This document shows, piece after piece, positions 1 through 64,000 of a stretch of DNA of 64,000 nt. Source of the stretch: Terriglobia bacterium. GTDB taxonomy: Bacteria; Acidobacteriota; Terriglobia; Bryobacterales; Bryobacteraceae. Each line of letters starts with the position of its first letter. Positions within the stretch are counted from its first letter, which is position 1. The notes under the pieces are model-generated. The model worked only from the letters and a program-made list of their open reading frames with translations. It was not told the DNA's origin and ran no database searches. A program made the translations under genes and the position numbers. The stretch lies in contig JAIQFI010000001.1 in NCBI GenBank assembly GCA_020073345.1, positions 124,001 to 188,000 of the forward strand, given 5' to 3'.

Positions 1-321
1 GGATTCGATTTCATCACCATGGTGCATCGGAAATTGCCGTTTGTGGGCGTGATCGGCAACAACTCGTCGTGGAACCAGATCCGGTTTGGCCAGGAGCGCA
101 AGTATCCGGGCCGCGGCGATATCGGCAACGTGGTGGGCGACGTGCGCTTCGACCACCTTGCGCAGGCCATGGGCGGGTTCGGCATCCGTGTGACCAAGCC
201 CGAGGACATCCGGCCCGCGCTCGAAAAAGCTCGCGATTCAGGCTTACCGGCGCTGGTGGATGTCGTGATCAACCGCGATGTGTATTCGTCGGGCACGTCG
301 AACCAGACCATGTACAAGTAG
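1..321 (+). CDS. C-terminal part of a ThDP-dependent enzyme, probably oxalyl-CoA decarboxylase
   Basis: The reading frame is open from base 1 to the stop at 319-321, so only the last 106 residues are in the window. The motif VIGNNSSWNQIRFGQ followed by RFDHLAQAMGGFG matches the C-terminal pyrophosphate-binding domain of acetolactate synthase/oxalyl-CoA decarboxylase-type ThDP enzymes. The fragment itself does not separate oxalyl-CoA decarboxylase from other members of that superfamily. The assignment to oxalyl-CoA decarboxylase (oxalyl-CoA to formyl-CoA and CO2) rests on the formyl-CoA transferase gene 31 bases downstream and the OxlT-like transporter nearby. The tail NQTMYK is not diagnostic. 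Confidence 0.7.
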   Translation, partial: GFDFITMVHRKLPFVGVIGNNSSWNQIRFGQERKYPGRGDIGNVVGDVRFDHLAQAMGGFGIRVTKPEDIRPALEKARDSGLPALVDVVINRDVYSSGTSNQTMYK

Positions 322-352
322 TTTTGGGTCGACGAAGGAGACCTACACATAG

Positions 353-1618
353 ATGGAAGCACTCAAGGGAGTCCGCATTCTCGACATGACTCACGTGCAG
401 GCAGGGCCGACGTGCTCGCAGCTGCTGGCGTGGTTGGGAGCGGACGTGATCAAGCTGGAATCGCCCGCCGGCGACGCGACGCGCGGCCAACTGCGCGACG
501 TGCCCAATGCGGACAGCTTGTACTTCACGATGCTGAACTGCAACAAGCGCTCGATCACGGTCAATATGAAGTCGCCCGACGGCAAGGCGGTATTCGTCGA
601 GCTGCTGAAAAAGAGCGACATCATCATGGAGAATTTCGGCCCGGGAGTGCTCGACCGGCTCGGATTCCCTTGGGAGAAGATCCACGAAATTAATCCGCGC
701 GTGGTGATGGGATCGATTAAGGGCTTTGGCTCCTCCGGCCCATATGCGGACTTCAAGGCGTATGAGAATGTGGCGCAGGCCATGGGCGGTGCGATGAGCA
801 CCACCGGAATCCCCGAAGGTCCGCCGTATGTCACCGGCGCTCAGATCGGCGACACCGGAACCGGCTTGCACCTGGCGATTGGACTCCTGGCCGCGCTGCA
901 CCAGCGGGATCGCACGGGCGAGGGCCAGTACGTCGAAGTGGCGATGATGGACGGTGTGATGAACCTGTGCCGCGTCAAGTGGCGCGATCACCAGCGTCTG
1001 ACTCGCCAGGAGCTTTCGGAGTATTCGGTCCCGACCAAAGGCCTCACCACCACGCCACGAGCAGGCAACGATTCCGGCGGCGGCCAGCTAGGCAACGCGA
1101 TCAAGTGCAAGCCCGGCGGGCCCAACGACTATATCTACGTAGTGGTTCAGGAAGCGGTGTGGGATGGGCTCGCCAAGCGCATCGGACCCGACGTGGGCCA
1201 GCCGGATCTGGCGACGGATCCGCGCTATCTCAAGATCGGCGACCGGCGCAAGAATCAGAATGACGTTTGGCGGCTACTGGAACAGTTCGCATCGAAGTAC
1301 ACCAAGCGCGAGTTCATGGTGATCTTGAACGATCTGGATGTGCCCTGCGGGCCAATCATGTCTACCGAAGACCTGGCCAACGACGAGCACGTGCGCGGGC
1401 GCGAGATGTACGTCGAGCTCGACCATCCGCAGCGCGGCAAGTGGTTCAACATCGGCATGCCCATCAAGCTGTCGGCGTCTCCTGCGAAAATCGATCGGTC
1501 GCCGACGTTAGGCGAGCATACCGACGAGATCTTGAAAGAGGTCCTCGGGTTGAGCGATGCCGACATTGCGGCCAAGAAAGCGGCGGGCGCGTTTTCGTTG
1601 CCGCCGAAAACCAAATGA
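353..1618 (+). CDS. frc: Formyl-CoA:oxalate CoA-transferase
   Basis: This 421-residue class III (CaiB/BaiF) CoA-transferase moves CoA from formyl-CoA to oxalate, feeding oxalyl-CoA decarboxylase in oxalate breakdown. It starts with the [20 protein letters not shown] segment typical of Frc proteins and carries [11 protein letters not shown], whose Asp167 corresponds to the aspartate that carries the acyl intermediate in known Frc enzymes. The stretch [13 protein letters not shown] is also characteristic. The length equals that of bacterial Frc (about 425). A GAAGGAG-like site lies at about 334-341 before the ATG. It follows the ThDP enzyme directly and overlaps the next gene by ATGA, so the three form one transcription unit. 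Confidence 0.93.
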
Positions 1619-2547
1619 AGATCGCCATCATCGGCCAGCAGGACTTCGGCAAGGCGGTGCTGGAGGCATTTCTTTCTCGCGGCGATCAGGTCGGCGCGGT
1701 GTTTTGCGCGCCGGAGAAAGAGGGCGCCAGACCCGATGCTTTGCGGGCCGCTGCGCAGGAGAAAGGCCTGAAAGTCCATCAGTTCAAGTCGCTACGGGAT
1801 CCGGAAGCCGCGCGAGCCATGCAGGAATCCGGCGCCGATATCGGCATTATGGCTTTCGTATTGCAGTTCGCGCCCCAGGACTTCGTCACGATTCCAAAGC
1901 ATGGCACGATCCAGTATCATCCGTCGCTGCTGCCGAAATATCGTGGCCCCAGTTCGATCAACTGGCCGATCATCAAGGGCGAGACGGAAACCGGGCTGAC
2001 CATCTTCCGGCCGTCGGACGGACTCGACGAAGGGGCGGTGGTTCTTCAGAAGAAGACTCCCATAAGTCCCGATGACACTTTGGGCACGGTCTATTTCGAT
2101 CGACTGTTCCCGATGGGCATTCAGGCGATGCTCGAAGCCGCGGACCTGGTGATGGCCGGTAAGCACACGGAGACCGTTCAGGATGAATCGCGCGCGAGCT
2201 ACGAAGGCTGGTGCCGGTCGGGCGAGGCCAAAATCGATTGGGCCAAACCTATCGACCATGTCTACAACCTGATTCGCGGATGCAATCCCGCGCCGGGAGC
2301 GTGGACGACGTTCAACGGTAAGAAGCTCCAGATTTTCGACGCGCGCAAGACGCTCTTCCGCCGCTTCGCAGACGTGCCTGGGAAGATCGGAGAGGTGACC
2401 GAGGTTACGGCTCAAAGTTTCAAGGTCGTCGCCCAGGGCGGAACCATCGAAGTGTTGCGCGCCAAGTTCGAGGACGGTAAGAAATTGAGCGGCGGGGAAC
2501 TCGCGCAGTCCGGCGGCATCGCAGCAAGCGCCCTGCTTGGCAGTTGA
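1615..2547 (+). CDS. Formyltetrahydrofolate hydrolase / formyltransferase-like protein
   Basis: This 310-residue protein has an N-terminal formyltransferase domain (about residues 1-200) and a C-terminal OB-like domain (about 205-300). It resembles the hydrolase domain of 10-formyltetrahydrofolate dehydrogenase (ALDH1L1) and methionyl-tRNA formyltransferase. [11 protein letters not shown] gives the catalytic His102 and DGLDEG gives Asp138, 36 residues apart as in ALDH1L1 (His106, Asp142). The ATG overlaps the frc stop (ATGA). In an oxalate operon it probably handles the formyl group, linking it to the folate one-carbon pool; that is inference. A house-keeping Fmt role is less likely because fmt normally sits beside def, which is not here. 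Confidence 0.75.
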
Positions 2548-2555
2548 GGGCGCGC

Positions 2556-2858
2556 TTATAATCGGGAGGCGATGATCTCAACTGCCTGCTTTGAAGTCAC
2601 TACGGGATAAACCTCAAAGTCAACGAGGTCGCTCCAGTTCGCGATCCACTCGTCCAGCAAAGCCCGATCGCGGGTTTCCATGAGCTGGTAGCAACGTTCG
2701 AATTTGAGATCGATCCAGCTTGACACGTACACTAACCCCGCAGGCATCAGCCGGCCGCAGTCTCGAAAGCGGCGGTACGCTGGCACAGCATCTTTGTTCT
2801 TGAAATGCTCCACCACCATATACAGCCTTGACTGTATGGGCGGATCGGTATCAGCCAT
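2556..2858 (-). CDS. DUF3303-type small protein
   Basis: A 100-residue cytoplasmic protein without signal or membrane segment. The segments MVVEHFKNKDAVPAYRRFRD, LVYVSSWID and CYQLMETRDRALLDEWIANW match the DUF3303 family as I remember it; its function is unknown, and it folds probably as a ferredoxin-like alpha/beta domain. It is convergent with the formyltransferase-like gene (8 bases between stops) and divergent from the oxlT-like gene. No Shine-Dalgarno site is visible; a TATCCT hexamer (minus strand, 2866-2871) lies 7 bases before the ATG, suggesting a leaderless transcript. Confidence 0.75.
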   Translation of the reverse strand: MADTDPPIQSRLYMVVEHFKNKDAVPAYRRFRDCGRLMPAGLVYVSSWIDLKFERCYQLMETRDRALLDEWIANWSDLVDFEVYPVVTSKQAVEIIASRL

Positions 2859-2865
2859 GTGCCGC

Positions 2866-2871
2866 AGGATA
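2866..2871 (-). promoter_or_regulatory. -10-like hexamer TATCCT before the DUF3303 gene
   Basis: TATCCT on the minus strand ends 7 bases before the ATG at 2858, and no Shine-Dalgarno sequence intervenes. It fits the leaderless pattern described in the findings. Confidence 0.45.
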
Positions 2872-2946
2872 TCAGGATTGCCTTGTGTGTATCCTTGTAC
2901 AGAGCTTCTAAAGACAATGTTTGTCGAGAGCTAGGAGAGCAAGACC

Positions 2947-4191
2947 GTGAACCGTTGGATTCGACTAGGCGCGGCCGTTACCGCGATGATCATGATCGCC
3001 AACCTGCAATACGGCTGGACGCTGTTCACGGGTCCCCTGACGAAAGCCACCGGCTGGAAACTCTCCGAGGTGCAGTGGGGCTGGACGCTGTTCATCGCAC
3101 TCGAGACATGGGCGATGTCTCTGTGCGGATGGATGATCGATAAGCGCGGTCCGCGCGCGCTCATGACCATCGCAGGAGTTTTCTGCGGCGTGGGATGGGC
3201 GGGACTGGGACAGGCGCCCACGCTTACTTGGTTGTACGCGTCGTACGCGTTGGCGGGACTCGGGGCGGCCATGGTCTACTGTGGCTGCATCGGCGTTGCG
3301 CTCAAGTGGTTTCCCGATAAGCGCGGTTTGGCGGCGGGCACGATTGCGGCTGGATTCGGCGCCGGCGCCAGCTTGTTTATTCCGGTAATGTCGTACATCA
3401 TCCGGATTCAGGATTACAAAGCGGCTTTCCTTTACACCGGGATCTTTCAGGGCTTGCTGATTGTAGTTGCCGCGCAGGTCGTGGGCGGATCGGGGATCCC
3501 GCCCGCTGTGGCCGCCGCGGTGGCGAAACCCAAGGCCCGCAGCCACGGCCACAACTTCAACTCGGTAGAGATGCTCCAGACGCCGCATTTCTACGTGCTC
3601 TATGTCGCCATGCTGATGATGGGCGTAGGTGGACTGATGGTCACGGCCAATGCGTCGGCGGTCGGTAAGAGTCTCGGGATCGGCAGCGCGTTCATCACCA
3701 CGGCGTTGTCGCTCAACGCAGTCGCCAACGGAGCCGGACGTTTCTTCTGGGGCTGGGTTTCCGACCACCTGGGCCGCGAAAGAACGATGATCATTGCATT
3801 CCTGCTGCAATCGCTGTTTCTGGCGAGCGTGCTGACCGTCGGAAAACTCTCGGGGCCGTTGTTCATCATTTCGCTGGCGCTGGTGTTTTTCACCTGGGGC
3901 GAAGTGTACTCGATCTTCCCGTCCGTGACCGCCGATTTCTTCGGCGCGAAAAACGCGAGTTCCAACTACAGCTTCATGTACAGCACGAAAGGCGTCGCAT
4001 CCATTATTGGGGGCGGGATCGCCGCGCTGCTCTTTGAACGCACCGGATCGTGGAACGCGGTGTTTTATGGAAGCGCCGTACTGGCGTTGTGCTCCGCTTT
4101 CATCGCGTTCGCTTTGCGGAAGATGCCGTTGCCTTCCAAGCACGAGCAGAGCGAAGCCGCTGTGACTCCTTTGGGCGCACGGCACATCTAA
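2947..4191 (+). CDS. oxlT: Oxalate/formate antiporter family MFS transporter
   Basis: A 414-residue major facilitator with about 12 hydrophobic segments, the usual length for OxlT. OxlT exchanges external oxalate for internal formate in the inner membrane. The N-terminal half has LQYGWTLFTGPLTKATGW and WMIDKRGPR, both typical of the OxlT branch. The two positive charges that bind oxalate in Oxalobacter OxlT (Arg272 and Lys355) have plausible counterparts in NGAGRFFWGW and STKGVASIIGG. The GTG start at 2947 is preceded by AGGAGAG at 2933-2939. Monocarboxylate uptake is an alternative, but the oxalate genes just upstream favour oxalate/formate exchange. Confidence 0.85.
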   Translation: MNRWIRLGAAVTAMIMIANLQYGWTLFTGPLTKATGWKLSEVQWGWTLFIALETWAMSLCGWMIDKRGPRALMTIAGVFCGVGWAGLGQAPTLTWLYASYALAGLGAAMVYCGCIGVALKWFPDKRGLAAGTIAAGFGAGASLFIPVMSYIIRIQDYKAAFLYTGIFQGLLIVVAAQVVGGSGIPPAVAAAVAKPKARSHGHNFNSVEMLQTPHFYVLYVAMLMMGVGGLMVTANASAVGKSLGIGSAFITTALSLNAVANGAGRFFWGWVSDHLGRERTMIIAFLLQSLFLASVLTVGKLSGPLFIISLALVFFTWGEVYSIFPSVTADFFGAKNASSNYSFMYSTKGVASIIGGGIAALLFERTGSWNAVFYGSAVLALCSAFIAFALRKMPLPSKHEQSEAAVTPLGARHI

Positions 4192-4214
4192 GATAGAGCG
4201 GATACACCGCTTGT

Positions 4215-4220
4215 TACCAT
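4215..4220 (+). promoter_or_regulatory. -10-like hexamer TACCAT before trxB
   Basis: TACCAT ends exactly 8 bases before the trxB ATG and there is no Shine-Dalgarno site. This is the leaderless arrangement seen at several genes here. Confidence 0.45.
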
Positions 4221-4228
4221 AAATCCAA

Positions 4229-5152
4229 ATGCACAACGTCATTATTCTGGGCTCCGGGTGCGCCGGAAACACGGCTGCGATCTATACCGCGCGAGCCGGT
4301 TTGAAACCTCTGGTCATCATCGGCCACGAACCGGGCGGCCAGCTTTCGATCACCACCGAGGTCGAGAATTTCCCGGGCTTCCCTGAGGGTATCAACGGCC
4401 CCGACCTCGTCGAGAACATGAAGAAGCAGGCCGAGCGCTTCGGAGCCGAATACATGTGGGGCACAGTCGCGGAAGCCGACCTGTCTGTACGTCCGTTCAA
4501 GATCAACGTGGACGGTACGTGGATTGAGACGCGTTCACTGATCATTGCCTCAGGTGCTTCGGCCCGCTGGCTGGGCCTGCCCAACGAGCAGAAGCTGATC
4601 GGCCACGGCGTCTCGTCCTGCGCGACTTGCGACGGGGCGTTTCATCGCGACGGGAAAATCATGGTCGTCGGCGGCGGCGATTCCGCGATGGAAGAGGCCA
4701 ACTTTTTGACGCGCTTTGGCGCCGAGATTACGGTGGTTCATCGCCGCGATGAATTTCGCGCCTCCAAAATCATGCTGGATCGTGCGCGCGCCAACCCCAA
4801 GATCAAGTGGCTGCCTAACACCGTGGTCGAGGACATCCACGACGTCAGCAAAAATACGGTGACTAGCGTCAAGCTGCACGACTTGAAGACGAACCGCGTC
4901 TGGGAACAGGACGTCAGTGGTTTCTTCGTGGCCATCGGCCACATTCCCAACACCAAGCCGTTCGTCGGGCAGATCGATCTCGACCCGGAGGGATACATCG
5001 TTTCGCACGGCGGGGCGCGCACGAATATCCCCGGCGTGTTCCATGCGGGCGACGTCCAGGACCGCATCTATAAGCAAGCGATCACCGCGGCCGGCGCGGG
5101 TTGCATGGCCGCCATCGAAGCGGAGCGGTTCCTTGAAGCACAAGGCCGCTGA
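4229..5152 (+). CDS. trxB: Thioredoxin-disulfide reductase
   Basis: A 307-residue FAD/NADPH flavoprotein that reduces thioredoxin. The FAD-binding GSGCAGNTAAIYTARAGL is at the N terminus, the redox pair Cys131-Ala-Thr-Cys134 is in SSCATCDGAFH, the NADPH motif GGGDSAMEEANFL follows, and the FAD C-terminal signature is GVFHAGDV. Length and order match low-molecular-weight TrxB. The first glycine motif has Cys instead of Pro (GSGCAG rather than GSGPAG), a minor variation. The ATG has no Shine-Dalgarno site but a TACCAT hexamer 8 bases upstream. The following membrane-protein gene starts inside its 3' end. Confidence 0.93.
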   Translation: MHNVIILGSGCAGNTAAIYTARAGLKPLVIIGHEPGGQLSITTEVENFPGFPEGINGPDLVENMKKQAERFGAEYMWGTVAEADLSVRPFKINVDGTWIETRSLIIASGASARWLGLPNEQKLIGHGVSSCATCDGAFHRDGKIMVVGGGDSAMEEANFLTRFGAEITVVHRRDEFRASKIMLDRARANPKIKWLPNTVVEDIHDVSKNTVTSVKLHDLKTNRVWEQDVSGFFVAIGHIPNTKPFVGQIDLDPEGYIVSHGGARTNIPGVFHAGDVQDRIYKQAITAAGAGCMAAIEAERFLEAQGR

Positions 5153-5756
5153 GCCCGCTCATCTCGCCTTTCTGATCCTGTGGGCGATCGCCCTGGCCGG
5201 TTCCGCGTACCACGCCTACGATCCGTTTACGTGGGTGCTGGAGGTGTTTCCGGCCGTGATCGGCGTCTCGGTCCTGGCCGTCACGTATCGCCGTTTCCCC
5301 CTGACGAATTTGCTGTATTGCCTGATCTTCGTTCACTCCCTCATCCTGATGGGCGGCGGCCATTACACCTACGCTCGCGTGCCACTGGGATTCTGGATGG
5401 AAGAAACGTTTCACTTCGCCCGGAACCATTACGACCGCATCGGCCACTTCGCCCAGGGATTCGTGCCGGCCATCGCTGCACGCGAAGTCTTCCTCCGCAA
5501 GAAGATTGTGAAGCCGGGTGCGTGGATGGTCGCCATCGTGATCTTCGGATGTCTCGGAGTCAGCGCGCTTTACGAGTTGTTTGAATGGGTCACCGCGGTG
5601 ACCATGGGCTCCTCCGCGGACGCGTTCCTGGGCACCCAGGGCGACCCTTGGGATACGCAGGAAGACATGTGCATGGCGGGAATCGGCGCGATCTGCGCGT
5701 TCCTGCTGATGTCGCGCGTTCACGACAAAGCGATTGCCCGGATCGTGGAGGCCTGA
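5133..5756 (+). CDS. DUF2238 (YjdF-like) inner-membrane protein
   Basis: A 207-residue polytopic membrane protein with about six hydrophobic helices. The motif GTQGDPWDTQEDMCMAGIGA near the end and the segment RNHYDRIGHFAQGF are the hallmarks of the DUF2238/YjdF family, whose function is unknown. I chose the TTG at 5133, inside the trxB 3' end and overlapping it by 20 bases, because it follows GGAGCGG and gives a protein of normal length; the frame is open further upstream but only as a shadow of trxB. Translational coupling to trxB is likely. Confidence 0.75.
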   Translation: MKHKAAEPAHLAFLILWAIALAGSAYHAYDPFTWVLEVFPAVIGVSVLAVTYRRFPLTNLLYCLIFVHSLILMGGGHYTYARVPLGFWMEETFHFARNHYDRIGHFAQGFVPAIAAREVFLRKKIVKPGAWMVAIVIFGCLGVSALYELFEWVTAVTMGSSADAFLGTQGDPWDTQEDMCMAGIGAICAFLLMSRVHDKAIARIVEA

Positions 5757-5765
5757 TTCGCGGCT

Positions 5766-7724
5766 TTAGTTATTCGTGTTCCGCGGACGCTCGAACTTCG
5801 CATTGATGTACTTCTGGGCTTCTTCGAGCGCGCCCTGGGTGTTGTCTTTGGTGCGCTGCGCGAGCTTATATTCGTTCACCGCCCGATCCCGCTGGTCGGT
5901 GATGTCGTAGATCTTGCCTATGTTGATGTGTGCCCACACCTCGGTCCACTTAGGCTCCAGATCGCCGGAAAGAGCCGCGCGGAACTCGTTGGCGGCAGCC
6001 TGATAGTTTCCCTGCAGGAAGTACGCGTCGGCGGTGCGGTAATGCGCCAGAGAGCTGTTCCGCTTCACGTCCAGCGCCTTCTTGTACTCATTGAGGGCTT
6101 CGGCGTACTCGGCGACCTCCATGAACTGTTCGCCTCGTTTGATAGCGACCGCCACGCGCATGTCGTTGTCGTAGCGCAGGAGCTGGCCCTTGGGATCGAG
6201 GACCACATTCTTCGGCTTTCCGAACGTTTCCACCGCGAAGTCCGTGGATGTTCCGGCTACTTCAACGGTTTTCTCCTCGGGATTGCCTTCGGTATCGATC
6301 CGCAGCGTGGCCGGCATGCGGAACGTGTCTAAGTCTTGCGAGATCTTGCCGTTCACGCGGAATCCCTTGGACGTCCGGAAAATGGTGTACTCCAGCTTGA
6401 ATTCCGGCGCGCCGCTCGATTCGATCCATTGCAGGAAAAAGTAATTGAGGCTCTTGCCGGATACCTCTTCGGCCACCTTCTGGAAATCCGCGGTGTTGAT
6501 CGATTTCCACGCGTAGCGCTCGGGCACGGCCTTGAGCAACTTGAAGAAACTCTCATCGCCCAGAATCGAGCGCAACATGTGCAGCACCGCCGCGCCTTTG
6601 CCGGCTGTGGCGGCCCAGAATTCCGGTGAGTAATCCTCCAGGCGGGCCGATTGCATCAGCGGGGGCTGTTCCACCGTCAATGCTTCCACGTAGGTGTCCC
6701 GGACCTGGTCTTGCATGGCTCCCGCGCCGCTGATGTTCTCGGTGTACATCAGCTCGGCATAACGCGCCATCCCGTTCTCGATCCACATGTGATTTCGAGT
6801 GGTGGGAGAAACCAAGGCTCCCCACCACTGCCGCGAGATCTGGTTGGCCAGCAGCTTCGTGTTCACTTCCGTGCCAATGGCCCGCGGCGAAAGGAACAGG
6901 ATGCCCGGCGCAGAATAGCCGTTTGGCGTCCCCGCCTCGGTCTCGATCACCATCAGGTTCCGGTTGGGCAGCGGACCGTACACGCCGCTCAGAAACTCCA
7001 CCGCGCGTCCGATCTCCTGACCGTAGGCGCCGGCCATGTCTTTGCGCTCCCGGAAGTACAGCGCGGTGGTGATACCGCCCGAGGCGACGTTGCTCGGGTC
7101 GCCCCGCACCACGGCAAAGCTCGCCGGGAAGGACGGAGTCACAGTCAGGAACCGCGCGGTGGTCTTTCCATCCGCAGCGGCGTCGTCCGACTCAAGCCCG
7201 CTAGCGATGACCTTGTACCCTGAAGGGACCGTAACCCGCAAGTCGGTAGTGAAACGGTCCGCAGTATAGTCGTTCACGGGGAACCATCGCGCGGGATACA
7301 TCAGGTATGCGAATTCGGGATGAATCGCGGCAAACTTGATGCCCCACACGGGCGATTCTTCGTTGCCGGTCAGCTTTCCGCCATACACAAACGTCAGGGT
7401 CGCCGGTTTGCCCTTGGGCATGGTTTCCGCCAGGCTCAACCGGACGGTCATGTCCTGCGCCACGCGCGAAGCGGGCACTTGCCGGCCGGCTCCGTCGGTC
7501 ACACTGTCGAGGGTCAGGGCGTTGTTGAGCTCGAAGGAAAGGCTGCTGGCATCATCCAGTGGCGTGAAGTGGACCTGGGCGGTGGCCCGAATGGTTTGCG
7601 CGTTCGGATCCAACTGCGCGTCAATCGTATAGCTGTCCACATCCATGCGTGGACGCTGAGCCTGCCCCTGAGCCAATACTGTGGCCGCAGCCAATGCAAG
7701 CGAACCCAAAAACTTAACTGGCAT
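5766..7724 (-). CDS. Secreted M1-aminopeptidase-like protein with lost zinc site and C-terminal TPRs
   Basis: A 652-residue protein with a signal peptide (about 1-22), an M1-type N-terminal beta domain (about 25-210), a gluzincin-like domain (about 220-450) and TPR-like repeats (about 525-645). The fold is recognisable from QWWGALVSP and MWIENGMARYAELMY. The HEXXH motif, however, reads NQISR (294-298) and the third ligand position, +19, is Asn317; the GXMEN substrate motif is also absent (SAPGILFLSP). All metal and catalytic residues are thus gone, so it should be a non-peptidase, perhaps a binding or scaffold protein. Start chosen at 7724 with GGAG upstream; it overlaps the lpxB stop by 11 bases. 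Confidence 0.8.
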   Translation of the reverse strand: MPVKFLGSLALAAATVLAQGQAQRPRMDVDSYTIDAQLDPNAQTIRATAQVHFTPLDDASSLSFELNNALTLDSVTDGAGRQVPASRVAQDMTVRLSLAETMPKGKPATLTFVYGGKLTGNEESPVWGIKFAAIHPEFAYLMYPARWFPVNDYTADRFTTDLRVTVPSGYKVIASGLESDDAAADGKTTARFLTVTPSFPASFAVVRGDPSNVASGGITTALYFRERKDMAGAYGQEIGRAVEFLSGVYGPLPNRNLMVIETEAGTPNGYSAPGILFLSPRAIGTEVNTKLLANQISRQWWGALVSPTTRNHMWIENGMARYAELMYTENISGAGAMQDQVRDTYVEALTVEQPPLMQSARLEDYSPEFWAATAGKGAAVLHMLRSILGDESFFKLLKAVPERYAWKSINTADFQKVAEEVSGKSLNYFFLQWIESSGAPEFKLEYTIFRTSKGFRVNGKISQDLDTFRMPATLRIDTEGNPEEKTVEVAGTSTDFAVETFGKPKNVVLDPKGQLLRYDNDMRVAVAIKRGEQFMEVAEYAEALNEYKKALDVKRNSSLAHYRTADAYFLQGNYQAAANEFRAALSGDLEPKWTEVWAHINIGKIYDITDQRDRAVNEYKLAQRTKDNTQGALEEAQKYINAKFERPRNTNN

Positions 7725-8877
7725 GAACCGTTTCTCCACCTTCGCTCCGCACACTATTTGCCGATTCCACCCAGTCTGCCGCGATTTCCATTGGATCCCG
7801 CTCGCTCCCTAGTTTCTTCGCAACTTCCACCAGACCGGCGCACATCGTTTCGCGCGCTTCCACGTCCTCTAACAGCCGCAAAGCCTCGGTGGCAATTCGT
7901 TCCGCCGTCATCTGGTCCTGGATCAGCTCGGGAACCACCTGCCGGCCTGCTACCAGGTTTACCATCGTCAGAAACGGCGTTCGAACCCGCCACCTCTGCA
8001 AATACCAACTTAACGCGTTTACACGGTAAAAAGTCACCATCGGGGTCCCCAACATGGCAGCCTCGATGGTTACCGTACCGCTCGCGGCCAGCGCCAACTC
8101 TGCTTGGGCCAGCGCATCCCAGGTATGTCCCTCTATCACTTGGATGGATTCGGCCTGAACGGGTTTCCAAAATCTTGTATTCTCAAGGCCGAATCCGGCC
8201 GGCAGCGGGAGCACGAAGCTAACCGCATGCCGCTGACGTATCAGCTTCGCGGCTTCGAGCAGTATAGGCAGATGGCGGGCCAGCTCGCCATGCCGGCTGC
8301 CTGGAAGAATAGCCACAATTCGTGTGACTTCCGGGACGCCCAGTTTCGAACACAACTCGGCGCGGGTGAGTTCGGGTTTCGCCAGGCGCGACAGGGGATG
8401 ACCGATATATACGGCGGGAACACTGTGCTTCTGAAAGAATTCTTCCTCGAAGGGGAAGATACAGAGAAGACGGCTGAGGGTCGCGCGCATGGTCTTTACC
8501 CTGCCCTGCTTCCACGCCCAGGCTTGCGGCGCGACCAGGTAGACGATCGGCACACCCTGCCGCTTGAGCTTTCGCGCCAGGGGCAGATGAAAGCTGGGGG
8601 AATCGGTGAGGATCGCGACATCGGGCAACTCGGCCGCGCAGGCGTGCACCAGCTTATTCATCTCGCCTAAGATGCGGGGGATGTGCGGGATGACTTCAAT
8701 AATTCCGACCACAGCCAGCGACCGTTGATCGACAACCGGGCGTACTCCGGCGGCTTGCATCCGCGGACCGGCGCATCCGAAGAATTCGGCCCCGGGATGG
8801 CGGGATTTCAGGACTTCCACCAGCCTGGAAGCGTACAAATCCCCGGAAGCTTCGCCGGCGGAAATGAAGATGCGCAC
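7714..8877 (-). CDS. lpxB: Lipid-A-disaccharide synthase
   Basis: A 387-residue GT19 glycosyltransferase that joins UDP-2,3-diacylglucosamine and lipid X at the inner membrane during lipid A synthesis. It begins with IFISAGEASGDLYASRLVEVL, the LpxB signature, and continues with YLVAPQAWAWKQGR and LPGSRHGELARHLPILLEAA, all conserved. The length is typical (380-390). Its presence shows a Gram-negative envelope. It stands alone, apart from lpxA/lpxD. The GTG start has no Shine-Dalgarno site; TAAGCT lies exactly 8 bases upstream. The M1-like gene starts within its last codons. Confidence 0.95.
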   Translation of the reverse strand: MRIFISAGEASGDLYASRLVEVLKSRHPGAEFFGCAGPRMQAAGVRPVVDQRSLAVVGIIEVIPHIPRILGEMNKLVHACAAELPDVAILTDSPSFHLPLARKLKRQGVPIVYLVAPQAWAWKQGRVKTMRATLSRLLCIFPFEEEFFQKHSVPAVYIGHPLSRLAKPELTRAELCSKLGVPEVTRIVAILPGSRHGELARHLPILLEAAKLIRQRHAVSFVLPLPAGFGLENTRFWKPVQAESIQVIEGHTWDALAQAELALAASGTVTIEAAMLGTPMVTFYRVNALSWYLQRWRVRTPFLTMVNLVAGRQVVPELIQDQMTAERIATEALRLLEDVEARETMCAGLVEVAKKLGSERDPMEIAADWVESANSVRSEGGETVHAS

Positions 8878-8885
8878 CTGCCACC

Positions 8886-8891
8886 AGCTTA
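8886..8891 (-). promoter_or_regulatory. -10-like hexamer TAAGCT before lpxB
   Basis: TAAGCT on the minus strand ends exactly 8 bases before the lpxB GTG at 8877. The same hexamer at the same spacing precedes uppP. Confidence 0.45.
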
Positions 8892-8913
8892 ACGCTTCTG
8901 TATGGCGTTTCTG

Positions 8914-8919
8914 TATAAT
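8914..8919 (+). promoter_or_regulatory. -10 element TATAAT before the PQQ dehydrogenase gene
   Basis: A perfect TATAAT in the 52-base gap between divergent lpxB and the quinoprotein gene ends 10 bases before the ATG at 8930. A transcript from it would carry almost no leader. Confidence 0.5.
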
Positions 8920-8929
8920 CGGGACCCAG

Positions 8930-10747
8930 ATGCGCAGCTTACTGATTCTGTTATTAGCGACACCGGTGTTTTGCCAGAACGATTGGCCGGTTTATGCCGG
9001 CGACGCAAGCGGGCAACGGTATTCTTCGCTCAGCCAGATCGATACAAAGAACGTCGCGAAGCTCAGACTAGCCTGGCAGTACGGCGTAAAACCCAACGAA
9101 GATACACCTGGACGCGTTGCCGTGGTTCCCGCGACCGAAGTCACGCCGATCATGGCCGGCGGACTGCTGTACTACCCGACCACCGACCGCAGCGTGGTCG
9201 CGCTGGAGCCCGAAACCGGCAAGGAAGTGTGGAAGTACGACCTGGGCGCGGCTGCCCCGCGGCGCGGGCTTACGTATTGGGCGGGCGATGCTCAGAATGT
9301 CGCGCGCATCATCGTCGGCGACGGCAACGGCCGCATGATCGCGCTCAATGCCCGCACCGGCCGTCCGATTCCCGGATTCGGCGTCGAAGGTACGGTCGAT
9401 CTTCGCAAAGGTGTGGGCGAAAAATTTCCGCGCATCGTGTACCGGATGAGCTCGCCCGGCAACATCTACCGCAATCTGATCATCACCGGGGCGCAGGGGC
9501 AGGAGAACGATCTTAAGGGTCCACTGCAGGATGTTCGGGCCTGGGATGTCCGCACCGGCAAGCTGGTCTGGACCTTCCATCTCAACCCGCATCCGGGCGA
9601 GTTCGGCAACGATACTTGGCCCGCAGGATCTTGGGAGGATGCTTCCTCGCCCGCGGCGTGGGGCGCCGTATCGGTCGACGCGCAGCGCGGGCTGGTGTTT
9701 CTGCCGATCGGACAGCCGGCGCCACAATACTATGGCGGGATTCGACCGGGGACGAATCTGTTCTCGTCGTCGGTGCTAGCGCTGGATGCGGCTACGGGGC
9801 AGCGGAAGTGGCACTTCCAGATGACGCATCACGATATTTGGGACTATGACTCGGCCACTACTCCGGCACTGCTAGATGTCAAGCAGAACGGGCGAACAAT
9901 CCCTGCCGTGGTCGCGGTCTCGAAAATATCCCTGATGTTTTTCCTGAATCGCGAAACCGGCAAGCCCATCTATCCGGTGGAAGAACGGCCTGTTCCCAAG
10001 AGCGACGTCGCGGGCGAAGCCATCTGGCCGACCCAGCCATTTCCCGTGAAGCCGCCGCCACTGGCGCGGCAGAGCATTTCACCCGAAGAAATCTTCACCG
10101 GCGAGCCGGAGCACGAGAAGTTCTGCCGCGACCTGGTACAGCAGATCGGCGGCATTCATAACTCGGGCGCATACACGCCGTACAGCGACAAGGAATACCG
10201 GATCATCTTTCCCGGGCAGGTGGGCGGAATCAACTACGGCGGCGTCGCGGTGGATTCGAAGCTCGGGTACGTATTCGTGAACACCATCGACGAAGCCGGC
10301 ATGGGCATCCTGCGTAAGCAGGACGATACCTTCACGCGCTTCAGCCCGCTGGGAGCGGGCACGCACTACGCGCGCTTCTGGGATCCGGCGAAACAGCTCC
10401 CATGCCAAGCGGCCCCGTGGGCGCATCTGACGGCGGTCAACGCCAACACAGGCGATATAGCCTGGAGGGTTCCGCTGGGGACCATCGACGAACTGGAAGC
10501 CAAGGGCATGCACAACACGGGCGCGGTGGGACCGGGCGGACCCATGGCAACCGCGGGAGGGCTGGTCTTCATCGGCGCGACCATCGACAGGCGCTTCCGC
10601 GCGTTCGACTCGAAGAGCGGCAAAGTGGTGTGGGAAACCAAGCTGGACGCGGGCGGTCACGCGAATCCGATGACCTACATGGGCAAGGACGGCAAGCAGT
10701 ATGTGGTTATCGTGAGTTCGGGTGTCAACGCGTTCCGGCTGGAGTAG
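8930..10747 (+). CDS. PQQ-dependent dehydrogenase (quinoprotein glucose dehydrogenase-like)
   Basis: A 605-residue periplasmic quinoprotein with a signal peptide (about 1-16, ending FCQ) and an eight-bladed propeller built from W-motif repeats. NDWPVYAGDASGQRYSSLSQI at the start and DIAWRVPLGTIDELEAKG near the end resemble membrane-type glucose/quinate dehydrogenase propellers. It would oxidise an alcohol or sugar with PQQ and pass electrons to the respiratory chain. It has neither the N-terminal membrane domain of Gcd nor a CxxCH haem motif, so a separate electron acceptor is needed. No PQQ synthesis genes are in view. The start was chosen at the ATG directly before the signal peptide; the frame is open upstream. 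Confidence 0.85.
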   Translation: MRSLLILLLATPVFCQNDWPVYAGDASGQRYSSLSQIDTKNVAKLRLAWQYGVKPNEDTPGRVAVVPATEVTPIMAGGLLYYPTTDRSVVALEPETGKEVWKYDLGAAAPRRGLTYWAGDAQNVARIIVGDGNGRMIALNARTGRPIPGFGVEGTVDLRKGVGEKFPRIVYRMSSPGNIYRNLIITGAQGQENDLKGPLQDVRAWDVRTGKLVWTFHLNPHPGEFGNDTWPAGSWEDASSPAAWGAVSVDAQRGLVFLPIGQPAPQYYGGIRPGTNLFSSSVLALDAATGQRKWHFQMTHHDIWDYDSATTPALLDVKQNGRTIPAVVAVSKISLMFFLNRETGKPIYPVEERPVPKSDVAGEAIWPTQPFPVKPPPLARQSISPEEIFTGEPEHEKFCRDLVQQIGGIHNSGAYTPYSDKEYRIIFPGQVGGINYGGVAVDSKLGYVFVNTIDEAGMGILRKQDDTFTRFSPLGAGTHYARFWDPAKQLPCQAAPWAHLTAVNANTGDIAWRVPLGTIDELEAKGMHNTGAVGPGGPMATAGGLVFIGATIDRRFRAFDSKSGKVVWETKLDAGGHANPMTYMGKDGKQYVVIVSSGVNAFRLE

Positions 10748-11777
10748 CCGTCCAAGAAACCCAATTGCGGCGAACCAGTTGTCGCTTCAGTGCCTCGACC
10801 CGCTTGATATCCTCAGGAGCGAGGCTGGCGCGCTCCCGCTCACCAAGGCTTCTCGCGCGAGTTTCCCCCTGATTGGTCGACAGTTCAAGCCATGCGATGG
10901 CCTCAGCTATGTCCACGTGCTCTCGCCTGCGATCATTCAGCAATAGTTCTCCCAGCCTAAACTGGCACGGCGCTTGTCCCGCAGCAGCACACAATCGGTA
11001 GTAGTGGAGAGCACTGTCGTCATCTTGCTGGAAACCAAGCTCAGAGTTCCCTTTCTCATATACCGACCCTAGGAAATACTGCGCCTCGTTACTCCCCAAA
11101 TTGGCCGCGCTCCGAATCACCTCCTTGGTGCTTTCCAGATTAGCGCCGTGCGTTTGCTCCATGGATGCCGACGCTACGGTGAACATCGCAGGACCATACT
11201 TCGCTTCCGCCGCCCTCGCCATGAGATCGCGTGACTGGGTGGGATCCGGGGGAATCTCTTTCCCAGCCGAGAGAAGTTTTGCATAGACATACATGGCTTC
11301 AGGAAGTTTCTTGTGAGCGAGTCCCTGAATGTCTCTAAGGGCCCCTTCCTTTTGCTTGGGATCACCCTGAAGCTGCTGGAGGGCGTGAATCAATTGATTG
11401 CGGCTGTCCGAGGCTTTGCTCTCAATCCGAAAGTTGATCTCGATGTTCGCCGCCACCTTCACGGCCTTGCCGTCCTTAAGTCCCGGCTTAAATCGCCACT
11501 GGCTGATGGTCTCCAGCGCAAGTTCGTCCAATCCGAATCCGATAGGAGTCAGCACTCGGATATTCGTAGGCAGCCCTTGTTCGTCAACGACCAGAGTAAA
11601 CAAGATCGAGCCCTGAGTGCCCGCAGTGCGCGCTTCGGGCGAATACTTGGGCTCAGGTCGTCGAATAGGCGTGGGCGCTGAAACTCCCGATCCGATTCGA
11701 TAAACGTCCCCGGGAGACACCGATTGGCTGTAGCCGACAGATATTAGGATCGAAATCGCCAATATATGCCTGAGCAT
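10725..11777 (-). CDS. Secreted TonB C-terminal domain / Sel1-repeat protein
   Basis: A 350-residue protein with a signal peptide (about 1-18), a TonB C-terminal domain (about 35-120: PEPKYSPEARTAGTQGSILF, TISQWRFKPGLKDGK) and Sel1-like helical repeats (about 135-330: AMYVYAKLLSAG, AQYFLGSVYEKG, CQFRLGELLLND). It lacks the N-terminal anchor and proline-rich linker of real TonB, so it is probably a periplasmic protein-interaction factor rather than an energy transducer. GC is a little below that of its neighbours. The 3' end overlaps the convergent quinoprotein gene by 23 bases. The ATG at 11777 directly precedes the signal peptide and has TATAAT 7 bases upstream. Confidence 0.75.
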   Translation of the reverse strand: MLRHILAISILISVGYSQSVSPGDVYRIGSGVSAPTPIRRPEPKYSPEARTAGTQGSILFTLVVDEQGLPTNIRVLTPIGFGLDELALETISQWRFKPGLKDGKAVKVAANIEINFRIESKASDSRNQLIHALQQLQGDPKQKEGALRDIQGLAHKKLPEAMYVYAKLLSAGKEIPPDPTQSRDLMARAAEAKYGPAMFTVASASMEQTHGANLESTKEVIRSAANLGSNEAQYFLGSVYEKGNSELGFQQDDDSALHYYRLCAAAGQAPCQFRLGELLLNDRRREHVDIAEAIAWLELSTNQGETRARSLGERERASLAPEDIKRVEALKRQLVRRNWVSWTATPAGTR

Positions 11778-11784
11778 TAGCGAA

Positions 11785-11790
11785 ATTATA
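11785..11790 (-). promoter_or_regulatory. -10 element TATAAT before the TonB-C/Sel1 gene
   Basis: A perfect minus-strand TATAAT in the 26-base gap after the preceding gene ends 7 bases before the ATG at 11777, with no Shine-Dalgarno site between them. This suggests the gene has its own start site. Confidence 0.5.
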
Positions 11791-11803
11791 TCGCGGTCTG
11801 GTG

Positions 11804-12406
11804 TTATTTGGTTTTGAGCGTCACACCCCCGAAATATAGGAACACCACGCCGAGCATGCTCACTACGTGGTACACGCCGTTGCGATCCAGAGGGCTGAGG
11901 GCATCCCATCCCATTACCTGAATCGCCGAAGCGACGGAAAGGATCAGCAGACCCGCGGTCAAATGAATCGACCGAGCTTTGATGCTCATCCCCAACAAGA
12001 GCAGCATAACCGGCGCGTAGTTCAGAATCACGTCCAGAAAACTATCGACCAGCAGAACCGCCGCCGAATCGGCCGCGAACTGGATCACCGCCGCAATCAG
12101 CAGGATCCGCTGAAAGCGCGGCGCGAAGAACTGCTTCGCCGTCGTCAGCAGCAGGCAAAACGTCACGCCGCCCAGCGCGATCCAGTCGGCGCGTTGGATG
12201 AAGTACCGCGGCAATTGCGCGGATTCAAAGAAGCCGTGATCCACGGCCCCGATCAGCGCGGCCACTCCCAGCAGCAGCAGCACGCCAGTGAAATACCACG
12301 CCGCGGAAAAGCGAGCTTTGGGAATCCGGCTCATCCTGCCGGCCAGGAAGAACACGAGGCTCGCCAGCAGGATGTTGGTGATGGACGTTACGGCCAGTAC
12401 GCTCAC
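11804..12406 (-). CDS. Polytopic membrane protein of unknown function
   Basis: A 200-residue protein with about seven hydrophobic helices (for example LLASLVFFLAGRM, GVLLLLGVAALIGAVDHGFF, ILLIAAVIQFAADSAAVLLV, MLGVVFLYFGGVTLKT). The pattern, including a charged or aromatic DHGFF after the second helix, reminds me of the DUF6962 family, but I am not sure. There is no catalytic motif. The GTG start overlaps the stop of the DUF885 gene (GTGA), so the two are translated as a unit. Confidence 0.6.
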   Translation of the reverse strand: MSVLAVTSITNILLASLVFFLAGRMSRIPKARFSAAWYFTGVLLLLGVAALIGAVDHGFFESAQLPRYFIQRADWIALGGVTFCLLLTTAKQFFAPRFQRILLIAAVIQFAADSAAVLLVDSFLDVILNYAPVMLLLLGMSIKARSIHLTAGLLILSVASAIQVMGWDALSPLDRNGVYHVVSMLGVVFLYFGGVTLKTK

Positions 12407-14064
12407 AAGGTGGGCGAGTCGTCCCCAAGCAGCGCCTTCCGCACGATCTTGATCGGCGGGAAGCCCTGCTTCATGAAGTTGTTGTGAAACTCCTCCAGCG
12501 AAAACGCCGAGCCCTTCTTCGCCCGATAATCGTCGCGCAGCTTGAGGATCTGCAGCTTGCCCAGCGTGTAGTAGAGATACGTCGGGTCAGAGGTTCCGCG
12601 TTTGGTTTCGCGCACCGCAGTCTCGTGCGTCTGATAGCCCTCTTTTTCGAAGAACTCGATGCCCTGGTCGAACGTCCGCTTGCCGGTATGCATCTCGATG
12701 CCGACGATGTAGCGGGCATCCCGTAACAGCGCATCCTGTAACTGTCCCAGACGCATTTTGGGATCGCCGTTGGTGTAGCCCTCATCGAGCATCATCTGCT
12801 CGGCATAGTGGGCCCAACCTTCGGCGTTGGAACTGGCGCCCAGCAGCTTGCGGACCTTCGAATCGACGTGCTGCATCCACAGGAACTGCACGTAGTGGCC
12901 GGGATACGCCTCGTGAATCGCGGTGCTCAGGATCGTGCCGCGATTAAACGCGCCCATGAAATCCTCGACGCGCTCCTTCGGCCAATCTTTCTCTGGCAGT
13001 GTGACGTTGAAGAACGCCTCCTTGGCGACGGTTTCGAACGGCCCGGGCGTGTCCATGGACGCGAACGTCAGCGCTCGCATGAACGGCGGCGTCTCCTCCA
13101 GAATCGGCGGCACAGGTGAGGGAATGGTGACGATCTTGTGTTCCTCGATAAACTTCGTCAGCCCGCCCAGGGTGTCGCGAAAAGCGTCCAGCAGCTTATC
13201 ACCAGAAGGATGGTCCTTCTCCATGTCCGCCAGAATCTGCTGGGGCGTCTTTTTGGGATCGATGCGAGCCGCGGTTTCGGCAAATCGTTTTTGGTTGGCC
13301 CGGAGGTCATCGTAACCTATTGCCAAGAGGCGGTCCAAGGGAATGTCGACCATCTCCTCGTACTGCAGCTTTTTGGCGTAGGTTGACGGGCCCAAGCGGA
13401 AATCGCCCTGGGAGCGCGCCAGCAGATCCTTCTTCATCCATTGCTCGTATTCCTTGAGCGACGAGATGACCGCGTTATTGGCCGCGCGGAAATCGGCCAC
13501 TAGCTTCGCGTCGGTCACGGCCTTGAACGCCAGCGGAACGTCGTTCTCGAAGAATGAGATGTTGCCCGGCATCTGCTCGATCGCGACCTCGGTGTAGATC
13601 CGTGGCGGATTCTTGAGGTTCGCGCGAGCCTCGGCCAGGACCTTGGGCATCAGCCGTTCACGCGCAGTGAGGGACTTCAGGCGCGCTTCCGGCCGAGCGA
13701 AGGTGCGGCTCATGATCACAAAGGCGCTGTTGGTGATGCCGCTCGAATAGTTGTCGGGATTCCGCTCCCAGCCGCGCACCGTTTCAAGTTCCAGGAGGCT
13801 GGCGCGGACCGAATTCAGGACCAGATCGCGGTCGGGCGATTCGGGCAGGCTGGCAAATTCGCTTTCGAACTTCTTCAGAGCCGCCACGCGCTTCGCGACG
13901 CCCGCCTTGGAGTAATCCTCGAGTTTGTCATCGTACTTGTGGATGCCCGCCGACGTCGCGGTAGTGGGGCTGAACGGGAAGTAATATTCGTCGACAAAGC
14001 GGTCGTAGGCAGTTTGTGCCGAGGCCGCGGTCAGGAGAGTAGCCATGATAAGGAGAATCCGCAC
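12403..14064 (-). CDS. Secreted DUF885 family protein (putative metallopeptidase)
   Basis: A 553-residue protein with a signal peptide (about 1-16, ending ASA) and a DUF885 domain for the rest. It contains HEAYPGH (His384-His390), the family's HExxxGH metal motif, followed by [11 protein letters not shown], which supplies a third ligand (Glu). These features are intact, so a zinc-dependent carboxypeptidase-like activity is plausible, although few members have been tested. Length is normal for the family (550-600). It is divergent from tyrS with only 24 bases between starts, so the two promoters must overlap. Confidence 0.85.
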
Positions 14065-14074
14065 TCTTCCAATC

Positions 14075-14080
14075 TACAAT
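14075..14080 (+). promoter_or_regulatory. -10-like hexamer TACAAT before tyrS
   Basis: TACAAT ends exactly 8 bases before the GTG chosen for tyrS. On the other strand the overlapping TAGATT (14071-14076) lies 6 bases before the DUF885 gene's GTG, so one A/T-rich patch may serve both genes. Confidence 0.45.
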
Positions 14081-14088
14081 GGTACGAA

Positions 14089-15306
14089 GTGCTTCCAGTA
14101 TCCGAACAACTCACGTATCTCAAAAAAGGCTTCGTAGAGATCATCCGCGAGGAGGATCTGGCCGAGCGGCTTAAGCTCGGCCGCCCGCTGCGCATCAAGG
14201 CCGGTTTCGATCCCACCGCGCCCGATCTTCACGTGGGCCATACGGTCCTGCTGCGCAAGATGAAACATTTTCAGGAGATGGGGCATACGGTCATCTTTCT
14301 GATCGGCGACATGACCGGGCTGATCGGCGACCCCACGGGCCGCAACGTCACGCGTCCGCCCATGACGCGCGAGCAGATCGACCAGAACGCCGAAACCTAC
14401 AAAGCGCAGGTGTTCAAGATTCTGGATCCGGCCAAAACCGAGCTGCGGTTCAACAGCGAGTGGCTGGAACCCATGAAGTGGGAAGACATGATCAGGCTGA
14501 GCGCCAAGTACACCGTGGCTCGGATTCTGGAACGCGACGATTTTGCGAAACGGCTCAAGGACGGCACGCCGATTTCGATGCACGAACTGCTGTATCCTCT
14601 GGCGCAGGGTTACGATTCAGTCGCGCTGAAGTGCGACGTCGAGCTGGGCGGAACGGATCAAAGGTTTAACTTGCTGGTCGGGCGCGAGCTGCAGCGCGAC
14701 TTCGGCCAGCCGCCGCAGATCGTCGGCACCATGCCGCTGCTGGTGGGTACCGACGGCGTCGACAAAATGTCGAAGTCGAAGGGCAACTACATCGGCATTA
14801 CCGAGCCACCCAAGGTGATGTTCCGAAAAGTAATGGGGATCAGCGACGAACTGATGTGGCGCTACTGGGAATTGCTGACCGACAAAACAGTCAATGAGAT
14901 CAACGACATGCGGCGTGAAGTTGCAAAAGGAAGTCGAGATCCGATGGCAGCTAAGATGGACCTCGCGTTTCACATCGTCAAGGACTTCCATTCTGGGGAA
15001 GCCGCCGTTGGCGCGTTTGGTGATTTTCAACGTGAAGTGCGGGAAGGGAGTGAGCCAAGTGATATCGCAACTGTGGACCTCCCGGAGACCGTGATTAACG
15101 CGGACCGGAAGATCAGATTGGACAAACTCCTTGTCGCGATCGGCATGGCGCCCTCTGTAAGTGAAGCTGGTCGACGAATCAAGGCAGGGGCGCTCGAGAT
15201 CGGTGGCTTCAAGCACCTAGAACTCCAGATCGGCCTCGATGCCCAAATCTTGACCTTGCATTTCGGCAAACAATGGAAGCGAGTGCGGATTCTGCAGACT
15301 GCTTAA
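14089..15306 (+). CDS. tyrS: Tyrosyl-tRNA synthetase
   Basis: A 405-residue class I synthetase that charges tRNA-Tyr. The HIGH-like motif is HVGH in [15 protein letters not shown], the second signature is DKMSKSKGN, and an S4 RNA-binding domain occupies about residues 340-400 ([20 protein letters not shown]). It belongs to the shorter, TyrZ-like branch by length and motif form. I chose GTG 14089 because translation from it gives the typical N terminus (EQLTYLKKG) and because a TACAAT hexamer precedes it by 8 bases; the frame continues open upstream as antisense shadow of the DUF885 gene. A repeat element follows immediately. Confidence 0.94.
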
Positions 15307-15308
15307 GA

Positions 15309-15398
15309 GTGGAGCGGGCTTCAGCCTGCAACGGGTGCTTCAGCACCCGCGCCGATTCGGAGGCTAAAGCCTCCGTTGCAAGCTGAAGCTTGCTCCAC
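15309..15398. repeat. Intergenic composite palindrome
   Basis: A 90-base element fills the gap between tyrS and the MBOAT gene. The outer 25-base arms (15309-15333 and 15374-15398) are inverted copies differing at 3 positions. Two further hairpins lie between them: GGGTGC/GCACCC at 15333-15348 and GGAGGCT/AGCCTCC at 15359-15374. The result could fold as a cloverleaf in RNA or a cruciform in DNA. It sits where both converging genes end, so it may also terminate transcription, though no T-run follows. Confidence 0.8.
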
Positions 15399-15399
15399 G

Positions 15400-16794
15400 T
15401 CAAAACTGGAAATAGACGAAGGGCACGGCCTTCTCAGTCACTCCGATCAGCTCGACCGACAAAAGCAGCATCGCCACCGCTGCGACGTAGGCCCACGCAG
15501 GGCCCTGCGCCAGGCGTTCAATCCATTCCGTCTTTTCTTCCAGCAGCGCGATCACCAGCGACACCGCCAGCATGCATCCCAGCCAGGCAGGGATCAGGAT
15601 CCCTTTCCCGTGCCAGGAAAACATCTGCTGGAGCACGTACACGCTATCGTGGAGCGTCGCGGCCCGGAAAAACACCCAGCCCACGCAGACTAATACGAAG
15701 GTCATCGCCGCGCGGAAGGGATAAACCAGCCAGTGCGGAGGTTCCTGAAAATTCTTGCGGCCGAAAACACGTTCCAGTCCGAGCAGTGCGCCGTGGTAGC
15801 CGCCCCAGATCACGAAATTCCAACTGGCTCCGTGCCACAGGCCGCCCAGAAGCATGGTGAGCATCAGATTGCGATACGTCATCAGCGAGCCATGCCGGTT
15901 GCCTCCCAGCGGAATATAGAGATAATCGCGGAGCCAGCGCGAAAGCGAAATATGCCAGCGATGCCAGAAATCGGTGATGCTGAACGCCAGATACGGTCTG
16001 CGAAAGTTAGTGGGGAAATGAAATCCCAGCAGCAGCGCCATGCCGATGGCCATGTCGGTGTAGCCGGAAAAATCGAAAAAGATCTGCATGGCGAAGGCGC
16101 CCACGCCGCTCCAGGCAGCCGGCGCGCCCGGGTGCGCCGCCAGGTTCATAAAGTATGAATCCGCGATCTGCGCGAACTGGTCGGCCAGCGCCATCTTCTT
16201 GGCCAACCCCAACAAGATCCAGAGAACGCCGCGCAGCTTCTCTTCACTGACGGGAGGAACCCAGTTGTAGTAATTTGCAAAGAACTCGCGCGCGCGAACA
16301 ATGGGACCGGCCACCAGTTGGGGAAAGAACGCGATGAATAGCGCATAATCGATGGGGTTACGAATAGCCTTCTGCTCGCCGCGATACACGTCGACCACGT
16401 AGGACATGCTCTGAAACGTATGGAAGCTGATCCCCAGCGGCAGCACGATCGAAAGCGCGAACGCATGCGGGTCCCTGCGCATCGCCTCGGCCAACATGCC
16501 GGCCAGAAAATTGTAGTACTTGAAGAATCCCAAAAACCCGAGATTGGCGGCCAGGCTCAGTACCAAGAACAGTTTCCGGCGCCGCGGAGATTCCACGCGC
16601 TCCATCCAGATCGCAGCCACGTAGTCGATCACCGTCAGCGAGAGCAATAGCGGAGCGAATCGCCAGTTCCAGCTCATGTAGAAGAAGTAGCTGGCGATGA
16701 GCAGAATCCACCTTCGCAAGGGCTTGGGCGAGACATAAAAGAGCCCCAGCGTCACCAGCAGGAACAGGAAGAACTGAGGTGTGTTGAACAGCAT
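15400..16794 (-). CDS. MBOAT family O-acyltransferase (AlgI-like)
   Basis: A 464-residue polytopic inner-membrane protein with about 11 hydrophobic segments. Hallmarks are DFWHRWHISLSRWLRDYLYI and GGLWHGASWNFVIWGGYHG, the latter with the conserved MBOAT histidine. AlgI-type proteins move acetyl groups across the membrane to a partner that O-acetylates an exopolysaccharide or cell-wall polymer. Seven bases upstream ends a gene for an SGNH-like, AlgJ/DltD-type protein, the expected partner. The acceptor is unknown; no alginate genes are here. Confidence 0.9.
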   Translation of the reverse strand: MLFNTPQFFLFLLVTLGLFYVSPKPLRRWILLIASYFFYMSWNWRFAPLLLSLTVIDYVAAIWMERVESPRRRKLFLVLSLAANLGFLGFFKYYNFLAGMLAEAMRRDPHAFALSIVLPLGISFHTFQSMSYVVDVYRGEQKAIRNPIDYALFIAFFPQLVAGPIVRAREFFANYYNWVPPVSEEKLRGVLWILLGLAKKMALADQFAQIADSYFMNLAAHPGAPAAWSGVGAFAMQIFFDFSGYTDMAIGMALLLGFHFPTNFRRPYLAFSITDFWHRWHISLSRWLRDYLYIPLGGNRHGSLMTYRNLMLTMLLGGLWHGASWNFVIWGGYHGALLGLERVFGRKNFQEPPHWLVYPFRAAMTFVLVCVGWVFFRAATLHDSVYVLQQMFSWHGKGILIPAWLGCMLAVSLVIALLEEKTEWIERLAQGPAWAYVAAVAMLLLSVELIGVTEKAVPFVYFQF

Positions 16795-16800
16795 CCGAGT

Positions 16801-17874
16801 TTAGCGGGGCGGACCCAGAATGCGGCTCACTTCCTGGGTGATCATCAGCGAGAAGCGATCCATGCCAGGTCCGTTCAGGTGTAACTCATCGCGAAACAGC
16901 TCGGGCTTTTCCAGGGGATCAAAGAAATGCTCTTCAATGAGGGTGACGTTGGGCTGCGCGGCCAGATCGCGCACCGAGCTGCGCGGATGGTAGGGGGGCT
17001 GGTCTGGGCGCACGAAACCGCCGCGCGGCAGCCGCAAGAAAATCAGTCGCGCCGGCGAACCGCGATAGCGTTCATAGATTTTGCCCAGCCAGTACTTCAT
17101 GTAGCGGTTCCGGGTCCCCGATTCAGGTGGAAGCGGATCGAACAAGCGACCTTTCACGTTCTGCACCAGCCCCGGAGCGGCATTCGGCGGAGCAGTAAGC
17201 GTCTTGGCCTCCCAATCTACATGGAAGCCTACAAGCGTGTCGGGCGGGCCGTTATATCCGTAGTTCCAGCTAAACGCATCGCGGCGATTCAACTTGACGT
17301 AGCGGACGCGGCTGACGGGATCAAGCATCAGATCCTCGAAATCGCGCTTGTAGACCAGCCCCTTGAAAAGGATCCCGCGCGCGGCTTTCCATTGCTGCTT
17401 GGGGTCATGGAAGGACCAGGTGTATTCCCATAAATCGCTCAAGCCCAAGAGCGGGATGACGTAGCTCAGATCTGCATCATTGTCAGCTTCGTCGACCCAT
17501 TTTTCGGCGTCATCATAGCTTTCCACCGCCAGCACAATGGCCCGATATTGGCGCGCGGTTGGATCGGTATCGCGCAGCATGTAATACCAGGAGCGCGGCG
17601 AGGACCCGGCGGTGGCAATGGTTCCGAAGGTGTAACCGGTCTCGGCCGTGTGCTCATTCGAGAGGCGCGGCAGCAGGAGCATACGTGAATCGCCGATTCC
17701 CAAAACCTGCGGGCCGTTCTTCGGACGGTTTTGCTCATTGCGAAGGATGGTCTCGACGTAGCCCGTAGAGGCATCCGGATTGAGGATCCAGGGATAAAGA
17801 CCGGTGTGAAAGATCACTCCTTCCATCGCGGCGAACGCGACAACGCTGGCGATCAGGACAGGAGCGGCGCGCAT
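16801..17874 (-). CDS. Membrane-anchored SGNH-hydrolase-like protein, probable partner of the MBOAT protein
   Basis: A 357-residue protein with an N-terminal signal-anchor (about 5-25) and a periplasmic domain. The catalytic outline of SGNH/GDSL enzymes is visible: GIGDSRMLL (Ser63) and, near the C terminus, DELHLNGPG (Asp329, His332). These form a plausible Ser-Asp-His triad as in AlgJ/AlgX and DltD-type O-acetylation partners. It overlaps no gene but is closely packed between the ABC ATPase gene (13-base gap) and the MBOAT gene (6-base gap). I do not recognise a named family. Confidence 0.7.
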   Translation of the reverse strand: MRAAPVLIASVVAFAAMEGVIFHTGLYPWILNPDASTGYVETILRNEQNRPKNGPQVLGIGDSRMLLLPRLSNEHTAETGYTFGTIATAGSSPRSWYYMLRDTDPTARQYRAIVLAVESYDDAEKWVDEADNDADLSYVIPLLGLSDLWEYTWSFHDPKQQWKAARGILFKGLVYKRDFEDLMLDPVSRVRYVKLNRRDAFSWNYGYNGPPDTLVGFHVDWEAKTLTAPPNAAPGLVQNVKGRLFDPLPPESGTRNRYMKYWLGKIYERYRGSPARLIFLRLPRGGFVRPDQPPYHPRSSVRDLAAQPNVTLIEEHFFDPLEKPELFRDELHLNGPGMDRFSLMITQEVSRILGPPR

Positions 17875-17887
17875 CGCGGTGGCCTCT

Positions 17888-18556
17888 TCAGACGACGCGG
17901 CCGTCGCGCATGGTCACCGTGCGATCGGCGTAAGCGGCGGCTTCCGGATCGTGGGTAATCATGAGAATGGTCTGGCCCAGGCTTTTGTTCAGGCCTTGCA
18001 GGACCGAGAGAACGGCGTTGGAGTTTTCCGTGTCCAGGTTTCCGGTGGGCTCGTCCGCCAAAAGCAGCGCCGGGTGATTCACCAGAGCCCGCGCGATCGC
18101 GATGCGCTGCTGTTCGCCGCCCGAAAGCGCGCGGGGTTTGTGATGCAGGCGGCTGGAGATGCCCAGCAGCTTGAGGATCTCTTCAAACTGGGGATCGCGC
18201 TCCTGGCCGTTCTTCCCAGCGATGTCGCGCGCGATTTCGATGTTGCCGGCACCGGTCAGCGTCGGCAGCAGGTTGTATTTCTGGAACACGAAACCGACGG
18301 TGGTTTTGCGCAGCCGGGTGCGATCCCCTTCGCTCATCTTGACCAGGTCGCGCCCGTCGATCAGTACCGTGCCGGACGTGGGCGGCGTCAAACCTCCCAG
18401 AATGTGGAACAGCGTGGATTTGCCGGATCCGCTGGGCCCGACGATGGCCACAAACTCGCCGCGCTCGATCTTGAGATTGACTCCGCGCAGAGCGTGTACT
18501 TCCACGTCGCCCACGCGATAGGTCTTGATCAGATCCTGAACTTCGATCTCAGTCAT
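17888..18556 (-). CDS. ABC transporter ATP-binding protein (MacB/LolD type)
   Basis: A 222-residue ATPase with all motifs: Walker A GPSGSGKST, Q-loop FVFQKYNLLP, signature LSGGEQQRIAIARAL, Walker B LLLADEPTGNLD and the switch histidine in MITHDPEAA. The form ADEPTGNLDTENS places it in the MacB/LolD/FtsE group, which drives mechanotransmission rather than ordinary import. It is 6 bases from the permease gene. The substrate is unknown; the position before an O-acylation pair hints at envelope work. Confidence 0.9.
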   Translation of the reverse strand: MTEIEVQDLIKTYRVGDVEVHALRGVNLKIERGEFVAIVGPSGSGKSTLFHILGGLTPPTSGTVLIDGRDLVKMSEGDRTRLRKTTVGFVFQKYNLLPTLTGAGNIEIARDIAGKNGQERDPQFEEILKLLGISSRLHHKPRALSGGEQQRIAIARALVNHPALLLADEPTGNLDTENSNAVLSVLQGLNKSLGQTILMITHDPEAAAYADRTVTMRDGRVV

Positions 18557-18562
18557 GGGGTT

Positions 18563-19648
18563 TTAATCGTACGCGAGGGCTTCGATCGCATCCTGCCGCG
18601 CCGCGCGCAGGCCGGGGTACAGCGCCCCAACAACCGAGCCGGCCAGCGCGATCCCCGTGACCGTCAGATACCAATCGGGGACGATTTCCTGCGGCATGGA
18701 CGCAGCGAACGTCGCCATCAGCGCACGTGTCCCATAAGTCATCAATATTCCGACAGCGGTTCCCACCAACGCCAGCAGCACGGTTTCGCGCATAAGAATT
18801 CCGACGATGTATGCCGGCGACGCTCCCAGGGCTTTCAGAATCCCAATTTCACGGGTACGCTCCAGCACGGCAGTGTACATGGAGAGACAGACCACCAGGA
18901 ATCCGATCAAGACCGCCACGCCGATCACCACCTTTGTGAACGCTTCGATATAAGGAACGCTGTTCGTACTGAATAACGACACAAAGTCCTCGATCGAATC
19001 GACCTTGTAGGTGGGCAGTTGCTTCTGAAATGCGCCGATGACGGCGCGGGTGTTTGCCGGATCGTCGAGCTTGACGTAGATCGTGGAGACCAAATCGTGG
19101 GCGGAATACAGTTCCTGCGCCCTGGCGATATCGGTGAAGGTCCGGGAGAGCTTTCCTTGCTCGACAATACCGGATACGCGCCAAGCGTGGCCGAAATCGA
19201 TCGTGCTTCCCGGCTTAAGATGGTGCTGCTGGGCGAAGACTTCGTCGACCACCAGGTCATCGGGATCCTGAAACAGCCTGCCCTTGATGAGTTTCAGTCC
19301 GCCGCTCATCGCATTGAATTCCTCCAGGTGAATGCCGGTGATGGAACTGAATGAGTCGATGTACTTGACGAACGTTCCCGTGGCCATGGCGACGTGCGGC
19401 TGAGCGCGCACCACGTTGACGATCTTCTCCGGCATGGTGTAGGAGAACGTGAACCCGGAGCTCTCCGGCGGACGGATGAGGATATCCGCGCCCGTGCCCC
19501 GCGAACGGGCCGCCATGTCACCCAGCACCCCGCGGCTGAGGCCCACGAGCGTGAGGATCAGGGTGACCTCGACGCCAATCGCGATGACGCTCAGCAGAGT
19601 CCGCACCGGACGGTGCTTCAGATTCTCGAAAACCAGACGATGGATCAA
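18563..19648 (-). CDS. ABC transporter permease (FtsX/MacB type)
   Basis: A 361-residue permease with the FtsX/MacB topology: one N-terminal helix (about 15-40), a large periplasmic domain (about 45-235) and three C-terminal helices (about 240-350). ERTREIGILKALGASPAYIVG after the second helix is the coupling motif of this class. It follows rsmE by only 4 bases and precedes its ATPase, so the operon order is rsmE-permease-ATPase. It would act as a homodimer with two ATPases; no MacA-like adaptor is present. Confidence 0.9.
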   Translation of the reverse strand: MIHRLVFENLKHRPVRTLLSVIAIGVEVTLILTLVGLSRGVLGDMAARSRGTGADILIRPPESSGFTFSYTMPEKIVNVVRAQPHVAMATGTFVKYIDSFSSITGIHLEEFNAMSGGLKLIKGRLFQDPDDLVVDEVFAQQHHLKPGSTIDFGHAWRVSGIVEQGKLSRTFTDIARAQELYSAHDLVSTIYVKLDDPANTRAVIGAFQKQLPTYKVDSIEDFVSLFSTNSVPYIEAFTKVVIGVAVLIGFLVVCLSMYTAVLERTREIGILKALGASPAYIVGILMRETVLLALVGTAVGILMTYGTRALMATFAASMPQEIVPDWYLTVTGIALAGSVVGALYPGLRAARQDAIEALAYD

Positions 19649-19652
19649 CGTC

Positions 19653-20375
19653 CTATCTTAGCAGCCAAGCCTGAGAAATCACCGCGAGCGCGGCGATCAC
19701 GGCTGTTTCGGCGCGCAAGATCAACGGTCCCATCGAGACTGGGATCCATCCGGCGGCAGCAAAAGCGCCGTGTTCGTCGTCCGTCCAGCCACCTTCCGGG
19801 CCGGTGAGGATGTTAACGGTATCCTGCACGGTGCGCACGGCGGGGAGCGCCCTCATGAGCGGCACTGCTCCCGGGGTTTCGTCCAGCACGTAGCGATAGG
19901 TCCCCGCACGAGCTAGTGCCTGGGCCAGCGGAACAGGTTCAGTGATCTCCGGGAGAAGCGTCCGGCGAGATTGTTGGCTGGCTTCGAGCGCGATCCTCCG
20001 CCAGCGCTCGACTCGTTTAGCAGCAGCCTTCTCCAGGCCGCGATCGCTGCGGGTTGCTTCCACCGGGACGATTTCACTCACGCCCAGCTCGGTAGCTTTT
20101 TCTACAATCCATTCAAAACGATCGAACTTAATGAGCGCAGCGTATAGCTCGACGCGCGCTGAGGGCTCCGGGGGCGGAAGTTTTTCCAGCGTCCGAAAAA
20201 CGACGCTTTCTTTGCGGGCGGTCTCAATCTCGGCCAGATACACATCGCGGTTATCGGAGATTTCGTAACGCTGTCCCGCTTCCACGCGCAGCACGCGGGT
20301 CAGGTGACGAGCCTCGTCGCCTTCGATCTGGGCCTTGCCGTTGCGGACCTCATTGACAAAAAAACGCCGTCTCAC
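19653..20375 (-). CDS. rsmE: 16S rRNA (uracil-1498-N3)-methyltransferase
   Basis: A 240-residue SPOUT methyltransferase that modifies U1498 of 16S rRNA. An N-terminal PUA-like part (about 1-70, RRFFVNEVRNGKAQIEGDEA, HLTRVLR) is followed by the knotted domain with EWIVEKATELGVSEIVP and ILTGPEGGWTDDE, both RsmE signatures. I chose GTG 20375, which gives the usual N terminus; the frame is open further upstream only through the ruvA region. It is divergent from ruvA with 23 bases between start codons and heads a five-gene minus-strand operon. Confidence 0.9.
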   Translation of the reverse strand: MRRRFFVNEVRNGKAQIEGDEARHLTRVLRVEAGQRYEISDNRDVYLAEIETARKESVVFRTLEKLPPPEPSARVELYAALIKFDRFEWIVEKATELGVSEIVPVEATRSDRGLEKAAAKRVERWRRIALEASQQSRRTLLPEITEPVPLAQALARAGTYRYVLDETPGAVPLMRALPAVRTVQDTVNILTGPEGGWTDDEHGAFAAAGWIPVSMGPLILRAETAVIAALAVISQAWLLR

Positions 20376-20384
20376 CTTTTTCCG

Positions 20385-20391
20385 TATCCTA
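20385..20391. promoter_or_regulatory. Shared divergent -10-like palindrome between rsmE and ruvA
   Basis: On the plus strand TATCCT (20385-20390) ends exactly 8 bases before the ruvA ATG. On the minus strand TAGGAT (20386-20391) ends 10 bases before the rsmE GTG. The two hexamers overlap, so one short patch may start both transcripts. Confidence 0.45.
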
Positions 20392-20398
20392 GGTTTTA

Positions 20399-20998
20399 AT
20401 GATCGCCCATCTGCGGGGGACGCTTCTCGAAAAACATCCGAACCTGGTGATCGTCGACACCGGAGGCGTCGGCTACGAAGTGACGATTCCCGTATCGGCT
20501 TATTCGTCACTGCCGGAAACGGGCGCCGAAGTGCAGCTTCACATCCACACCCACGTGCGGGAAGACGCTCTCTTACTGTTCGGATTCGTATCGGCCGCGG
20601 ACAAAGCTCTGTTTGAGAAACTGATCACGGTGAGCGGCATCGGGCCCAAGCTGGCCGTGACGGCGCTGGGCGGGCTGACGGCGCCCGATCTGGCGGCGGC
20701 CATCCGCGAAGGATCCGTCGAGCAATTGGTGCGGATTCCCGGCGTCGGCAAGAAGACAGCCGAGCGCATGGTGCTGGAATTGCGCGACAAACTCGACCTG
20801 CTGCCGGGCATCGCACGCGCAGCCGCTGCCTCTGCCAAAAGCGCGTTCAACACCACCGAAGAAGACGTGATTTCGGCGCTGGCAAATTTTGGAGTCGCGC
20901 GGCCGGCGGCCGAAGCGGCGGTAACCAGAGCTAAATCGGCCAGCGAAGGGAACGATTTTGACAGGCTATTCCGCAGGGCCTTGAAGTTGGTTCGATAG
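20399..20998 (+). CDS. ruvA: Holliday junction branch migration protein RuvA
   Basis: A 199-residue protein that binds Holliday junctions as a tetramer and loads RuvB. It shows the N-terminal OB domain (about 1-63, MIAHLRGTLLEK, GVGYEVTIP), the helix-hairpin-helix domain (KLITVSGIGPKLAVTALGG, RIPGVGKKTAERMVLELRDKL) and the C-terminal RuvB-binding domain (about 150-199, EEDVISALANFGVARPAAEA). ruvB follows after 24 bases, as in most genomes, but ruvC is not adjacent. Confidence 0.96.
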   Translation: MIAHLRGTLLEKHPNLVIVDTGGVGYEVTIPVSAYSSLPETGAEVQLHIHTHVREDALLLFGFVSAADKALFEKLITVSGIGPKLAVTALGGLTAPDLAAAIREGSVEQLVRIPGVGKKTAERMVLELRDKLDLLPGIARAAAASAKSAFNTTEEDVISALANFGVARPAAEAAVTRAKSASEGNDFDRLFRRALKLVR

Positions 20999-21008
20999 AC
21001 GTTCCTAG

Positions 21009-21014
21009 TACACT
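21009..21014 (+). promoter_or_regulatory. -10-like hexamer TACACT before ruvB
   Basis: TACACT ends exactly 8 bases before the ruvB ATG, and a TTGGTT sequence lies 16 bases further upstream (20987-20992). There is no Shine-Dalgarno site. ruvB may therefore have its own start site in addition to read-through from ruvA. Confidence 0.45.
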
Positions 21015-21022
21015 GTAACTTC

Positions 21023-22048
21023 ATGCGCGAAGATGGCATTGTTTCCGCGTCGCTCAATGAAGATGAGCGGCAATTCGAGGCGACGCTCCGCCCGCACAAA
21101 CTAGCCGACTTCGCCGGCCAGACCAAGGTCAAGGAGAATCTCGCCATCGCCATCGAGGCGGCGCGGCGCCGCGGCGAGGCCATGGACCACGTGCTGCTGT
21201 ACGGCCCGCCGGGCCTGGGCAAGACCACCCTCGCCGGGATCATCGCCGCCGAGCTGGGCGTGACCATCCAGCAGACCTCGGGACCCGTGCTTCAGAAGAA
21301 ACTCGACCTGGTCGGCATCCTCAGCAATATCCAGGAGCGCGAGGTTTTCTTCATCGATGAGATTCACCGGCTGCTGCCCGACGTGGAGGAGATGATTTAT
21401 TCAGCGCTCGAAGATTTCCGGATGGACATCCTGATAGGCACCGGCCCCGGCGCGCGCACGGTGGCCATGGAACTGAAGAAATTCACGGCCATCGGCGCGA
21501 CGACGCGGCAGGGACTAATTAGTGCCCCACTGCGCGGACGCTTCGGGCTGGTCCTGCGGCTGAATCACTACGAAGTGGACGAATTGGCGCGGATCGTGGC
21601 GCGCTCGGCACGCCTGCTCGAGATCCAGGTGGACACCCCCGGCGCCGAGGAAATCGCAAGGCGCAGCCGGGGGACCCCGCGCATCGCCAATCGCCTGCTC
21701 CGGCGTGTGCGGGATTATGCGCAAGTACGGGCTGCGGGACATGTTGACGCGGAAGTCGCGCAACGAGCGCTGGACCTGCTCGAAGTGGATCGCTTTGGGC
21801 TCGACGAGATCGACCAGAAAATCATGCTCACGGTGCTCGAAAAGTATAGCGGAGGGCCGGTCGGCCTGAACACCATCGCCGCGTCGATCGACGAGGAGCC
21901 GGACACCATCGAGGAAGTCTACGAGCCGTATCTGATCCAGCTCGGGTTCCTGGACCGGACGCCGCGCGGCCGCATGGCCACGGAACGGGCCTTCGAATAC
22001 TTCAAGATTCCCAGGCGCATTCGCGGCGCTCAAAACACGCTTTTTTGA
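21023..22048 (+). CDS. ruvB: Holliday junction branch migration ATPase RuvB
   Basis: A 341-residue AAA+ motor that drives branch migration with RuvA. It has Walker A GPPGLGKTTLA, Walker B FIDEIHRL, sensor 1 and the arginine finger region GATTRQGLISAPLRGRFG, and the C-terminal winged helix (about 260-335) with RTPRGRMATERAFEYF. All are normal. The stop overlaps the folK start (TGATG). Confidence 0.97.
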   Translation: MREDGIVSASLNEDERQFEATLRPHKLADFAGQTKVKENLAIAIEAARRRGEAMDHVLLYGPPGLGKTTLAGIIAAELGVTIQQTSGPVLQKKLDLVGILSNIQEREVFFIDEIHRLLPDVEEMIYSALEDFRMDILIGTGPGARTVAMELKKFTAIGATTRQGLISAPLRGRFGLVLRLNHYEVDELARIVARSARLLEIQVDTPGAEEIARRSRGTPRIANRLLRRVRDYAQVRAAGHVDAEVAQRALDLLEVDRFGLDEIDQKIMLTVLEKYSGGPVGLNTIAASIDEEPDTIEEVYEPYLIQLGFLDRTPRGRMATERAFEYFKIPRRIRGAQNTLF

Positions 22049-22530
22049 TGAAGACGGCGTATTTGGGACTGGGGTCAAACCTGGGCGATCGCACGGCCAA
22101 TCTGGCGCAAGCCAGCAAGCTCCTGACCAGCGAACGGCTACGTGTCACGCGCCAGTCTTCGATTTGGGAAACCGCGCCGCGCGACGTCCTCGATCAGCCA
22201 TGGTTCCTGAACCAGGTGGTCGAAATCGAGACCGACCTGTTCCCGCGGCAGTTGTTCCAGCATATCCAGCGCATCGAACGCGAAATGGGGCGGCTGCAAC
22301 GAACGCCCAAAGGACCGCGGCTGATCGACCTCGACATTCTGCTGTATGGGAACGCGGTGGTAAAGTCGCCCGATCTTGAGATCCCGCATCCTCGAATGAC
22401 CGAACGCCGGTTCGTGCTGGCGCCGCTGGCCGAACTCGCGCCGGATCTGCGTCATCCGGTCTTGAAACGAACCGTGCGGGAGCTACTGGGGGAGGTCGCC
22501 GGGCAGGAGGCGAAAAAGCATCAAACCTGA
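22048..22530 (+). CDS. folK: 2-amino-4-hydroxy-6-hydroxymethyldihydropteridine pyrophosphokinase
   Basis: A 160-residue HPPK that transfers pyrophosphate to the pterin in folate synthesis. It shows the N-terminal AYLGLGSNLGDR, the central FLNQVVEIETD and RLIDLDILLYGN, and the C-terminal HPRMTERRFVLAPLAELAP; all are diagnostic. The ATG at 22048 overlaps the ruvB stop. The last 10 bases overlap the convergent CorC-type gene. A folK next to ruvB rather than folP/folB is a local arrangement. Confidence 0.94.
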   Translation: MKTAYLGLGSNLGDRTANLAQASKLLTSERLRVTRQSSIWETAPRDVLDQPWFLNQVVEIETDLFPRQLFQHIQRIEREMGRLQRTPKGPRLIDLDILLYGNAVVKSPDLEIPHPRMTERRFVLAPLAELAPDLRHPVLKRTVRELLGEVAGQEAKKHQT

Positions 22531-23852
22531 GTCTCCGCCGGCCGCTGGGTGACGATCTTCACCTTGGCGATGCGGTTGCGATCCATCTCCTGCACGATAA
22601 ACGTGTGAGCTTCGTGCGTCACGGAATCGCCCGGCGCGGGAATATAGCCCAGGCGGAACAGCAAGAATCCGGCCAGAGTCTCGAAGCCGGCGTCGCCCGG
22701 CAGCTCGATTCCGTACTGCGAAGCCAGATCGCGGATGCTGGTGCCGCCGTCTACCTCGATCACTAACGCTCCGGCCACGGGCAGAGGGCGGCGCACGTCA
22801 TGCTCATCGCCGATTTCACCGAACACCTGCTCCAGCACGTCCTCCAACGTGACCATGCCGGTGATGGTCCCGAATTCGTCCACCACCATCGCCAGATGGG
22901 TGTGATGCTCGCGAAATTCGTCCACCAGTTGGTTCAACGGCTTAGTCTCGGGCACCACCAGCACCTCGCGCAGGTAACGCCGCAGGCGGAACGGAATCGC
23001 GGGCTGGCGGCGATCGGTGGCGTTCTTCCGTTCGCGCCAGACGCGCACCAGGTCCTTGTAATGGACGAATCCGATGATGTGCTCGGGCTTATCTTCGTAG
23101 ACCGGAATGCGCGAATACTTGTGTTCCAGCGTGATGCGTAGAAGCTCGTCCAGGCTCGCCTCGGCCGACACCGAGACGATGTCGATGCGCGGCGTCATGA
23201 TCTCGCGCGCGTAGATTTCCTTCAACCCGAGCAGCTTCTGGATCGCGTCCTCCTCGAATGTTTCCAGGTGCCCCTCGCGGCGGCTGGACTCGAGAATGAA
23301 CTTGAGCTCCTCGGCCGAATGTCCTCCGCCTCCGTGCCCCTTAAGACCCAAGGCTCGGGACAAGCCCGCCGAGGTGCGTTCGACGACAAAGACAAACGGG
23401 GCGGAGATGCGGTAGAAGATCAGCAGCACGGGCGCGACGAGAAGCGCCAAGCGGTCCGCCTTATCCAGCGCCAGGTTCTTGGGGACGACCTCGCCGATTA
23501 CCACGTGCACGAAGCTCATCGCCAGGAACGCGAGCGCGAAACTCGCGCCGTGGAGGAATACTTCGCGAGCTGGCGTAAGCACGGGCGCGAACCAGCCTAG
23601 GATGAGGTTGTACAGAGTCTGCTCGCCGGCCCAGCCCAGCCCCAAACTCGCCAGCGTGACGCCAACCTGGGTGACGCTCAGCAGCCGTTCGGGATTCGCC
23701 AGCAGCTCCAGCGCGGCGCGCGCGGAAACATTCCCCTGACCGGCCAGCTCCGCGAGCCGGGAGCGCCGGACCGACACCAGCGCCACTTCGGCAGCGGCAA
23801 AGAAACCGTTCAGGGCGACGATGGCCAGCAGTAATGTAAAGCGGAGAGACAT
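22521..23852 (-). CDS. CNNM/CorC family transporter-like protein (DUF21, CBS pair, CorC domain)
   Basis: A 443-residue membrane protein. The DUF21 transmembrane domain (about 1-190, with LNGFFAAAEVALVSVRRSR and MSFVHVVIGEVVPKNLA), a CBS pair (about 205-330, REIMTPRIDIVSVSAEAS, HTHLAMVVDEFGTITGMVTLEDVLEQVFGEI) and a CorC/HlyC C-terminal domain (about 345-435) are all visible. Members are implicated in magnesium or other divalent cation efflux; the old name haemolysin is misleading. It is convergent with folK. Confidence 0.92.
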   Translation of the reverse strand: MSLRFTLLLAIVALNGFFAAAEVALVSVRRSRLAELAGQGNVSARAALELLANPERLLSVTQVGVTLASLGLGWAGEQTLYNLILGWFAPVLTPAREVFLHGASFALAFLAMSFVHVVIGEVVPKNLALDKADRLALLVAPVLLIFYRISAPFVFVVERTSAGLSRALGLKGHGGGGHSAEELKFILESSRREGHLETFEEDAIQKLLGLKEIYAREIMTPRIDIVSVSAEASLDELLRITLEHKYSRIPVYEDKPEHIIGFVHYKDLVRVWRERKNATDRRQPAIPFRLRRYLREVLVVPETKPLNQLVDEFREHHTHLAMVVDEFGTITGMVTLEDVLEQVFGEIGDEHDVRRPLPVAGALVIEVDGGTSIRDLASQYGIELPGDAGFETLAGFLLFRLGYIPAPGDSVTHEAHTFIVQEMDRNRIAKVKIVTQRPAETQV

Positions 23853-23862
23853 TTTAGTCCGC

Positions 23863-23868
23863 TAGAAT
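23863..23868 (+). promoter_or_regulatory. -10-like hexamer TAGAAT before the penicillin acylase family gene
   Basis: TAGAAT ends 6 bases before the TTG at 23875. The only GGAG nearby (23870-23873) is one base from that codon, too close for a normal Shine-Dalgarno site. Confidence 0.35.
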
Positions 23869-23874
23869 TGGAGT

Positions 23875-26091
23875 TTGCTATTCAATACGCCGCTGTTACG
23901 GGCGATCAATCTGAGCATAGCGGTTTTGCTGGTTGCACTCGTAGGCGCCGCGTACTGGCTCGCCTGGCGGCCTCTGCCCCAGACTTCGGGCGAGATCGTC
24001 GCGCCGATTGCCGCGCGAGCTACCGTGGTGCGCGACGCGCTGGGGGTACCGCACATTTCCGCGTCGTCGTGGGAGGATGCCATCTTCCTGCAGGGCTACG
24101 TCACGGCGCAGGATCGAATGTGGCAGATGGACGCGCTCCGCCGGCTGGCCGCGGGAGAGCTGGCGGAAGTGGTCGGCCCCTCGGCGCTCAATCAGGATCA
24201 GGAATCGCGGCGGCTGCGCCTGTCGCGCATCGCCCAGGCTCAGGCGAGAACCCTGGCGCCGGAAGCCAAAACAATTTTCGCGGCGTATGCCCGCGGCGTG
24301 AACTACTATCTGGAAACACATCGGAGCAATCTGCCTCTGGAGTTCACGCTGTTGAACTATCAACCGCGCCCCTGGCGAATCGAGGACACGTTGCTGGCGG
24401 GCTTGCAGATGTATCGCATGCTCACCACGTCCTGGCCGGAGGAGATCCGCAAGCTGCACATGCTCGAAAAAGGCGACAAGGAAAAGGTCGAGTTCCTTTA
24501 CCCGACCCGCACTGGAACGGAAGTGGCTCCAGGCTCGAACGCGTGGGCGATTTCCGGCACTCACACCGCCAGCGGCAAGCCTATTCTGGCGGGCGACCCG
24601 CATCTGGATTGGTCCATCCCGTCGCCGTGGTACCTGGTGCATCTCAAAGCTGGAGATTTGGACGTCACGGGCGCATCGCTGCCCGGTGTTCCGGCGGTGA
24701 TCCTGGGCCACAACCGGCGCGTCGCCTGGAGCGTGACGAATCTCGAATTCGACGTCCAGGATCTCTACAAAGAGCAAATCAACGCCCAGACCGGCCGGTA
24801 TCAAGTGAACGGCCAGACACGGCAGGCAGCGCTGGAGCGCGATTGGATCGGCGTGAAGGGACAGAAGCCCTTGCAATCGGACACCTGGCTCACCGCGCAC
24901 GGACCGGTGTTTCTGAACGATGAAGGACAAAACTACTCGCTTCGCTGGGCGGCGGCCGAGATCGCCAAAATGGAGTTTCCTTTCCTGGCGATGGACCGCG
25001 CCCGCAATTGGGAGGAGTTCAATCAAGCCCTGCGGCGATACTCCGGCCCCGGGCAGAATTTCGTGTACGCGGATGTGGACGGGAACATCGGGTATCACGC
25101 GGCGGGCCTGCTACCGAACCGCCAGGGCTGCCGCGGAGATGTTCCGGCGGATGGCTCCACCAACAGTTGCGAATGGTCGGGCGCCATTCCCTACGACGAT
25201 CTCCCGCAGGTGTTCAATCCACAATCCGGGATCATCGCGTCCGCGAACCAGGATCCGTTTCCCGAAAAATATCGCTACCCGGTGAACGGTGGTTTCGCTC
25301 CTCCCTACCGCGCGCGCGAAATCCGCAACCTGCTTTCGCAGCGTGAGAAATGGAAGCCCGAGGATATGCTGGGCGTCCAGAAGGACGTGTACTCGGACTA
25401 TCTGAGCTCTCTGGCGCGCCAAGCCGTGCAGGCTTGGGACAAACAGCCGAATTCGAGCGCCCAGATGCGTGCCGCAGCAGACGTGTTGCGGACCTGGAAC
25501 GGACAAACGGAGAAGAAGACCGCAGCTCCGATGGTAGCGGCGCTGCTGGACACCGAGCTGCGCCAGGCCGCCGCAAAGGCTGCCGCACCGGGCGCCGAAG
25601 GTGAATATGCCGCGCGGATGGCTCCCGTGGTGATCGAACGGCTATTGCGCGAACGCCCTGCGGGCTGGTTCAAGAACTACGATGAACTATTGGTAAACTC
25701 GCTGGCCGCCGCCGTCGGCGCGGGAGAAAAGATGCAGGGATCGAACGTCGCCGCATGGGACTACGGGCAATGGATCGAGCTGCGTCTGGTTCACCCGGTA
25801 GGCGGCCAACTGCCGGTGATCGGACGATACTTCAACATTGGCCCGGTCCCCATGAGCGGATCGTCCAGCAGCATCAAGCAGACCACGCAGCGCTTGGGGC
25901 CCTCGCTGCGCATGGTGATCGACCTCGCAAACCTGGATCAATCGCAGGCCAACATCGTCAGCGGCGAATCCGGGCACGTATTGTCGAAACACTACAAGGA
26001 CCAGTGGGGTTCTTACTACGGCGGAACGAGTTTTCCGATGCAGTTCGACAAAGTCAAAGCGAAGGACACGCTGGTCGTGAATCCGCAGTAA
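23875..26091 (+). CDS. Penicillin acylase family protein (N-terminal nucleophile amidase)
   Basis: A 738-residue secreted or membrane-anchored protein with an N-terminal hydrophobic segment (about 13-30). It belongs to the penicillin G acylase / acyl-homoserine-lactone acylase (PvdQ) family. The precursor would be cut before Ser221 in APGSNAWAISG, releasing the nucleophile; HNRRVAWSVTN and the late motif SGESGHVLSKHYKDQ are also typical. The substrate may be a penicillin, an AHL or another amide. The TTG start is the only in-frame candidate before the hydrophobic segment, so the exact start is uncertain. A repeat element directly follows the stop. Confidence 0.88.
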   Translation: MLFNTPLLRAINLSIAVLLVALVGAAYWLAWRPLPQTSGEIVAPIAARATVVRDALGVPHISASSWEDAIFLQGYVTAQDRMWQMDALRRLAAGELAEVVGPSALNQDQESRRLRLSRIAQAQARTLAPEAKTIFAAYARGVNYYLETHRSNLPLEFTLLNYQPRPWRIEDTLLAGLQMYRMLTTSWPEEIRKLHMLEKGDKEKVEFLYPTRTGTEVAPGSNAWAISGTHTASGKPILAGDPHLDWSIPSPWYLVHLKAGDLDVTGASLPGVPAVILGHNRRVAWSVTNLEFDVQDLYKEQINAQTGRYQVNGQTRQAALERDWIGVKGQKPLQSDTWLTAHGPVFLNDEGQNYSLRWAAAEIAKMEFPFLAMDRARNWEEFNQALRRYSGPGQNFVYADVDGNIGYHAAGLLPNRQGCRGDVPADGSTNSCEWSGAIPYDDLPQVFNPQSGIIASANQDPFPEKYRYPVNGGFAPPYRAREIRNLLSQREKWKPEDMLGVQKDVYSDYLSSLARQAVQAWDKQPNSSAQMRAAADVLRTWNGQTEKKTAAPMVAALLDTELRQAAAKAAAPGAEGEYAARMAPVVIERLLRERPAGWFKNYDELLVNSLAAAVGAGEKMQGSNVAAWDYGQWIELRLVHPVGGQLPVIGRYFNIGPVPMSGSSSSIKQTTQRLGPSLRMVIDLANLDQSQANIVSGESGHVLSKHYKDQWGSYYGGTSFPMQFDKVKAKDTLVVNPQ

Positions 26092-26094
26092 CGC

Positions 26095-26141
26095 GGCAGA
26101 GCCGGTTAGAAACGGGCACGCAGGTTAGAAACCTGCCCCAC
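26095..26141 (-). repeat. Double-hairpin repeat, intergenic copy
   Basis: Read on the minus strand it starts GTGGGGC, followed by a hairpin GCAGGTT/AACCTGC (26120-26136) and a second, imperfect one GCCCGTT/AACCGGC (26101-26117). The same layout (GTGGGGC plus two small hairpins) occurs at 47560-47602. It lies between the acylase stop and the end of a pseudogene. Confidence 0.65.
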
Positions 26142-26147
26142 AAACTT

Positions 26148-26995
26148 CTAAAGGTGCTTTCGGTCCTTCTCGTTTTCGGCGCAGTACCACTCCAGAATGT
26201 CCGTGTCGGGAAGCAGGCGATGCGTCACCTTGACCGAGAACGGCTTGGTGTACGTCTTCGGATCGTCGATGGTGATTTGCACGTCCATGTGGCCGAAATC
26301 GCGCCGGTGGAAACGTTCGGTCACGCGCATATCTTCGCTGTGAGGATGGCCGAGAGCGTCCAGCCAGGTCTTGTCGTTGATTCCGCGAGTCTCCACCACC
26401 AGAGTGTCGCCTTCCCAGCGGCCCACCGAGTACCCCATCCACAACGGCTGTGGATCGCCGGGAAACTTGCGGCCGTCGGTGTATACCTGGCGCGAGGTGC
26501 CGTCTCCTTCGAGCAGCATCACGATCAATCCCGGCGTTTGGACGATCTTGGTCGGAAAGGGAGAGAAGCATGCCGAACGGTACGCCACCGGGCAGACAGT
26601 GGGATGTCGGTATATCCAGTCCCAAAACCTGGTTGCGCTTCCCGAACAGCTCATTGAATTCCGGCCGCATCGGTGACTCTTCGGGCTTATAGTCCGCAAG
26701 AATGTTGATCAGGTACTTGTTAAATGTCCGCGGATCGTCCCCGGGCACCGCCAGCGCCCCGATATCGCCAAACATCGCCGTCAGTTCGGCCAGCGGCGTC
26801 GGCTCCGCCTGCCAGATTCCTGAGAGGTCGGACTTGCCGTTCACGCGGGGCGCCGGTGCGGAAAGATTCACTTTGCCATCTTTTGTGCGGGGAGCCCCGG
26901 GCGTCGGATGATTCACCCAATTGACCGTTTACTGAGTACGGAGCGCTCATATACGCGCCCACCAACATCGTCAAGATCGAGAAACGAATGCGCAT
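26148..26995 (-). pseudogene. Frameshifted gene of the secreted DLSGIW paralogue family
   Basis: Reading 5' to 3', a signal peptide (MRIRFSILTMLVGAYMSA) is in one frame from 26995. After about 26922 the sequence continues in another frame (VNHPTPGAPRTKDGKVN, then KSDLSGIW). After about 26565 it shifts again to reach FPTKIVQTPG, MGYSVGRWEGDTLVVETRGI and DDPKTYTKPF, ending at 26148. Joined, the pieces give a normal product of the same family as the genes at 56017-57744. Each shift is explained by one extra base, in both cases a T on the coding strand. Two independent shifts favour a true pseudogene over a read error, but sequencing error cannot be excluded. Confidence 0.8.
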
Positions 26996-27101
26996 ACGAT
27001 TTATCCTAGACTACGAGGAACCGAAACAAGGACGGGATCGCATGTTGCTGGAGGAGGCTATCGCCATCGGCGGCGCGTTCGTCGTGGTCTCTCGATTCTA
27101 G
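26988..27101 (+). CDS. Possible 37-residue protein or gene remnant
   Basis: The only content of the gap between the pseudogene and the next minus-strand gene is an ATG frame of 37 codons on the plus strand, overlapping the pseudogene's start codon region by 8 bases and the next gene's stop by 4. The product has a charged N-terminal half (DYEEPKQGRDR) and a hydrophobic tail (AIGGAFVVVSRF). It has no Shine-Dalgarno site and resembles no family I know. It may be the end of a decayed gene or chance. Confidence 0.2.
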   Translation: MRIRFILDYEEPKQGRDRMLLEEAIAIGGAFVVVSRF

Positions 27102-27805
27102 GGTCGCTTAAGGTGCAAAGGAAGACTGCCGGGACCCTGCGTCCAGGTCCCGTCGATTTCGCCGTTCGCCCCCAAGGTGCCGCTATAGGTTCCGCCCACC
27201 GCGCGTACATCCAATTGCAGCTGCTTATCGTTAACCTTAATGGTGCTGATGGGGATTTCCTGGTTTCCTTGATCGACGCTGACCATCGTTCCTGTCGCGG
27301 AGCCGTCCGCCGCCCGGGACAGCTTCATCACAATCCGTAAACGATTCCCACCGGCCTCAATAGCGCCTTCCCAATTACCTTCAAAATCCTTCGACAGCGC
27401 GCTGCTCGCCGGCGGCAGCTTCACATTCGCATCACCCTTTCGCTTGACCTGAAAGGGAGCCGCGCCATTGGGAGCAGTAGCGGTGCCCGAAAAGTCATTG
27501 CCGTCAGCGGAGAGTTTTCCCTCGAAGGAGGGGGCGCCGGGCATTTCCGCCATCGCAAACCGGACAGTATTGTTCTCAACCGATACTTTGGTCAGAGGAA
27601 CGTCGATGACGTTCCCGGCTGGAAGACTCATGGAGCCTATCCAAACCCCAGCTGAGTTCTTCGCGAGGTCCACCATCATGACCATATCCCCGTTGGGCGT
27701 CTGGACCGCTCCTTCCCAGTGTCCCGATCCGGGCGAGGCGGGCTGAGCCCAGCACCATGCAGCCAGAAAAGCCAGAATTGCTCCGAGTACGGTTGTTCTC
27801 CGCAT
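27098..27805 (-). CDS. Secreted protein with two copies of a WEGA beta-domain
   Basis: A 235-residue protein with a signal peptide (about 1-20, ending CWAQ) and two homologous halves. GHWEGAVQTPNGDMVMMVDL with GVWIGSMSLPAGNVIDVPL in the first half matches GNWEGAIEAGGNRLRIVMKL with GTMVSVDQGNQEIPISTIKV in the second. Each looks like a small lipocalin-like beta-barrel. In acidobacteria similar units are often attached to hydrolases, but here they stand alone. Function unknown. I prefer the ATG at 27805 (TACGCT 6 bases upstream) to the TTG two codons earlier. Confidence 0.7.
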   Translation of the reverse strand: MRRTTVLGAILAFLAAWCWAQPASPGSGHWEGAVQTPNGDMVMMVDLAKNSAGVWIGSMSLPAGNVIDVPLTKVSVENNTVRFAMAEMPGAPSFEGKLSADGNDFSGTATAPNGAAPFQVKRKGDANVKLPPASSALSKDFEGNWEGAIEAGGNRLRIVMKLSRAADGSATGTMVSVDQGNQEIPISTIKVNDKQLQLDVRAVGGTYSGTLGANGEIDGTWTQGPGSLPLHLKRP

Positions 27806-27841
27806 GGCCAAAGCGTATCAGAAAGAGCGACACTGAGGGGC

Positions 27842-29236
27842 ATGCCCACTCAGTATGACCTGGTAGTGATCGGCTCCGGCCCCGCCGGCGAAAAGGGAGC
27901 GGCCCAGGCCGCCTACTTTGGAAAAAAGGTCGCGCTGGTGGAAAAAGCGGCCGCTTTGGGCGGAGCCGCGGCCAACACCGGAACTCTTCCTTCCAAAACT
28001 CTTCGCGAGACGGCGCTGTATCTCTCCGGTTTCCGGCAGCGCGGGCTGCACGGCGTGACGCTCAGCATGGCCGACCAGGTCACCGCGCGCGATTTTCTAT
28101 TTCACCAGCAGAACGTCACCGGATCCGAGCGCGCCCGCATCCAGGCGAATCTGGAACGCCACAAGGTGGATCAGTACCACGGATTCGCCTCGTTCACCGG
28201 TCCCCACACCGTCTCCGTCACGCCCGACAGCGGCCCGGCTGTCACGCTGACCGCCGATTTCTTCCTGATCGCGACCGGATCGCGGCCGCATCGCCCCGGT
28301 AATTTCCCGTTTCAAGACCCCCGTGTGTACGATTCCGACACCATCCTCGGGATCGGCGACATCCCCGGCACCATGCTGATCGCCGGCGGCGGCGTCATCG
28401 GCTGCGAATACGCATGCCTGTTTCAGGCGCTGGGCGTGCAAGTCACGCTGGTGGAAGGCCGCGACCGGCTGCTGCAATTCCTGGATGGCGAGATATCGCA
28501 GGCCCTGGCCGCCAGCATGTCCAAGATGGGCATCCGCCTCCTGCTCAACGAAACCATCGAAAGCGTGGAAGCGGGCGCCCAGCTGAACGTCAAACTGAAG
28601 TCAGGCAAGACAGCTGGAGTCGACTCGCTGCTGGCGGCCGCGGGGCGATCGGGGAACACGGGCGGCATGAACCTCGAAGTCATCGGCGTCACGCCCAGCT
28701 CGCGCGGGCAACTGGAGGTGAATGCGCACTACCAGACCGCGATTCCGCACGTGTACGCGGTAGGCGACGTGATCGGATTCCCCGCCCTGGCCTCGACCTC
28801 GATGGAGCAGGCCCGCGTGGCGATGGTCCACGCCTTCGACCTGAAATACAAGACGGCGGTCGCGCCCATCCTGCCTTACGGCATCTATACGATTCCGGAA
28901 TGCTCGGTGGCGGGCGAGACCGAAGAGTCGCTGCAGAAGCAGAATATTCCGTACGTCGCCGGGCGGGCGCGCTATGAGCACAACCCTCGCGGCCAGATCA
29001 TCGGCGACCACGACGGTTTTCTGAAATTGCTGTTCCGCGAGGAAGACATGCGCCTGCTGGGCGTGAGCGTGATCGGCGAGCAGGCCACTGAGTTGGTGCA
29101 CATCGGGCTGACGGCGTTGTTGCAGGGGGCCACAGCCGAACTGTTCATTCAGACGTGCTTCAACTATCCGACTCTTTCGGAGCTGTACAAGTACGCCACC
29201 TACGATGCGCTCGGCGAGCGGGCGAAGCGGCGTTAG
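27842..29236 (+). CDS. sthA: Si-specific NAD(P)+ transhydrogenase (soluble)
   Basis: A 464-residue flavoprotein of the pyridine nucleotide-disulfide reductase family that moves hydride between NADH and NADPH pools. FAD motif GSGPAGEKGAAQAA is near the N terminus and NAD motif GGGVIGCEYACLFQ near residue 180. The redox cysteine pair of lipoamide dehydrogenases is replaced by NTGTLPSKTLRE, which is the SthA signature. The ATG at 27842 starts the flavin domain; the frame is open upstream but reads through the neighbouring gene's antisense. The stop overlaps the convergent HDOD gene by 4 bases. Confidence 0.92.
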   Translation: MPTQYDLVVIGSGPAGEKGAAQAAYFGKKVALVEKAAALGGAAANTGTLPSKTLRETALYLSGFRQRGLHGVTLSMADQVTARDFLFHQQNVTGSERARIQANLERHKVDQYHGFASFTGPHTVSVTPDSGPAVTLTADFFLIATGSRPHRPGNFPFQDPRVYDSDTILGIGDIPGTMLIAGGGVIGCEYACLFQALGVQVTLVEGRDRLLQFLDGEISQALAASMSKMGIRLLLNETIESVEAGAQLNVKLKSGKTAGVDSLLAAAGRSGNTGGMNLEVIGVTPSSRGQLEVNAHYQTAIPHVYAVGDVIGFPALASTSMEQARVAMVHAFDLKYKTAVAPILPYGIYTIPECSVAGETEESLQKQNIPYVAGRARYEHNPRGQIIGDHDGFLKLLFREEDMRLLGVSVIGEQATELVHIGLTALLQGATAELFIQTCFNYPTLSELYKYATYDALGERAKRR

Positions 29237-30282
29237 CGCAGTTTCCAGAGCAGCAGGGCGGCAAGGCCGGCGATCACTGCCACGGTCCAGGCGACGGTCA
29301 GGACGATGGAATGGCTCCGGACTTCGGAAGGCGGTCCCGGAAGCTCGATTTCGACCGACTGTTCCTCGACCGGCGCCTCGTCGACAGCAGTCGTCTCGTC
29401 GGCGATATTCTGTTCGGGAAGCGGATCGAGCGCGATCTGCGTAGGATCGAAGCTAAATTCCAAAATCTGCTTCTCGATGAGGGCGCGCAATTGCTCCGGA
29501 CTCTTCCGGAAACGCTGCCGCGCGGCGAGGGGTAGTTCTTTCAGGGCAGCTTTGGCATTCGTCGGGACCAGCGGGCGAGTCACGTCGTACCCCAAGGAGT
29601 CCGCCAGGCGGCACGCGACGCGCACGAGCCGCAAGAGATCGAGTTCGGCGCCTTCGGAGGGATCGTGATGCCGGCCGGCAACGGTGCGCAGATCCTCCGG
29701 CAGTCCCCACTTCTCGGCCAGGTAACGCCCGGCCTCGGTGTGGTTCACGCCGAATTCCTCCTGCTCGAAGTCCAGCAGATCCAGGCACTGCGCGGCAGCG
29801 TCGCGGATGATGCGCTCGTAGCGGTCGGGATACGCGACTAGAAGGCCGAGCCGTCCGATATCGTGCATGATGCCGGCAGTGAAGGCGGCGTCCGTGAACA
29901 CTCCGCAGGCTTGAGCGATTTCATCTGCCAGGACGGCGGTCGCGATCGAGTGCTGCCAGCACCGCCGCAGCTCCCCGGTTCGCAGCGCACCTTGGGCGTA
30001 GACAGCGGCCGCCTGGGTCATAGTGATCTGGCGGGTACGGTCCAATCCGGCCAGCGCCACCGCCTGCTGGACGTTCGTGACCGGAGACGTCAAGCCGAAT
30101 TCGTAGGAATTGACGCAACGCAACAGGCGAGCCGTAAAGGTGGCGTCGCTGCCGATGAGCTGAGCGACCTCGCGGACCTCGACGTCGGCGCGCGCGAGGA
30201 CACCAAGGAGTTTGGCCGCCACGGGGGGAAATGGCGGCACTTTCTCTAAGACCGCGGGCGCGGGCGATTTGGTGGCCTGCAT
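29233..30282 (-). CDS. HDOD domain protein with C-terminal membrane anchor
   Basis: A 349-residue protein with an HDOD domain over about residues 10-210 (PFPPVAAKLLGVLARADV, QLIGSDATFTARLLRCVNS, FTAGIMHDIGRLGLLVAYP). A hydrophobic helix VAWTVAVIAGLAALLLWKL lies at the very end, which makes it tail-anchored. HDOD proteins are signalling-output or scaffold modules related to HD hydrolases; here MHDIG is retained, but most family members are not known to be hydrolases. The tail anchor is unusual. No partner domain (GGDEF, kinase) is adjacent. Confidence 0.85.
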   Translation of the reverse strand: MQATKSPAPAVLEKVPPFPPVAAKLLGVLARADVEVREVAQLIGSDATFTARLLRCVNSYEFGLTSPVTNVQQAVALAGLDRTRQITMTQAAAVYAQGALRTGELRRCWQHSIATAVLADEIAQACGVFTDAAFTAGIMHDIGRLGLLVAYPDRYERIIRDAAAQCLDLLDFEQEEFGVNHTEAGRYLAEKWGLPEDLRTVAGRHHDPSEGAELDLLRLVRVACRLADSLGYDVTRPLVPTNAKAALKELPLAARQRFRKSPEQLRALIEKQILEFSFDPTQIALDPLPEQNIADETTAVDEAPVEEQSVEIELPGPPSEVRSHSIVLTVAWTVAVIAGLAALLLWKLR

Positions 30283-30340
30283 GTGGACCTACTCTTACGG
30301 TCTATCGGGCGGAAATGCGATAGTTTATAGGGGGTAAATT

Positions 30341-31117
30341 ATGACACGAACATTCCTAAACCGCGCCTGTTTTATGCTGCTCGCGGGAAGCGTCTTCGCC
30401 GGCTTCGCGGGCGCCCAGAACCTGCAAGAATCGAGCTCCGAAACCCGCTTCCAACTGGATCTCAAAGTTCCCGATGCCGCGCTCGCGTCGTACTTGCCCA
30501 AGGGCTGGACGCCTAACGTCGCGGCACAGGGTGCGGCCAAGGACTGCAATCTGCGCGCGGTCTTCATCGACCGTGTCACGATCAATGGGCCCGACGGCAA
30601 GCCGGTCGGAAAAGGCTCGAATCGCCTGGTGTATTTGGTCGCTCCCGTGAAAGATCCGACTGGGGCCAACGTGCAACTGGTGATCGGCGGACTGACCGAG
30701 GACCCGGCGGACGCTCCCGGGCCCTTCGGCGTCTACCTGCAGGCGACCACGCACACCGCGAAGCGTTTCACGGAATATCTGGGCGCCCAGTCACTCAGCT
30801 CGCAGGACTGGGTATTTGCGGCGGCTACGGGCGAGAAACTCGAGTTGCATATCAGTTTTGAGCCGGGCGTGGGGAACAGAGGCAATCCCGCCGAGACCAA
30901 GTTTTATTCGGCGAAAAATCCGAGCTTCTTCCAGATCTCGAAGCAGGAGCAGGTTCTGGACATTCTGCGGAACGTCACCACGAATCCTCCCGACCGCGTG
31001 AAGTCGTTTTCGTTCAAAGGCTCGGGCGGCAGCTTCGCGAAATTATTCGACGGCACGGAGAAGGTCCTGAGCTGGGACAATATTGTCTGGATTAACCGGT
31101 CGGTATCACTGCCGTAG
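30341..31117 (+). CDS. Secreted protein of unknown function
   Basis: A 258-residue protein with a signal peptide (about 1-25, ending GAQN). I do not recognise the mature part; segments such as FQLDLKVPDAALASYLPKGW and GPFGVYLQATTHTAKRF recall acetoacetate-decarboxylase-like beta-cone proteins, but no catalytic lysine could be assigned. AGGGGGT precedes the ATG at a normal distance. It stands alone between a convergent pair and the DUF4062 gene. About 109 bases of GC-rich sequence with no clear feature follow. Confidence 0.7.
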   Translation: MTRTFLNRACFMLLAGSVFAGFAGAQNLQESSSETRFQLDLKVPDAALASYLPKGWTPNVAAQGAAKDCNLRAVFIDRVTINGPDGKPVGKGSNRLVYLVAPVKDPTGANVQLVIGGLTEDPADAPGPFGVYLQATTHTAKRFTEYLGAQSLSSQDWVFAAATGEKLELHISFEPGVGNRGNPAETKFYSAKNPSFFQISKQEQVLDILRNVTTNPPDRVKSFSFKGSGGSFAKLFDGTEKVLSWDNIVWINRSVSLP

Positions 31118-31226
31118 GCGCAGATTCGAGTCACGGGAACCGGCCCGCTGCGTCCCTTTCAGGGGCCCGCGCGCGTTCCGGCAAACCAGCCGCGCCGCAT
31201 GGGTCCACACACCGCAGCGCCACAAA

Positions 31227-32408
31227 TTAACTCCATTTTAACTTGCCGGTTGCGACTAGATCTGTTATGCGTGCCACTTCTTCGGTAAGCTGTGTTTGAT
31301 CCGGAACAGTGAACGTCAGAGTCAAGGTAATCTCGCGCGTTGGGCCACCCGGCGGTTTCTTCAAAGCGTCATCGAGCTCATTTGAGAGTTTATCTATGAA
31401 CTGCTCGATCTCTTCCACGGTGTTATCTCCTAGGCTGGCTGACAAGGACCGTAGCTTCAGAAGTTCATCGTCTAGGTACAGGCTGAAAAAGTCCAACTTC
31501 CATTGCAGGATGGATCGATATGCTTCGCCGACGCGGTTCGCCGCGTGGAGAATTGCTTGGGCATCACCTGACTGCCCGGGCGGACCGAATGCAGTCGGCA
31601 AGGCCTGATCGAACAGGGTCCGAAGATTCTCAACGATCCGCATAAGCTCGGAGATCTTCTCTTGAATCCATCGTCCAAAGTGTGATGGTGTCACGAAGCT
31701 CCGGGATGATCCAAAACTCAGATTGTACGTCCAATCCTTCTTCAATCCTTTGCTGACGGAGATCTCCCTCTGCAGTACTTGGACAAACAACAGATATTCC
31801 CACCCGCGGGGCCTTTCGATGACCGAACGAAGTTCGTTCCCGGACAATGAGCCGTGTGTCGCCGGAAGCACGCCGCTTACAGACGCTCGCGTTCGTAACA
31901 CCAGAGCGTCGGCAAACAGATATGCTAGCTGCGTCCGCAGAATCGAGATGATGTCCTGGGCATTGTCGAATGCGAAAATCCACTCCTCGCCGCCGGAGCG
32001 AATCTCTGACACGAATTCAAAGAGCTTGGGAGAATCGACGACGCTGGTGAAATCACCCGCCGGGTTAGCCTGCCAGATACCGAGAACATCTAGAATCGAC
32101 CGCATCACGAAAACGTAAATGGGAATGCCTTTCGCTTTGGCGGTTATGTATTCGAGGTTCGTGACGGATTTGCCGTGTTCGTTCACCGAGCCATATCGTC
32201 CCCCGATTACCAGCACAAATATGTCTGCCCTGTTTTCTATAGCCTTGCGGCAGTTCTCGATGGTAGTCTTATCGGGATCAACAGGGAAGCTTCGATACTC
32301 CGATAGGACTGCTTCAAATCCAGTGCTCTCCACATACAGATAGAGGTCGGCTCGCAGCTGCTTCAGGTCGTAACACGTTGAACTAACAAAAAGGAACGGT
32401 TTCCGCAT
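31227..32408 (-). CDS. DUF4062 domain protein (TIR/toll-like fold), probably acquired
   Basis: A 393-residue cytoplasmic protein whose N terminus (about 1-110: FLFVSSTCYDLKQLRADLY, ADIFVLVIGGRYGS, TNLEYITAKAKGIPIYVFV) is the DUF4062 domain. This domain is related in fold to TIR/nucleoside 2-deoxyribosyltransferase-like proteins and is often found in multidomain NTPase or defence-type proteins. The rest is helical with no family I can name. GC is about 48-50%, well below the flanking 60%, indicating recent transfer. No partner gene is adjacent. A role in anti-phage defence is a guess. Confidence 0.75.
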   Translation of the reverse strand: MRKPFLFVSSTCYDLKQLRADLYLYVESTGFEAVLSEYRSFPVDPDKTTIENCRKAIENRADIFVLVIGGRYGSVNEHGKSVTNLEYITAKAKGIPIYVFVMRSILDVLGIWQANPAGDFTSVVDSPKLFEFVSEIRSGGEEWIFAFDNAQDIISILRTQLAYLFADALVLRTRASVSGVLPATHGSLSGNELRSVIERPRGWEYLLFVQVLQREISVSKGLKKDWTYNLSFGSSRSFVTPSHFGRWIQEKISELMRIVENLRTLFDQALPTAFGPPGQSGDAQAILHAANRVGEAYRSILQWKLDFFSLYLDDELLKLRSLSASLGDNTVEEIEQFIDKLSNELDDALKKPPGGPTREITLTLTFTVPDQTQLTEEVARITDLVATGKLKWS

Positions 32409-32584
32409 GTGCGAGTCTCGGCTAGACTTGACAAATCCGACTTTGCTTAATTCTATCGCTGAACGCCAAATCTCTCTGTGGGACGTCCCGTTGGGGAGGC
32501 ATGGTTTTCCCGTTGCCTTTGCGTTTGACCTTGAGCCCGACGACCCCCGGGTGTAAACTGACCTGAGGCCTTGGGGGGCTGCTC

Positions 32585-33760
32585 ATGAAATCCACTCGAC
32601 TCTCGTTCCTCTTCAATTTCACGCTCACGCTTGCGCTTTTGGCCGGGGCGGCCGGCTTGATGTTCTCGCAAAACGCCGGGCAGCCGGCAGCGGATGATCA
32701 AAAAGACAAACAGCCACAACTGAAGGGATTCGGCAAGCAGAAAGCTCCTGAACGGCCCGGGTCCATGGAGAAGATCGTGGTCCATGGAAAGTCCCTCGAA
32801 GGGAACCTGGAAGGCGATTCGCCGGATCGCGACGTCTTCGTCTACCTCCCTCTGAGCTACACCAAGAACCGCAATCAGCGCTATCCCGTTGTGTACTTCC
32901 TGCATGGCTACGGCCTTGGGGCTGAGCCGTACATCAACGTCCTGTGGGCATCGGACGCGGCCGACAAGACCGTCGCCGCGGGCACCGCGAAGGAAATGAT
33001 CCAGGTATTTCCCGATTCCTTCACTGTCCACAGCGGCAGCATGTACTCGAACTCGCCCACCACCGGCGACTGGGAAGCCTTCATCGCGGAGGACCTGATC
33101 AACTACATCGACAGCCACTACCGCACCATCGCGAGCCGCGAGAGCCGCGGCCTCGCGGGGCATTCCATGGGCGGCTACGGAACGTTGCGGATCGGCATGA
33201 AGCATCCGGAATTGTACGCCGCGATTTACCCCATGAGCTCCTGCTGCCTGGCGAACAACCCCTTCGTGCCGCCGGCCGCTGGCAGAGGAGGTGATGCCAA
33301 GGCCAAAGCGAAGGCGTTCCCGCCTCCCGATGCGGCCAAAGCAGGCGACGGCAAAGGCAAGGGCGGGCGCGGTGGAGGCTTCGACACGACGTCGGCACTG
33401 GCAGCGGCATGGTCACCCAACCCGGGTAATCCACCGACTTTCTTCGACCTGCCGACCAAGGATGGCCAAGTGGTACCGGCCGTCGCCGCCAAGTGGATCG
33501 CTAATTCACCGCTTTCGATGGTGGATCAATACTGGACCAATCTCAAGAAGTACAAAGCGTTCATGATGGACTGCGGGCTACAGGACGGGCTAGAGGCTTC
33601 GAACAAAGAGATGGACGACACGCTCACGCGCCTGGGTGTTCCGCACACCTACGAAACCTACGAAGGCGACCACACCAATCACGTGAAGGATCGCTGGGAA
33701 CAGAGAGTGCTGCCGTTCTTCTCGCAGAATCTGTCGTTCACGGCGCAGAAGAAGAAGTAG
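32585..33760 (+). CDS. Secreted alpha/beta-hydrolase, esterase D / feruloyl-esterase-like
   Basis: A 391-residue esterase with a signal peptide (about 1-30). The domain starts at about residue 70 (DRDVFVYLPLSYTKNRNQRY), the nucleophile is in GLAGHSMGGYG, and YEGDHTNHVKDRW near the end carries the likely catalytic histidine. Substrates of such enzymes are acyl esters of sugars or glutathione. Unusually, between residues about 232 and 268 there is a low-complexity Ala/Lys/Gly-rich insertion (GDAKAKAKAF, GDGKGKGGRGGG). It ends convergent with the hpnI-like gene, overlapping by 23 bases. Confidence 0.85.
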   Translation: MKSTRLSFLFNFTLTLALLAGAAGLMFSQNAGQPAADDQKDKQPQLKGFGKQKAPERPGSMEKIVVHGKSLEGNLEGDSPDRDVFVYLPLSYTKNRNQRYPVVYFLHGYGLGAEPYINVLWASDAADKTVAAGTAKEMIQVFPDSFTVHSGSMYSNSPTTGDWEAFIAEDLINYIDSHYRTIASRESRGLAGHSMGGYGTLRIGMKHPELYAAIYPMSSCCLANNPFVPPAAGRGGDAKAKAKAFPPPDAAKAGDGKGKGGRGGGFDTTSALAAAWSPNPGNPPTFFDLPTKDGQVVPAVAAKWIANSPLSMVDQYWTNLKKYKAFMMDCGLQDGLEASNKEMDDTLTRLGVPHTYETYEGDHTNHVKDRWEQRVLPFFSQNLSFTAQKKK

Positions 33761-34874
33761 ACAGCAAGCGAAACCGCCCGTCGGACTCCAGCCGGTAACG
33801 GCGGCCGCGCCATGTGATCGTGTTGCCGAAAAATCCGGCGATCCAGAAGCAGAAGGCGGCGATATCTTCGAGCGGCAGCAGCAGCCAGTTGATTCGCGCG
33901 CCAAGAACTAGTTCGGCGACGGTCCACGCCGCCACCCCGCGGATCGCCAGCGTCACCGGCAGCACCGGCCACCACGACGGATTCCAGATCGTCACGAGAA
34001 CCGCCAGGGGCACCGGCATCGTGAAGAGTTGTCCGAGGTAACCGGCCGGACGAGAGCGGCGTGTGCTGCGGGTCCATCGAATCCGGTGGGCGGCATTGTG
34101 GCGGAAATCCGAGTTGCCGATGTGATGCTCAATCACATACGAAGACAGGCTCACCCCGTGGCCGGCTTCGGCCGCGAATTTTCCCATCACGAAATCCTCG
34201 GCCAGATAGTCCTTTAGCCGGTCGAACCCGCCGATGGATTCGAGCACACGGCGGCGCGCGGCGATGGTCGGGCCGACAGCGAAGCGCATCCCTTCGAACA
34301 TCCGCGCAACTAGGATTCCGGCCAGAAAATCGGTATTCATGCCGATTGCTTCCAGAAGCGACCAAAAGCTCGGGCCTCCGACGGCGCGGTAGGGACACGT
34401 AGCGACGCCCAACTCGGGATCCTGAAACTCCGCGGCGATGGTCCACAGCATGGCGGGCGTCACGCGAATATCGCTATCGCTCATGACCACCAGATCGTTC
34501 GCGCCGGCGTGCAGCATCCGGTCCAGGCTAAAAACTTTCGCGTTGGGATAGGGTGGCTCGCCAGTGACCAGCAGGCGCGAGGGCACGTTCGGGTACTCCC
34601 GCCGGAGCTTCTCCACCACCGGGATCGCGGGATCGTCCGGCTCCCGCACGGCGAAGAGAATCTCGAAGGAGGGGTAATCCTGCTCGAAGAACGTTCGCAG
34701 GTTCGATTCCAGATCCGCATCGAGCCCGTGCAGCGGCTTCAGAATGCTGACGGGTTCAGAAGATCGCAGCTCCGGAGGCCGCACCGCGAGGTAGTGCAAC
34801 GCCGCGATCACCGTGAGCCCCGCATACACCAGCGCCCCCGCGAGCAAGGCAAGCAGGATGATCGTGGGGATCAT
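33738..34874 (-). CDS. hpnI: HpnI/ceramide-glucosyltransferase-like family 2 glycosyltransferase
   Basis: A 378-residue membrane glycosyltransferase with one N-terminal helix (about 5-25), a GT-A domain (about 40-250) and C-terminal helices. The motif sequence is SEPVSILKPLHGLDADLESN, VMSDSDIRV (metal-binding DxD region), YLAEDFVMG and RIRWTR, the order of the D1, D2, D3, (Q/R)xxRW motifs of GT21 ceramide glucosyltransferases. HpnI of hopanoid producers, which attaches N-acetylglucosamine to bacteriohopanetetrol, is the closest bacterial family I know. No other hpn gene is near, so the acceptor is unproved. The ATG overlaps the vapC stop (ATGA), so the TA pair is directly coupled to it. Confidence 0.75.
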   Translation of the reverse strand: MIPTIILLALLAGALVYAGLTVIAALHYLAVRPPELRSSEPVSILKPLHGLDADLESNLRTFFEQDYPSFEILFAVREPDDPAIPVVEKLRREYPNVPSRLLVTGEPPYPNAKVFSLDRMLHAGANDLVVMSDSDIRVTPAMLWTIAAEFQDPELGVATCPYRAVGGPSFWSLLEAIGMNTDFLAGILVARMFEGMRFAVGPTIAARRRVLESIGGFDRLKDYLAEDFVMGKFAAEAGHGVSLSSYVIEHHIGNSDFRHNAAHRIRWTRSTRRSRPAGYLGQLFTMPVPLAVLVTIWNPSWWPVLPVTLAIRGVAAWTVAELVLGARINWLLLPLEDIAAFCFWIAGFFGNTITWRGRRYRLESDGRFRLLSTSSSAP

Positions 34875-35257
34875 GCGGCCGTAATATCGGTGAGAGAAAA
34901 ATCGTTGCCGGTGTACAGCAAGGGCAGTCCGCTTACCCGAGCCAGCCCATACGACATGCAATCGCCGAAATTGAGTCCCGCCGGATGGCGCCCCTTGCCG
35001 TAGCGCAGAAAGGCGGTCACCGCCGCTTCGTAGTGGTCTTCGGTGAAGGGTACGATCTCCACACCCAGTCGTCGCAAGCCGCGGCTCAGCGAGAACCGCG
35101 CATCAGTTCCCGTCCGGCCACTCAACACCATTGCTGCCTCGAACAGAATGGGCGCTCCGATGACGACGTGAGGAGCTTCATCGATCTTTCGGAAAAGCAT
35201 TTGGGAGCCCGGCTCCTCGATATGAATGGACACCAGCGCCGAAGTATCGAGAACCAT
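34871..35257 (-). CDS. vapC: VapC-type PIN domain toxin
   Basis: A 128-residue PIN-domain ribonuclease. The four acidic residues of the active site are present: Asp4 (MVLDTSAL), Glu40 (PILFEAAMV), Asp99 (LNFGDCMSYGLA) and Asp119 (TGNDFSLTD). VapC toxins cut RNA, usually tRNA or rRNA, and are neutralised by the upstream VapB. It starts 3 bases after the vapB stop and overlaps the hpnI-like gene by ATGA. Confidence 0.88.
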   Translation of the reverse strand: MVLDTSALVSIHIEEPGSQMLFRKIDEAPHVVIGAPILFEAAMVLSGRTGTDARFSLSRGLRRLGVEIVPFTEDHYEAAVTAFLRYGKGRHPAGLNFGDCMSYGLARVSGLPLLYTGNDFSLTDITAA

Positions 35258-35260
35258 CTG

Positions 35261-35545
35261 TTATTCCGGGTAACCGTTGGGTCCAATGCCAAGGATTTCT
35301 TCTTGTTCTTCCTTGGTTATCGTCTTTCCCCGAACGTCGGGAGGAATCAGCGGCCACACCTCACGCTTAAAATACTCCGTAATTTCACGGACACGTTCTT
35401 CCGAAGTGCTCTTTGCCCGGACGGCAAGGCGCGCTTTGCGCTCCTCCAACGCCCGACGAATCGCTTCCGTCTTCGTCTCCCGCGCCAGGTGTGCGACTTC
35501 CGTGGCCAGCCGCTCGACCTCGGGATTCTTGATATTCAGCGCCAC
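35261..35545 (-). CDS. vapB: VapB-type antitoxin
   Basis: A 94-residue protein whose N terminus (LNIKNPEVERLATEVAHLAR, ETKTEAIRRALEERK) is the ribbon-helix-helix-like segment of the Rv0623 antitoxin family. The C-terminal part, which should wrap the VapC active site, is less conserved. The GTG start has GAGGTG a normal distance upstream. Three TACACC hexamers lie just before it and may be its operator. It pairs with the adjacent vapC. Confidence 0.8.
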   Translation of the reverse strand: MALNIKNPEVERLATEVAHLARETKTEAIRRALEERKARLAVRAKSTSEERVREITEYFKREVWPLIPPDVRGKTITKEEQEEILGIGPNGYPE

Positions 35546-35548
35546 AAT

Positions 35549-35582
35549 TACACCTCGTACACCATTATTCTACCATTACACC
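35549..35582. promoter_or_regulatory. Triple TACACC repeat upstream of vapBC
   Basis: The hexamer TACACC (GGTGTA in vapB orientation) occurs at 35549, 35558 and 35577 within 34 bases, around a minus-strand TAGAAT that could be the -10 element. VapBC complexes usually repress their own promoter by binding repeats, so this is a candidate operator. Confidence 0.4.
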
Positions 35583-35608
35583 ATCACGAAAATGACATCG
35601 AGATGGGG

Positions 35609-35614
35609 TAAGCT
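35609..35614 (+). promoter_or_regulatory. -10-like hexamer TAAGCT before uppP
   Basis: TAAGCT ends exactly 8 bases before the GTG start at 35623, with no Shine-Dalgarno site. Both sequence and spacing are the same as before lpxB. Confidence 0.45.
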
Positions 35615-35622
35615 AAAGGCTT

Positions 35623-36468
35623 GTGCCTCTATTACATGCCATTATTTTGGGGATCATTCAGGGCCTGACCGAGTTCCTGCCAGTAAGCAGCTCCGCGCAT
35701 CTGGCGCTCATTCCGTGGCTGTTCGGCTGGAACGACCAGGGCCTGAGCTTCGACATCGCCCTGCACGTGGGAACCGTGCTGGCGGTAATCGTATACTTCT
35801 TCCGCGATTGGGTCCAAGTCATCGCTCAGGGCTTCGGCTTGAACATAGGTTCCGACCCGGGGATTCGCCGGAATCCGCGTCTGTTGTGGCTCCTGGCGCT
35901 GGGCTCGGTTCCCGCGGGCATCGCCGGTTTGCTGGTCAAGGATCTGGCCGAAAACGTCTGGCGCAATAACCAATACCTGATCGGCAGCATGCTGATTGGA
36001 GTCGGACTGTTCATGTGGTGGGCCGACCGTCAGGGATCCCGCAAGAAGGATCTGGGTAACGTGTCACCTTCCGACTCCGTGGTGATCGGCGCGGCCCAAG
36101 CCTTAGCGCTGGTCCCCGGTGTCTCCCGTAGCGGGATCACCATCTGCGCCGGGTTGCTGCGGAATCTGGACCGGGCGACCGCCGCCCGATTCTCATTCCT
36201 CCTGGCGACCCCGGCTATCGCGGGCGCCGCAGCCAAGGACGCCTGGGACCTGATGCGCCACGGGGGTGGGATGGCCGGGATTCCGCCGGACATGCGCACG
36301 GCCCTGTTGATCGGCGTCGTAGTCAGCGCGATCACCGGCGCGCTCACCATCCAGTTCTTCCTGAGCTACCTCCGGCGGCGGTCGCTGAGCTTCTTCGTGT
36401 GGTACCGGGTAATTTTTGGCATAATAGTAATCGCTCTGGCCACCTTCTTCCGCTACCACGGGGGATGA
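35623..36468 (+). CDS. uppP: Undecaprenyl-diphosphatase
   Basis: A 281-residue inner-membrane enzyme that dephosphorylates undecaprenyl diphosphate to recycle the carrier lipid of cell-wall synthesis. ILGIIQGLTEFLPVSSSAHL near the N terminus and ALVPGVSRSGITI in the second half are the two conserved BacA/UppP motifs, with Ser and Arg of the active site. About eight hydrophobic helices. GTG start chosen from the family N terminus and the upstream hexamer. The stop overlaps ftsK by ATGA. Confidence 0.95.
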   Translation: MPLLHAIILGIIQGLTEFLPVSSSAHLALIPWLFGWNDQGLSFDIALHVGTVLAVIVYFFRDWVQVIAQGFGLNIGSDPGIRRNPRLLWLLALGSVPAGIAGLLVKDLAENVWRNNQYLIGSMLIGVGLFMWWADRQGSRKKDLGNVSPSDSVVIGAAQALALVPGVSRSGITICAGLLRNLDRATAARFSFLLATPAIAGAAAKDAWDLMRHGGGMAGIPPDMRTALLIGVVVSAITGALTIQFFLSYLRRRSLSFFVWYRVIFGIIVIALATFFRYHGG

Positions 36469-38882
36469 GATTTTTAGGACCTACCCGCCACCCACGGCTC
36501 AATGAAGCCGGCGCAGTGGCGTTGCTGATCGCGGGGCTGTTCCTGTTCTTCAGTCTCGTCTCCTACTATCCGCTGGATGCTTCCTGGAATACTGCAGGTT
36601 CCGGCGCTAAGCCCGTGAACCTCACAGGGTTAGTTGGCGCCGCCATAGCCGACCTTCTGTTACAGGGCTTCGGCCTGGGCGCGTACGTCTTTCCGATTCT
36701 GATCCTGATGCTGGCCTGGCAATGGCTGCGCGGCGCGGAAATCGCCGCCCCGTGGGCTCGGCTGGCGGGCGGATTGGCCTGGGTCGGGTCCACCTGCGCG
36801 GCGCTGGGCCTGTTCAAGGACTGGCGGCCGATCGCGGGAGCCATTCCAGCCGGCGGATTGATCGGCTTGGTGACCGCGGATTACGCCGTATCGAAGATGA
36901 ATCTGACCGGCGCGGTTCTGGTGACCGGCGCTGTTTGGATCCTTTCGCTCTACCTGATTTCGACCTTCGAGATGTCGCGCGTACCGGCCTGGGCCGGTGC
37001 GCCCCTCCGGCTCGGGCAGGCAATCTGGGAACAGCTGGCCGCGAGGCGGATGCAGTGGATCGAAAACTCACGGCGGCGAGCCGAAGAGAAGGCCGTGCGG
37101 CGAGCCCTGCTGGAGGAAGCCGCGCGTGAGTCTGCGCCTGTTCCTGACGCTCCGCAGATTGTCGACCCTCTGAAACCGGCCGCGCATGCGGCAGCGGTGG
37201 GTATGCCGATGCCCCGCCCTACGCGAGCGCCCGCTCCGCCACCGGAAGTCCTGGAAGATATCCCGATCCGGGCTTTGGAAACGCTGCCCGAGCCACCCCT
37301 TCGCGGAGCTTCGTTCATCGAGCCTGCGCCTGAACATCTTGAGCAAGAACCCCAAGTCCGCCCCGCGCCGAAACGGGATCTGCCGCCCCTCAAGCCGCGC
37401 TTCGTATTCCGGCTGCCCTCGACCGATCTTTTGCAGGAGCACGTGGGACGCGCCGCCTTTGACAGCCAGGAATTGAAGGAAACCGCCGCTCAAATCAAAT
37501 CCAAGTTTGAGGAATTCAATGTACGCGGCTCGGTGGTCCAGATCAATCCCGGACCCGTGGTGACCACCTTCGAGTTCAAGCCCGAGGCGGGCGTGAAGTA
37601 CTCGCGCATCACCACCCTGACCGAAGACCTGTGCCTCGGCTTGCAGGCTGAATCGATTCTCATCGAGCGCATCCCGGGCAAGCCGACTGTGGGCATCGAG
37701 GTCCCCAACACCAAGCGCGAAACCATCAGCCTGCGCCAGATTCTCGAGTCCGAAGAGTTTCTGAATTCCGCCTCGATGCTTACGGTCGCTCTGGGCAAGG
37801 ACATTAACGGGCGGATCAAAGTCGCGGCGCTCGAATCGATGCCGCACCTGTTGATCGCCGGATCCACCGGATCGGGCAAGAGCGTGATGCTCAACTCGCT
37901 GATCATGTCGATCCTCTATAAGGCCACGCCGCATGAGGTTCGCATGATCATGGTGGATCCGAAACGCCTGGAATTCGGACCGTACGAAGGGATTCCGCAC
38001 CTACTGACGCCGGTGATCACCGATGCGCGCAAAGCCACCATCGCGCTGCGCAACGCCGTGCTCGAAATGGAACGCCGTCTGAAACTGCTAGCGAGCCAAG
38101 GCGTCCGCAATATCGAGCAGTTCAACCGCAAGGTGCGGCAACTGGAGGCTCAGCCCCGCAACCTGTTCGAAGACGAGCTGGAGCAGGACGAGCTCGAACA
38201 CCTTCCCTATGTGATGATCGTGATCGACGAGTTGGCCGACCTGATGATGGTGGAGCGCGCCAACGTCGAGGAAAGCGTCACGCGTCTGGCGCAAATGGCG
38301 CGCGCCGTGGGCATGCATCTGGTACTCGCTACGCAGCGGCCGAGCGTCGACGTGATCACCGGCTTGATCAAGGCGAATTTCCCCTCGCGGATCTCTTTCC
38401 GCGTGGCTACACGCGTCGATTCGCGCACGGTACTGGACGTGATGGGCGCCGAGCACCTGCTGGGCAAGGGCGATATGCTGTACCTGCCGCCCGGCTCATC
38501 CCGCCTGACCCGCGTGCACGGCTCATTTGTAAGCGAGGCCGAAACCAGTCGGGTGGTGGACTTCTGGAAGGAGCAGGCCCAGCCGGAGTACGACCAGACC
38601 TTCCTGATCGCGCCTCCCGCAGACGACGAAGAGGGCGAAGCCGAAGAAATCGACGCCGTGGAAGATCCCTTGTACCAGGAAGCCGTGCGGGTGGTTTGCG
38701 AAATGGGCAAGGCGTCCACATCCACGTTGCAGCGCCGGATGCGCCTGGGCTACGGGCGGGCAGCGAGAATCCTGGACATGATGCAGCGCGACGGCATCAT
38801 CGGGCCGCCCGACGGCAGCCGCCCGCGTGACGTATTGAAGCGCCCGGATTGGCTCGAAGAGATCCAGAATCAAGTAAGATAG
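36465..38882 (+). CDS. ftsK: DNA translocase FtsK
   Basis: An 805-residue septal DNA pump. Four N-terminal membrane helices (about 15-180) are followed by a proline/charge-rich linker (about 200-310), the alpha domain, the RecA-like motor with Walker A GSTGSGKSVML and Walker B VIDELADLMM, and a C-terminal winged-helix gamma domain (about 720-800, STSTLQRRMRLGYGRAARIL) that reads KOPS sites. Linker length is short, as in SpoIIIE/FtsK of non-enteric bacteria. The ATG overlaps the uppP stop; the open frame upstream is a uppP shadow. Confidence 0.96.
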   Translation: MRFLGPTRHPRLNEAGAVALLIAGLFLFFSLVSYYPLDASWNTAGSGAKPVNLTGLVGAAIADLLLQGFGLGAYVFPILILMLAWQWLRGAEIAAPWARLAGGLAWVGSTCAALGLFKDWRPIAGAIPAGGLIGLVTADYAVSKMNLTGAVLVTGAVWILSLYLISTFEMSRVPAWAGAPLRLGQAIWEQLAARRMQWIENSRRRAEEKAVRRALLEEAARESAPVPDAPQIVDPLKPAAHAAAVGMPMPRPTRAPAPPPEVLEDIPIRALETLPEPPLRGASFIEPAPEHLEQEPQVRPAPKRDLPPLKPRFVFRLPSTDLLQEHVGRAAFDSQELKETAAQIKSKFEEFNVRGSVVQINPGPVVTTFEFKPEAGVKYSRITTLTEDLCLGLQAESILIERIPGKPTVGIEVPNTKRETISLRQILESEEFLNSASMLTVALGKDINGRIKVAALESMPHLLIAGSTGSGKSVMLNSLIMSILYKATPHEVRMIMVDPKRLEFGPYEGIPHLLTPVITDARKATIALRNAVLEMERRLKLLASQGVRNIEQFNRKVRQLEAQPRNLFEDELEQDELEHLPYVMIVIDELADLMMVERANVEESVTRLAQMARAVGMHLVLATQRPSVDVITGLIKANFPSRISFRVATRVDSRTVLDVMGAEHLLGKGDMLYLPPGSSRLTRVHGSFVSEAETSRVVDFWKEQAQPEYDQTFLIAPPADDEEGEAEEIDAVEDPLYQEAVRVVCEMGKASTSTLQRRMRLGYGRAARILDMMQRDGIIGPPDGSRPRDVLKRPDWLEEIQNQVR

Positions 38883-38895
38883 ATTTTTACACACT

Positions 38896-39402
38896 ATGTT
38901 TCGAGTCATTTTGGCGTTCGTGTGTCTGTTGATATCGGTCGAAGGCGCTACTCTTCCCCGCCCTCTGGCCGATATTTCGGTGCCCGTCGCCGACGGAAAA
39001 AAGATTCGCCTGAGTCAGTACCGCGGGAAGGTCATGGTGGTAGCCTTAATCTCCACAACCTGCGAGCACTGCATCACGTCGATGCAAATGCTCGGCCAGC
39101 TTCAGAAGGAGTATGGCCCCCAGGGATTCCAGGTCTTTAGCGTAGCGGCGGACGATATGGCCGCGAAGATGGTGGGCCCTCTCACGCGGCTTCGGCAGTT
39201 TGGATTCCCGCTCGGCTACCTGGACCGGGACACCGCCATGCAGCTGTGCGATTTCAAGCCCGACGATCACCCCTTCGTCCCCATGTACTTGTTCGTCGAC
39301 AAAAAGGGCGCCGTCCGGTTTCAGTACGCGGGGAAAGACGATTTCTTCAAAAAAGAAGAGAAGAACACGCGGATCTTGATCGAAGCACTGTTGAAGCAAT
39401 GA
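38896..39402 (+). CDS. Secreted thioredoxin-like (AhpC/TSA, TlpA type) protein
   Basis: A 168-residue protein with a signal peptide (about 1-18) and a thioredoxin fold. The redox motif is Cys56-Glu-His-Cys59 in STTCEHC, and a cis-Pro region is plausible at DDHPFVPMYLFVD. It should be a periplasmic disulfide reductant or oxidase, as with TlpA/ResA. It follows ftsK after 13 bases; TAGATT spans the ftsK stop 10 bases before its ATG, so it may have an own start site. Confidence 0.85.
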   Translation: MFRVILAFVCLLISVEGATLPRPLADISVPVADGKKIRLSQYRGKVMVVALISTTCEHCITSMQMLGQLQKEYGPQGFQVFSVAADDMAAKMVGPLTRLRQFGFPLGYLDRDTAMQLCDFKPDDHPFVPMYLFVDKKGAVRFQYAGKDDFFKKEEKNTRILIEALLKQ

Positions 39403-39405
39403 CCA

Positions 39406-40851
39406 TCAAACATCGAACTTGATGCCCTGAGCCAACGGCAATTCGCCCGACCAGTTCACCGTAACCGTCTGCCGGCGCATGTAGGCTTTCCAGGCATCGC
39501 TGCCCGATTCACGTCCGCCGCCGGTATCTTTTTCGCCGCCGAAAGCTCCGCCGATTTCCGCTCCGCTGGTGCCGATGTTTACGTTGGCGATGCCGCAGTC
39601 GCTGCCACGCGCGCTGAGGAACGCTTCCGAAGACGCCAGCTTCGCAGTGAAGATGGCCGAGGAAAGCCCTTGCGGGACGTCGTTGTGCCAGGCCATGGCT
39701 TGATCCAAGGTATCGAATTCGATCAGGTACAGCACTGGAGCGAAGAGCTCTTCCTTCAGCATCGCCATATCGGAGTGCGCCTGGACAATGGTCGGCTCGA
39801 CGAAGCATCCTTGCAGACGCTTCCCGCCGGTCAGGACTTTCCCGCCCTGTTCCTGGATTGTCGCCAGGCCGCGCATCATGTTGTCCACCGCGTCCTGGTC
39901 GATCAGCGGCCCCATCAGCGTCGCGGCGTCGAGTGGGTCGCCGATGCGGATTTGCCCGTACGCCGCGATCAGCTTTTCAGTGATCTTCGGCGCGATACCC
40001 TTCTGCAAAAAAAGTCTGCGTATCGACGTACAACGCTGCCCGGCCGTGCCCACGGCGCCGAACAGTACGGCGCGCACCACCAGGTCCGGGTCGGCATCGT
40101 CCATTACGATCACGCCGTTATTGCCGCCAAGCTCGAGGAGACTCCGCCCCAGGCGCCCGGCCACTACTTGTGCGACATGCCGGCCCATGCGGACAGAGCC
40201 CGTCGCGCTGATGAGAGGAACGCGGCGGTCCTGGATCAGACGCTCACCGACCACATCATCCTTCCCGATCGCCAGGTTCAAGACACCCTTCCAGCCGTGG
40301 CGATCGAGTACGCGGTCGCAAATCTGCTGCACGGCAACCGCGCATAACGGTACTTTGAGCGAGGGCTTCCAGACGACAGTATCGCCGCATACCATGGCGA
40401 TCAGCGCGTTCCAGCTCCACACCGCAACCGGAAAGTTGAACGCGCTGATCACGCCCACTACTCCCAGCGGATGCCACTGCTCGTACATGCGATGGCCAGG
40501 CCGCTCGCTGTGCATCGAGAGGCCGTAAAGCTGGCGCGACAGGCCGCAGGCGAAATCGGCGATGTCGATCATCTCCTGCACCTCACCCAGGCCTTCGGCG
40601 GCGATCTTGCCGGCCTCGAGCGTGACGAGCTTGCCCAGTTCCTGCTTGGCGCTCCGAAGCTCGTCGCCGATCTGCCGAACGATCTCTCCGCGTTGGGGCG
40701 CGGGCAGCATGCGCCATCGCTCGAAGGTCCTCTGGGCCTGGGAGATGACGGCATCGTAATCTTCCACCGATGCCAGCGGGACGCGGCCGAGCTCAGCCCC
40801 CGTCGCGGGGTTGTAGGAGATTACTTCTTTACCTTCAATCCGCCCGCTCAT
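39406..40851 (-). CDS. Aldehyde dehydrogenase, ALDH7/AmaB type
   Basis: A 481-residue NAD(P)-dependent aldehyde dehydrogenase. The nucleophile is the Cys in GTAGQRCTSIRRLF, the general base is the Glu in LLELGGNNGVIV, and VVGVISAFNFPVAVWSWN carries the conserved catalytic Asn. GQRCTSIRR and ELGGNN (rather than ELGGK) point to the ALDH7 (antiquitin, L-aminoadipate-semialdehyde dehydrogenase) branch, which works in lysine breakdown; the substrate here is not proved. It lies 9 bases after thrS on the same strand. Confidence 0.88.
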   Translation of the reverse strand: MSGRIEGKEVISYNPATGAELGRVPLASVEDYDAVISQAQRTFERWRMLPAPQRGEIVRQIGDELRSAKQELGKLVTLEAGKIAAEGLGEVQEMIDIADFACGLSRQLYGLSMHSERPGHRMYEQWHPLGVVGVISAFNFPVAVWSWNALIAMVCGDTVVWKPSLKVPLCAVAVQQICDRVLDRHGWKGVLNLAIGKDDVVGERLIQDRRVPLISATGSVRMGRHVAQVVAGRLGRSLLELGGNNGVIVMDDADPDLVVRAVLFGAVGTAGQRCTSIRRLFLQKGIAPKITEKLIAAYGQIRIGDPLDAATLMGPLIDQDAVDNMMRGLATIQEQGGKVLTGGKRLQGCFVEPTIVQAHSDMAMLKEELFAPVLYLIEFDTLDQAMAWHNDVPQGLSSAIFTAKLASSEAFLSARGSDCGIANVNIGTSGAEIGGAFGGEKDTGGGRESGSDAWKAYMRRQTVTVNWSGELPLAQGIKFDV

Positions 40852-40860
40852 CGAGTGCCG

Positions 40861-42795
40861 CTACTCCGTGGCGGATTTCGAGGCAATTAGTTGCGACACT
40901 TCTTCGATGAACTGATCCAGCGGCTTCACGCCCATATCGGCGTGTTTGCGGTGGCGCACCGAAACAGTACCCGCCTCGGCTTCGCGATCGCCCACCACCA
41001 GCATGTACGGTACCTTCTGCAACTGGGCTTCCCGAATCTTGAGGTTGACCTTTTCCTTGCGATCGTCGAGATGCACGCGCAGCCCGGCGCCTTCGAGCTT
41101 CGCGTAAACTTTCTGAGCGTATTCCTGCTGCCGGTCAGTGATCGGCATCACTACCGCCTGCACCGGCGCCAGCCAAACCGGGAACGCCCCGGCATAGTGT
41201 TCGATCAACGTTCCGAAAAAGCGCTCCACGCTGCCGTACAGCGCGCGATGCACCATCAGCGGCTGATGCTTCTTGCCGTCTTCGGCGACATATTCGAGCT
41301 CGAACCTGCGCGGCAAAGTGAAATCGAACTGGACGGTCGAAAGCTGCCACTTGCGGCCCAAAGCGTCCAGCAGCTTCACGTCGATCTTGGGTCCGTAAAA
41401 CGCCGCCTCATCGGGGATCACCGGAGCCTTGATCTTCAGACGCTCCACGGCCCGCTTCAGCGCGCCCTCGGCCAGCGCCCACTGCTCCGGCTCGCCGTCA
41501 TACTTGCCGCTGGTTCCGCCGTCCCAGGTCGAAATCTCCGCGTCGTAGTGCTCGAAACCGAACGTCTTCAGGACATCCAGAGCGAACTCGAGACAGTTGA
41601 CGACCTCATCCTCGATCTGATCGCGCGTGCAGAATATGTGCGCGTCGTCTTGCGTGAACCCCCGAACGCGTAGCAGCCCATGCATGGTCCCGCTGCGTTC
41701 GTAGCGATACACCGTACCCAGCTCGCCCAGCCGCACCGGAAGCTCGCGATAGCTGCGCAGTTTGTCGCGATAGATGAGAATGTGGCCCGGACAGTTCATG
41801 GGTTTCAAGCGGTACTCCGCGTCATCCAGCTCCATACCCGCGAACATGTTCTCGGCATAGTGGCTGAGGTGCCCCGACGTCCGCCACAGATCGGCGCGCA
41901 TCACATGCGGCGTATACACCAGCGAGTAGCCGCGCTTGAGGTACTGGTCGCGCATCCAGTCTTCGATCAGTTTGCGAATGATCCCGCCCTTGGGGTGATA
42001 AAAAATCAGGCCGGGACCGGCCAGATCCTGGATGCTGAACAGGTCCAGTTCCTGCCCCAGCTTGCGATGGTCGCGTTTCTTCGCCTCTTCAAGTTTGGCG
42101 AGGTACTCGTCGAGTTCTTTCTTGCTGAAGAACGCCGTGCCATAGATGCGCTGGAGCTGCGCATTCTTTTCGTTGCCCTTCCAATACGCCCCCGCGATCG
42201 AAAGCAGCTTGAACGCCTTAATCTTCTTGGTGGACGGCACGTGCGGGCCGCGGCAAAAATCGATGAACTGCGGACCCAGCGTGTATTCGGAAAACACATC
42301 GCCGGCGCGCTCCGTGATCAGCTCGACCTTCATTGGCTGGTCGGCGTAGAGCTTCAGCCCCGCGTTTTTCTCCGTGTACTTGCGTTCGTACGGCAGATCG
42401 CGCGCCTGAATCTCCCACATGCGCTTCTCGATCTTCTCGAGATCTTCGGGAGTGAACGGCGTGTCACGCTGGAAATCGTAGTAGAAGCCCGTTTCGATAG
42501 GCGGGCCGATGCCGAGCTTGGTCTCCGGGAACAGCTCCAGCACGGCGGCGGCGAGAAGATGCGCGGTGGAATGCCGGTACACTTCGAGCGCCTCGGGATT
42601 CCTGGTGGTCAGGATCTCGAGCTTGGCGTTGCTCTCGAACGGCCGGTTCAGGTCCCACAGATTACCGTCTACGCGTGCGACGATGGCGTCGTCCGCCAGC
42701 CGGGGGCTGATGGAGCGTGCCACATCCAGAGGTTTAGTTCCCGCCGGAAAGCTCGGTACACTGCCGTCCGGAAGGGTGACCTGTATGTTGTCCAT
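40861..42795 (-). CDS. thrS: Threonyl-tRNA synthetase
   Basis: A 644-residue class II synthetase. The order is an N-terminal TGS domain (about 1-60, ITLPDGS-like VTLPDGSVPSFPAG), the editing domain (HSTAHLLAAAVLELFP; FIDFCRGPHVPSTKKIKAFKL), the catalytic core with zinc-site MNCPGHILIYRD and the class II motif RYERSGTMHGLLRVRGFTQDD, and the anticodon-binding domain (about 545-640, DDRKEKVNLKIREAQLQKVP). It is complete. The start is the ATG before DNIQVTLP; it is divergent from an ECF sigma factor gene. Confidence 0.96.
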   Translation of the reverse strand: MDNIQVTLPDGSVPSFPAGTKPLDVARSISPRLADDAIVARVDGNLWDLNRPFESNAKLEILTTRNPEALEVYRHSTAHLLAAAVLELFPETKLGIGPPIETGFYYDFQRDTPFTPEDLEKIEKRMWEIQARDLPYERKYTEKNAGLKLYADQPMKVELITERAGDVFSEYTLGPQFIDFCRGPHVPSTKKIKAFKLLSIAGAYWKGNEKNAQLQRIYGTAFFSKKELDEYLAKLEEAKKRDHRKLGQELDLFSIQDLAGPGLIFYHPKGGIIRKLIEDWMRDQYLKRGYSLVYTPHVMRADLWRTSGHLSHYAENMFAGMELDDAEYRLKPMNCPGHILIYRDKLRSYRELPVRLGELGTVYRYERSGTMHGLLRVRGFTQDDAHIFCTRDQIEDEVVNCLEFALDVLKTFGFEHYDAEISTWDGGTSGKYDGEPEQWALAEGALKRAVERLKIKAPVIPDEAAFYGPKIDVKLLDALGRKWQLSTVQFDFTLPRRFELEYVAEDGKKHQPLMVHRALYGSVERFFGTLIEHYAGAFPVWLAPVQAVVMPITDRQQEYAQKVYAKLEGAGLRVHLDDRKEKVNLKIREAQLQKVPYMLVVGDREAEAGTVSVRHRKHADMGVKPLDQFIEEVSQLIASKSATE

Positions 42796-42883
42796 GGGTA
42801 ATTTTCAGGTTAACAAACCCCTGATTCCTTCGCCTTCGCGAGGGAGGGCCGCCTGATATAGTGAAGGGGAGGTCCCGTTCGCC

Positions 42884-43510
42884 GTGACGCCCACCACCAG
42901 CGTACCCACCGGATTCGATGAATCCGTCCTGGTGGCCCAGGCCAAAGCTGGGGACCAAGCCGCGTTTTCAGAGCTGGTCCATCGCTACGAGCGCAAGATC
43001 TACCGCCTGGCCAAGAACATCACCCGCAATGACGAAGACGCCGAGGATGTTCTCCAGGACACGTTCCTCAAAGCCTACACGCACTTAGACAATTTCAAGG
43101 GTGATTCCAAGTTCTACACCTGGATCGTCCGGATCGGGGTCAACGAGGCTCTGATGCGGCTCCGCAAGCGGAAATCCGACCGGAGCGTGCCCCTGGACGA
43201 GCCCGTGGAGCTGGGCGAAGAAACGGTGACAAGGGAGATCGCCGTCTGGGAAGACAACCCCGAACAGCAATACTCTCAAGAGGAATGGCGGCGCATCCTG
43301 GACGAGGCCGTCGAGAGTCTGAAGCCTGATTTTCGCACCGTTTTCGTATTGCGCGACATCGAAGAATTGAGCACCGAGGAAACGGCTGAGACCCTCGGAA
43401 TTTCAGTGCCAGCCGTCAAGAGCAGGCTTTTGCGAGCCCGCTTGGCGTTGCGGGAGCGGTTGACCCGTCAGTTCAAGCGGAAGGGAGAGAACTTGCTTGG
43501 TTACCTGTAA
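42884..43510 (+). CDS. RNA polymerase sigma factor, ECF family (RpoE-like)
   Basis: A 208-residue ECF sigma factor. Region 2 (about 15-95) has SELVHRYERKIYRLAKNITR and EDVLQDTFLKAYTHLD; region 4 (about 140-195) has VFVLRDIEELSTEETAETLG and SVPAVKSRLLRARLALRERL, a helix-turn-helix for -35 recognition. GTG 42884 is preceded by AAGGGGAGG 11 bases upstream; a TATAGT -10 lies at 42857. Its partner is the zinc-finger anti-sigma factor gene that starts within its 3' end. Confidence 0.93.
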   Translation: MTPTTSVPTGFDESVLVAQAKAGDQAAFSELVHRYERKIYRLAKNITRNDEDAEDVLQDTFLKAYTHLDNFKGDSKFYTWIVRIGVNEALMRLRKRKSDRSVPLDEPVELGEETVTREIAVWEDNPEQQYSQEEWRRILDEAVESLKPDFRTVFVLRDIEELSTEETAETLGISVPAVKSRLLRARLALRERLTRQFKRKGENLLGYL

Positions 43511-43748
43511 ACAGTTCCTGCAGGAATTGAACGCCTACCTGGATGAGACGGTGGATCCGGAAACGAAGAAACATTGGCAAGACCACGTGAATGCATGCCC
43601 CAACTGCTTCGTCATCGTAGATACCACTAAGAAGACGTTGCAGGTTTATAAGGGCGTAGAGCCGCAGACGCTCCCGGACGACGTCAGAACCCGATTATGG
43701 CAGGCCCTGGAGAAAAAGATGGCAGCCAAGAAACAACCTCAAGTCTGA
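43497..43748 (+). CDS. Small zinc-binding (ZAS) anti-sigma factor
   Basis: An 83-residue cytoplasmic protein with the Hx3Cx2C zinc motif of ZAS anti-sigma factors: HVNACPNC (the His, two Cys) with an additional N-terminal Cys in VTCKQFLQE. It lacks a membrane helix, so it is a soluble regulator that probably senses redox or zinc in the cytoplasm. The TTG start overlaps the sigma factor gene by 14 bases, so the two are translated together. Its 3' end overlaps the convergent addA-like gene by 10 bases. Confidence 0.85.
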   Translation: MVTCKQFLQELNAYLDETVDPETKKHWQDHVNACPNCFVIVDTTKKTLQVYKGVEPQTLPDDVRTRLWQALEKKMAAKKQPQV

Positions 43749-46717
43749 CCCCCTCCTTCCTTTAACCCCTCACAAACCCCTCCCCAAAACAAACACTTCC
43801 TGCACTGTTCTCCCACTTTCAACGGAAACTGAAGCTGATCCTGCGCCTCTCGTAACTCCCCTACGGTATTTCGCGCGGCTGCCAGATCTGCATCGGTTAA
43901 GCTGATTTCGACAATCCGGCTCGAACGGAGATAGTACAACACAGCCCGATCCGGATGTCGTCCTGCATAGCGCTCCAGAGCGAGTGCATAGAGGCGCAGT
44001 TGCAGCGCGTAGCCCTCGGACGCGGTTTCGTCCCGGTCGGTCTTGTAGTCGACGATGACCAGCTCCCCGCCCTCTTCAAACCATAAGTCGATTTGACCGC
44101 GTACGATCACGTCATCAACTTCAAACAGGAAGTCGAATTCCCGTTCGATGCGAGAAGCCGTCTCTGCACGGCGTCCTAGATCGCTCGAGCGGAAACGCGC
44201 GGCCAGTTCGTTGGCTTCATCGGAATCCACTGCTTCACCTGCAAGCGCGCGGTGCACCTCCAGTCCAAGCTCGATCGCACCCGTACCCGGCCGGTCTGGC
44301 GTCGGCTCGAGACCTAGATACCGGCTGAGATAGTACCTCCGGGGGCAAGCCTGAAACATCGCTGCCGAGGTGACGGCCACCGCGGAATCGTACTGGCCGG
44401 ACACCACAGGAGGCTCGAGCACGTCTTCCGCGGCGCCTGGCGCGGCGGAGGCAGCAGCGTTGGGTTCCGGCGGCGCAGCCGTCTCCGGGATCGCCGATTC
44501 GGCGAGCTTCTGCCAAGGTGAGGATCTCTTCCGCTCGGCATGCGACAAGATCAGCCGGTCTTGCGCACGCGTCATCGCCACGTACAACAGCCGGTTTTCT
44601 TCCGCCGCTTCCTGTCTTTCGATTTGCTCGACAAGCGCTGTGTGGGCGGAATCGGACACGCCCTTGCCTGTCACGGGATGCCGCCACTTCACGCCCAACC
44701 CGGTTCCGCGCGACACGGCGATCACGGGCTTTCTCCGATCCGGCCCGCGATGCAGCGCGCTCACGAAGACCACCGGAAACTCCAGCCCCTTGGCGGCATG
44801 GATGGTCATCATGCGAACCACATCGCCTGCCTCGGGCGGTGGCGCTTCGGCAACACTTTGCGTCCAGCGCAACGCTTCCAGATCTTCGAGTAACTCCGCT
44901 AGCGGGCGAGGATGATCGCGGAACTCGCGACGCAGCCAAGCCAGAAGCTTCTCGACATTGGCGCGAGACCGATCCGGCAGGCCAGCCGTGTAGCCGCACT
45001 GATCCAGCGCCATCGCGATCAAACGGTCCGGCGTAAGAAACCCGGCCAGTTCCCGGACTCGCCCGAAGCGTTTTTTGAACTCCACGCGCCAGCCCTCGCG
45101 ACCCATTTGATAGATCTGGTGATCGCTTAAACCGACGAGCGGCCCGCGCAGCACGCCGATTAGCGGTATCTCATCCAGCGGATTCACCAGCGAGGCTAGC
45201 AGCGCGAGCAAATCGCGGGTTTCACGCGCTTCCAAGAAGGTCCTGCCGCCGCTAAGCAGGAACGGGATGCCGAGACGATCGAAGGCTCGCTCAAACGGCG
45301 CAGTGGAGCTGAGCGTGCGCACGAGTACCGCTATGTCGCGGTAATCGAATTCGCGGCTGTCGACGAACTGGCGGATGCGCGCCGCTACCAGAGCGGCTTC
45401 GGTCTCCGCGGCTTCCTCACCCCGTCCTACGAGCCGCTCGATGGCGACGCGAGCAGGCGCGAACTTCGCGTGCGCCTCCAGCGGCCGCGCCTCGATCCCG
45501 GGCTGGCCGTCGAGCATGGCCGAAACCGTCGTCAGGATCTCCGCGCGGCTGCGATGGTTCTCCTTCAACTCGTCGATTACCGCGCCCCTTGCCCGCAATT
45601 CGTCGCGGTATTCGGCGAACACTTCCGGATCGGCATAACGAAACCCGTAGATGGATTGGTTGATATCGCCCACTCCGAAGAAACTCGTCCGGAGCAGGTT
45701 CATCAAGCGCCACTGCAAACGATTGGTGTCCTGCAACTCGTCCATCAAAATCTGCTCGAACCGGCCGGAGACTTGACGCCGCACCTCGTCATCCGATTCC
45801 AGCAGCGCGACGGTAAGCTCCTCCAGATCGGCGAAGTCCACTGCGGTATCCTGGCGTTTTTTTGCACGATAGGTCACGCCCAGGCGTACGATCGCCGCCC
45901 GCAGCAGATCGTGCAGATCGCTGTAGCAGTCTCCCACCCATCGCGCTTCCAGCGCCGGCAGGACTTCCTTTTTCAAACGAGTCGCCGCCAAATTCCTGCC
46001 CACGCGCGTCAGGTTGAAATCGAATCGCCCGAGCACCTCCAGGTTCGGTTGCGCGAGAAACTCCACGGCCCACTCCCGCAGGCGCGACCCCTCGGCGCCC
46101 TTCGCGGGAGTTCCCGCCAACGCTCGCGCGAGATCCCGTGCCTCGAGAGAAGAATCTGCCGAACGCGTAGCGTCCGGAATCTCGGTGATCCCCGACAGCC
46201 GCATCGACTCATACACGTCCAGCAGACTCTCCGCCAGATCCGGCTGGCGGCCGTCATCCTGAGTCGAAAGATCCAGCGCCTCCAGCAGCCGCCGCATCCG
46301 TTCCGGTTGCTCGCGATACATCGCGTCGAGGGATGCCTCGACCGCTTCACGCGCCAACCGGTCGGCCGCAGCCTGATCGAGCACCTTGAAATCGGGGGCC
46401 AGGCCCGCGCGGATCGCGTTCTCCTGCAGCACGCGGGCGCAGAAGCCATGAATCGTGGATACCCACGCCCGCTCGATCGCCTCGCGCCGCGCCGGCTTGG
46501 CCACGAAACGCTGGATCAACCGGCCCTTGATCTCATTGGCGGCTTTCTCGGTGAAGGTGATGGCCAGGATCCGCGAAGGATCTACTCCACGTTCTTTTAC
46601 CAGCCACGCGAACCTCTCAGTGAGCACGCGGGTCTTGCCCGAGCCAGGCCCGGCCACCACGCACACGTCCTGCCCGGTACGCTCGACCGCGCGGCGCTGG
46701 TCGTCTGACAAAGTCAC
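43739..46717 (-). CDS. addA: AddA/RecB-like helicase-nuclease (UvrD family)
   Basis: A 992-residue DNA repair subunit that unwinds broken DNA ends. Walker A VVAGPGSGKTRVL opens a UvrD-like motor (about 1-700; motif II MDELQDTNRLQWRLM, late motifs MTIHAAKGLEFPVVF and LLYVAMTRAQDRL). The C-terminal third is a PD-(D/E)XK nuclease with GQIDLWFEEG and VIVDYKTDRDE. Unlike classical AddA it also has an iron-sulfur-type cysteine set: ACPRRYYLSRYL and CRKCLFWGGVC. GTG start overlaps the addB stop (GTGA). Confidence 0.88.
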   Translation of the reverse strand: MTLSDDQRRAVERTGQDVCVVAGPGSGKTRVLTERFAWLVKERGVDPSRILAITFTEKAANEIKGRLIQRFVAKPARREAIERAWVSTIHGFCARVLQENAIRAGLAPDFKVLDQAAADRLAREAVEASLDAMYREQPERMRRLLEALDLSTQDDGRQPDLAESLLDVYESMRLSGITEIPDATRSADSSLEARDLARALAGTPAKGAEGSRLREWAVEFLAQPNLEVLGRFDFNLTRVGRNLAATRLKKEVLPALEARWVGDCYSDLHDLLRAAIVRLGVTYRAKKRQDTAVDFADLEELTVALLESDDEVRRQVSGRFEQILMDELQDTNRLQWRLMNLLRTSFFGVGDINQSIYGFRYADPEVFAEYRDELRARGAVIDELKENHRSRAEILTTVSAMLDGQPGIEARPLEAHAKFAPARVAIERLVGRGEEAAETEAALVAARIRQFVDSREFDYRDIAVLVRTLSSTAPFERAFDRLGIPFLLSGGRTFLEARETRDLLALLASLVNPLDEIPLIGVLRGPLVGLSDHQIYQMGREGWRVEFKKRFGRVRELAGFLTPDRLIAMALDQCGYTAGLPDRSRANVEKLLAWLRREFRDHPRPLAELLEDLEALRWTQSVAEAPPPEAGDVVRMMTIHAAKGLEFPVVFVSALHRGPDRRKPVIAVSRGTGLGVKWRHPVTGKGVSDSAHTALVEQIERQEAAEENRLLYVAMTRAQDRLILSHAERKRSSPWQKLAESAIPETAAPPEPNAAASAAPGAAEDVLEPPVVSGQYDSAVAVTSAAMFQACPRRYYLSRYLGLEPTPDRPGTGAIELGLEVHRALAGEAVDSDEANELAARFRSSDLGRRAETASRIEREFDFLFEVDDVIVRGQIDLWFEEGGELVIVDYKTDRDETASEGYALQLRLYALALERYAGRHPDRAVLYYLRSSRIVEISLTDADLAAARNTVGELREAQDQLQFPLKVGEQCRKCLFWGGVCEGLKEGGGQT

Positions 46718-49311
46718 GAGGCCACCTGAACACTTTCCTCAGTCAGCACAGCCGACTCCACCCGGCAGATATCGCAAAAGTCGCACCACCGGCACTTCAG
46801 CGGATCTCTCGGATTAACAGCGATATCCCCAGAGGTAATCGCTTCGTGCACGCGCACCGCGGCGCTCTCGGCGTCGTCGATCATTCCGCGCAGCACTTCG
46901 CGAGTGGTCGATGTCCCGAGTGACTCGAGGCCGGGGACGCTCACGTGCCAGCCGTCCCAGGTCACATCTTTTTTCAAACCGCAGAACAGCATCGCCACCG
47001 GGTCGAGCCCGAAGGCGCGCGCGGCCGCCGCCAGGTATAATCCGCCTTGCACCAGGTGACCCTCGCCGGTGTCTTCCACGCGCTCGCGAATCTTGTTCCC
47101 CGCGCTGTATTTGTAGTCGATCACCAGGGCCTGGTTACTCGGGCCCACATCCAAACGGTCGATGCGGCCGGTGATAGTCAGAAGGGGATTAAGCGGATAG
47201 CTGAACTTTTCTTCGACGCGCGTGGACCAGTTACGGAGTTGGAACTGGGTATCATCGAGGAATCCGAGGAAATGGCGCATCAGCTCCAGCCGTACGGCCT
47301 CGGTGCGATATCCCTCGGGCACTTGCAGGCCCGCGCACTCTTCCTCGAAGATCTGATCCAGGATTGCCGAGCCGAGCAACGGCACCCGGGTCCATTCGGC
47401 CAGCGCGCGATGGAGAATACTGCCCTGAAGCAGCAGGTCAAGCCTATCGCGCGGCGCCGGTGGACGCCTCCGCAGCCGCAACGTCTTGCCCGCAAAGAAC
47501 TGAAACGGACATTGCAGGAAACTCTCAATGCCTGTCGCACTCAAGGTCTTAGGTGAAAAGTGGGGCGGGTCTCCAGACCCGCGCCGGACGTCCACGTCCG
47601 GCTGCACGCGAGGCACGACAGGGCGGCTTATGACAGCCGCAAACTCGCCTTCCAAGAAGAACGACGGCAGCGTATCTTCCCCTTGCTCATCGAAGCGCGG
47701 GTAACTGAGGACGGTTTCTTCCGTCGCCCGCGTGGTCGCCAGCTCGAACAAGAATCGTTCTTCCGATTGACGGTCCGCCGCTGTATCAAGACCTACCCGG
47801 TGACGTGTCGCGTCGCCCAAGATCGGATCCTCGCGATGATACTGCGGAAAATGCCGTTCGATCAGGCCGCAGACGAAAACAATCGGCAGTTCCCACTGTC
47901 GCGCCTCGTACACGTCCATCACGTGGACCACGTTCCGGCGCGCATCGGGCACGCGCAGCGGCTCAAGTGCGAGTGCGGCTTCCACCTGCTTCCAGAACAC
48001 AGCCAGAGCACACCTGCCGGATCTCTCGGCCCCAGCGGCGACGCCGGTGAGCGCAGCGGCCGCGCCGTCGAGGATTTCTTCAAAGGCGGCCAGCGCGGCG
48101 GAGGTCGATCGCCACACCAGAATGTCGTCGCGATCGGCCGAGTCCGCCACTCGCGGCGCGGGCACCAATGTGCGCAGCGTTTTCAGGCGAGCCGACCACT
48201 CCTGAGGTTCCAGACGTTCGCGACGCCAGCCATCCAGCTGCGCCAAATGATCGAGGCCCGCAGGCAAGGGCAAACCGGCGGCTGGGAGCTTATTGCGCCA
48301 GGTGAAATCGAGGTGGTCTCCGGCCACAGTAGCCCCCAAACCGGAAACCGGCATGCGAACGGCCGCCAGCATTGTTTCGTGGTCCCATCCGGCGAGCATC
48401 GCCCTGACCACATGGATCAGAAACGTCAGAGCCGGGTGAGATCCCAAAGGATGGTGAAAGTAAAATCTCGCCGGGATTCCGAAACGCGCCAGCGTCGTCT
48501 CCACAGAGCCCGCATAAGGATCGCGCGAACGCAGCACGATGCCCATCTCACGGAACGCGCGGCCTTGCGCGGCATATTTGAGAATCCGCCGGGCGATCTC
48601 CTCCACTTCGCGTTCGACGGTGGCAGCGGAAAATCCGGTCCGGCTGGCGGAGCGACTTGCGGAAGAAAGCCTCTGTTCGACGAATCCTCCCGACACGAGT
48701 ACCTGGCGAACAGCCTGCGAACCCGGCCAATCCGGAAGCGTGATGGTGACCTCGGTGCGCTCGCCCAGCGCCAGAACCAGGTCGGTTTCCGCGGCTGATA
48801 ACGTGAAAAATCCGTCCAGGACAATGTTCGCCGAGGCAGGATAAGAGCCACTTCGAACAGCTTGCGCGGCGCTCCGCAGACGCACGTGCCGCAATCCGAG
48901 CCCGCGAGCCCTCAGGTTCCTCCCGACCTCCTCTTCCAGACTCGCCAGGTCCGCCGGCAGCTGCGCCGCCGATGCTTGTTCAAAGAGCTCCGCCAGCGAG
49001 CGGCGGAAACCAGGGAATCCCGCTACCGCGGTGAAACGCTGCGGGCGCTGCCTATCCAGCGCCTGCTCGATGAGCAGATCGAGAAGCGCCGCGGGAGCTG
49101 CCCCCTGAGGGGACCATTCCTCCAGGCAGTGCGCTAGCGTGCGGATTTCACGCGGCCGGACCGGGAATCCCGATCGGGCCAGCCAATGGCGGATGTGCTC
49201 CACCATGGTGGCGGTGGGCAGGATGAGAAGACGATCCGGCTGAGACTTGAAACGTTCCAGCGTTACGCGGGATTTGCCGGACGCAGGAGCACCTGTGATC
49301 AGGAGATTCAA
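46714..49311 (-). CDS. addB: AddB-like nuclease subunit with iron-sulfur-type cysteines
   Basis: An 865-residue partner of AddA. The N terminus keeps a Walker A (ITGAPASGKSRVTLE), the middle resembles an inactivated helicase that scans for Chi, and the C-terminal third (about 590-865) is a PD-(D/E)XK nuclease: ITGRIDRLDVG, VIDYKYSAG. Iron-sulfur ligands are likely in SFLQCPFQFFAGK and KCRWCDFCDIC. It is shorter than Bacillus AddB (about 1160). Just before the nuclease domain it contains an in-frame repeat element (47560-47602). The TTG start has TATAGT 6 bases upstream and no Shine-Dalgarno site. Confidence 0.85.
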   Translation of the reverse strand: MNLLITGAPASGKSRVTLERFKSQPDRLLILPTATMVEHIRHWLARSGFPVRPREIRTLAHCLEEWSPQGAAPAALLDLLIEQALDRQRPQRFTAVAGFPGFRRSLAELFEQASAAQLPADLASLEEEVGRNLRARGLGLRHVRLRSAAQAVRSGSYPASANIVLDGFFTLSAAETDLVLALGERTEVTITLPDWPGSQAVRQVLVSGGFVEQRLSSASRSASRTGFSAATVEREVEEIARRILKYAAQGRAFREMGIVLRSRDPYAGSVETTLARFGIPARFYFHHPLGSHPALTFLIHVVRAMLAGWDHETMLAAVRMPVSGLGATVAGDHLDFTWRNKLPAAGLPLPAGLDHLAQLDGWRRERLEPQEWSARLKTLRTLVPAPRVADSADRDDILVWRSTSAALAAFEEILDGAAAALTGVAAGAERSGRCALAVFWKQVEAALALEPLRVPDARRNVVHVMDVYEARQWELPIVFVCGLIERHFPQYHREDPILGDATRHRVGLDTAADRQSEERFLFELATTRATEETVLSYPRFDEQGEDTLPSFFLEGEFAAVISRPVVPRVQPDVDVRRGSGDPPHFSPKTLSATGIESFLQCPFQFFAGKTLRLRRRPPAPRDRLDLLLQGSILHRALAEWTRVPLLGSAILDQIFEEECAGLQVPEGYRTEAVRLELMRHFLGFLDDTQFQLRNWSTRVEEKFSYPLNPLLTITGRIDRLDVGPSNQALVIDYKYSAGNKIRERVEDTGEGHLVQGGLYLAAAARAFGLDPVAMLFCGLKKDVTWDGWHVSVPGLESLGTSTTREVLRGMIDDAESAAVRVHEAITSGDIAVNPRDPLKCRWCDFCDICRVESAVLTEESVQVAS
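47560..47602. repeat. Double-hairpin repeat inside addB
   Basis: GTGGGGC is followed by two perfect hairpins: GCGGGTCT/AGACCCGC (47565-47582, loop CC) and GCCGGACGT/ACGTCCGGC (47583-47602, loop CC). The layout is that of the intergenic element at 26095-26141. It is translated without disrupting the frame, contributing about 15 residues (VQPDVDVRRGSGDPPHF) before the addB nuclease domain. Confidence 0.65.
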
Positions 49312-49317
49312 GTTCCC

Positions 49318-49323
49318 ACTATA
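49318..49323 (-). promoter_or_regulatory. -10-like hexamer TATAGT before addB
   Basis: TATAGT on the minus strand ends 6 bases before the TTG start at 49311, in the 28-base gap after the upstream gene. No Shine-Dalgarno site is visible. Confidence 0.4.
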
Positions 49324-49339
49324 CGGCAGGGGTCAGCGA

Positions 49340-49741
49340 TTATTTCTTGGGTTCGCCGCTCAGCTGCGGGGCCAGCTCGGCCCGCATCTTCTCGAATTTC
49401 TCGCGTTGGCCGGGTTGCAGGATTTGGACAATTCGGCTCAATCCGGTGGAACGCAGATCGTCGAGCTGATCCTGCAGGCTCTCATAGTAATGGCTATAAT
49501 CCTGCAACACCACGGCGATCTGATCCGTCTGTTCCGCGGAGAGATCCAGCTTGGTCTTAAAGTTTTGAAGGACAGCTTCCCGATTGGTGTCCCGAGGCGC
49601 CGCCGCAGCAGCAGCAACGCGGTGGATCCGGTCGTGCAGTCCATAGCGCATGCCTAGCATCCCGACGGCTGCGCCGGCCATGAAGACCAAGAGTAGCGTG
49701 GAAGCGATCCGGGGATTTCCGATGGAGGGGCTATTGCTCAC
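49340..49741 (-). CDS. Small membrane-anchored helical protein (Spy/CpxP or CnrR-like)
   Basis: A 133-residue protein with one N-terminal helix (about 13-32) and a helical periplasmic part. LDLSAEQTDQIAVVLQDYSHYY, SLQDQLDDLR and IVQILQPGQREKFEKM are the amphipathic repeat pattern of the LTXXQ/heavy-metal-resistance type. These bind unfolded proteins or sense metal. The gene overlaps that of the anti-sigma factor by 11 bases and so is the third member of a sigma/anti-sigma operon, which suggests a role in the same envelope response. Confidence 0.75.
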   Translation of the reverse strand: MSNSPSIGNPRIASTLLLVFMAGAAVGMLGMRYGLHDRIHRVAAAAAAPRDTNREAVLQNFKTKLDLSAEQTDQIAVVLQDYSHYYESLQDQLDDLRSTGLSRIVQILQPGQREKFEKMRAELAPQLSGEPKK

Positions 49742-50252
49742 GATAGGTGACCAGATTCACGAGAACGGCGTCCTGGTCGGGTGCACTTGTCACCAACCTC
49801 GGCTGTCCGGAGTCGGAAAAAACGTCTGGAAGACTCTGGGGCATATCGGAAACGTGATCAGACACCAGCGTTACCTGCGGCAACGCGTCTACGTTCGCGA
49901 CCTGCGGCTCGGCCATCTGTTCCGATGAGATCACGTAAACGCCGAGCAACAGAGCCAGGGCCAGCGAAGCCATCGCGATCCGGCGGCCAAACAGGGAGTC
50001 GAAGAACAGCGTGAACACTGAACTGGGGGTCTGCGCCTCAATGCGCTCCAAAACGCGCGCGTAGAAACCGGGGCGAGGTTCTATCTCCGCCGCGCGAAAC
50101 TGCTGCAACATCGCAGCCTGCTCACGCATGGCCGCCACTTCATCGCGGCATTCTTCGCATTCCGCGAGGTGTTTCCCGGCAGGATGATCTGGAGCCGGAG
50201 GGCGCTCCCCAAGAACCTGTTCGAGATGGTCCCGAATGATCCGATGCATCAT
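49731..50252 (-). CDS. Membrane anti-sigma factor with zinc-finger domain
   Basis: A 173-residue protein with a cytoplasmic zinc finger (about 20-40; HLAECEEC gives His, Cys, Cys), one membrane helix (about 90-110, ALALLLGVYVISS) and a periplasmic tail. It would hold the sigma factor encoded upstream at the membrane until a signal releases it. I chose the ATG at 50252, which has GGGAAG at a good distance; the longer frame lacks such a site. It lies 67 bases after the sigma factor gene. Confidence 0.85.
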   Translation of the reverse strand: MMHRIIRDHLEQVLGERPPAPDHPAGKHLAECEECRDEVAAMREQAAMLQQFRAAEIEPRPGFYARVLERIEAQTPSSVFTLFFDSLFGRRIAMASLALALLLGVYVISSEQMAEPQVANVDALPQVTLVSDHVSDMPQSLPDVFSDSGQPRLVTSAPDQDAVLVNLVTYREQ

Positions 50253-50319
50253 TTTCTTCCCTCGGTCACTTGCCCCAACATTCAGCCGCGAGTCTGGTGC
50301 CCGCTCTTTTGACGCTCTC

Positions 50320-50982
50320 TTACCTGACAGCACTGCGAACGCGGCCCAGCCGCTGCGCCGCCTTGAGCAGCTTCTGGCGCGTCCGGAACAACTTTACCTT
50401 TATTGTATTCTCGTTCATTCCCGTCATTTGGGCCAGTTCTTCGACCGAATGGCCCTCCACTTCCTTGAGCAGGATCAGGCTGCGATCTTCTTCGGAAACC
50501 TTGGACAAAAGCTTCACCGCCAGATCCCGCTGCGCCAATCGCTCGTCCGCCGGCAAAGACGGATCCACGGCCGGGTCGGAAGCCTCCATCCTCTGCGATT
50601 CTTCCTGGCTGAAATCACTTTCGTAGACCAGCCTGCGCACGCGCTTCTTGCGAAGGTAGTCGTAGCATTCGTTCACCGTAATTTTGTAAATCCAGGTGAG
50701 CAGCGAGCTTCGAAAGTCAAAATTGCGGATCGAAAAGTAAACTTTGCTGAAGACCTGCTGGGCGATGTCTTCCGCGTCGTTGTGGTTGCGCAGGATGCCG
50801 TAGATGATCGAGAAGATCTTAGCCTGGTAACGCTCCACGACCTCGCGGAATGCGAGCTCGTCCCCGGCCTGCACCCGCCTGACCAGCGCTGCCTCGTCGC
50901 CGTTCCTGTGGTCCACTCGCGTCTTGGCTCGTGCCTTCGATCCAATCGCCGGAAATTGCAGCGTGCCGATCAGGGTACCCAT
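50320..50982 (-). CDS. RNA polymerase sigma factor, ECF family (SigE-like)
   Basis: A 220-residue ECF sigma factor. Region 2 is at about 35-105 (FREVVERYQAKIFSIIYGIL, AEDIAQQVFSKVYFSIRNF, LTWIYKITVNECYDYLRKKR) and region 4 at about 155-215 (LILLKEVEGHSVEELAQMTG, NENTIKVKLFRTRQKLLKA). A long charged linker (SDFSQEESQRMEASDPAVDP) separates them. AGG lies a normal distance before the ATG. It heads the operon with the anti-sigma and Spy-like genes, followed closely by addBA. Confidence 0.92.
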   Translation of the reverse strand: MGTLIGTLQFPAIGSKARAKTRVDHRNGDEAALVRRVQAGDELAFREVVERYQAKIFSIIYGILRNHNDAEDIAQQVFSKVYFSIRNFDFRSSLLTWIYKITVNECYDYLRKKRVRRLVYESDFSQEESQRMEASDPAVDPSLPADERLAQRDLAVKLLSKVSEEDRSLILLKEVEGHSVEELAQMTGMNENTIKVKLFRTRQKLLKAAQRLGRVRSAVR

Positions 50983-51079
50983 ATCTACCTGATCCGACGC
51001 ACCCCACCCTCCCCCGGTTTCATTGGGTTTTCCTGAAGTTAGCTGACTACGGCCGGTCGATCCGGGTGCTGGGATAAAC

Positions 51080-51108
51080 TGGACCGGTCTGGTCGCCTAT
51101 AGTATAAT
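51080..51108 (+). promoter_or_regulatory. Probable erpA promoter
   Basis: TGGACC at 51080-51085 and a perfect TATAAT at 51103-51108 are separated by 17 bases. Transcription would begin near 51115, just ahead of GAGGAG at 51115-51120, which is 14 bases from the ATG. Confidence 0.6.
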
Positions 51109-51134
51109 GCTTTTGAGGAGCGAAATACGCCGCA

Positions 51135-51458
51135 ATGGTCCAGCTAACTGAAACCGCGATTGGCAAGGTGAGAGAGATTCTTGAATCGCAAAAGCCCAAA
51201 CCGGCCGGGCTGCGCATCGCCGTGGTGGGCGGCGGCTGCTCGGGCTTCAGCTATTCGATGGCTTTCGAGAACACCCCCGGAATGCTCGACAAAACCTATA
51301 GTTATGGCGAACTGAAAGTCTTCGTCGATCAGGCGAGCCTGCTGTACCTGGATGGCGCGGAAGTGGATTACGTCGAGACTCTGGAAGGCTCGGGGTTCAA
51401 GTTCAACAACCCTAACGTGAAGTCCACCTGCGGCTGCGGAAGCTCTTTCAGCGCCTAG
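51135..51458 (+). CDS. erpA: Iron-sulfur cluster insertion protein (A-type carrier)
   Basis: A 107-residue A-type carrier that delivers Fe-S clusters to target enzymes. The three cysteine ligands are present: Cys35 in GGGCSGFSYSM, and Cys99 and Cys101 in STCGCGSSF. The overall length matches ErpA/IscA/HesB; these cannot be separated with certainty without a tree, but ErpA is the usual call for a solitary gene. It is monocistronic: a good promoter precedes it and a strong terminator follows 27 bases after the stop. Confidence 0.9.
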   Translation: MVQLTETAIGKVREILESQKPKPAGLRIAVVGGGCSGFSYSMAFENTPGMLDKTYSYGELKVFVDQASLLYLDGAEVDYVETLEGSGFKFNNPNVKSTCGCGSSFSA

Positions 51459-51485
51459 AACGCACAAGTCCTCCGGAAAAACCAA

Positions 51486-51513
51486 AGAGCGCCCCGAAAG
51501 GGGCGCTCTTTTT
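51486..51513 (+). terminator. Rho-independent terminator of erpA
   Basis: A perfect 10-bp stem AGAGCGCCCC/GGGGCGCTCT with a GAAA loop is followed by a T-run. Confidence 0.93.
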
Positions 51514-51550
51514 GTCTTACGGCGTTCTTGGTCGCAGGTTAGTGCACGCC

Positions 51551-51584
51551 AAAAGTAAAACGGGCCGGCTTTCGCCGGCCCGTT
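51551..51584 (-). terminator. Rho-independent terminator of the PEP-CTERM gene
   Basis: A perfect 11-bp stem (51559-51569 with 51574-51584) and GAAA loop in minus-strand reading is followed by TTTTACTTTT. It lies 29 bases after the PEP-CTERM gene's stop. Confidence 0.88.
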
Positions 51585-51612
51585 CGCCAAGAGTCGGAGA
51601 TGACAGTCCTAA

Positions 51613-52293
51613 CTAGCCGATCCGCTTCCGCAGAAGGCCGAGGCCCAGGAGGCCAACGCCCATCAGAGACAACGTCATCGGCTCAGGAACCGCAGTGTGG
51701 AAGCTCTGGCTGAACGACGTCAGATGCGTGTCACCCTCGTGGGCAGTGGAAATGTCCTTGAAGATATAGACGGGATTTGCAACCGGAAACGGCCCACTAA
51801 ACACAGTCGCCTGGCCACCGCCGCGGACAAGCTCGGTGTTGCCAAGCTCGAAGTCGCTTCCACCCGTACAGATGTTGCCATCAACCACATCGATCGTCGT
51901 GCTGCATCCGCGCTCATGAATCGACGTGTTCCTAGAGCCGCCGTTCGTCAGATCCAGCTCAACGACGGGGCCGCTAACCTGATAGTAGAACCACAAATCC
52001 TGACCATTGAGGTTCAAATTCGGATTGAAGTTCAACACCACCGACCTCGCTTGGGGGTCATAGAAGGCTGTCACGAGCGACACGTTCAAACCGGACGCGC
52101 CACTTGCATCAACGGCTTCAAAGTTGCTGAAGAATAAGCCGCCGCAAGAATAGGTGAACGAACTCACCCCAGCATCTACCGTGGCGACTATTTGCTGTGG
52201 CGGCGGCGGTGCCGAGCAAGCCACCGGTGACGCGCTACCAATGGCCGCCATCGCAGCCAATCCTACCAAAATACCTGCTGTTTTCAGCTTCAT
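51613..52293 (-). CDS. PEP-CTERM sorting-domain protein
   Basis: A 226-residue exported protein with a signal peptide (about 1-21, ending SAS) and the C-terminal tail AVPEPMTLSLMGVGLLGLGLLRKRIG in outline: PEP motif, hydrophobic helix, basic end. Exosortase recognises and cuts such tails, and the product is usually surface or exopolysaccharide-associated. The mature part is beta-rich, with no enzyme motif; several Cys (AC, SCG, GCS, ICTGG) may form disulfides. GGAGGA lies 12 bases before the ATG. Exosortase itself is not in the window. Confidence 0.85.
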   Translation of the reverse strand: MKLKTAGILVGLAAMAAIGSASPVACSAPPPPQQIVATVDAGVSSFTYSCGGLFFSNFEAVDASGASGLNVSLVTAFYDPQARSVVLNFNPNLNLNGQDLWFYYQVSGPVVELDLTNGGSRNTSIHERGCSTTIDVVDGNICTGGSDFELGNTELVRGGGQATVFSGPFPVANPVYIFKDISTAHEGDTHLTSFSQSFHTAVPEPMTLSLMGVGLLGLGLLRKRIG

Positions 52294-52620
52294 AATCTTG
52301 TATCGTCCTCCGACTTTCTTAATTACTTGCTCTCGCTACTTGGCCAGTATAAGGCTCGCGTCTTACAGGAGTCAAGGTTCTTTTGCTAGTGACAGTCAAG
52401 CTGATTTCGTATCGGCCAGACGGTGATCAGCATGTTTATGTCTTATCTTTCTTGGCCTTACGAGGATCCGACTGGCGCCACTGTTTGCCCTCCGTACCAG
52501 TACTAAGTCTGAATATTTCCCCGAGTATCTGGTACGCTGGTTGCGCGAGATTTTCTAGGTGCGTAGGCCCTTCACTGTACAATACAATACAGTTTCGAAC
52601 GTTCTTCCCGACCCAAAACC
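52294..52620. other. 327-base divergent intergenic region, low GC
   Basis: The region between the PEP-CTERM gene and murQ has visibly lower GC (about 48%) than its surroundings and contains no credible gene. It holds an interrupted inverted repeat (52494-52535) and overlapping TACAAT hexamers (52578-52588), which may be the murQ -10. The start-proximal 30 bases have no Shine-Dalgarno sequence. Confidence 0.6.
52494..52535. repeat. Inverted repeat in the PEP-CTERM/murQ intergenic region
   Basis: GTACCAGTACT (52494-52504) pairs with AGTATCTGGTAC (52524-52535) through 11 base pairs with a single bulged T; the loop is 19 bases. It is too far from either gene end to be a terminator and has no T-run. 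A protein-binding operator is possible. Confidence 0.5.
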
Positions 52621-53517
52621 ATGCTCGAACGGCTTCTGACAGAGCAAACCAATCCGGACTCGGGCAATCTGGACGATCTTTCGACGGTTAAACTACTGGA
52701 AATCATGAATGCCGCCGACGCCCACGTGGCCGCAGCCGTAGCCCTGGAAATTCCCCGGATCGCCGCAGCCAGCCTGGCCATCGTTACGGCCTTGGAGTCG
52801 GGAGGGTCCCTGGTCTACGTAGGGGCAGGCACCAGCGGTCGTCTGGGCGTCCTGGACGCCGCTGAATGTCCTCCTACGTTCGGTGTCCGCGCGGATCTGG
52901 TGCGCGGGATTATGGCGGGTGGAGAACACGCTTTAGCCCATTCCTTAGAAGGAGTTGAGGACGATCCGGCGGCCGGTGCGCGGGACCTGGAGGCAGCTGG
53001 CTTTGGTCCGGGAGACGTCCTGGTGGGCATTTCCGCCAGCGGCCGAACCCCCTATGTGCTTGGCGCCGTTAGAAAAGCCCGCGAGCTCGGCGCCGTGACG
53101 TGCGGGATCAGTTGCGTCCAGGATTCCGAGCTGTCGAGGGCGGTCCAGTACCCTATCGAACCCGTTCCCGGCCCGGAAATTCTCACGGGTTCGACTCGGC
53201 TTCGTGCGGGGACCGCTACGAAGCTGATTCTCAATATGATCAGCACGGCGGTGATGGTGAAACTCGGCCACGTCTATGGCAATCTGATGGTGAACGTCCA
53301 ACCCACCAACCGGAAACTCGAAGATCGTGCCCGTCGAATCATCCAGGAAGCAACCGGCGTGACCTATGAGCAGGCGGCTGAACTCCTGGATCGGGCGGGG
53401 CGCAGCGTCCGAGTCGCGATCATTATGCAAAAGAAGGGATTATCGCGCGAAGTGGCCGAAACGCTGCTCGCAAATGCCAAGGGCCGGATTCGGGAGGCTT
53501 TGAAGCCCATTGGATAA
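52621..53517 (+). CDS. murQ: N-acetylmuramic acid 6-phosphate etherase
   Basis: A 298-residue SIS-domain lyase that removes lactate from MurNAc-6-phosphate in cell-wall recycling. It has YVGAGTSGRLGVLDAAECPP, EGVEDDPAAGARDLE, VLVGISASGRTPYVLGA and MVNVQPTNRKLEDRA, all MurQ signatures. A C-terminal UBA-like tail follows (about 245-298). The next gene, murA, overlaps its end by 8 bases, joining recycling and synthesis of murein precursors. AnmK, which supplies its substrate, is not adjacent. Confidence 0.95.
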   Translation: MLERLLTEQTNPDSGNLDDLSTVKLLEIMNAADAHVAAAVALEIPRIAAASLAIVTALESGGSLVYVGAGTSGRLGVLDAAECPPTFGVRADLVRGIMAGGEHALAHSLEGVEDDPAAGARDLEAAGFGPGDVLVGISASGRTPYVLGAVRKARELGAVTCGISCVQDSELSRAVQYPIEPVPGPEILTGSTRLRAGTATKLILNMISTAVMVKLGHVYGNLMVNVQPTNRKLEDRARRIIQEATGVTYEQAAELLDRAGRSVRVAIIMQKKGLSREVAETLLANAKGRIREALKPIG

Positions 53518-54781
53518 GCTGGTGATTGAGGGTGGCGTTCCCCTGTCAGGCGAGATCGCGGTAAGCGGTTCCAAGAACTCCGCGCTTCCGGCTCTAGCCG
53601 CATGCCTGCTGACGGCGGAACCGGTCACTTTACACCGGATTCCGCTGGTGCGAGACATTCGCACGATGCTCGACCTGATCGGGCACATCATCGGGAGTAA
53701 AGACGCGGATATCTCCACAGACGGAGGACGCGTTACGATCTGCGCCGGCCGGATAGAGCATCCAGAAGCTCCCTACGAACTGGTCAAGACCATGCGCGCC
53801 TCCAGTTTGGTTCTGGGACCTCTTGTCGGGCGATGTGGCCATGCCCGCGTGTCTCTGCCAGGCGGATGTGCCATTGGCGCGCGTCCCATCAATCTGCACG
53901 TCTCCGGGCTGGAGCGATTGGGCGCGGAAGTCCGCCAGGAGCATGGCTATATTCAGGCGCAAGCGCCCCACGGTCTTCAGGGCGCGAATGTTCAGTTCGA
54001 CCGCATCACAGTGACCGGCACGGAAGACCTCTTGATGGCAGCTGTGCTGGCGCGCGGAGAAACCGTCATCGAGAACGCGGCGCGTGAGCCGGAAGTCGCC
54101 GACCTCGCCGCTCTTTTGACGGCCATGGGCGCCAAGATTGAGGGCGCGGGCACTTCCACGATTCGCGTCCAGGGCGTTGCCAAGCTGTACGGCACAGAAC
54201 ACACCATCATTCCCGACCGCATCGAAGCAGGAACGTTCCTAATAGCAGGGGCATTGACGCGCGGCGACCTCACCGTGCGAGGATGTGTGCCCGAGCACCT
54301 TCGGGCTTTAATCGCGAAACTCCAGCAGGCCGGTGTCGAAGTGACCGAGCCCGCGCCAGACATCTTGCGCGTTCGCGTGCCAGGGAAATTGAAGAACGTG
54401 GACATCACCACCGAGGAGCATCCCGGCTTCGCTACCGATCTTCAGGCTCAGTTCATGGCCCTGATGACGCAGGCCGCGGGAATCTCCTTCATCACCGAGA
54501 CGATTTTCGAGAACCGCTTCATGCACGCGCAGGAGCTGGCACGCATGGGGGCGAACATTCGTCTCGAAGGCCGCCAGGCGATCGTCGCCGGGCCCACGCC
54601 GCTCTCGGGGGCGCAGGTGATCGCCAGCGATTTGCGCGCCAGCGCCTCACTTGTTCTTGCGGGTCTGGCCGCGCAAGGCGAAACGGTGATTGACCGCGTG
54701 TATCACATCGATCGCGGGTATGAGAAGATCGAATCGAAGCTCGCGGGCGTCGGCGCCCGCATCCGGAGAGTGAGTGTATGA
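53510..54781 (+). CDS. murA: UDP-N-acetylglucosamine 1-carboxyvinyltransferase
   Basis: A 423-residue enzyme making the first committed murein precursor by adding enolpyruvate to UDP-GlcNAc. Cys120 in SLPGGCAIGARPINL is the active-site residue attacked by fosfomycin. SGSKNSALPALAACLLT near the N terminus and TEEHPGFATDLQAQFMALM in the second half are also conserved. The TTG start is inside the murQ 3' end and gives the standard N terminus DKLVIEGG; the next gene overlaps by ATGA. Confidence 0.96.
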   Translation: MDKLVIEGGVPLSGEIAVSGSKNSALPALAACLLTAEPVTLHRIPLVRDIRTMLDLIGHIIGSKDADISTDGGRVTICAGRIEHPEAPYELVKTMRASSLVLGPLVGRCGHARVSLPGGCAIGARPINLHVSGLERLGAEVRQEHGYIQAQAPHGLQGANVQFDRITVTGTEDLLMAAVLARGETVIENAAREPEVADLAALLTAMGAKIEGAGTSTIRVQGVAKLYGTEHTIIPDRIEAGTFLIAGALTRGDLTVRGCVPEHLRALIAKLQQAGVEVTEPAPDILRVRVPGKLKNVDITTEEHPGFATDLQAQFMALMTQAAGISFITETIFENRFMHAQELARMGANIRLEGRQAIVAGPTPLSGAQVIASDLRASASLVLAGLAAQGETVIDRVYHIDRGYEKIESKLAGVGARIRRVSV

Positions 54782-55158
54782 GCACGCCGCACAAATCCCA
54801 CAATCCCGGGTTTCTGGCGCTAGTGAACGATGCTAAGTCGCGAGTGAAGCAGGTCGACATCGAACAATATCAGAAGATGCCGGCCGATAATCACGTGCTG
54901 ATCGACACGCGCGAAGACCACGAATGGTCTGCCGGCCACGCGGCGGGCGCGGTCCACTTGAGCAAGGGCGTGATCGAGCGCGACATAGAGTCGGAGATCC
55001 CCGACAAATCGACGACCATGGTGCTGTACTGCGGCGGTGGCTACCGCTCGGCTCTGGTGGCGGATGCGCTGCAGAAGATGGGCTATAAGAACGCGATCTC
55101 GCTCGACGGCGGGTGGCGGGCGTGGAATGCAGCCCAGCTTCCGATAGAGAAACCCTGA
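54778..55158 (+). CDS. Rhodanese-like sulfurtransferase domain protein
   Basis: A 126-residue single-domain rhodanese. The active-site loop is Cys85-Gly-Gly-Gly-Tyr-Arg in VLYCGGGYRSALVA, and VLIDTREDHEWSAGHAAGAV is the conserved N-terminal motif. It transfers sulfur from a persulfide. It overlaps murA at the start (ATGA) and the following gene at the stop (TGATG). Confidence 0.9.
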   Translation: MSTPHKSHNPGFLALVNDAKSRVKQVDIEQYQKMPADNHVLIDTREDHEWSAGHAAGAVHLSKGVIERDIESEIPDKSTTMVLYCGGGYRSALVADALQKMGYKNAISLDGGWRAWNAAQLPIEKP

Positions 55159-56009
55159 TGTCCGAGCGCTGGCTGCTGGCGATAGGGCTGCTGTGCAGTG
55201 GCCCCGTCTTCGCCCAGCTCGACCTGACCGGCATCTGGAGCCCGGTGTTTCACGAAGATCAGCCCGAGCGCATCCCCGGACCGGAGCTGGCCGACTTCCT
55301 CGGACTCCCCATCAACGCCGCCGCGCGGCAATGGGCGCTCGCGTGGGATCCTTCGCGGCTGACGGCTCCCGAACACCAGTGCCAGGTTCACACCGTCGCC
55401 TATATGTATCGCGGCCCGCTGCTGCTGCGCATCTGGGAAGAGCGCGATCCGCAGACACAGAACCTGATCGCGCTTCGGCAGTACATCAGCAACTATGAAC
55501 AGGACCGGACCATCTACATGGACGGGCGGCCGCATCCTCCCGTGTTCGCGCCGCACACCTGGATGGGTTTTTCCACGGGCAAGTGGGAGGGAAACATCCT
55601 GACGGTGACCACTACGCACATCAAGCAAGGCTGGCATCGCCGCAACGGCTTGCCGTCGAGCGACCGGATCACGCTGGTGGAGCACTTCATCCGGCACGAC
55701 AATCATCTGACCCACGTCACCGTGGTCACCGATCCGGATTACCTGACCGAACCGCTGATCAAGAGCCAGGATTTCACGCTGAACGTCAGCATGGAGGGAA
55801 TCGGCACCGGCGGACTCACGACGGGATGGCTGTATCCTTGCGAGTACGTCGAGGAGCTTCCCGGGCGTTCACGCGAGGATGTGCAAAGCTACATGCCCGG
55901 AGAGAATCCGTTCGTCTCGGAATTCGCCGACCGGCACAAGGTGCCGGTGGCCGCGGCGATGGGCGGAGCCGAGACGATGTATCCGGAGTATCGAAAGAAG
56001 CTGCAGTAG
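55158..56009 (+). CDS. Secreted protein, divergent member of the DLSGIW paralogue family
   Basis: A 283-residue protein with a signal peptide (about 1-19, ending VFAQ). DLTGIWSPVFHED, MGFSTGKWEGNILTVTTTHI and LVEHFIRHDNHLTHVTVV correspond to the DLSGIW, SVGHWEGDALVVETTG and RIRRPRYGRLEVQVTV segments of the two genes downstream, so it is a remote member of that group. The function is unknown. I chose the ATG that overlaps the rhodanese stop. It is convergent with the next gene. Confidence 0.7.
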   Translation: MSERWLLAIGLLCSGPVFAQLDLTGIWSPVFHEDQPERIPGPELADFLGLPINAAARQWALAWDPSRLTAPEHQCQVHTVAYMYRGPLLLRIWEERDPQTQNLIALRQYISNYEQDRTIYMDGRPHPPVFAPHTWMGFSTGKWEGNILTVTTTHIKQGWHRRNGLPSSDRITLVEHFIRHDNHLTHVTVVTDPDYLTEPLIKSQDFTLNVSMEGIGTGGLTTGWLYPCEYVEELPGRSREDVQSYMPGENPFVSEFADRHKVPVAAAMGGAETMYPEYRKKLQ

Positions 56010-56016
56010 CCGGCTT

Positions 56017-56877
56017 TTACTTGCCTACCATGTGCGGCAGATTCTTGTTGTTCTCGTTGCAAACGTCTTCGATCAGTTCCGTGTTGACCGCAAGCGTCAG
56101 GTAGCGCATCGCCGACCAGGGCCGGGTATAGGCCTTGGGATCGTTCACCGTGACCTGGACTTCCAGGCGGCCATACCTGGGACGCCGGATCCGCTCGGTG
56201 GTCCGGCCTTCTTCGGTCAGCGGATCGCCCTTGAGATCCAGCCACAGACCGTTCTTGTATCCAGTGGTCTCCACGACTAAAGCATCGCCTTCCCAGTGAC
56301 CGACTGAATAACCCTTGAAACTCGGAACCGGATCTTTGGGCAGAGGGCGGCCGTCCAGGAAGATCTGCCGGTACTGCACCATGTATTCGCTCAGCACGAC
56401 GACGGTATCTTCCGTCTGGAGGATCTTCATCGGGAAGAAGTCGGTCCATTGCCGCACGGGTGAGATCGGCAGGCAGCGCGTGGTGGGGTCATCCTTCCGG
56501 ATGTCGGCCAGGTTCTGCTTCACTTGGGCCTCGGCCCAGGGTTGATACGGGAGAGGCACCGTGGTGCCGGCTTGCCCGTCTTCCGAACCGGTGGCGGTCA
56601 CGTCCATTATGGCGACGGGGATTCCGAGAGGAACATCGTTGCAGCCGAACGCGACGGCCGCGGGCGTGCCCTCGCACGGAACCCTGATGGCGCTCCATAT
56701 ACCGGAGAGATCCGGCGTCTTGCCGTCGGCCAGCCTGGGCGCCGGAGCGGCGAGGTTCGGTTTGCCGTCACGCGTCAGCGGTACACGCTTGGTCTTCACA
56801 TCCTGCCATTGGCCGGACATGCGCCATCCCGCTGCGGTGAGGGCCGCGACCGCGACGATCGTCGATGGTATGCGCAT
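56017..56877 (-). CDS. Secreted DLSGIW-family protein, tandem copy 2
   Basis: A 286-residue secreted protein: signal peptide (about 1-23), linker with KTKRVPLTRDGKPNLAAPAP and KTPDLSGIW, then a beta-rich domain with LPYQPWAEAQVKQNLADIRK, TRCLPISPVRQW, YSVGHWEGDALVVETTGY and VNDPKAYTRPWSAM. Such proteins are numerous in Solibacter-type genomes and have no known role. It is 6 bases from its paralogue, which precedes it on the same strand and with which it shares most of its length. Confidence 0.75.
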   Translation of the reverse strand: MRIPSTIVAVAALTAAGWRMSGQWQDVKTKRVPLTRDGKPNLAAPAPRLADGKTPDLSGIWSAIRVPCEGTPAAVAFGCNDVPLGIPVAIMDVTATGSEDGQAGTTVPLPYQPWAEAQVKQNLADIRKDDPTTRCLPISPVRQWTDFFPMKILQTEDTVVVLSEYMVQYRQIFLDGRPLPKDPVPSFKGYSVGHWEGDALVVETTGYKNGLWLDLKGDPLTEEGRTTERIRRPRYGRLEVQVTVNDPKAYTRPWSAMRYLTLAVNTELIEDVCNENNKNLPHMVGK

Positions 56878-56883
56878 AAACGG

Positions 56884-57744
56884 CTACTTGGCCGCCATGT
56901 GAGCAACGTCTTTCTCGTTTTCGTTGCAGATGTACTCGAACAGTTCGGTGTCGAGCGCGATCTTCAGATTCCGCGTCACGGTCCAGGGTTTCGTGTAGGC
57001 TTTGGGATCATCCACCGTGATCTGGATTTCCAGATTCCCGTAATTCGGCCGACGGATTCTCTCGACGGTGCGGGCTTGGTCCGTCAGAGGGTTGCCTTTG
57101 GCATCCAGCCAAATGCCGTCCTTGAATCCCATGGTGTCGACGACCAGCACCTCGCCATCCCATCGACCTACCGAGTAGCCCTTGAAGTACGGGAACGGAT
57201 CCTTGGGCAGAGGCCTCCCGTCCAAAAAGATCTGACGGTACTGGTCCATGTATTCATCCAGAATGATCAGAGCCTCCTCGGTTTGCACCAATTTCTGGGG
57301 ATGGAAGCTGTTCCAATGGGCGACGGATGGCATGGGCAGACAGCGCGGAGTCGGGCTATCCTTGCCATTGCCGGCCATGCGCTGTTTGGCGAGGGCTTGA
57401 GCCCACGGTTGATAAGGCAGGGGCTCCTTGGCGCCGCGCTCGAGTTCCTCCGCACGCGAAGCGCTGACGTCAATAAAACCGATCGGAATCCCCTCAGGCG
57501 CATCATTGCAGCCGAAGTCCGCCGCCTGAGTTTGCTCGCAGGGCACCTTGGCCGAGAGCCAGACGCCGGCAAAGTCGGTCTTCCCGTTGGCGAGCTTCGG
57601 AGCCGGTGCGGTCAGGTTGGGCTTGCCGTCCCGCGTCAACGGCACGCGCTTGGTCTTCACTTCCGGCCATTGCGCCGAAAGTGGCACCGACGCGAGAGCC
57701 AGCGTTACTGCCGCGAGGTTAACGATCGTGGTTCGTGGACGCAC
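56884..57744 (-). CDS. Secreted DLSGIW-family protein, tandem copy 1
   Basis: A 286-residue paralogue of the previous entry, equal in length and colinear throughout: KTKRVPLTRDGKPNLTAPAP, PYQPWAQALAKQRMAGNGKD, TPRCLPMPSVAHW, YSVGRWDGEVLVVDTMGF, VDDPKAYTKPWTVT. The signal peptide covers about 1-25. The GTG start is preceded by a strong purine-rich stretch (GGAGGGAGGGG). A tandem duplication is the simplest origin of the pair. Confidence 0.75.
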   Translation of the reverse strand: MRPRTTIVNLAAVTLALASVPLSAQWPEVKTKRVPLTRDGKPNLTAPAPKLANGKTDFAGVWLSAKVPCEQTQAADFGCNDAPEGIPIGFIDVSASRAEELERGAKEPLPYQPWAQALAKQRMAGNGKDSPTPRCLPMPSVAHWNSFHPQKLVQTEEALIILDEYMDQYRQIFLDGRPLPKDPFPYFKGYSVGRWDGEVLVVDTMGFKDGIWLDAKGNPLTDQARTVERIRRPNYGNLEIQITVDDPKAYTKPWTVTRNLKIALDTELFEYICNENEKDVAHMAAK

Positions 57745-57807
57745 AGAGTCCCCTCCCTCCAGACAGCATAGACGGAATTGACAGGCGAGGGTAGGGGCTG
57801 AGGTGGG

Positions 57808-58119
57808 CTAAGCCAGGACGTCCGACATCATCACCCAGATCATCAGGACCAGTCCGGCATTGGCGAGAAATGCCACGAACTTCGAAAAACCCGTGCCCAT
57901 GAATTCGAAGCGCAGCAGCAGGCAGAATGCCAGACCGCCGTACAGGATCGCAGGGTGGATCGGACGATCGGCGCCGTTGGTGAACATCACGGCCAGGGCA
58001 TAGAACAGGAGCGGTATGTTGCTGTCATAGCGCTTGCGCAGCAGCATGATCACGGCCACCACGGCCAGACACACCACCAGCAGTTCCGTCATGTTCGTCG
58101 GAGTGGCGTTGAAGTACAT
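57808..58119 (-). CDS. Small four-helix membrane protein
   Basis: A 103-residue protein with about four hydrophobic segments (LLVVCLAVVAVIMLL, IPLLFYALAVMFTNG, AILYGGLAFCLLLRF, FLANAGLVLMIWVMM). No family recognised. It lies alone 63 bases after the end of the paralogue operon region. No Shine-Dalgarno site is visible. Confidence 0.6.
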   Translation of the reverse strand: MYFNATPTNMTELLVVCLAVVAVIMLLRKRYDSNIPLLFYALAVMFTNGADRPIHPAILYGGLAFCLLLRFEFMGTGFSKFVAFLANAGLVLMIWVMMSDVLA

Positions 58120-58183
58120 GAATCAGTTCACAACCGGGCACAACCCTTGGCGCGGCTAGCCAGGAATCTATCGGCAGGTCGGA

Positions 58184-58216
58184 TGGGTGGTCTTTAGACT
58201 TCAGAAAGACCACCCA
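58184..58216. repeat. Perfect 12-bp inverted repeat
   Basis: TGGGTGGTCTTT (58184-58195) and AAAGACCACCCA (58205-58216) flank a 9-base loop. It is about 80 bases downstream of the outer-membrane protein gene, read on the minus strand, and about 65 bases upstream of the small membrane protein gene. No T-run follows in either direction. Confidence 0.6.
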
Positions 58217-58295
58217 ACGCAGGATGTTTCGCGCCGCCACGCTGAAGTGCTTAGGAATCTTCGTGATGGCGCAGATCTGTTACGCCCCGGCCAGA

Positions 58296-58937
58296 TTACC
58301 GCCCGAAGCTGATGGCCACCATCGGAACGATATCGTGCAGCCACCCTCCGACGCTGGCCCCCTCGTTCGGCGTGATCACTTGCTTGGGAAAGGACGACAT
58401 GTAGTCATGGACATCAAAGCGCAGCCAGGCGTGCGATCCCAGCTTGACTTTCACGCCCGCGCCCACGCTGACCACGCCCGTCAGGTCTCCAACCTTGGTA
58501 AGCAAAGCGTATTGACTGAGAGGCTGAGTTACGGTTTCGGTGCCGGTCCCGCGATAGAACTTGATACCGGCTCCCGCGGCGACAAACGGACGGACCGTGG
58601 CCTCCGAAGGTCGGGCATGCCACAGGAAGTCGTAGTTGATGGTATGCGTCTCGGCGCCGAACACCGCTTCGGTTGAGTTTTGCTTCAGCTGCAAGTCGCC
58701 CAGCTGATAGCTATAGCGGAGCTCCCCGCCCCATCGGTCATTGATATTGTTTCCGGCCCAGGCGCTGGCCACCAGGTTGGTCTGGAGCTTAGCCGCGGCC
58801 GAGGCGGATCCCAGCGTGACGTTCTGAGAGGAATAGAAGCCGCCTCCCACCCCCGCGCCGACCTCCCATTTCTGAGCCATCGCCGCGGGCAGCATGGCTG
58901 CCACGGAACACACTGCGAACAAACGAACGAGTTTCAT
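58296..58937 (-). CDS. Outer-membrane beta-barrel protein (OmpA/OmpW-like)
   Basis: A 213-residue protein with a signal peptide (about 1-21, ending AMAQ) and an eight-stranded-barrel pattern: WEVGAGVGGGFYSS, NDRWGGELRYSYQLGDLQLK, TINYDFLWHA, VRPFVAAGAGIKFYRGTG, VVSVGAGVKVKLGSHAWLRFDVHDY, and a terminal IVPMVAISFGR. It probably sits in the outer membrane as a structural porin-like protein. GAGGAG precedes the ATG. Confidence 0.8.
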   Translation of the reverse strand: MKLVRLFAVCSVAAMLPAAMAQKWEVGAGVGGGFYSSQNVTLGSASAAAKLQTNLVASAWAGNNINDRWGGELRYSYQLGDLQLKQNSTEAVFGAETHTINYDFLWHARPSEATVRPFVAAGAGIKFYRGTGTETVTQPLSQYALLTKVGDLTGVVSVGAGVKVKLGSHAWLRFDVHDYMSSFPKQVITPNEGASVGGWLHDIVPMVAISFGR

Positions 58938-58994
58938 ACACTCCTCTTTCTTACCCCCGCTTTTTTGGATGCACGGTCTGCGCCGCGCCTTTGT

Positions 58995-61961
58995 TTATTG
59001 TTGGACGACTCGGACTTTCTGCGAATAGATAAAGCTGTCCTCGGAAATCGTGAGAGGTACGCTTAGGCCCTGCGGCGTCGAATTGGGGACCTTCACGTTC
59101 AGAACGTAAAAGCCCACATAGCCGGGAACTAGTCCTGAAAACAGAACCGGGGCGTCCACGCCCCCGATCTGGACCGTGGGCGTGATCAGCGTCGTAGACA
59201 CCGGGGTGACCGGTGCGGGCTCCCCGTCGTTCACTGGCGGATTTACCGCACCCAGTCCGGTCAGATAAATGATCAGAGTGTCGCCGCGGTGCACCGGATT
59301 GGTGGCGGTGACCACCAGCCCATTACTCTCGCGGACCAGCGCAGGCACATTGGGCACACCGTCGAGCGTCATAAGAAACACCGCGGGCGCGCCCAGGGGC
59401 AGCGTCAGGAAGAATGTATTGCTCACACCGCCGGGAGTGTGCATAACCAGGGCGACGTTGCCCGTAGCCTGGGCCGGCATCTGCGCGTTGACCCGCGTCG
59501 GGGAAACGAACATCATGTGCACGGGCTCGCCATTCACGGTGAGGCAGCTATCGTTGATCACGGTAGGCAGAGGCACCTCGCTGGTGGCCTGGTTGGTCCC
59601 GCTCAGGTTGGTCCCGAGCACGGCCATCAGCCCTCCCGCCGCTACCGGAGACTTCAGGTCCGCCGCGCTCACCACACTGGTGATGAAGGGTGCGGCCACC
59701 AAAGCGTCATACTGGGGCGGTAGCACGGTGATCCCGGAAGTGGTCAAAGCCACGATCTCAGTGCGGCTGGCAAGCATGGTCAGTGTGCGGGTGAACTCCT
59801 GGACGACCGAACCTAACAGGGGCGCTTCCACCACGCCGGTGGGCAGAACGCCCGTGCCATCCGCGGTATTCACGCGTGCCAGCACACCGGGACTGGAAGA
59901 GTTCGGCGCCGACATGAAGAGGCCATTCTGGTCGACGAACACGAAACCCGAAGACAGCCCGTTGGTGGGCTGGATGGTGGCCGTCTGTACCAGGGACGAA
60001 TCAAAAATCATGTTGCCGATGACGTACTGTCCGTAGGCCGAGGCCGCATAGGCTCCCGCCAGCGAGGAAAAGTCCTTGCGGGAAATGGTGAACGAATCGA
60101 CGGTGGCATCGTATAGCATCACGCTGCCGTCCTTGGACGCCAGCATAATGGAGGCGCCGTTGGCCGCCGGCGCCATGACCGTATTCAACAGAAGCTTGTT
60201 CTCATAAACGCCCAACCGGGTGTATTTAGAGGTCGTTCCGGTTTTCAAATCGATGCTGTGAACTTGGGGCTCCTCGCCGCCGCCATCGCGCATCACTGCC
60301 AAGGTGGCCTTGGCAGATGAGGCGATGGATTGTACGTAGCTGCGAGGCGCATTCACCGGAGCGAGAGGCTGCAGGGTGTCCAGATCGAACACGCTGATCA
60401 CGTGGCTGTTGTCGCAGCCCACCAGCAGCTTGGTTCGGTCCCAGGTGATGGTCATCGACATGGGCTTGGTGCAGGTGCGCAGCGTGGTCTTCAGCGTATT
60501 GTTGGAGCCATTAAATACCAGCACCTGGTTCAGGTCCTGACGTAACACGTAAAACTCGTCCTTGGCGGGGTGCGAGATCATGTCGACCAGTGTTCCCGGA
60601 ATATTGATGATCGTGCCCCGCTGGTTCGGCTCGCGAGAGTTCACCAGGACGCGCACCGGGTTGGGAAGGTTCACTGCCCCCGTCGAGGTGAAACTCAGCT
60701 GGGTGGCGGCCGTACCTTTTTGATCGGAAAACGCATTGGGGTCGACCCGCACCGTTATCACGGCGGGAGTCGTGCCCGACTTGGGCGAGACGCTGACCGC
60801 GGCGTTGGAGGACGTGATGCTGAACGGAACTTTGGCGCCGCCCGGATCGGAGAGGATGAACGTCTGTGTTGCCAGAGTCCGGTCGCAGAAATTTCCGCGG
60901 AATACCAGATCCTCAACCGAAGCCGTCAAGCGCGGCGATTGATTGAGATTGCCCACAGGCAGCACCAGGACTCCGGAATCCGAGGAAGCGTACATCGTAT
61001 TGAGATCGCTCGACAGAACCGCACGCCCCGCCAGGTGCTCCGGCAATTGAAGGCGTTCGCGAAGCGTCAGGTTGTCCGCATCGCGCACAGTGAGGACGGG
61101 CGGATCGGTGAGCTTCTGCTGCACTTCCGAATACACCAGTCCCCGCGTGGAATCAACGGCGTGGCCGCCGACGTTCAACGTGCCGAGAGGATTCGGAAAC
61201 TCCGAAGTCCAACGGCCCTGCATATCGGTCATAATCCAGCCCATGGCGGCATAAGTTCCGTCTTGAGCGACGCTGACTGCACGCGGCCCGAGCGGCGGGC
61301 TAGCCGTATAAAGGAAGCTGGAGAGGGTTCGCGACGGTACAAAGTAGCGGAAGATCAGCGTGTCTCCGAAGCCGTAGATCCAGTTCCCGTTGGCAGAGGC
61401 TCCCACCGACGCCGCCACGATGTTGGGCGGAAAACTCTGTGCCGGCTGCGGTATGGTTTTGGCGGCCTGGTCTGGAATCGAGATCAGCACCTGGGTGGCG
61501 CCTACGGCTGGATCGAAGATGAGGAAATTCTTGGTGGTGATCACCAGGGCGTGATTGTCGGAGCCAAAAGCCAGGCCCAGCGGCGGATCCGGCAATAGAA
61601 ACGTCTGCTTCGCATAGTTATTGCGCAGATCGATGAGAGTCAGACCGTTGTTGGGTGAACCGGGCGCGGCAATGTCCCCGTAGTGCGCCACCAGCAGCCA
61701 GTGTCCATCTCCAGAGACGGAAATGGAGCTCGGTTGAGCCATCACGTTTATCGAGGTCTGGATGGCCTGGGTCGCCAGCGACATCACTTCGATACGATTG
61801 GCCGTGAAATTGGCGACATACAACACGCCTCGCGGCTCGTCGAGCGCGACGTCAGAAGCGTGGCCTCCGATCGACACAGCTTTCCCGAACGTCCCTGCCA
61901 TCGCCGCATGGGACAGCAGAAACGCGCTCAACGCCGCCACAAAAAAGAGCTTTCGAAGCAT
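58995..61961 (-). CDS. Large secreted beta-propeller protein with TIGR03437 C-terminal domain
   Basis: A 988-residue secreted protein: signal peptide (about 1-22), beta-propeller of the YVTN/SMP-30 kind in the N-terminal third (GHASDVALDEPRGVLYVANF, ISVSGDGHWLLVAHYGDI), an Ig-like stretch near the middle (FSITSSNAAVSVSPKSGTTP), a second propeller part (VDMISHPAKDEFYVLRQDL) and a C-terminal domain of about 220 residues (VVSAADLKSPVAAGGLMAVL, GLGAVNPPVNDGEPAP, VPGYVGFYVLNVKVP). The last is the Solibacter-specific TIGR03437 domain, and is the best taxonomic pointer in the window. I prefer the ATG at 61961 to one four codons earlier because GGAG is better placed. Confidence 0.8.
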   Translation of the reverse strand: MLRKLFFVAALSAFLLSHAAMAGTFGKAVSIGGHASDVALDEPRGVLYVANFTANRIEVMSLATQAIQTSINVMAQPSSISVSGDGHWLLVAHYGDIAAPGSPNNGLTLIDLRNNYAKQTFLLPDPPLGLAFGSDNHALVITTKNFLIFDPAVGATQVLISIPDQAAKTIPQPAQSFPPNIVAASVGASANGNWIYGFGDTLIFRYFVPSRTLSSFLYTASPPLGPRAVSVAQDGTYAAMGWIMTDMQGRWTSEFPNPLGTLNVGGHAVDSTRGLVYSEVQQKLTDPPVLTVRDADNLTLRERLQLPEHLAGRAVLSSDLNTMYASSDSGVLVLPVGNLNQSPRLTASVEDLVFRGNFCDRTLATQTFILSDPGGAKVPFSITSSNAAVSVSPKSGTTPAVITVRVDPNAFSDQKGTAATQLSFTSTGAVNLPNPVRVLVNSREPNQRGTIINIPGTLVDMISHPAKDEFYVLRQDLNQVLVFNGSNNTLKTTLRTCTKPMSMTITWDRTKLLVGCDNSHVISVFDLDTLQPLAPVNAPRSYVQSIASSAKATLAVMRDGGGEEPQVHSIDLKTGTTSKYTRLGVYENKLLLNTVMAPAANGASIMLASKDGSVMLYDATVDSFTISRKDFSSLAGAYAASAYGQYVIGNMIFDSSLVQTATIQPTNGLSSGFVFVDQNGLFMSAPNSSSPGVLARVNTADGTGVLPTGVVEAPLLGSVVQEFTRTLTMLASRTEIVALTTSGITVLPPQYDALVAAPFITSVVSAADLKSPVAAGGLMAVLGTNLSGTNQATSEVPLPTVINDSCLTVNGEPVHMMFVSPTRVNAQMPAQATGNVALVMHTPGGVSNTFFLTLPLGAPAVFLMTLDGVPNVPALVRESNGLVVTATNPVHRGDTLIIYLTGLGAVNPPVNDGEPAPVTPVSTTLITPTVQIGGVDAPVLFSGLVPGYVGFYVLNVKVPNSTPQGLSVPLTISEDSFIYSQKVRVVQQ

Positions 61962-62179
61962 ACCTGACTCCATCCCTCTCCCAAGATCAACTTACGCTCC
62001 CGGCCGCCGCGCCCGAAAAGAGCGCGGCATGCCGGCCGTGCAGGTTTCTACTCTTGTGCCCGCTCACAGATCCCCGAAGGGCCAACGGCCGCCCGGTTTT
62101 CTGCGTGCTCCCGCGCATAGCCAGGCCAAATGAGGTTCATTCAGCCGGCCATCGCTCCAACTCGCGCTCAAAAGGCGCG

Positions 62180-62275
62180 TTACTCAGCGTTCTTCTTGCG
62201 GCGAAGCACGATGATCCCTAAAAACAGGACCGCCAGAACCGCGCAAACGACTCGAACCGTGGAAGCGTCCAACAT
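62180..62275 (-). CDS. 31-residue single-helix membrane protein beside the tad genes
   Basis: An ATG frame of 31 codons plus stop. The product begins MLDASTVRVV, continues with one hydrophobic helix (about 8-25) and ends with a basic tail RRKKNAE, an orientation that would keep the C terminus in the cytoplasm. GGAGAAAGAGCG directly upstream is a good ribosome-binding site. It lies 64 bases after the tadC stop on the same strand. No family recognised; a small accessory subunit of the pilus machinery is possible but unproved. Confidence 0.6.
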   Translation of the reverse strand: MLDASTVRVVCAVLAVLFLGIIVLRRKKNAE

Positions 62276-62339
62276 CGCTCTTTCTCCTTTCCTGACAAGA
62301 ATTACTTCGACTTCGCTAGCCCCGATCTTTAGGCAGGTA

Positions 62340-63254
62340 CTAGAGATTGTTCATCATGGGTACCAGTTCGCGGACGATTTTCATGGCGACCGGCCCCACC
62401 GTCACAATAAACAGCGACGGCAAAATGCAGAAGAAAATGGGAAAAATCAGTTTCACGCCCAATTTGGCGGCCTTTTCCTCGGCCACTTGGCGGGCTTGGA
62501 TCCGCATAAAATCGGCGTGGGCTCGTAGGCTCTGGGCTACCCCTGTTCCAAAACGGTCCGCCTGAATCAGCACGGCCACCAGTTTTTTTAGGTCGTCCAC
62601 GCCGGTCCGCTCAGCCAAGTTGCGCAGAGCTTCCACGCGCCGCTTACCGGCCTTCAGCTCCAGGTTCACAAAGCCGAATTCCTCACTGATCTCTGGGTGG
62701 GCATGCTCCAACTCCTTGGACACCTGCAAGATAGCCTGATCCAGACCCAATCCGCTTTCGACGCAGACCACCAGCAGATCCAGCGCATTCGGCAGGCCCC
62801 GCGCGATCTGATGCTGGCGGCGGGCCGCCAGGCGACGCACATATTCGTTGGGGCCGAAGAAGCCGACAGCGGCCGCGGCCAGGCCCACGGCGATCCTGTT
62901 GCCGGAATCAGTTGAGACTCCCGCCATAAACGTAATCACCAGCAGGGGGAAGATAATTCCGGTAGCGACCTTAGCGCCGTAGAGAACCTTGAGGGCGCCT
63001 TCCTTGCGGATGCCCGCCCGGATCAGCCGGCGCTGCATCACCGTCACGTCCTTGGGGGACTGGGGAACAAAGTTGCCGAGACGCTTGATGATCTCGTGGA
63101 ACGCCAGGCTGGGATGCTCGCCTTGAACATCGGCTGGCCCCACCGCGCCCACCACGCGCTCCATGGCTTCCTTGGGCCGCACGTACAACTTCATGCCGAC
63201 GGCCGTCGCCACCCCCACCATCGCCACGAAGATCAGAATTGTGAGCAGAAACAT
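62340..63254 (-). CDS. tadC: Tad pilus assembly protein TadC-like (T2SS F domain)
   Basis: A 304-residue inner-membrane protein with a helix at about 1-20, a central T2SSF domain (about 155-290: ARGLPNALDLLVVCVESGLG, LDQAILQVSKELEHAHPEIS, RVEALRNLAERTGVDDLKKL) and C-terminal helices. It forms the membrane platform of a type IVc (Flp/Tad) pilus with TadB. The stop-to-start gap to tadB is 2 bases, so the two are coupled. Confidence 0.88.
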   Translation of the reverse strand: MFLLTILIFVAMVGVATAVGMKLYVRPKEAMERVVGAVGPADVQGEHPSLAFHEIIKRLGNFVPQSPKDVTVMQRRLIRAGIRKEGALKVLYGAKVATGIIFPLLVITFMAGVSTDSGNRIAVGLAAAAVGFFGPNEYVRRLAARRQHQIARGLPNALDLLVVCVESGLGLDQAILQVSKELEHAHPEISEEFGFVNLELKAGKRRVEALRNLAERTGVDDLKKLVAVLIQADRFGTGVAQSLRAHADFMRIQARQVAEEKAAKLGVKLIFPIFFCILPSLFIVTVGPVAMKIVRELVPMMNNL

Positions 63255-63256
63255 GG

Positions 63257-64000
63257 CTAGACCTCGATGTTCACGATTTTCTTCATGATCAAGTACCCGA
63301 GCAGTTGCAGCCCGATACCGGCCGCCATCATGACTTGGCCGACGTCGTCGGTGAAGAAGAATTTCACGTAGTCCGGATTGGTGTAAAACATCAAAACGGC
63401 GACCGCAATCGGGATGCAGCTCAGCGTGGCGGCCGTCATCCTTCCGTGCGCGCTGACCGCCCGGATGCGCCCCCGCAGCTTGAAGCGCTCGCGGATGACG
63501 TAGGCCAGCTTGTCAAGAATTTCGGCCAGGTTGCCGCCCGTGCGCTTCTGCAGCAGCACTGCGGACACAAAGAAGTGCACGTCCAGGGAGGGGACACGCT
63601 TGGCCAGGCCCTGCAAAGCCACCTCGATGGGAAGTCCCAGGTTGTGCTCTTCGAAGGTGCGGCGGAATTCGCCGGACACGGGCTCGGCGAACTCGCGATA
63701 AATCATTTCGAGCGATACGGAAAACGCATGGCCTGCGCGCATGGAACGCGAGATAAACTCCAGCGTTTCCGGGAATATGGCTTCGAATTTCCGCAAACGG
63801 CCCCGGCGCTGAAGCCAGACCCATACGAACGGAGCAGGCGCTGCTACCAGGCCCGCCACCAGAGCGAGCACCTTGGGGATCGGCAGGAACAGCCAGGCGA
63901 CCAGGAATGCCGCGGCGAACGCCATAATGCACAAATGCACCAGACGAGCTGGACTCCAGCGCAAGCCGGCTTGCTCCAGAAACAGCTGGATCTTGGGACC
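63257..64000 (-). CDS. tadB: Tad pilus assembly protein TadB-like, 5' part beyond the window
   Basis: The frame is open to the right edge, so the N terminus is missing; at least 247 residues are present. After two hydrophobic helices (FLVAWLFLPIPKVLALVAGL) a T2SSF domain follows: FPETLEFISRSMRAGHAFSV, NLGLPIEVALQGLAKRVPSL and VSAVLLQKRTGGNLAEILDK, which match TadB. A TTG at 63964 is not the true start, because the upstream codons (IQLFLEQAGL) continue the family's conserved N-terminal region. Confidence 0.88.
   Translation of the reverse strand, partial: GPKIQLFLEQAGLRWSPARLVHLCIMAFAAAFLVAWLFLPIPKVLALVAGLVAAPAPFVWVWLQRRGRLRKFEAIFPETLEFISRSMRAGHAFSVSLEMIYREFAEPVSGEFRRTFEEHNLGLPIEVALQGLAKRVPSLDVHFFVSAVLLQKRTGGNLAEILDKLAYVIRERFKLRGRIRAVSAHGRMTAATLSCIPIAVAVLMFYTNPDYVKFFFTDDVGQVMMAAGIGLQLLGYLIMKKIVNIEV

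Follow-up and report, generated by a model that had tools for sequence, protein, structure and literature searches.

Acidobacteria are common in soil and are known largely from metagenomes. The window analysed here, a stretch of 64,000 nucleotides, comes from a Bryobacterales acidobacterium whose 6.23-Mb genome is represented by a metagenome-type draft of 98 contigs. Thirteen genes of the window had been predicted to carry a TANNNT hexamer close to the start codon, and when the sequence was re-read all 13 hexamers were found at the expected spacings (bases between hexamer and start codon). Six putative –10 boxes have a spacing of 8: those of trxB (TACCAT, 4215–4220, plus strand, before the ATG of gene 4229–5152), lpxB (TAAGCT, 8886–8891, minus strand; GTG, gene 7714–8877), tyrS (TACAAT, 14075–14080, plus; GTG, gene 14089–15306), ruvA (TATCCT, 20385–20390, plus; ATG, gene 20399–20998), ruvB (TACACT, 21009–21014, plus; ATG, gene 21023–22048) and uppP (TAAGCT, 35609–35614, plus; GTG, gene 35623–36468).

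Spacings of 6 are found for a penicillin-amidase-family acylase gene (TAGAAT, 23863–23868, plus; TTG, gene 23875–26091), addB (TATAGT, 49318–49323, minus; TTG, gene 46714–49311) and the gene for a 'WEGA' protein (candidate TACGCT, 27812–27817, minus; ATG, gene 27098–27805), and spacings of 7 for a DUF3303 gene (TATCCT, 2866–2871, minus; ATG, gene 2556–2858) and a TonB/Sel1 gene (candidate TATAAT, 11785–11790, minus; ATG, gene 10725–11777). The hexamers of a PQQ dehydrogenase gene (TATAAT, 8914–8919, plus; ATG, gene 8930–10747) and of rsmE (TAGGAT, 20386–20391, minus; GTG, gene 19653–20375) lie at spacing 10. Pfam matches are consistent with the gene names tested, a set from which ruvA and ruvB were left out; the addB product has PD-(D/E)XK nuclease and UvrD_C domains, and a Pfam search with the 'WEGA' protein gave no match. 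A MacB/FtsX-like gene, named from its Pfam match, was absent from the original prediction and belongs with these sites (TAAGAT, 19655–19660, minus, spacing 6 to TTG, gene 18563–19648). The rsmE stop codon begins with the last T of this box.

An ordinary promoter with a normal leader would give the same picture if the start codons had been called too early and the true starts lay further downstream behind Shine-Dalgarno (SD) motifs. A signal-blind finder trained on the genomic sample described below recovered 9 of the 13 starts, left the DUF3303 gene uncalled and did place the addB, TonB/Sel1 and WEGA starts further downstream. Homology alignments, however, reach residue 1 in at least some orthologues of trxB, lpxB, tyrS, uppP, ruvA, ruvB, the acylase and addB, and the box remains near the orthologous start, GTG and TTG starts included, so that we regard mis-called starts as a very improbable explanation. 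Conversely, gene finders blind to a start-adjacent box will misplace some starts.

TANNNT excess at genes lacking SD motifs

We counted TANNNT before the starts of 905 genes in a sample of 1.20 Mb of the genome, with starts called by a home-made, signal-blind gene finder. At spacing 6–8 the hexamer precedes 84 genes (9.3%) against a background of 3.0% (binomial p ~2e-19), with 31, 27 and 27 sites at the three spacings and ~9 per position at 20–49. In the peak, the first T stands 12–14 bases upstream of the start codon. The signal is fainter at spacings 9 and 10, with 12 and 17 sites against the same ~9 per position. The original prediction of enrichment at –14 to –9 is thus borne out, since shuffled upstream sequence gave a mean of 29.8 (SD 5.2). 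Nine decoy patterns reached 0.81–1.53 times their own backgrounds, the highest being ATNNNA (50 versus 32.7), compared with 3.11 times for TANNNT. Internal in-frame ATG and GTG codons, taken as a control, have TANNNT at 6–8 in 133 of 14,357 cases (0.9%). The same finder applied to Escherichia coli MG1655, using its own calls as starts and not the annotated ones, found no excess there (3/232, background 5.0%).

The possibility that short TA-rich hexamers in AT-richer upstream DNA were simply selected by eye has some force for individual sites. TANNNT is short, and 3-wide bins further upstream contain a mean of 27.0 matches, so about one-third of the 84 (~27) are expected by chance; rsmE, discussed below, resembles such a case. 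For the whole set, however, chance is refuted and deserves practically no credence: the shuffles never exceeded 44 in 200 runs and the box is kept in 64 of 71 orthologues. It may still account for the TonB/Sel1 and WEGA candidates. In the window itself, 9 of 55 called genes have TANNNT at 6–8, comprising seven genes of the original prediction, the MacB-like gene and one unsupported gene at 49681.

The excess amounts to ~6% of sampled genes at spacing 6–8 and ~9% at 5–11; the 'many' leaderless mRNAs that had been claimed correspond to an excess of this size. When alternative starts within 90 nt were permitted, TANNNT was found for 143 of 918 genes against 61–115 for eight decoys, with no clear growth of the excess. 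In stretches from relatives the box precedes 78 of 462 genes, a biased rate because the stretches were picked around the same genes. A single-contig genome from another family of the same order yielded only 40 genes over 80 kb, one of them with TANNNT at 6–8 versus 0.7 expected.

Only genes that lack an SD motif (defined as GGAG, GAGG or AGGA at –20 to –4) show the excess. The box occurs in 79 of 640 genes lacking such a motif and in 5 of 265 having one (Fisher 5e-8), making it an alternative to SD and not a companion of it. The anti-SD sequence of the 16S rRNA, GGATCACCTCCTTT, is intact. The base at –1 appears to differ little between boxed and remaining genes.

Conservation at orthologous starts and the rsmE/ruvA stretch

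Conservation was scored for the 21 genes of the window that have four or more orthologues, a box being TANNNT at spacing 5–10. For the eight boxed genes the 64 of 71 orthologues that keep it compare with 5/71 and 2/71 in control bins, and for the 13 unboxed genes TANNNT is found at 5–10 in 7 of 97 orthologues. By gene, the box is kept in all orthologues of trxB (6/6), uppP (10/10) and the MacB/FtsX-like gene (8/8), and in most of those of tyrS (11/12), lpxB (10/12), ruvA (7/8), ruvB (7/9) and the acylase (5/6). The corresponding fractions in a wider set are 20/29 for trxB, 18/28 for uppP, 15/29 for tyrS, 19/29 for lpxB and 17/24 for the acylase. Among trxB orthologues the spacing ranges from 5 to 10, with one at 3. 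At the loci seen from one family (f3), the box is absent before trxB, tyrS and uppP.

In the contigs of the genomes searched, the ruvA box has a spacing of 7–9 in 26 of 60 loci, whereas no 3-wide bin at 10 or beyond exceeds 12 of 60. For ruvB, 46 of 80 loci have the box at 7–9, 29 of them at exactly 8, against at most 9 of 80 in such bins, and an SD motif is found at 4 of the 46 boxed and 20 of the 34 unboxed loci.

The boxes of addB, the DUF3303 gene and the PQQ dehydrogenase gene are candidates with support from one relative each. The addB and DUF3303 boxes are kept in the sole orthologue found, and that of the PQQ dehydrogenase gene in the sole relative found, whose protein is 89% identical. 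The only relative of the TonB/Sel1 gene aligned near the start (39% identity) lacks TANNNT at the aligned place, and a search for the WEGA gene among the relatives found no orthologue.

The rsmE TAGGAT and the ruvA TATCCT are a single 7-bp stretch, TATCCTA (20385–20391), read on opposite strands, so the 13 sites are not 13 independent ones. As an rsmE element the hexamer is unsupported and is the ruvA box in reverse: TANNNT is found at 5–10 in none of eight near orthologues, and three have it at 3–4, which is too close. In the wider set, TANNNT lies at 6–9 on the rsmE side in 11 of 56 loci. GGAG is present in three of the eight rsmE orthologues and three others have only the AGGA within the mirrored TAGGAT; genuine SD motifs being so few, the SD argument is weakened and our rejection rests on the missing box.

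The symmetry of bidirectional promoters lies in the –10 element. The TATCCTA stretch resembles published bidirectional promoters (PMC12825309, PMC10268837) in that a –10 can be read on either strand, but it differs from those described there in that only the ruvA direction is kept in relatives, and we rejected rsmE/ruvA as a bidirectional promoter. The idea that leaderless promoters are generally bidirectional was likewise rejected. Of 30 short divergent pairs, 7 have TANNNT at 5–11 on both sides (TANNNTA in three of these), no more than independence gives (12/30, 15/30).

Promoter features and probable leaderless initiation

We consider it very probable that in this acidobacterium –10 boxes give leaderless or nearly leaderless (0–2 nt) mRNAs for ~6–9% of genes, beside normal SD initiation. 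A –10 box TANNNT, often TANAAT or TANACT, would end 6–8 bases 5′ of the start codon in this minority of genes, and RNA polymerase carrying the housekeeping sigma factor would begin transcription on the start codon or 1–2 bases before it. Such an mRNA would have no room for an SD site, and the ribosome would have to begin at a 5′-terminal AUG, GUG or UUG, while the remaining genes would have ordinary leaders, many with SD motifs. The original prediction that these mRNAs begin at or near the start codon is partly supported: it agrees with the positional peak, the limitation to non-SD genes, the conservation and some extended –10 features, the rsmE site being unsupported. Spacing 8 predicts a leader of 1–2 bases and not none. 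The spacing of 10 in the PQQ dehydrogenase gene would mean a leader of ~3–4 nt.

The main competing explanation is that the hexamer acts in the RNA (UANNNU), recruiting ribosomes within a normal leader. Its limitation to genes without SD motifs is what a substitute signal would show. Features further upstream speak for a promoter, however, as they have no evident role in the mRNA. TGn accompanies 16 of 85 start-adjacent boxes, against 4.5% of 9,635 genomic TANNNT (p 1.4e-6) and 26 of 269 TANNNT lying 20–50 upstream of starts (p 0.033), and T at –17 is found at 44.7% of boxes against 18.9% of all genomic and 29.7% of upstream TANNNT (the latter p 0.012), the counts for both tests being reconstructed from rounded percentages. 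The –35 elements of boxed genes are weak. TTG at –35 spacing accompanies 11 of 85 boxes versus 4.5% of all genomic TANNNT but does not differ from the 23 of 269 further upstream (p 0.29), and four or more matches to TTGACA are not enriched (16.5% versus 14.4%).

Operon context bears on both explanations. The box occurs in 43 of 270 divergent genes (background 4.8%) and in 12 of 273 genes within 20 bp of a co-directional neighbour (background 1.0%). The absolute excess is thus greater at divergent genes (~11% versus ~3.4%), each of which requires a promoter of its own, as expected of a –10 box. Relative to its own background, however, the operon excess (12 versus 2.6) is no smaller than the divergent one (43 versus 13.1) and is indeed the bigger multiple, which favors an RNA element and leaves the contrast less marked than the raw rates would imply. 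Co-directional genes with at least 60 bp upstream have nearly no excess (8/192, 4.2% versus 3.2%). Both the operon contrast and the –35 signal weaken against their own backgrounds, and for this reason we slightly lowered our confidence in leaderless initiation and slightly raised that in an RNA element. We still judge an RNA element unlikely, given the promoter features and the role of this motif, in the corresponding position, as a –10 in other phyla (PMC12340547).

Start-adjacent –10 boxes in Acidobacteria have already been reported, and the genome here is a further case. Table 2 of Zheng et al. 2011 (PMC3160421) gives leaderless genes with TA-like signals in 3/3 Acidobacteria genomes, averaging 13.3% (9.7–19.4%); the present genome is unlikely to be one of these. 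TANNNT ~12 bp before the start is common to both studies, whereas the rate here is somewhat lower (~6–9%) and the first T peaks at 12–14. In Deinococcus-Thermus, TANNNT directly before the ORF was shown experimentally to be a –10 giving leaderless mRNA (PMC12340547, whose main text does not mention Acidobacteria), and this applies to about one-third of D. radiodurans genes, several times more than here, where the evidence is from sequence. Mycobacterium tuberculosis, in another phylum, has an extensive leaderless transcriptome directly evidenced by mapped start sites (PMC3898074, whose text gives TANNNT 12 times). The prediction of leaderless transcription by GeneMarkS-2, cited in the StartLink paper (PMC9581028), is a known parallel, and the text of that paper does not mention Acidobacteria. 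Our literature search for Acidobacteria transcription start sites mapped by dRNA-seq found none.

Where one gene is preceded in some orthologues by a –10 box and in others by an SD motif, the orthologues offer a natural experiment on moves between two modes of translation start. We suggest tentatively that Bryobacterales orthologues may pass back and forth between leaderless and SD-led starts, and that in some lineages the end of the upstream gene may build the leaderless promoter, so that stop codons would seed promoters inside operons and ruvB might be transcribed separately from ruvA. At ruvB, the upstream stop TAA or TAG supplies the TA of the box in 18 of the 46 boxed loci. Of the 12 sampled boxes lying within 20 bp of a co-directional neighbour, six share bases with that neighbour's stop codon; the TA is involved in three of these and the last T in the other three. 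These overlaps may be letters supplied free by stop codons: at gaps of 9–11, 3 of 10 TAA/TAG stops have a T in the sixth place after them, with no demonstrable enrichment over base composition. The MacB-like gene of the window is among the six.

TANNNT frequency before start codons

All 13 hexamers named in the original prediction are present in the window at the spacings claimed for them, where spacing is the number of bases between the TANNNT hexamer (the box) and the start codon. The genome comprises 6.23 Mb in 98 contigs, and we sampled the window plus 60 further stretches (1,201,547 bases, 60.5% G+C). A purpose-written gene finder, which scored coding statistics and the type of start codon and ignored upstream signals, called 926 genes; 21 lay too close to an end and were left out, and the 905 with 60 bases upstream were used.

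TANNNT occurs at spacings 6, 7 and 8 in 31, 27 and 27 of these genes, versus about 9 per position at 20–49. Taken together, 84/905 genes (9.3%) carry a box at spacing 6–8 against a background of 3.0%, an excess of 57/905 genes (6.3%); at spacing 5–11 the excess is about 79 sites (8.8%). The predicted enrichment over shuffled upstream sequence was borne out: shuffling the 30 bases upstream of each start gave 29.8 (SD 5.2, maximum 44, 200 runs) against the 84 observed. Internal in-frame ATG or GTG codons are preceded by TANNNT at this spacing in 133 of 14,357 cases, and nine decoy patterns reached 0.81 to 1.53 times their own background. The same finder applied to stretches of Escherichia coli MG1655 gave no peak (3/232, background 5.0%). 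The window by itself contributes 9/55 genes. Allowing alternative starts up to 90 nt away did not clearly raise the excess. Extrapolation from the sample suggests that a few hundred genes of the genome would be affected.

The excess lies in genes without a Shine–Dalgarno (SD) motif, scored as GGAG, GAGG or AGGA at −20 to −4 (79/640, background 2.6%); genes that carry such a motif show no box excess (5/265, background 3.9%). The anti-SD is intact, since the 16S 3′ end reads GGATCACCTCCTTTCT. By gene arrangement, boxes precede 43/270 divergent genes (background 4.8%) and, among co-directional genes, 12/273 with gaps <20 bp (background 1.0%), 16/119 with gaps of 20–60 bp (background 3.1%) and 8/192 with gaps of at least 60 bp (background 3.2%), the near-absence of excess in this last class being only partly explained. 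In absolute terms, divergent and short-gap genes therefore show the greatest excess; relative to background, however, operon-internal genes do not fall below them. Among divergent pairs, boxes were found at 16/70 genes with starts 60–120 bp apart and at 7/94 genes with starts 120–400 bp apart.

Promoter context and predicted transcription starts

TGn accompanies 16/85 boxes versus 4.5% of all 9,635 genomic TANNNT, T is found at −17 in 44.7% versus 18.9%, and TTG at −35 spacing in 11/85 versus 4.5%. In a second control of 269 TANNNT lying 20–50 bases upstream of starts, which may itself include ordinary promoters, the corresponding values are 26/269 (p = 0.033), 29.7% (p = 0.012) and 23/269 (p = 0.29). 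Matches of 4 or more to TTGACA are not enriched around boxes. Judged by their sequence, the box flanks fit a sigma-70-type promoter, partly of the extended −10 class, with a weak or absent −35 element.

Transcription usually begins ~6–7 bases beyond a −10 box. A spacing of 6 would therefore place the transcription start on the start codon, and a spacing of 8 would leave a leader of 1–2 bases. Translation would then start on the 5′-terminal codon, by analogy with other bacteria discussed in a Deinococcus study (PMC12340547), which also reports experimental evidence that the motif works as a −10. Leaderless TANNNT genes are already known for the phylum Acidobacteria, because Zheng et al. 2011 (PMC3160421) found them in 3/3 acidobacterial genomes, at an average of 13.3% (9.7–19.4). 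A limited literature search returned no mapped acidobacterial transcription start sites.

Conservation at orthologous starts

Orthologous starts of window genes were compared in 14 relatives. The box is kept in 6/6 orthologues of trxB, 10/12 of lpxB, 11/12 of tyrS, 7/8 of ruvA, 7/9 of ruvB, 10/10 of uppP and 5/6 of the acylase (penicillin-amidase-family) gene. A MacB/FtsX-like gene (18563–19660 with its box, minus strand), absent from the original list, has TANNNT near the start in 8/8; its TTG start lies 4 bases past the end of rsmE, and its box, TAAGAT, shares one base with the rsmE stop codon. Summed over boxed window genes with at least four orthologues, 64/71 orthologues keep the box versus 5/71 and 2/71 in two control bins, although rows are not all independent, as the nearest relatives have much upstream sequence in common. 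For 13 unboxed genes under the same cutoff, TANNNT occurs in 7/97. In wider sets of 140 orthologues of six genes, from which rows were dropped if they lacked a usable start or lay too close to an edge, 90 have TANNNT at 5–10 (control bins, 9 and 3). The DUF885 gene divergent from tyrS (12403–14046, minus strand) has no box near its start; TANNNT lies 24–29 bases upstream in 7/9 of its orthologues, as with a leadered promoter.

Coverage is thinner elsewhere. The addB, DUF3303 and PQQ dehydrogenase genes each keep the box in the sole relative found, the one distant relative of the TonB/Sel1 gene lacks it, and the WEGA gene has no relative among those compared. A further called gene (49340–49681, minus strand) has TACTCT at spacing 8, kept in 0/1 relatives.

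In the loci covered from family f3 of the order Bryobacterales (L173–L175, L228–L235 and L259–L265), TANNNT is absent at 5–10 before trxB, tyrS and uppP, and SD motifs are mostly absent there too. ruvB of strain F-183 (L054), however, has TANNNT at spacing 9. From these comparisons, the leaderless gene set seems to turn over at the family level.

The rsmE, ruvA and ruvB starts

The assignment of TAGGAT to rsmE is not supported: TANNNT occurs at 5–10 in 0/8 near orthologues. In three of these it lies at 3–4, mirroring the ruvA box, and another three carry GGAG in its place. TATCCTA (20385–20391), in the 23-bp rsmE–ruvA gap, is readable as a −10 on both strands but is conserved in the ruvA direction only. 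In the wider set, TANNNT lies at 6–9 in 11 of 56 rsmE loci, seven of them at spacing 7, and some distant relatives may have an rsmE box of their own. Across 60 ruvA loci, the box is at 7–9 in 26, with up to 12 in bin 14–16.

For ruvB we used the best 80 of 161 RuvB relatives in a contig scan (99–72% identical), labeled mostly Bryobacterales, Bryobacteraceae, Terriglobia or Acidobacteria. The window thus very probably comes from a Bryobacterales member of the Acidobacteria. The box is at 7–9 in 46 of the 80 (exactly 8 in 29), and any 3-wide bin from 10 outwards holds at most 9. SD motifs occur at 20/34 unboxed versus 4/46 boxed loci (Fisher, 1.5e-6), an exclusion that arises in part because both occupy the same space.

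At 18/46 boxed ruvB loci, the first half of the box is the TAA or TAG stop codon of an upstream frame ≥100 codons long, as with the TAA of TAAGCT at L049, L050, L058 and L065. Twelve of these 18 frames span 201–215 codons, approximately RuvA length, though not each was identified as RuvA. This overlap is less expected than leaderless starts as such; we did not find stop-codon/promoter overlap with a leaderless start in the literature, in a search too narrow to call it unreported.

Two record names bear comment. CALQCC020000008.1 (L029), titled Bordetella parapertussis, encodes a RuvB 85% identical to that of the window, and its name is probably wrong; a record titled Nevskia soli (L085; RuvB 77% identical) appears to be a similar case.
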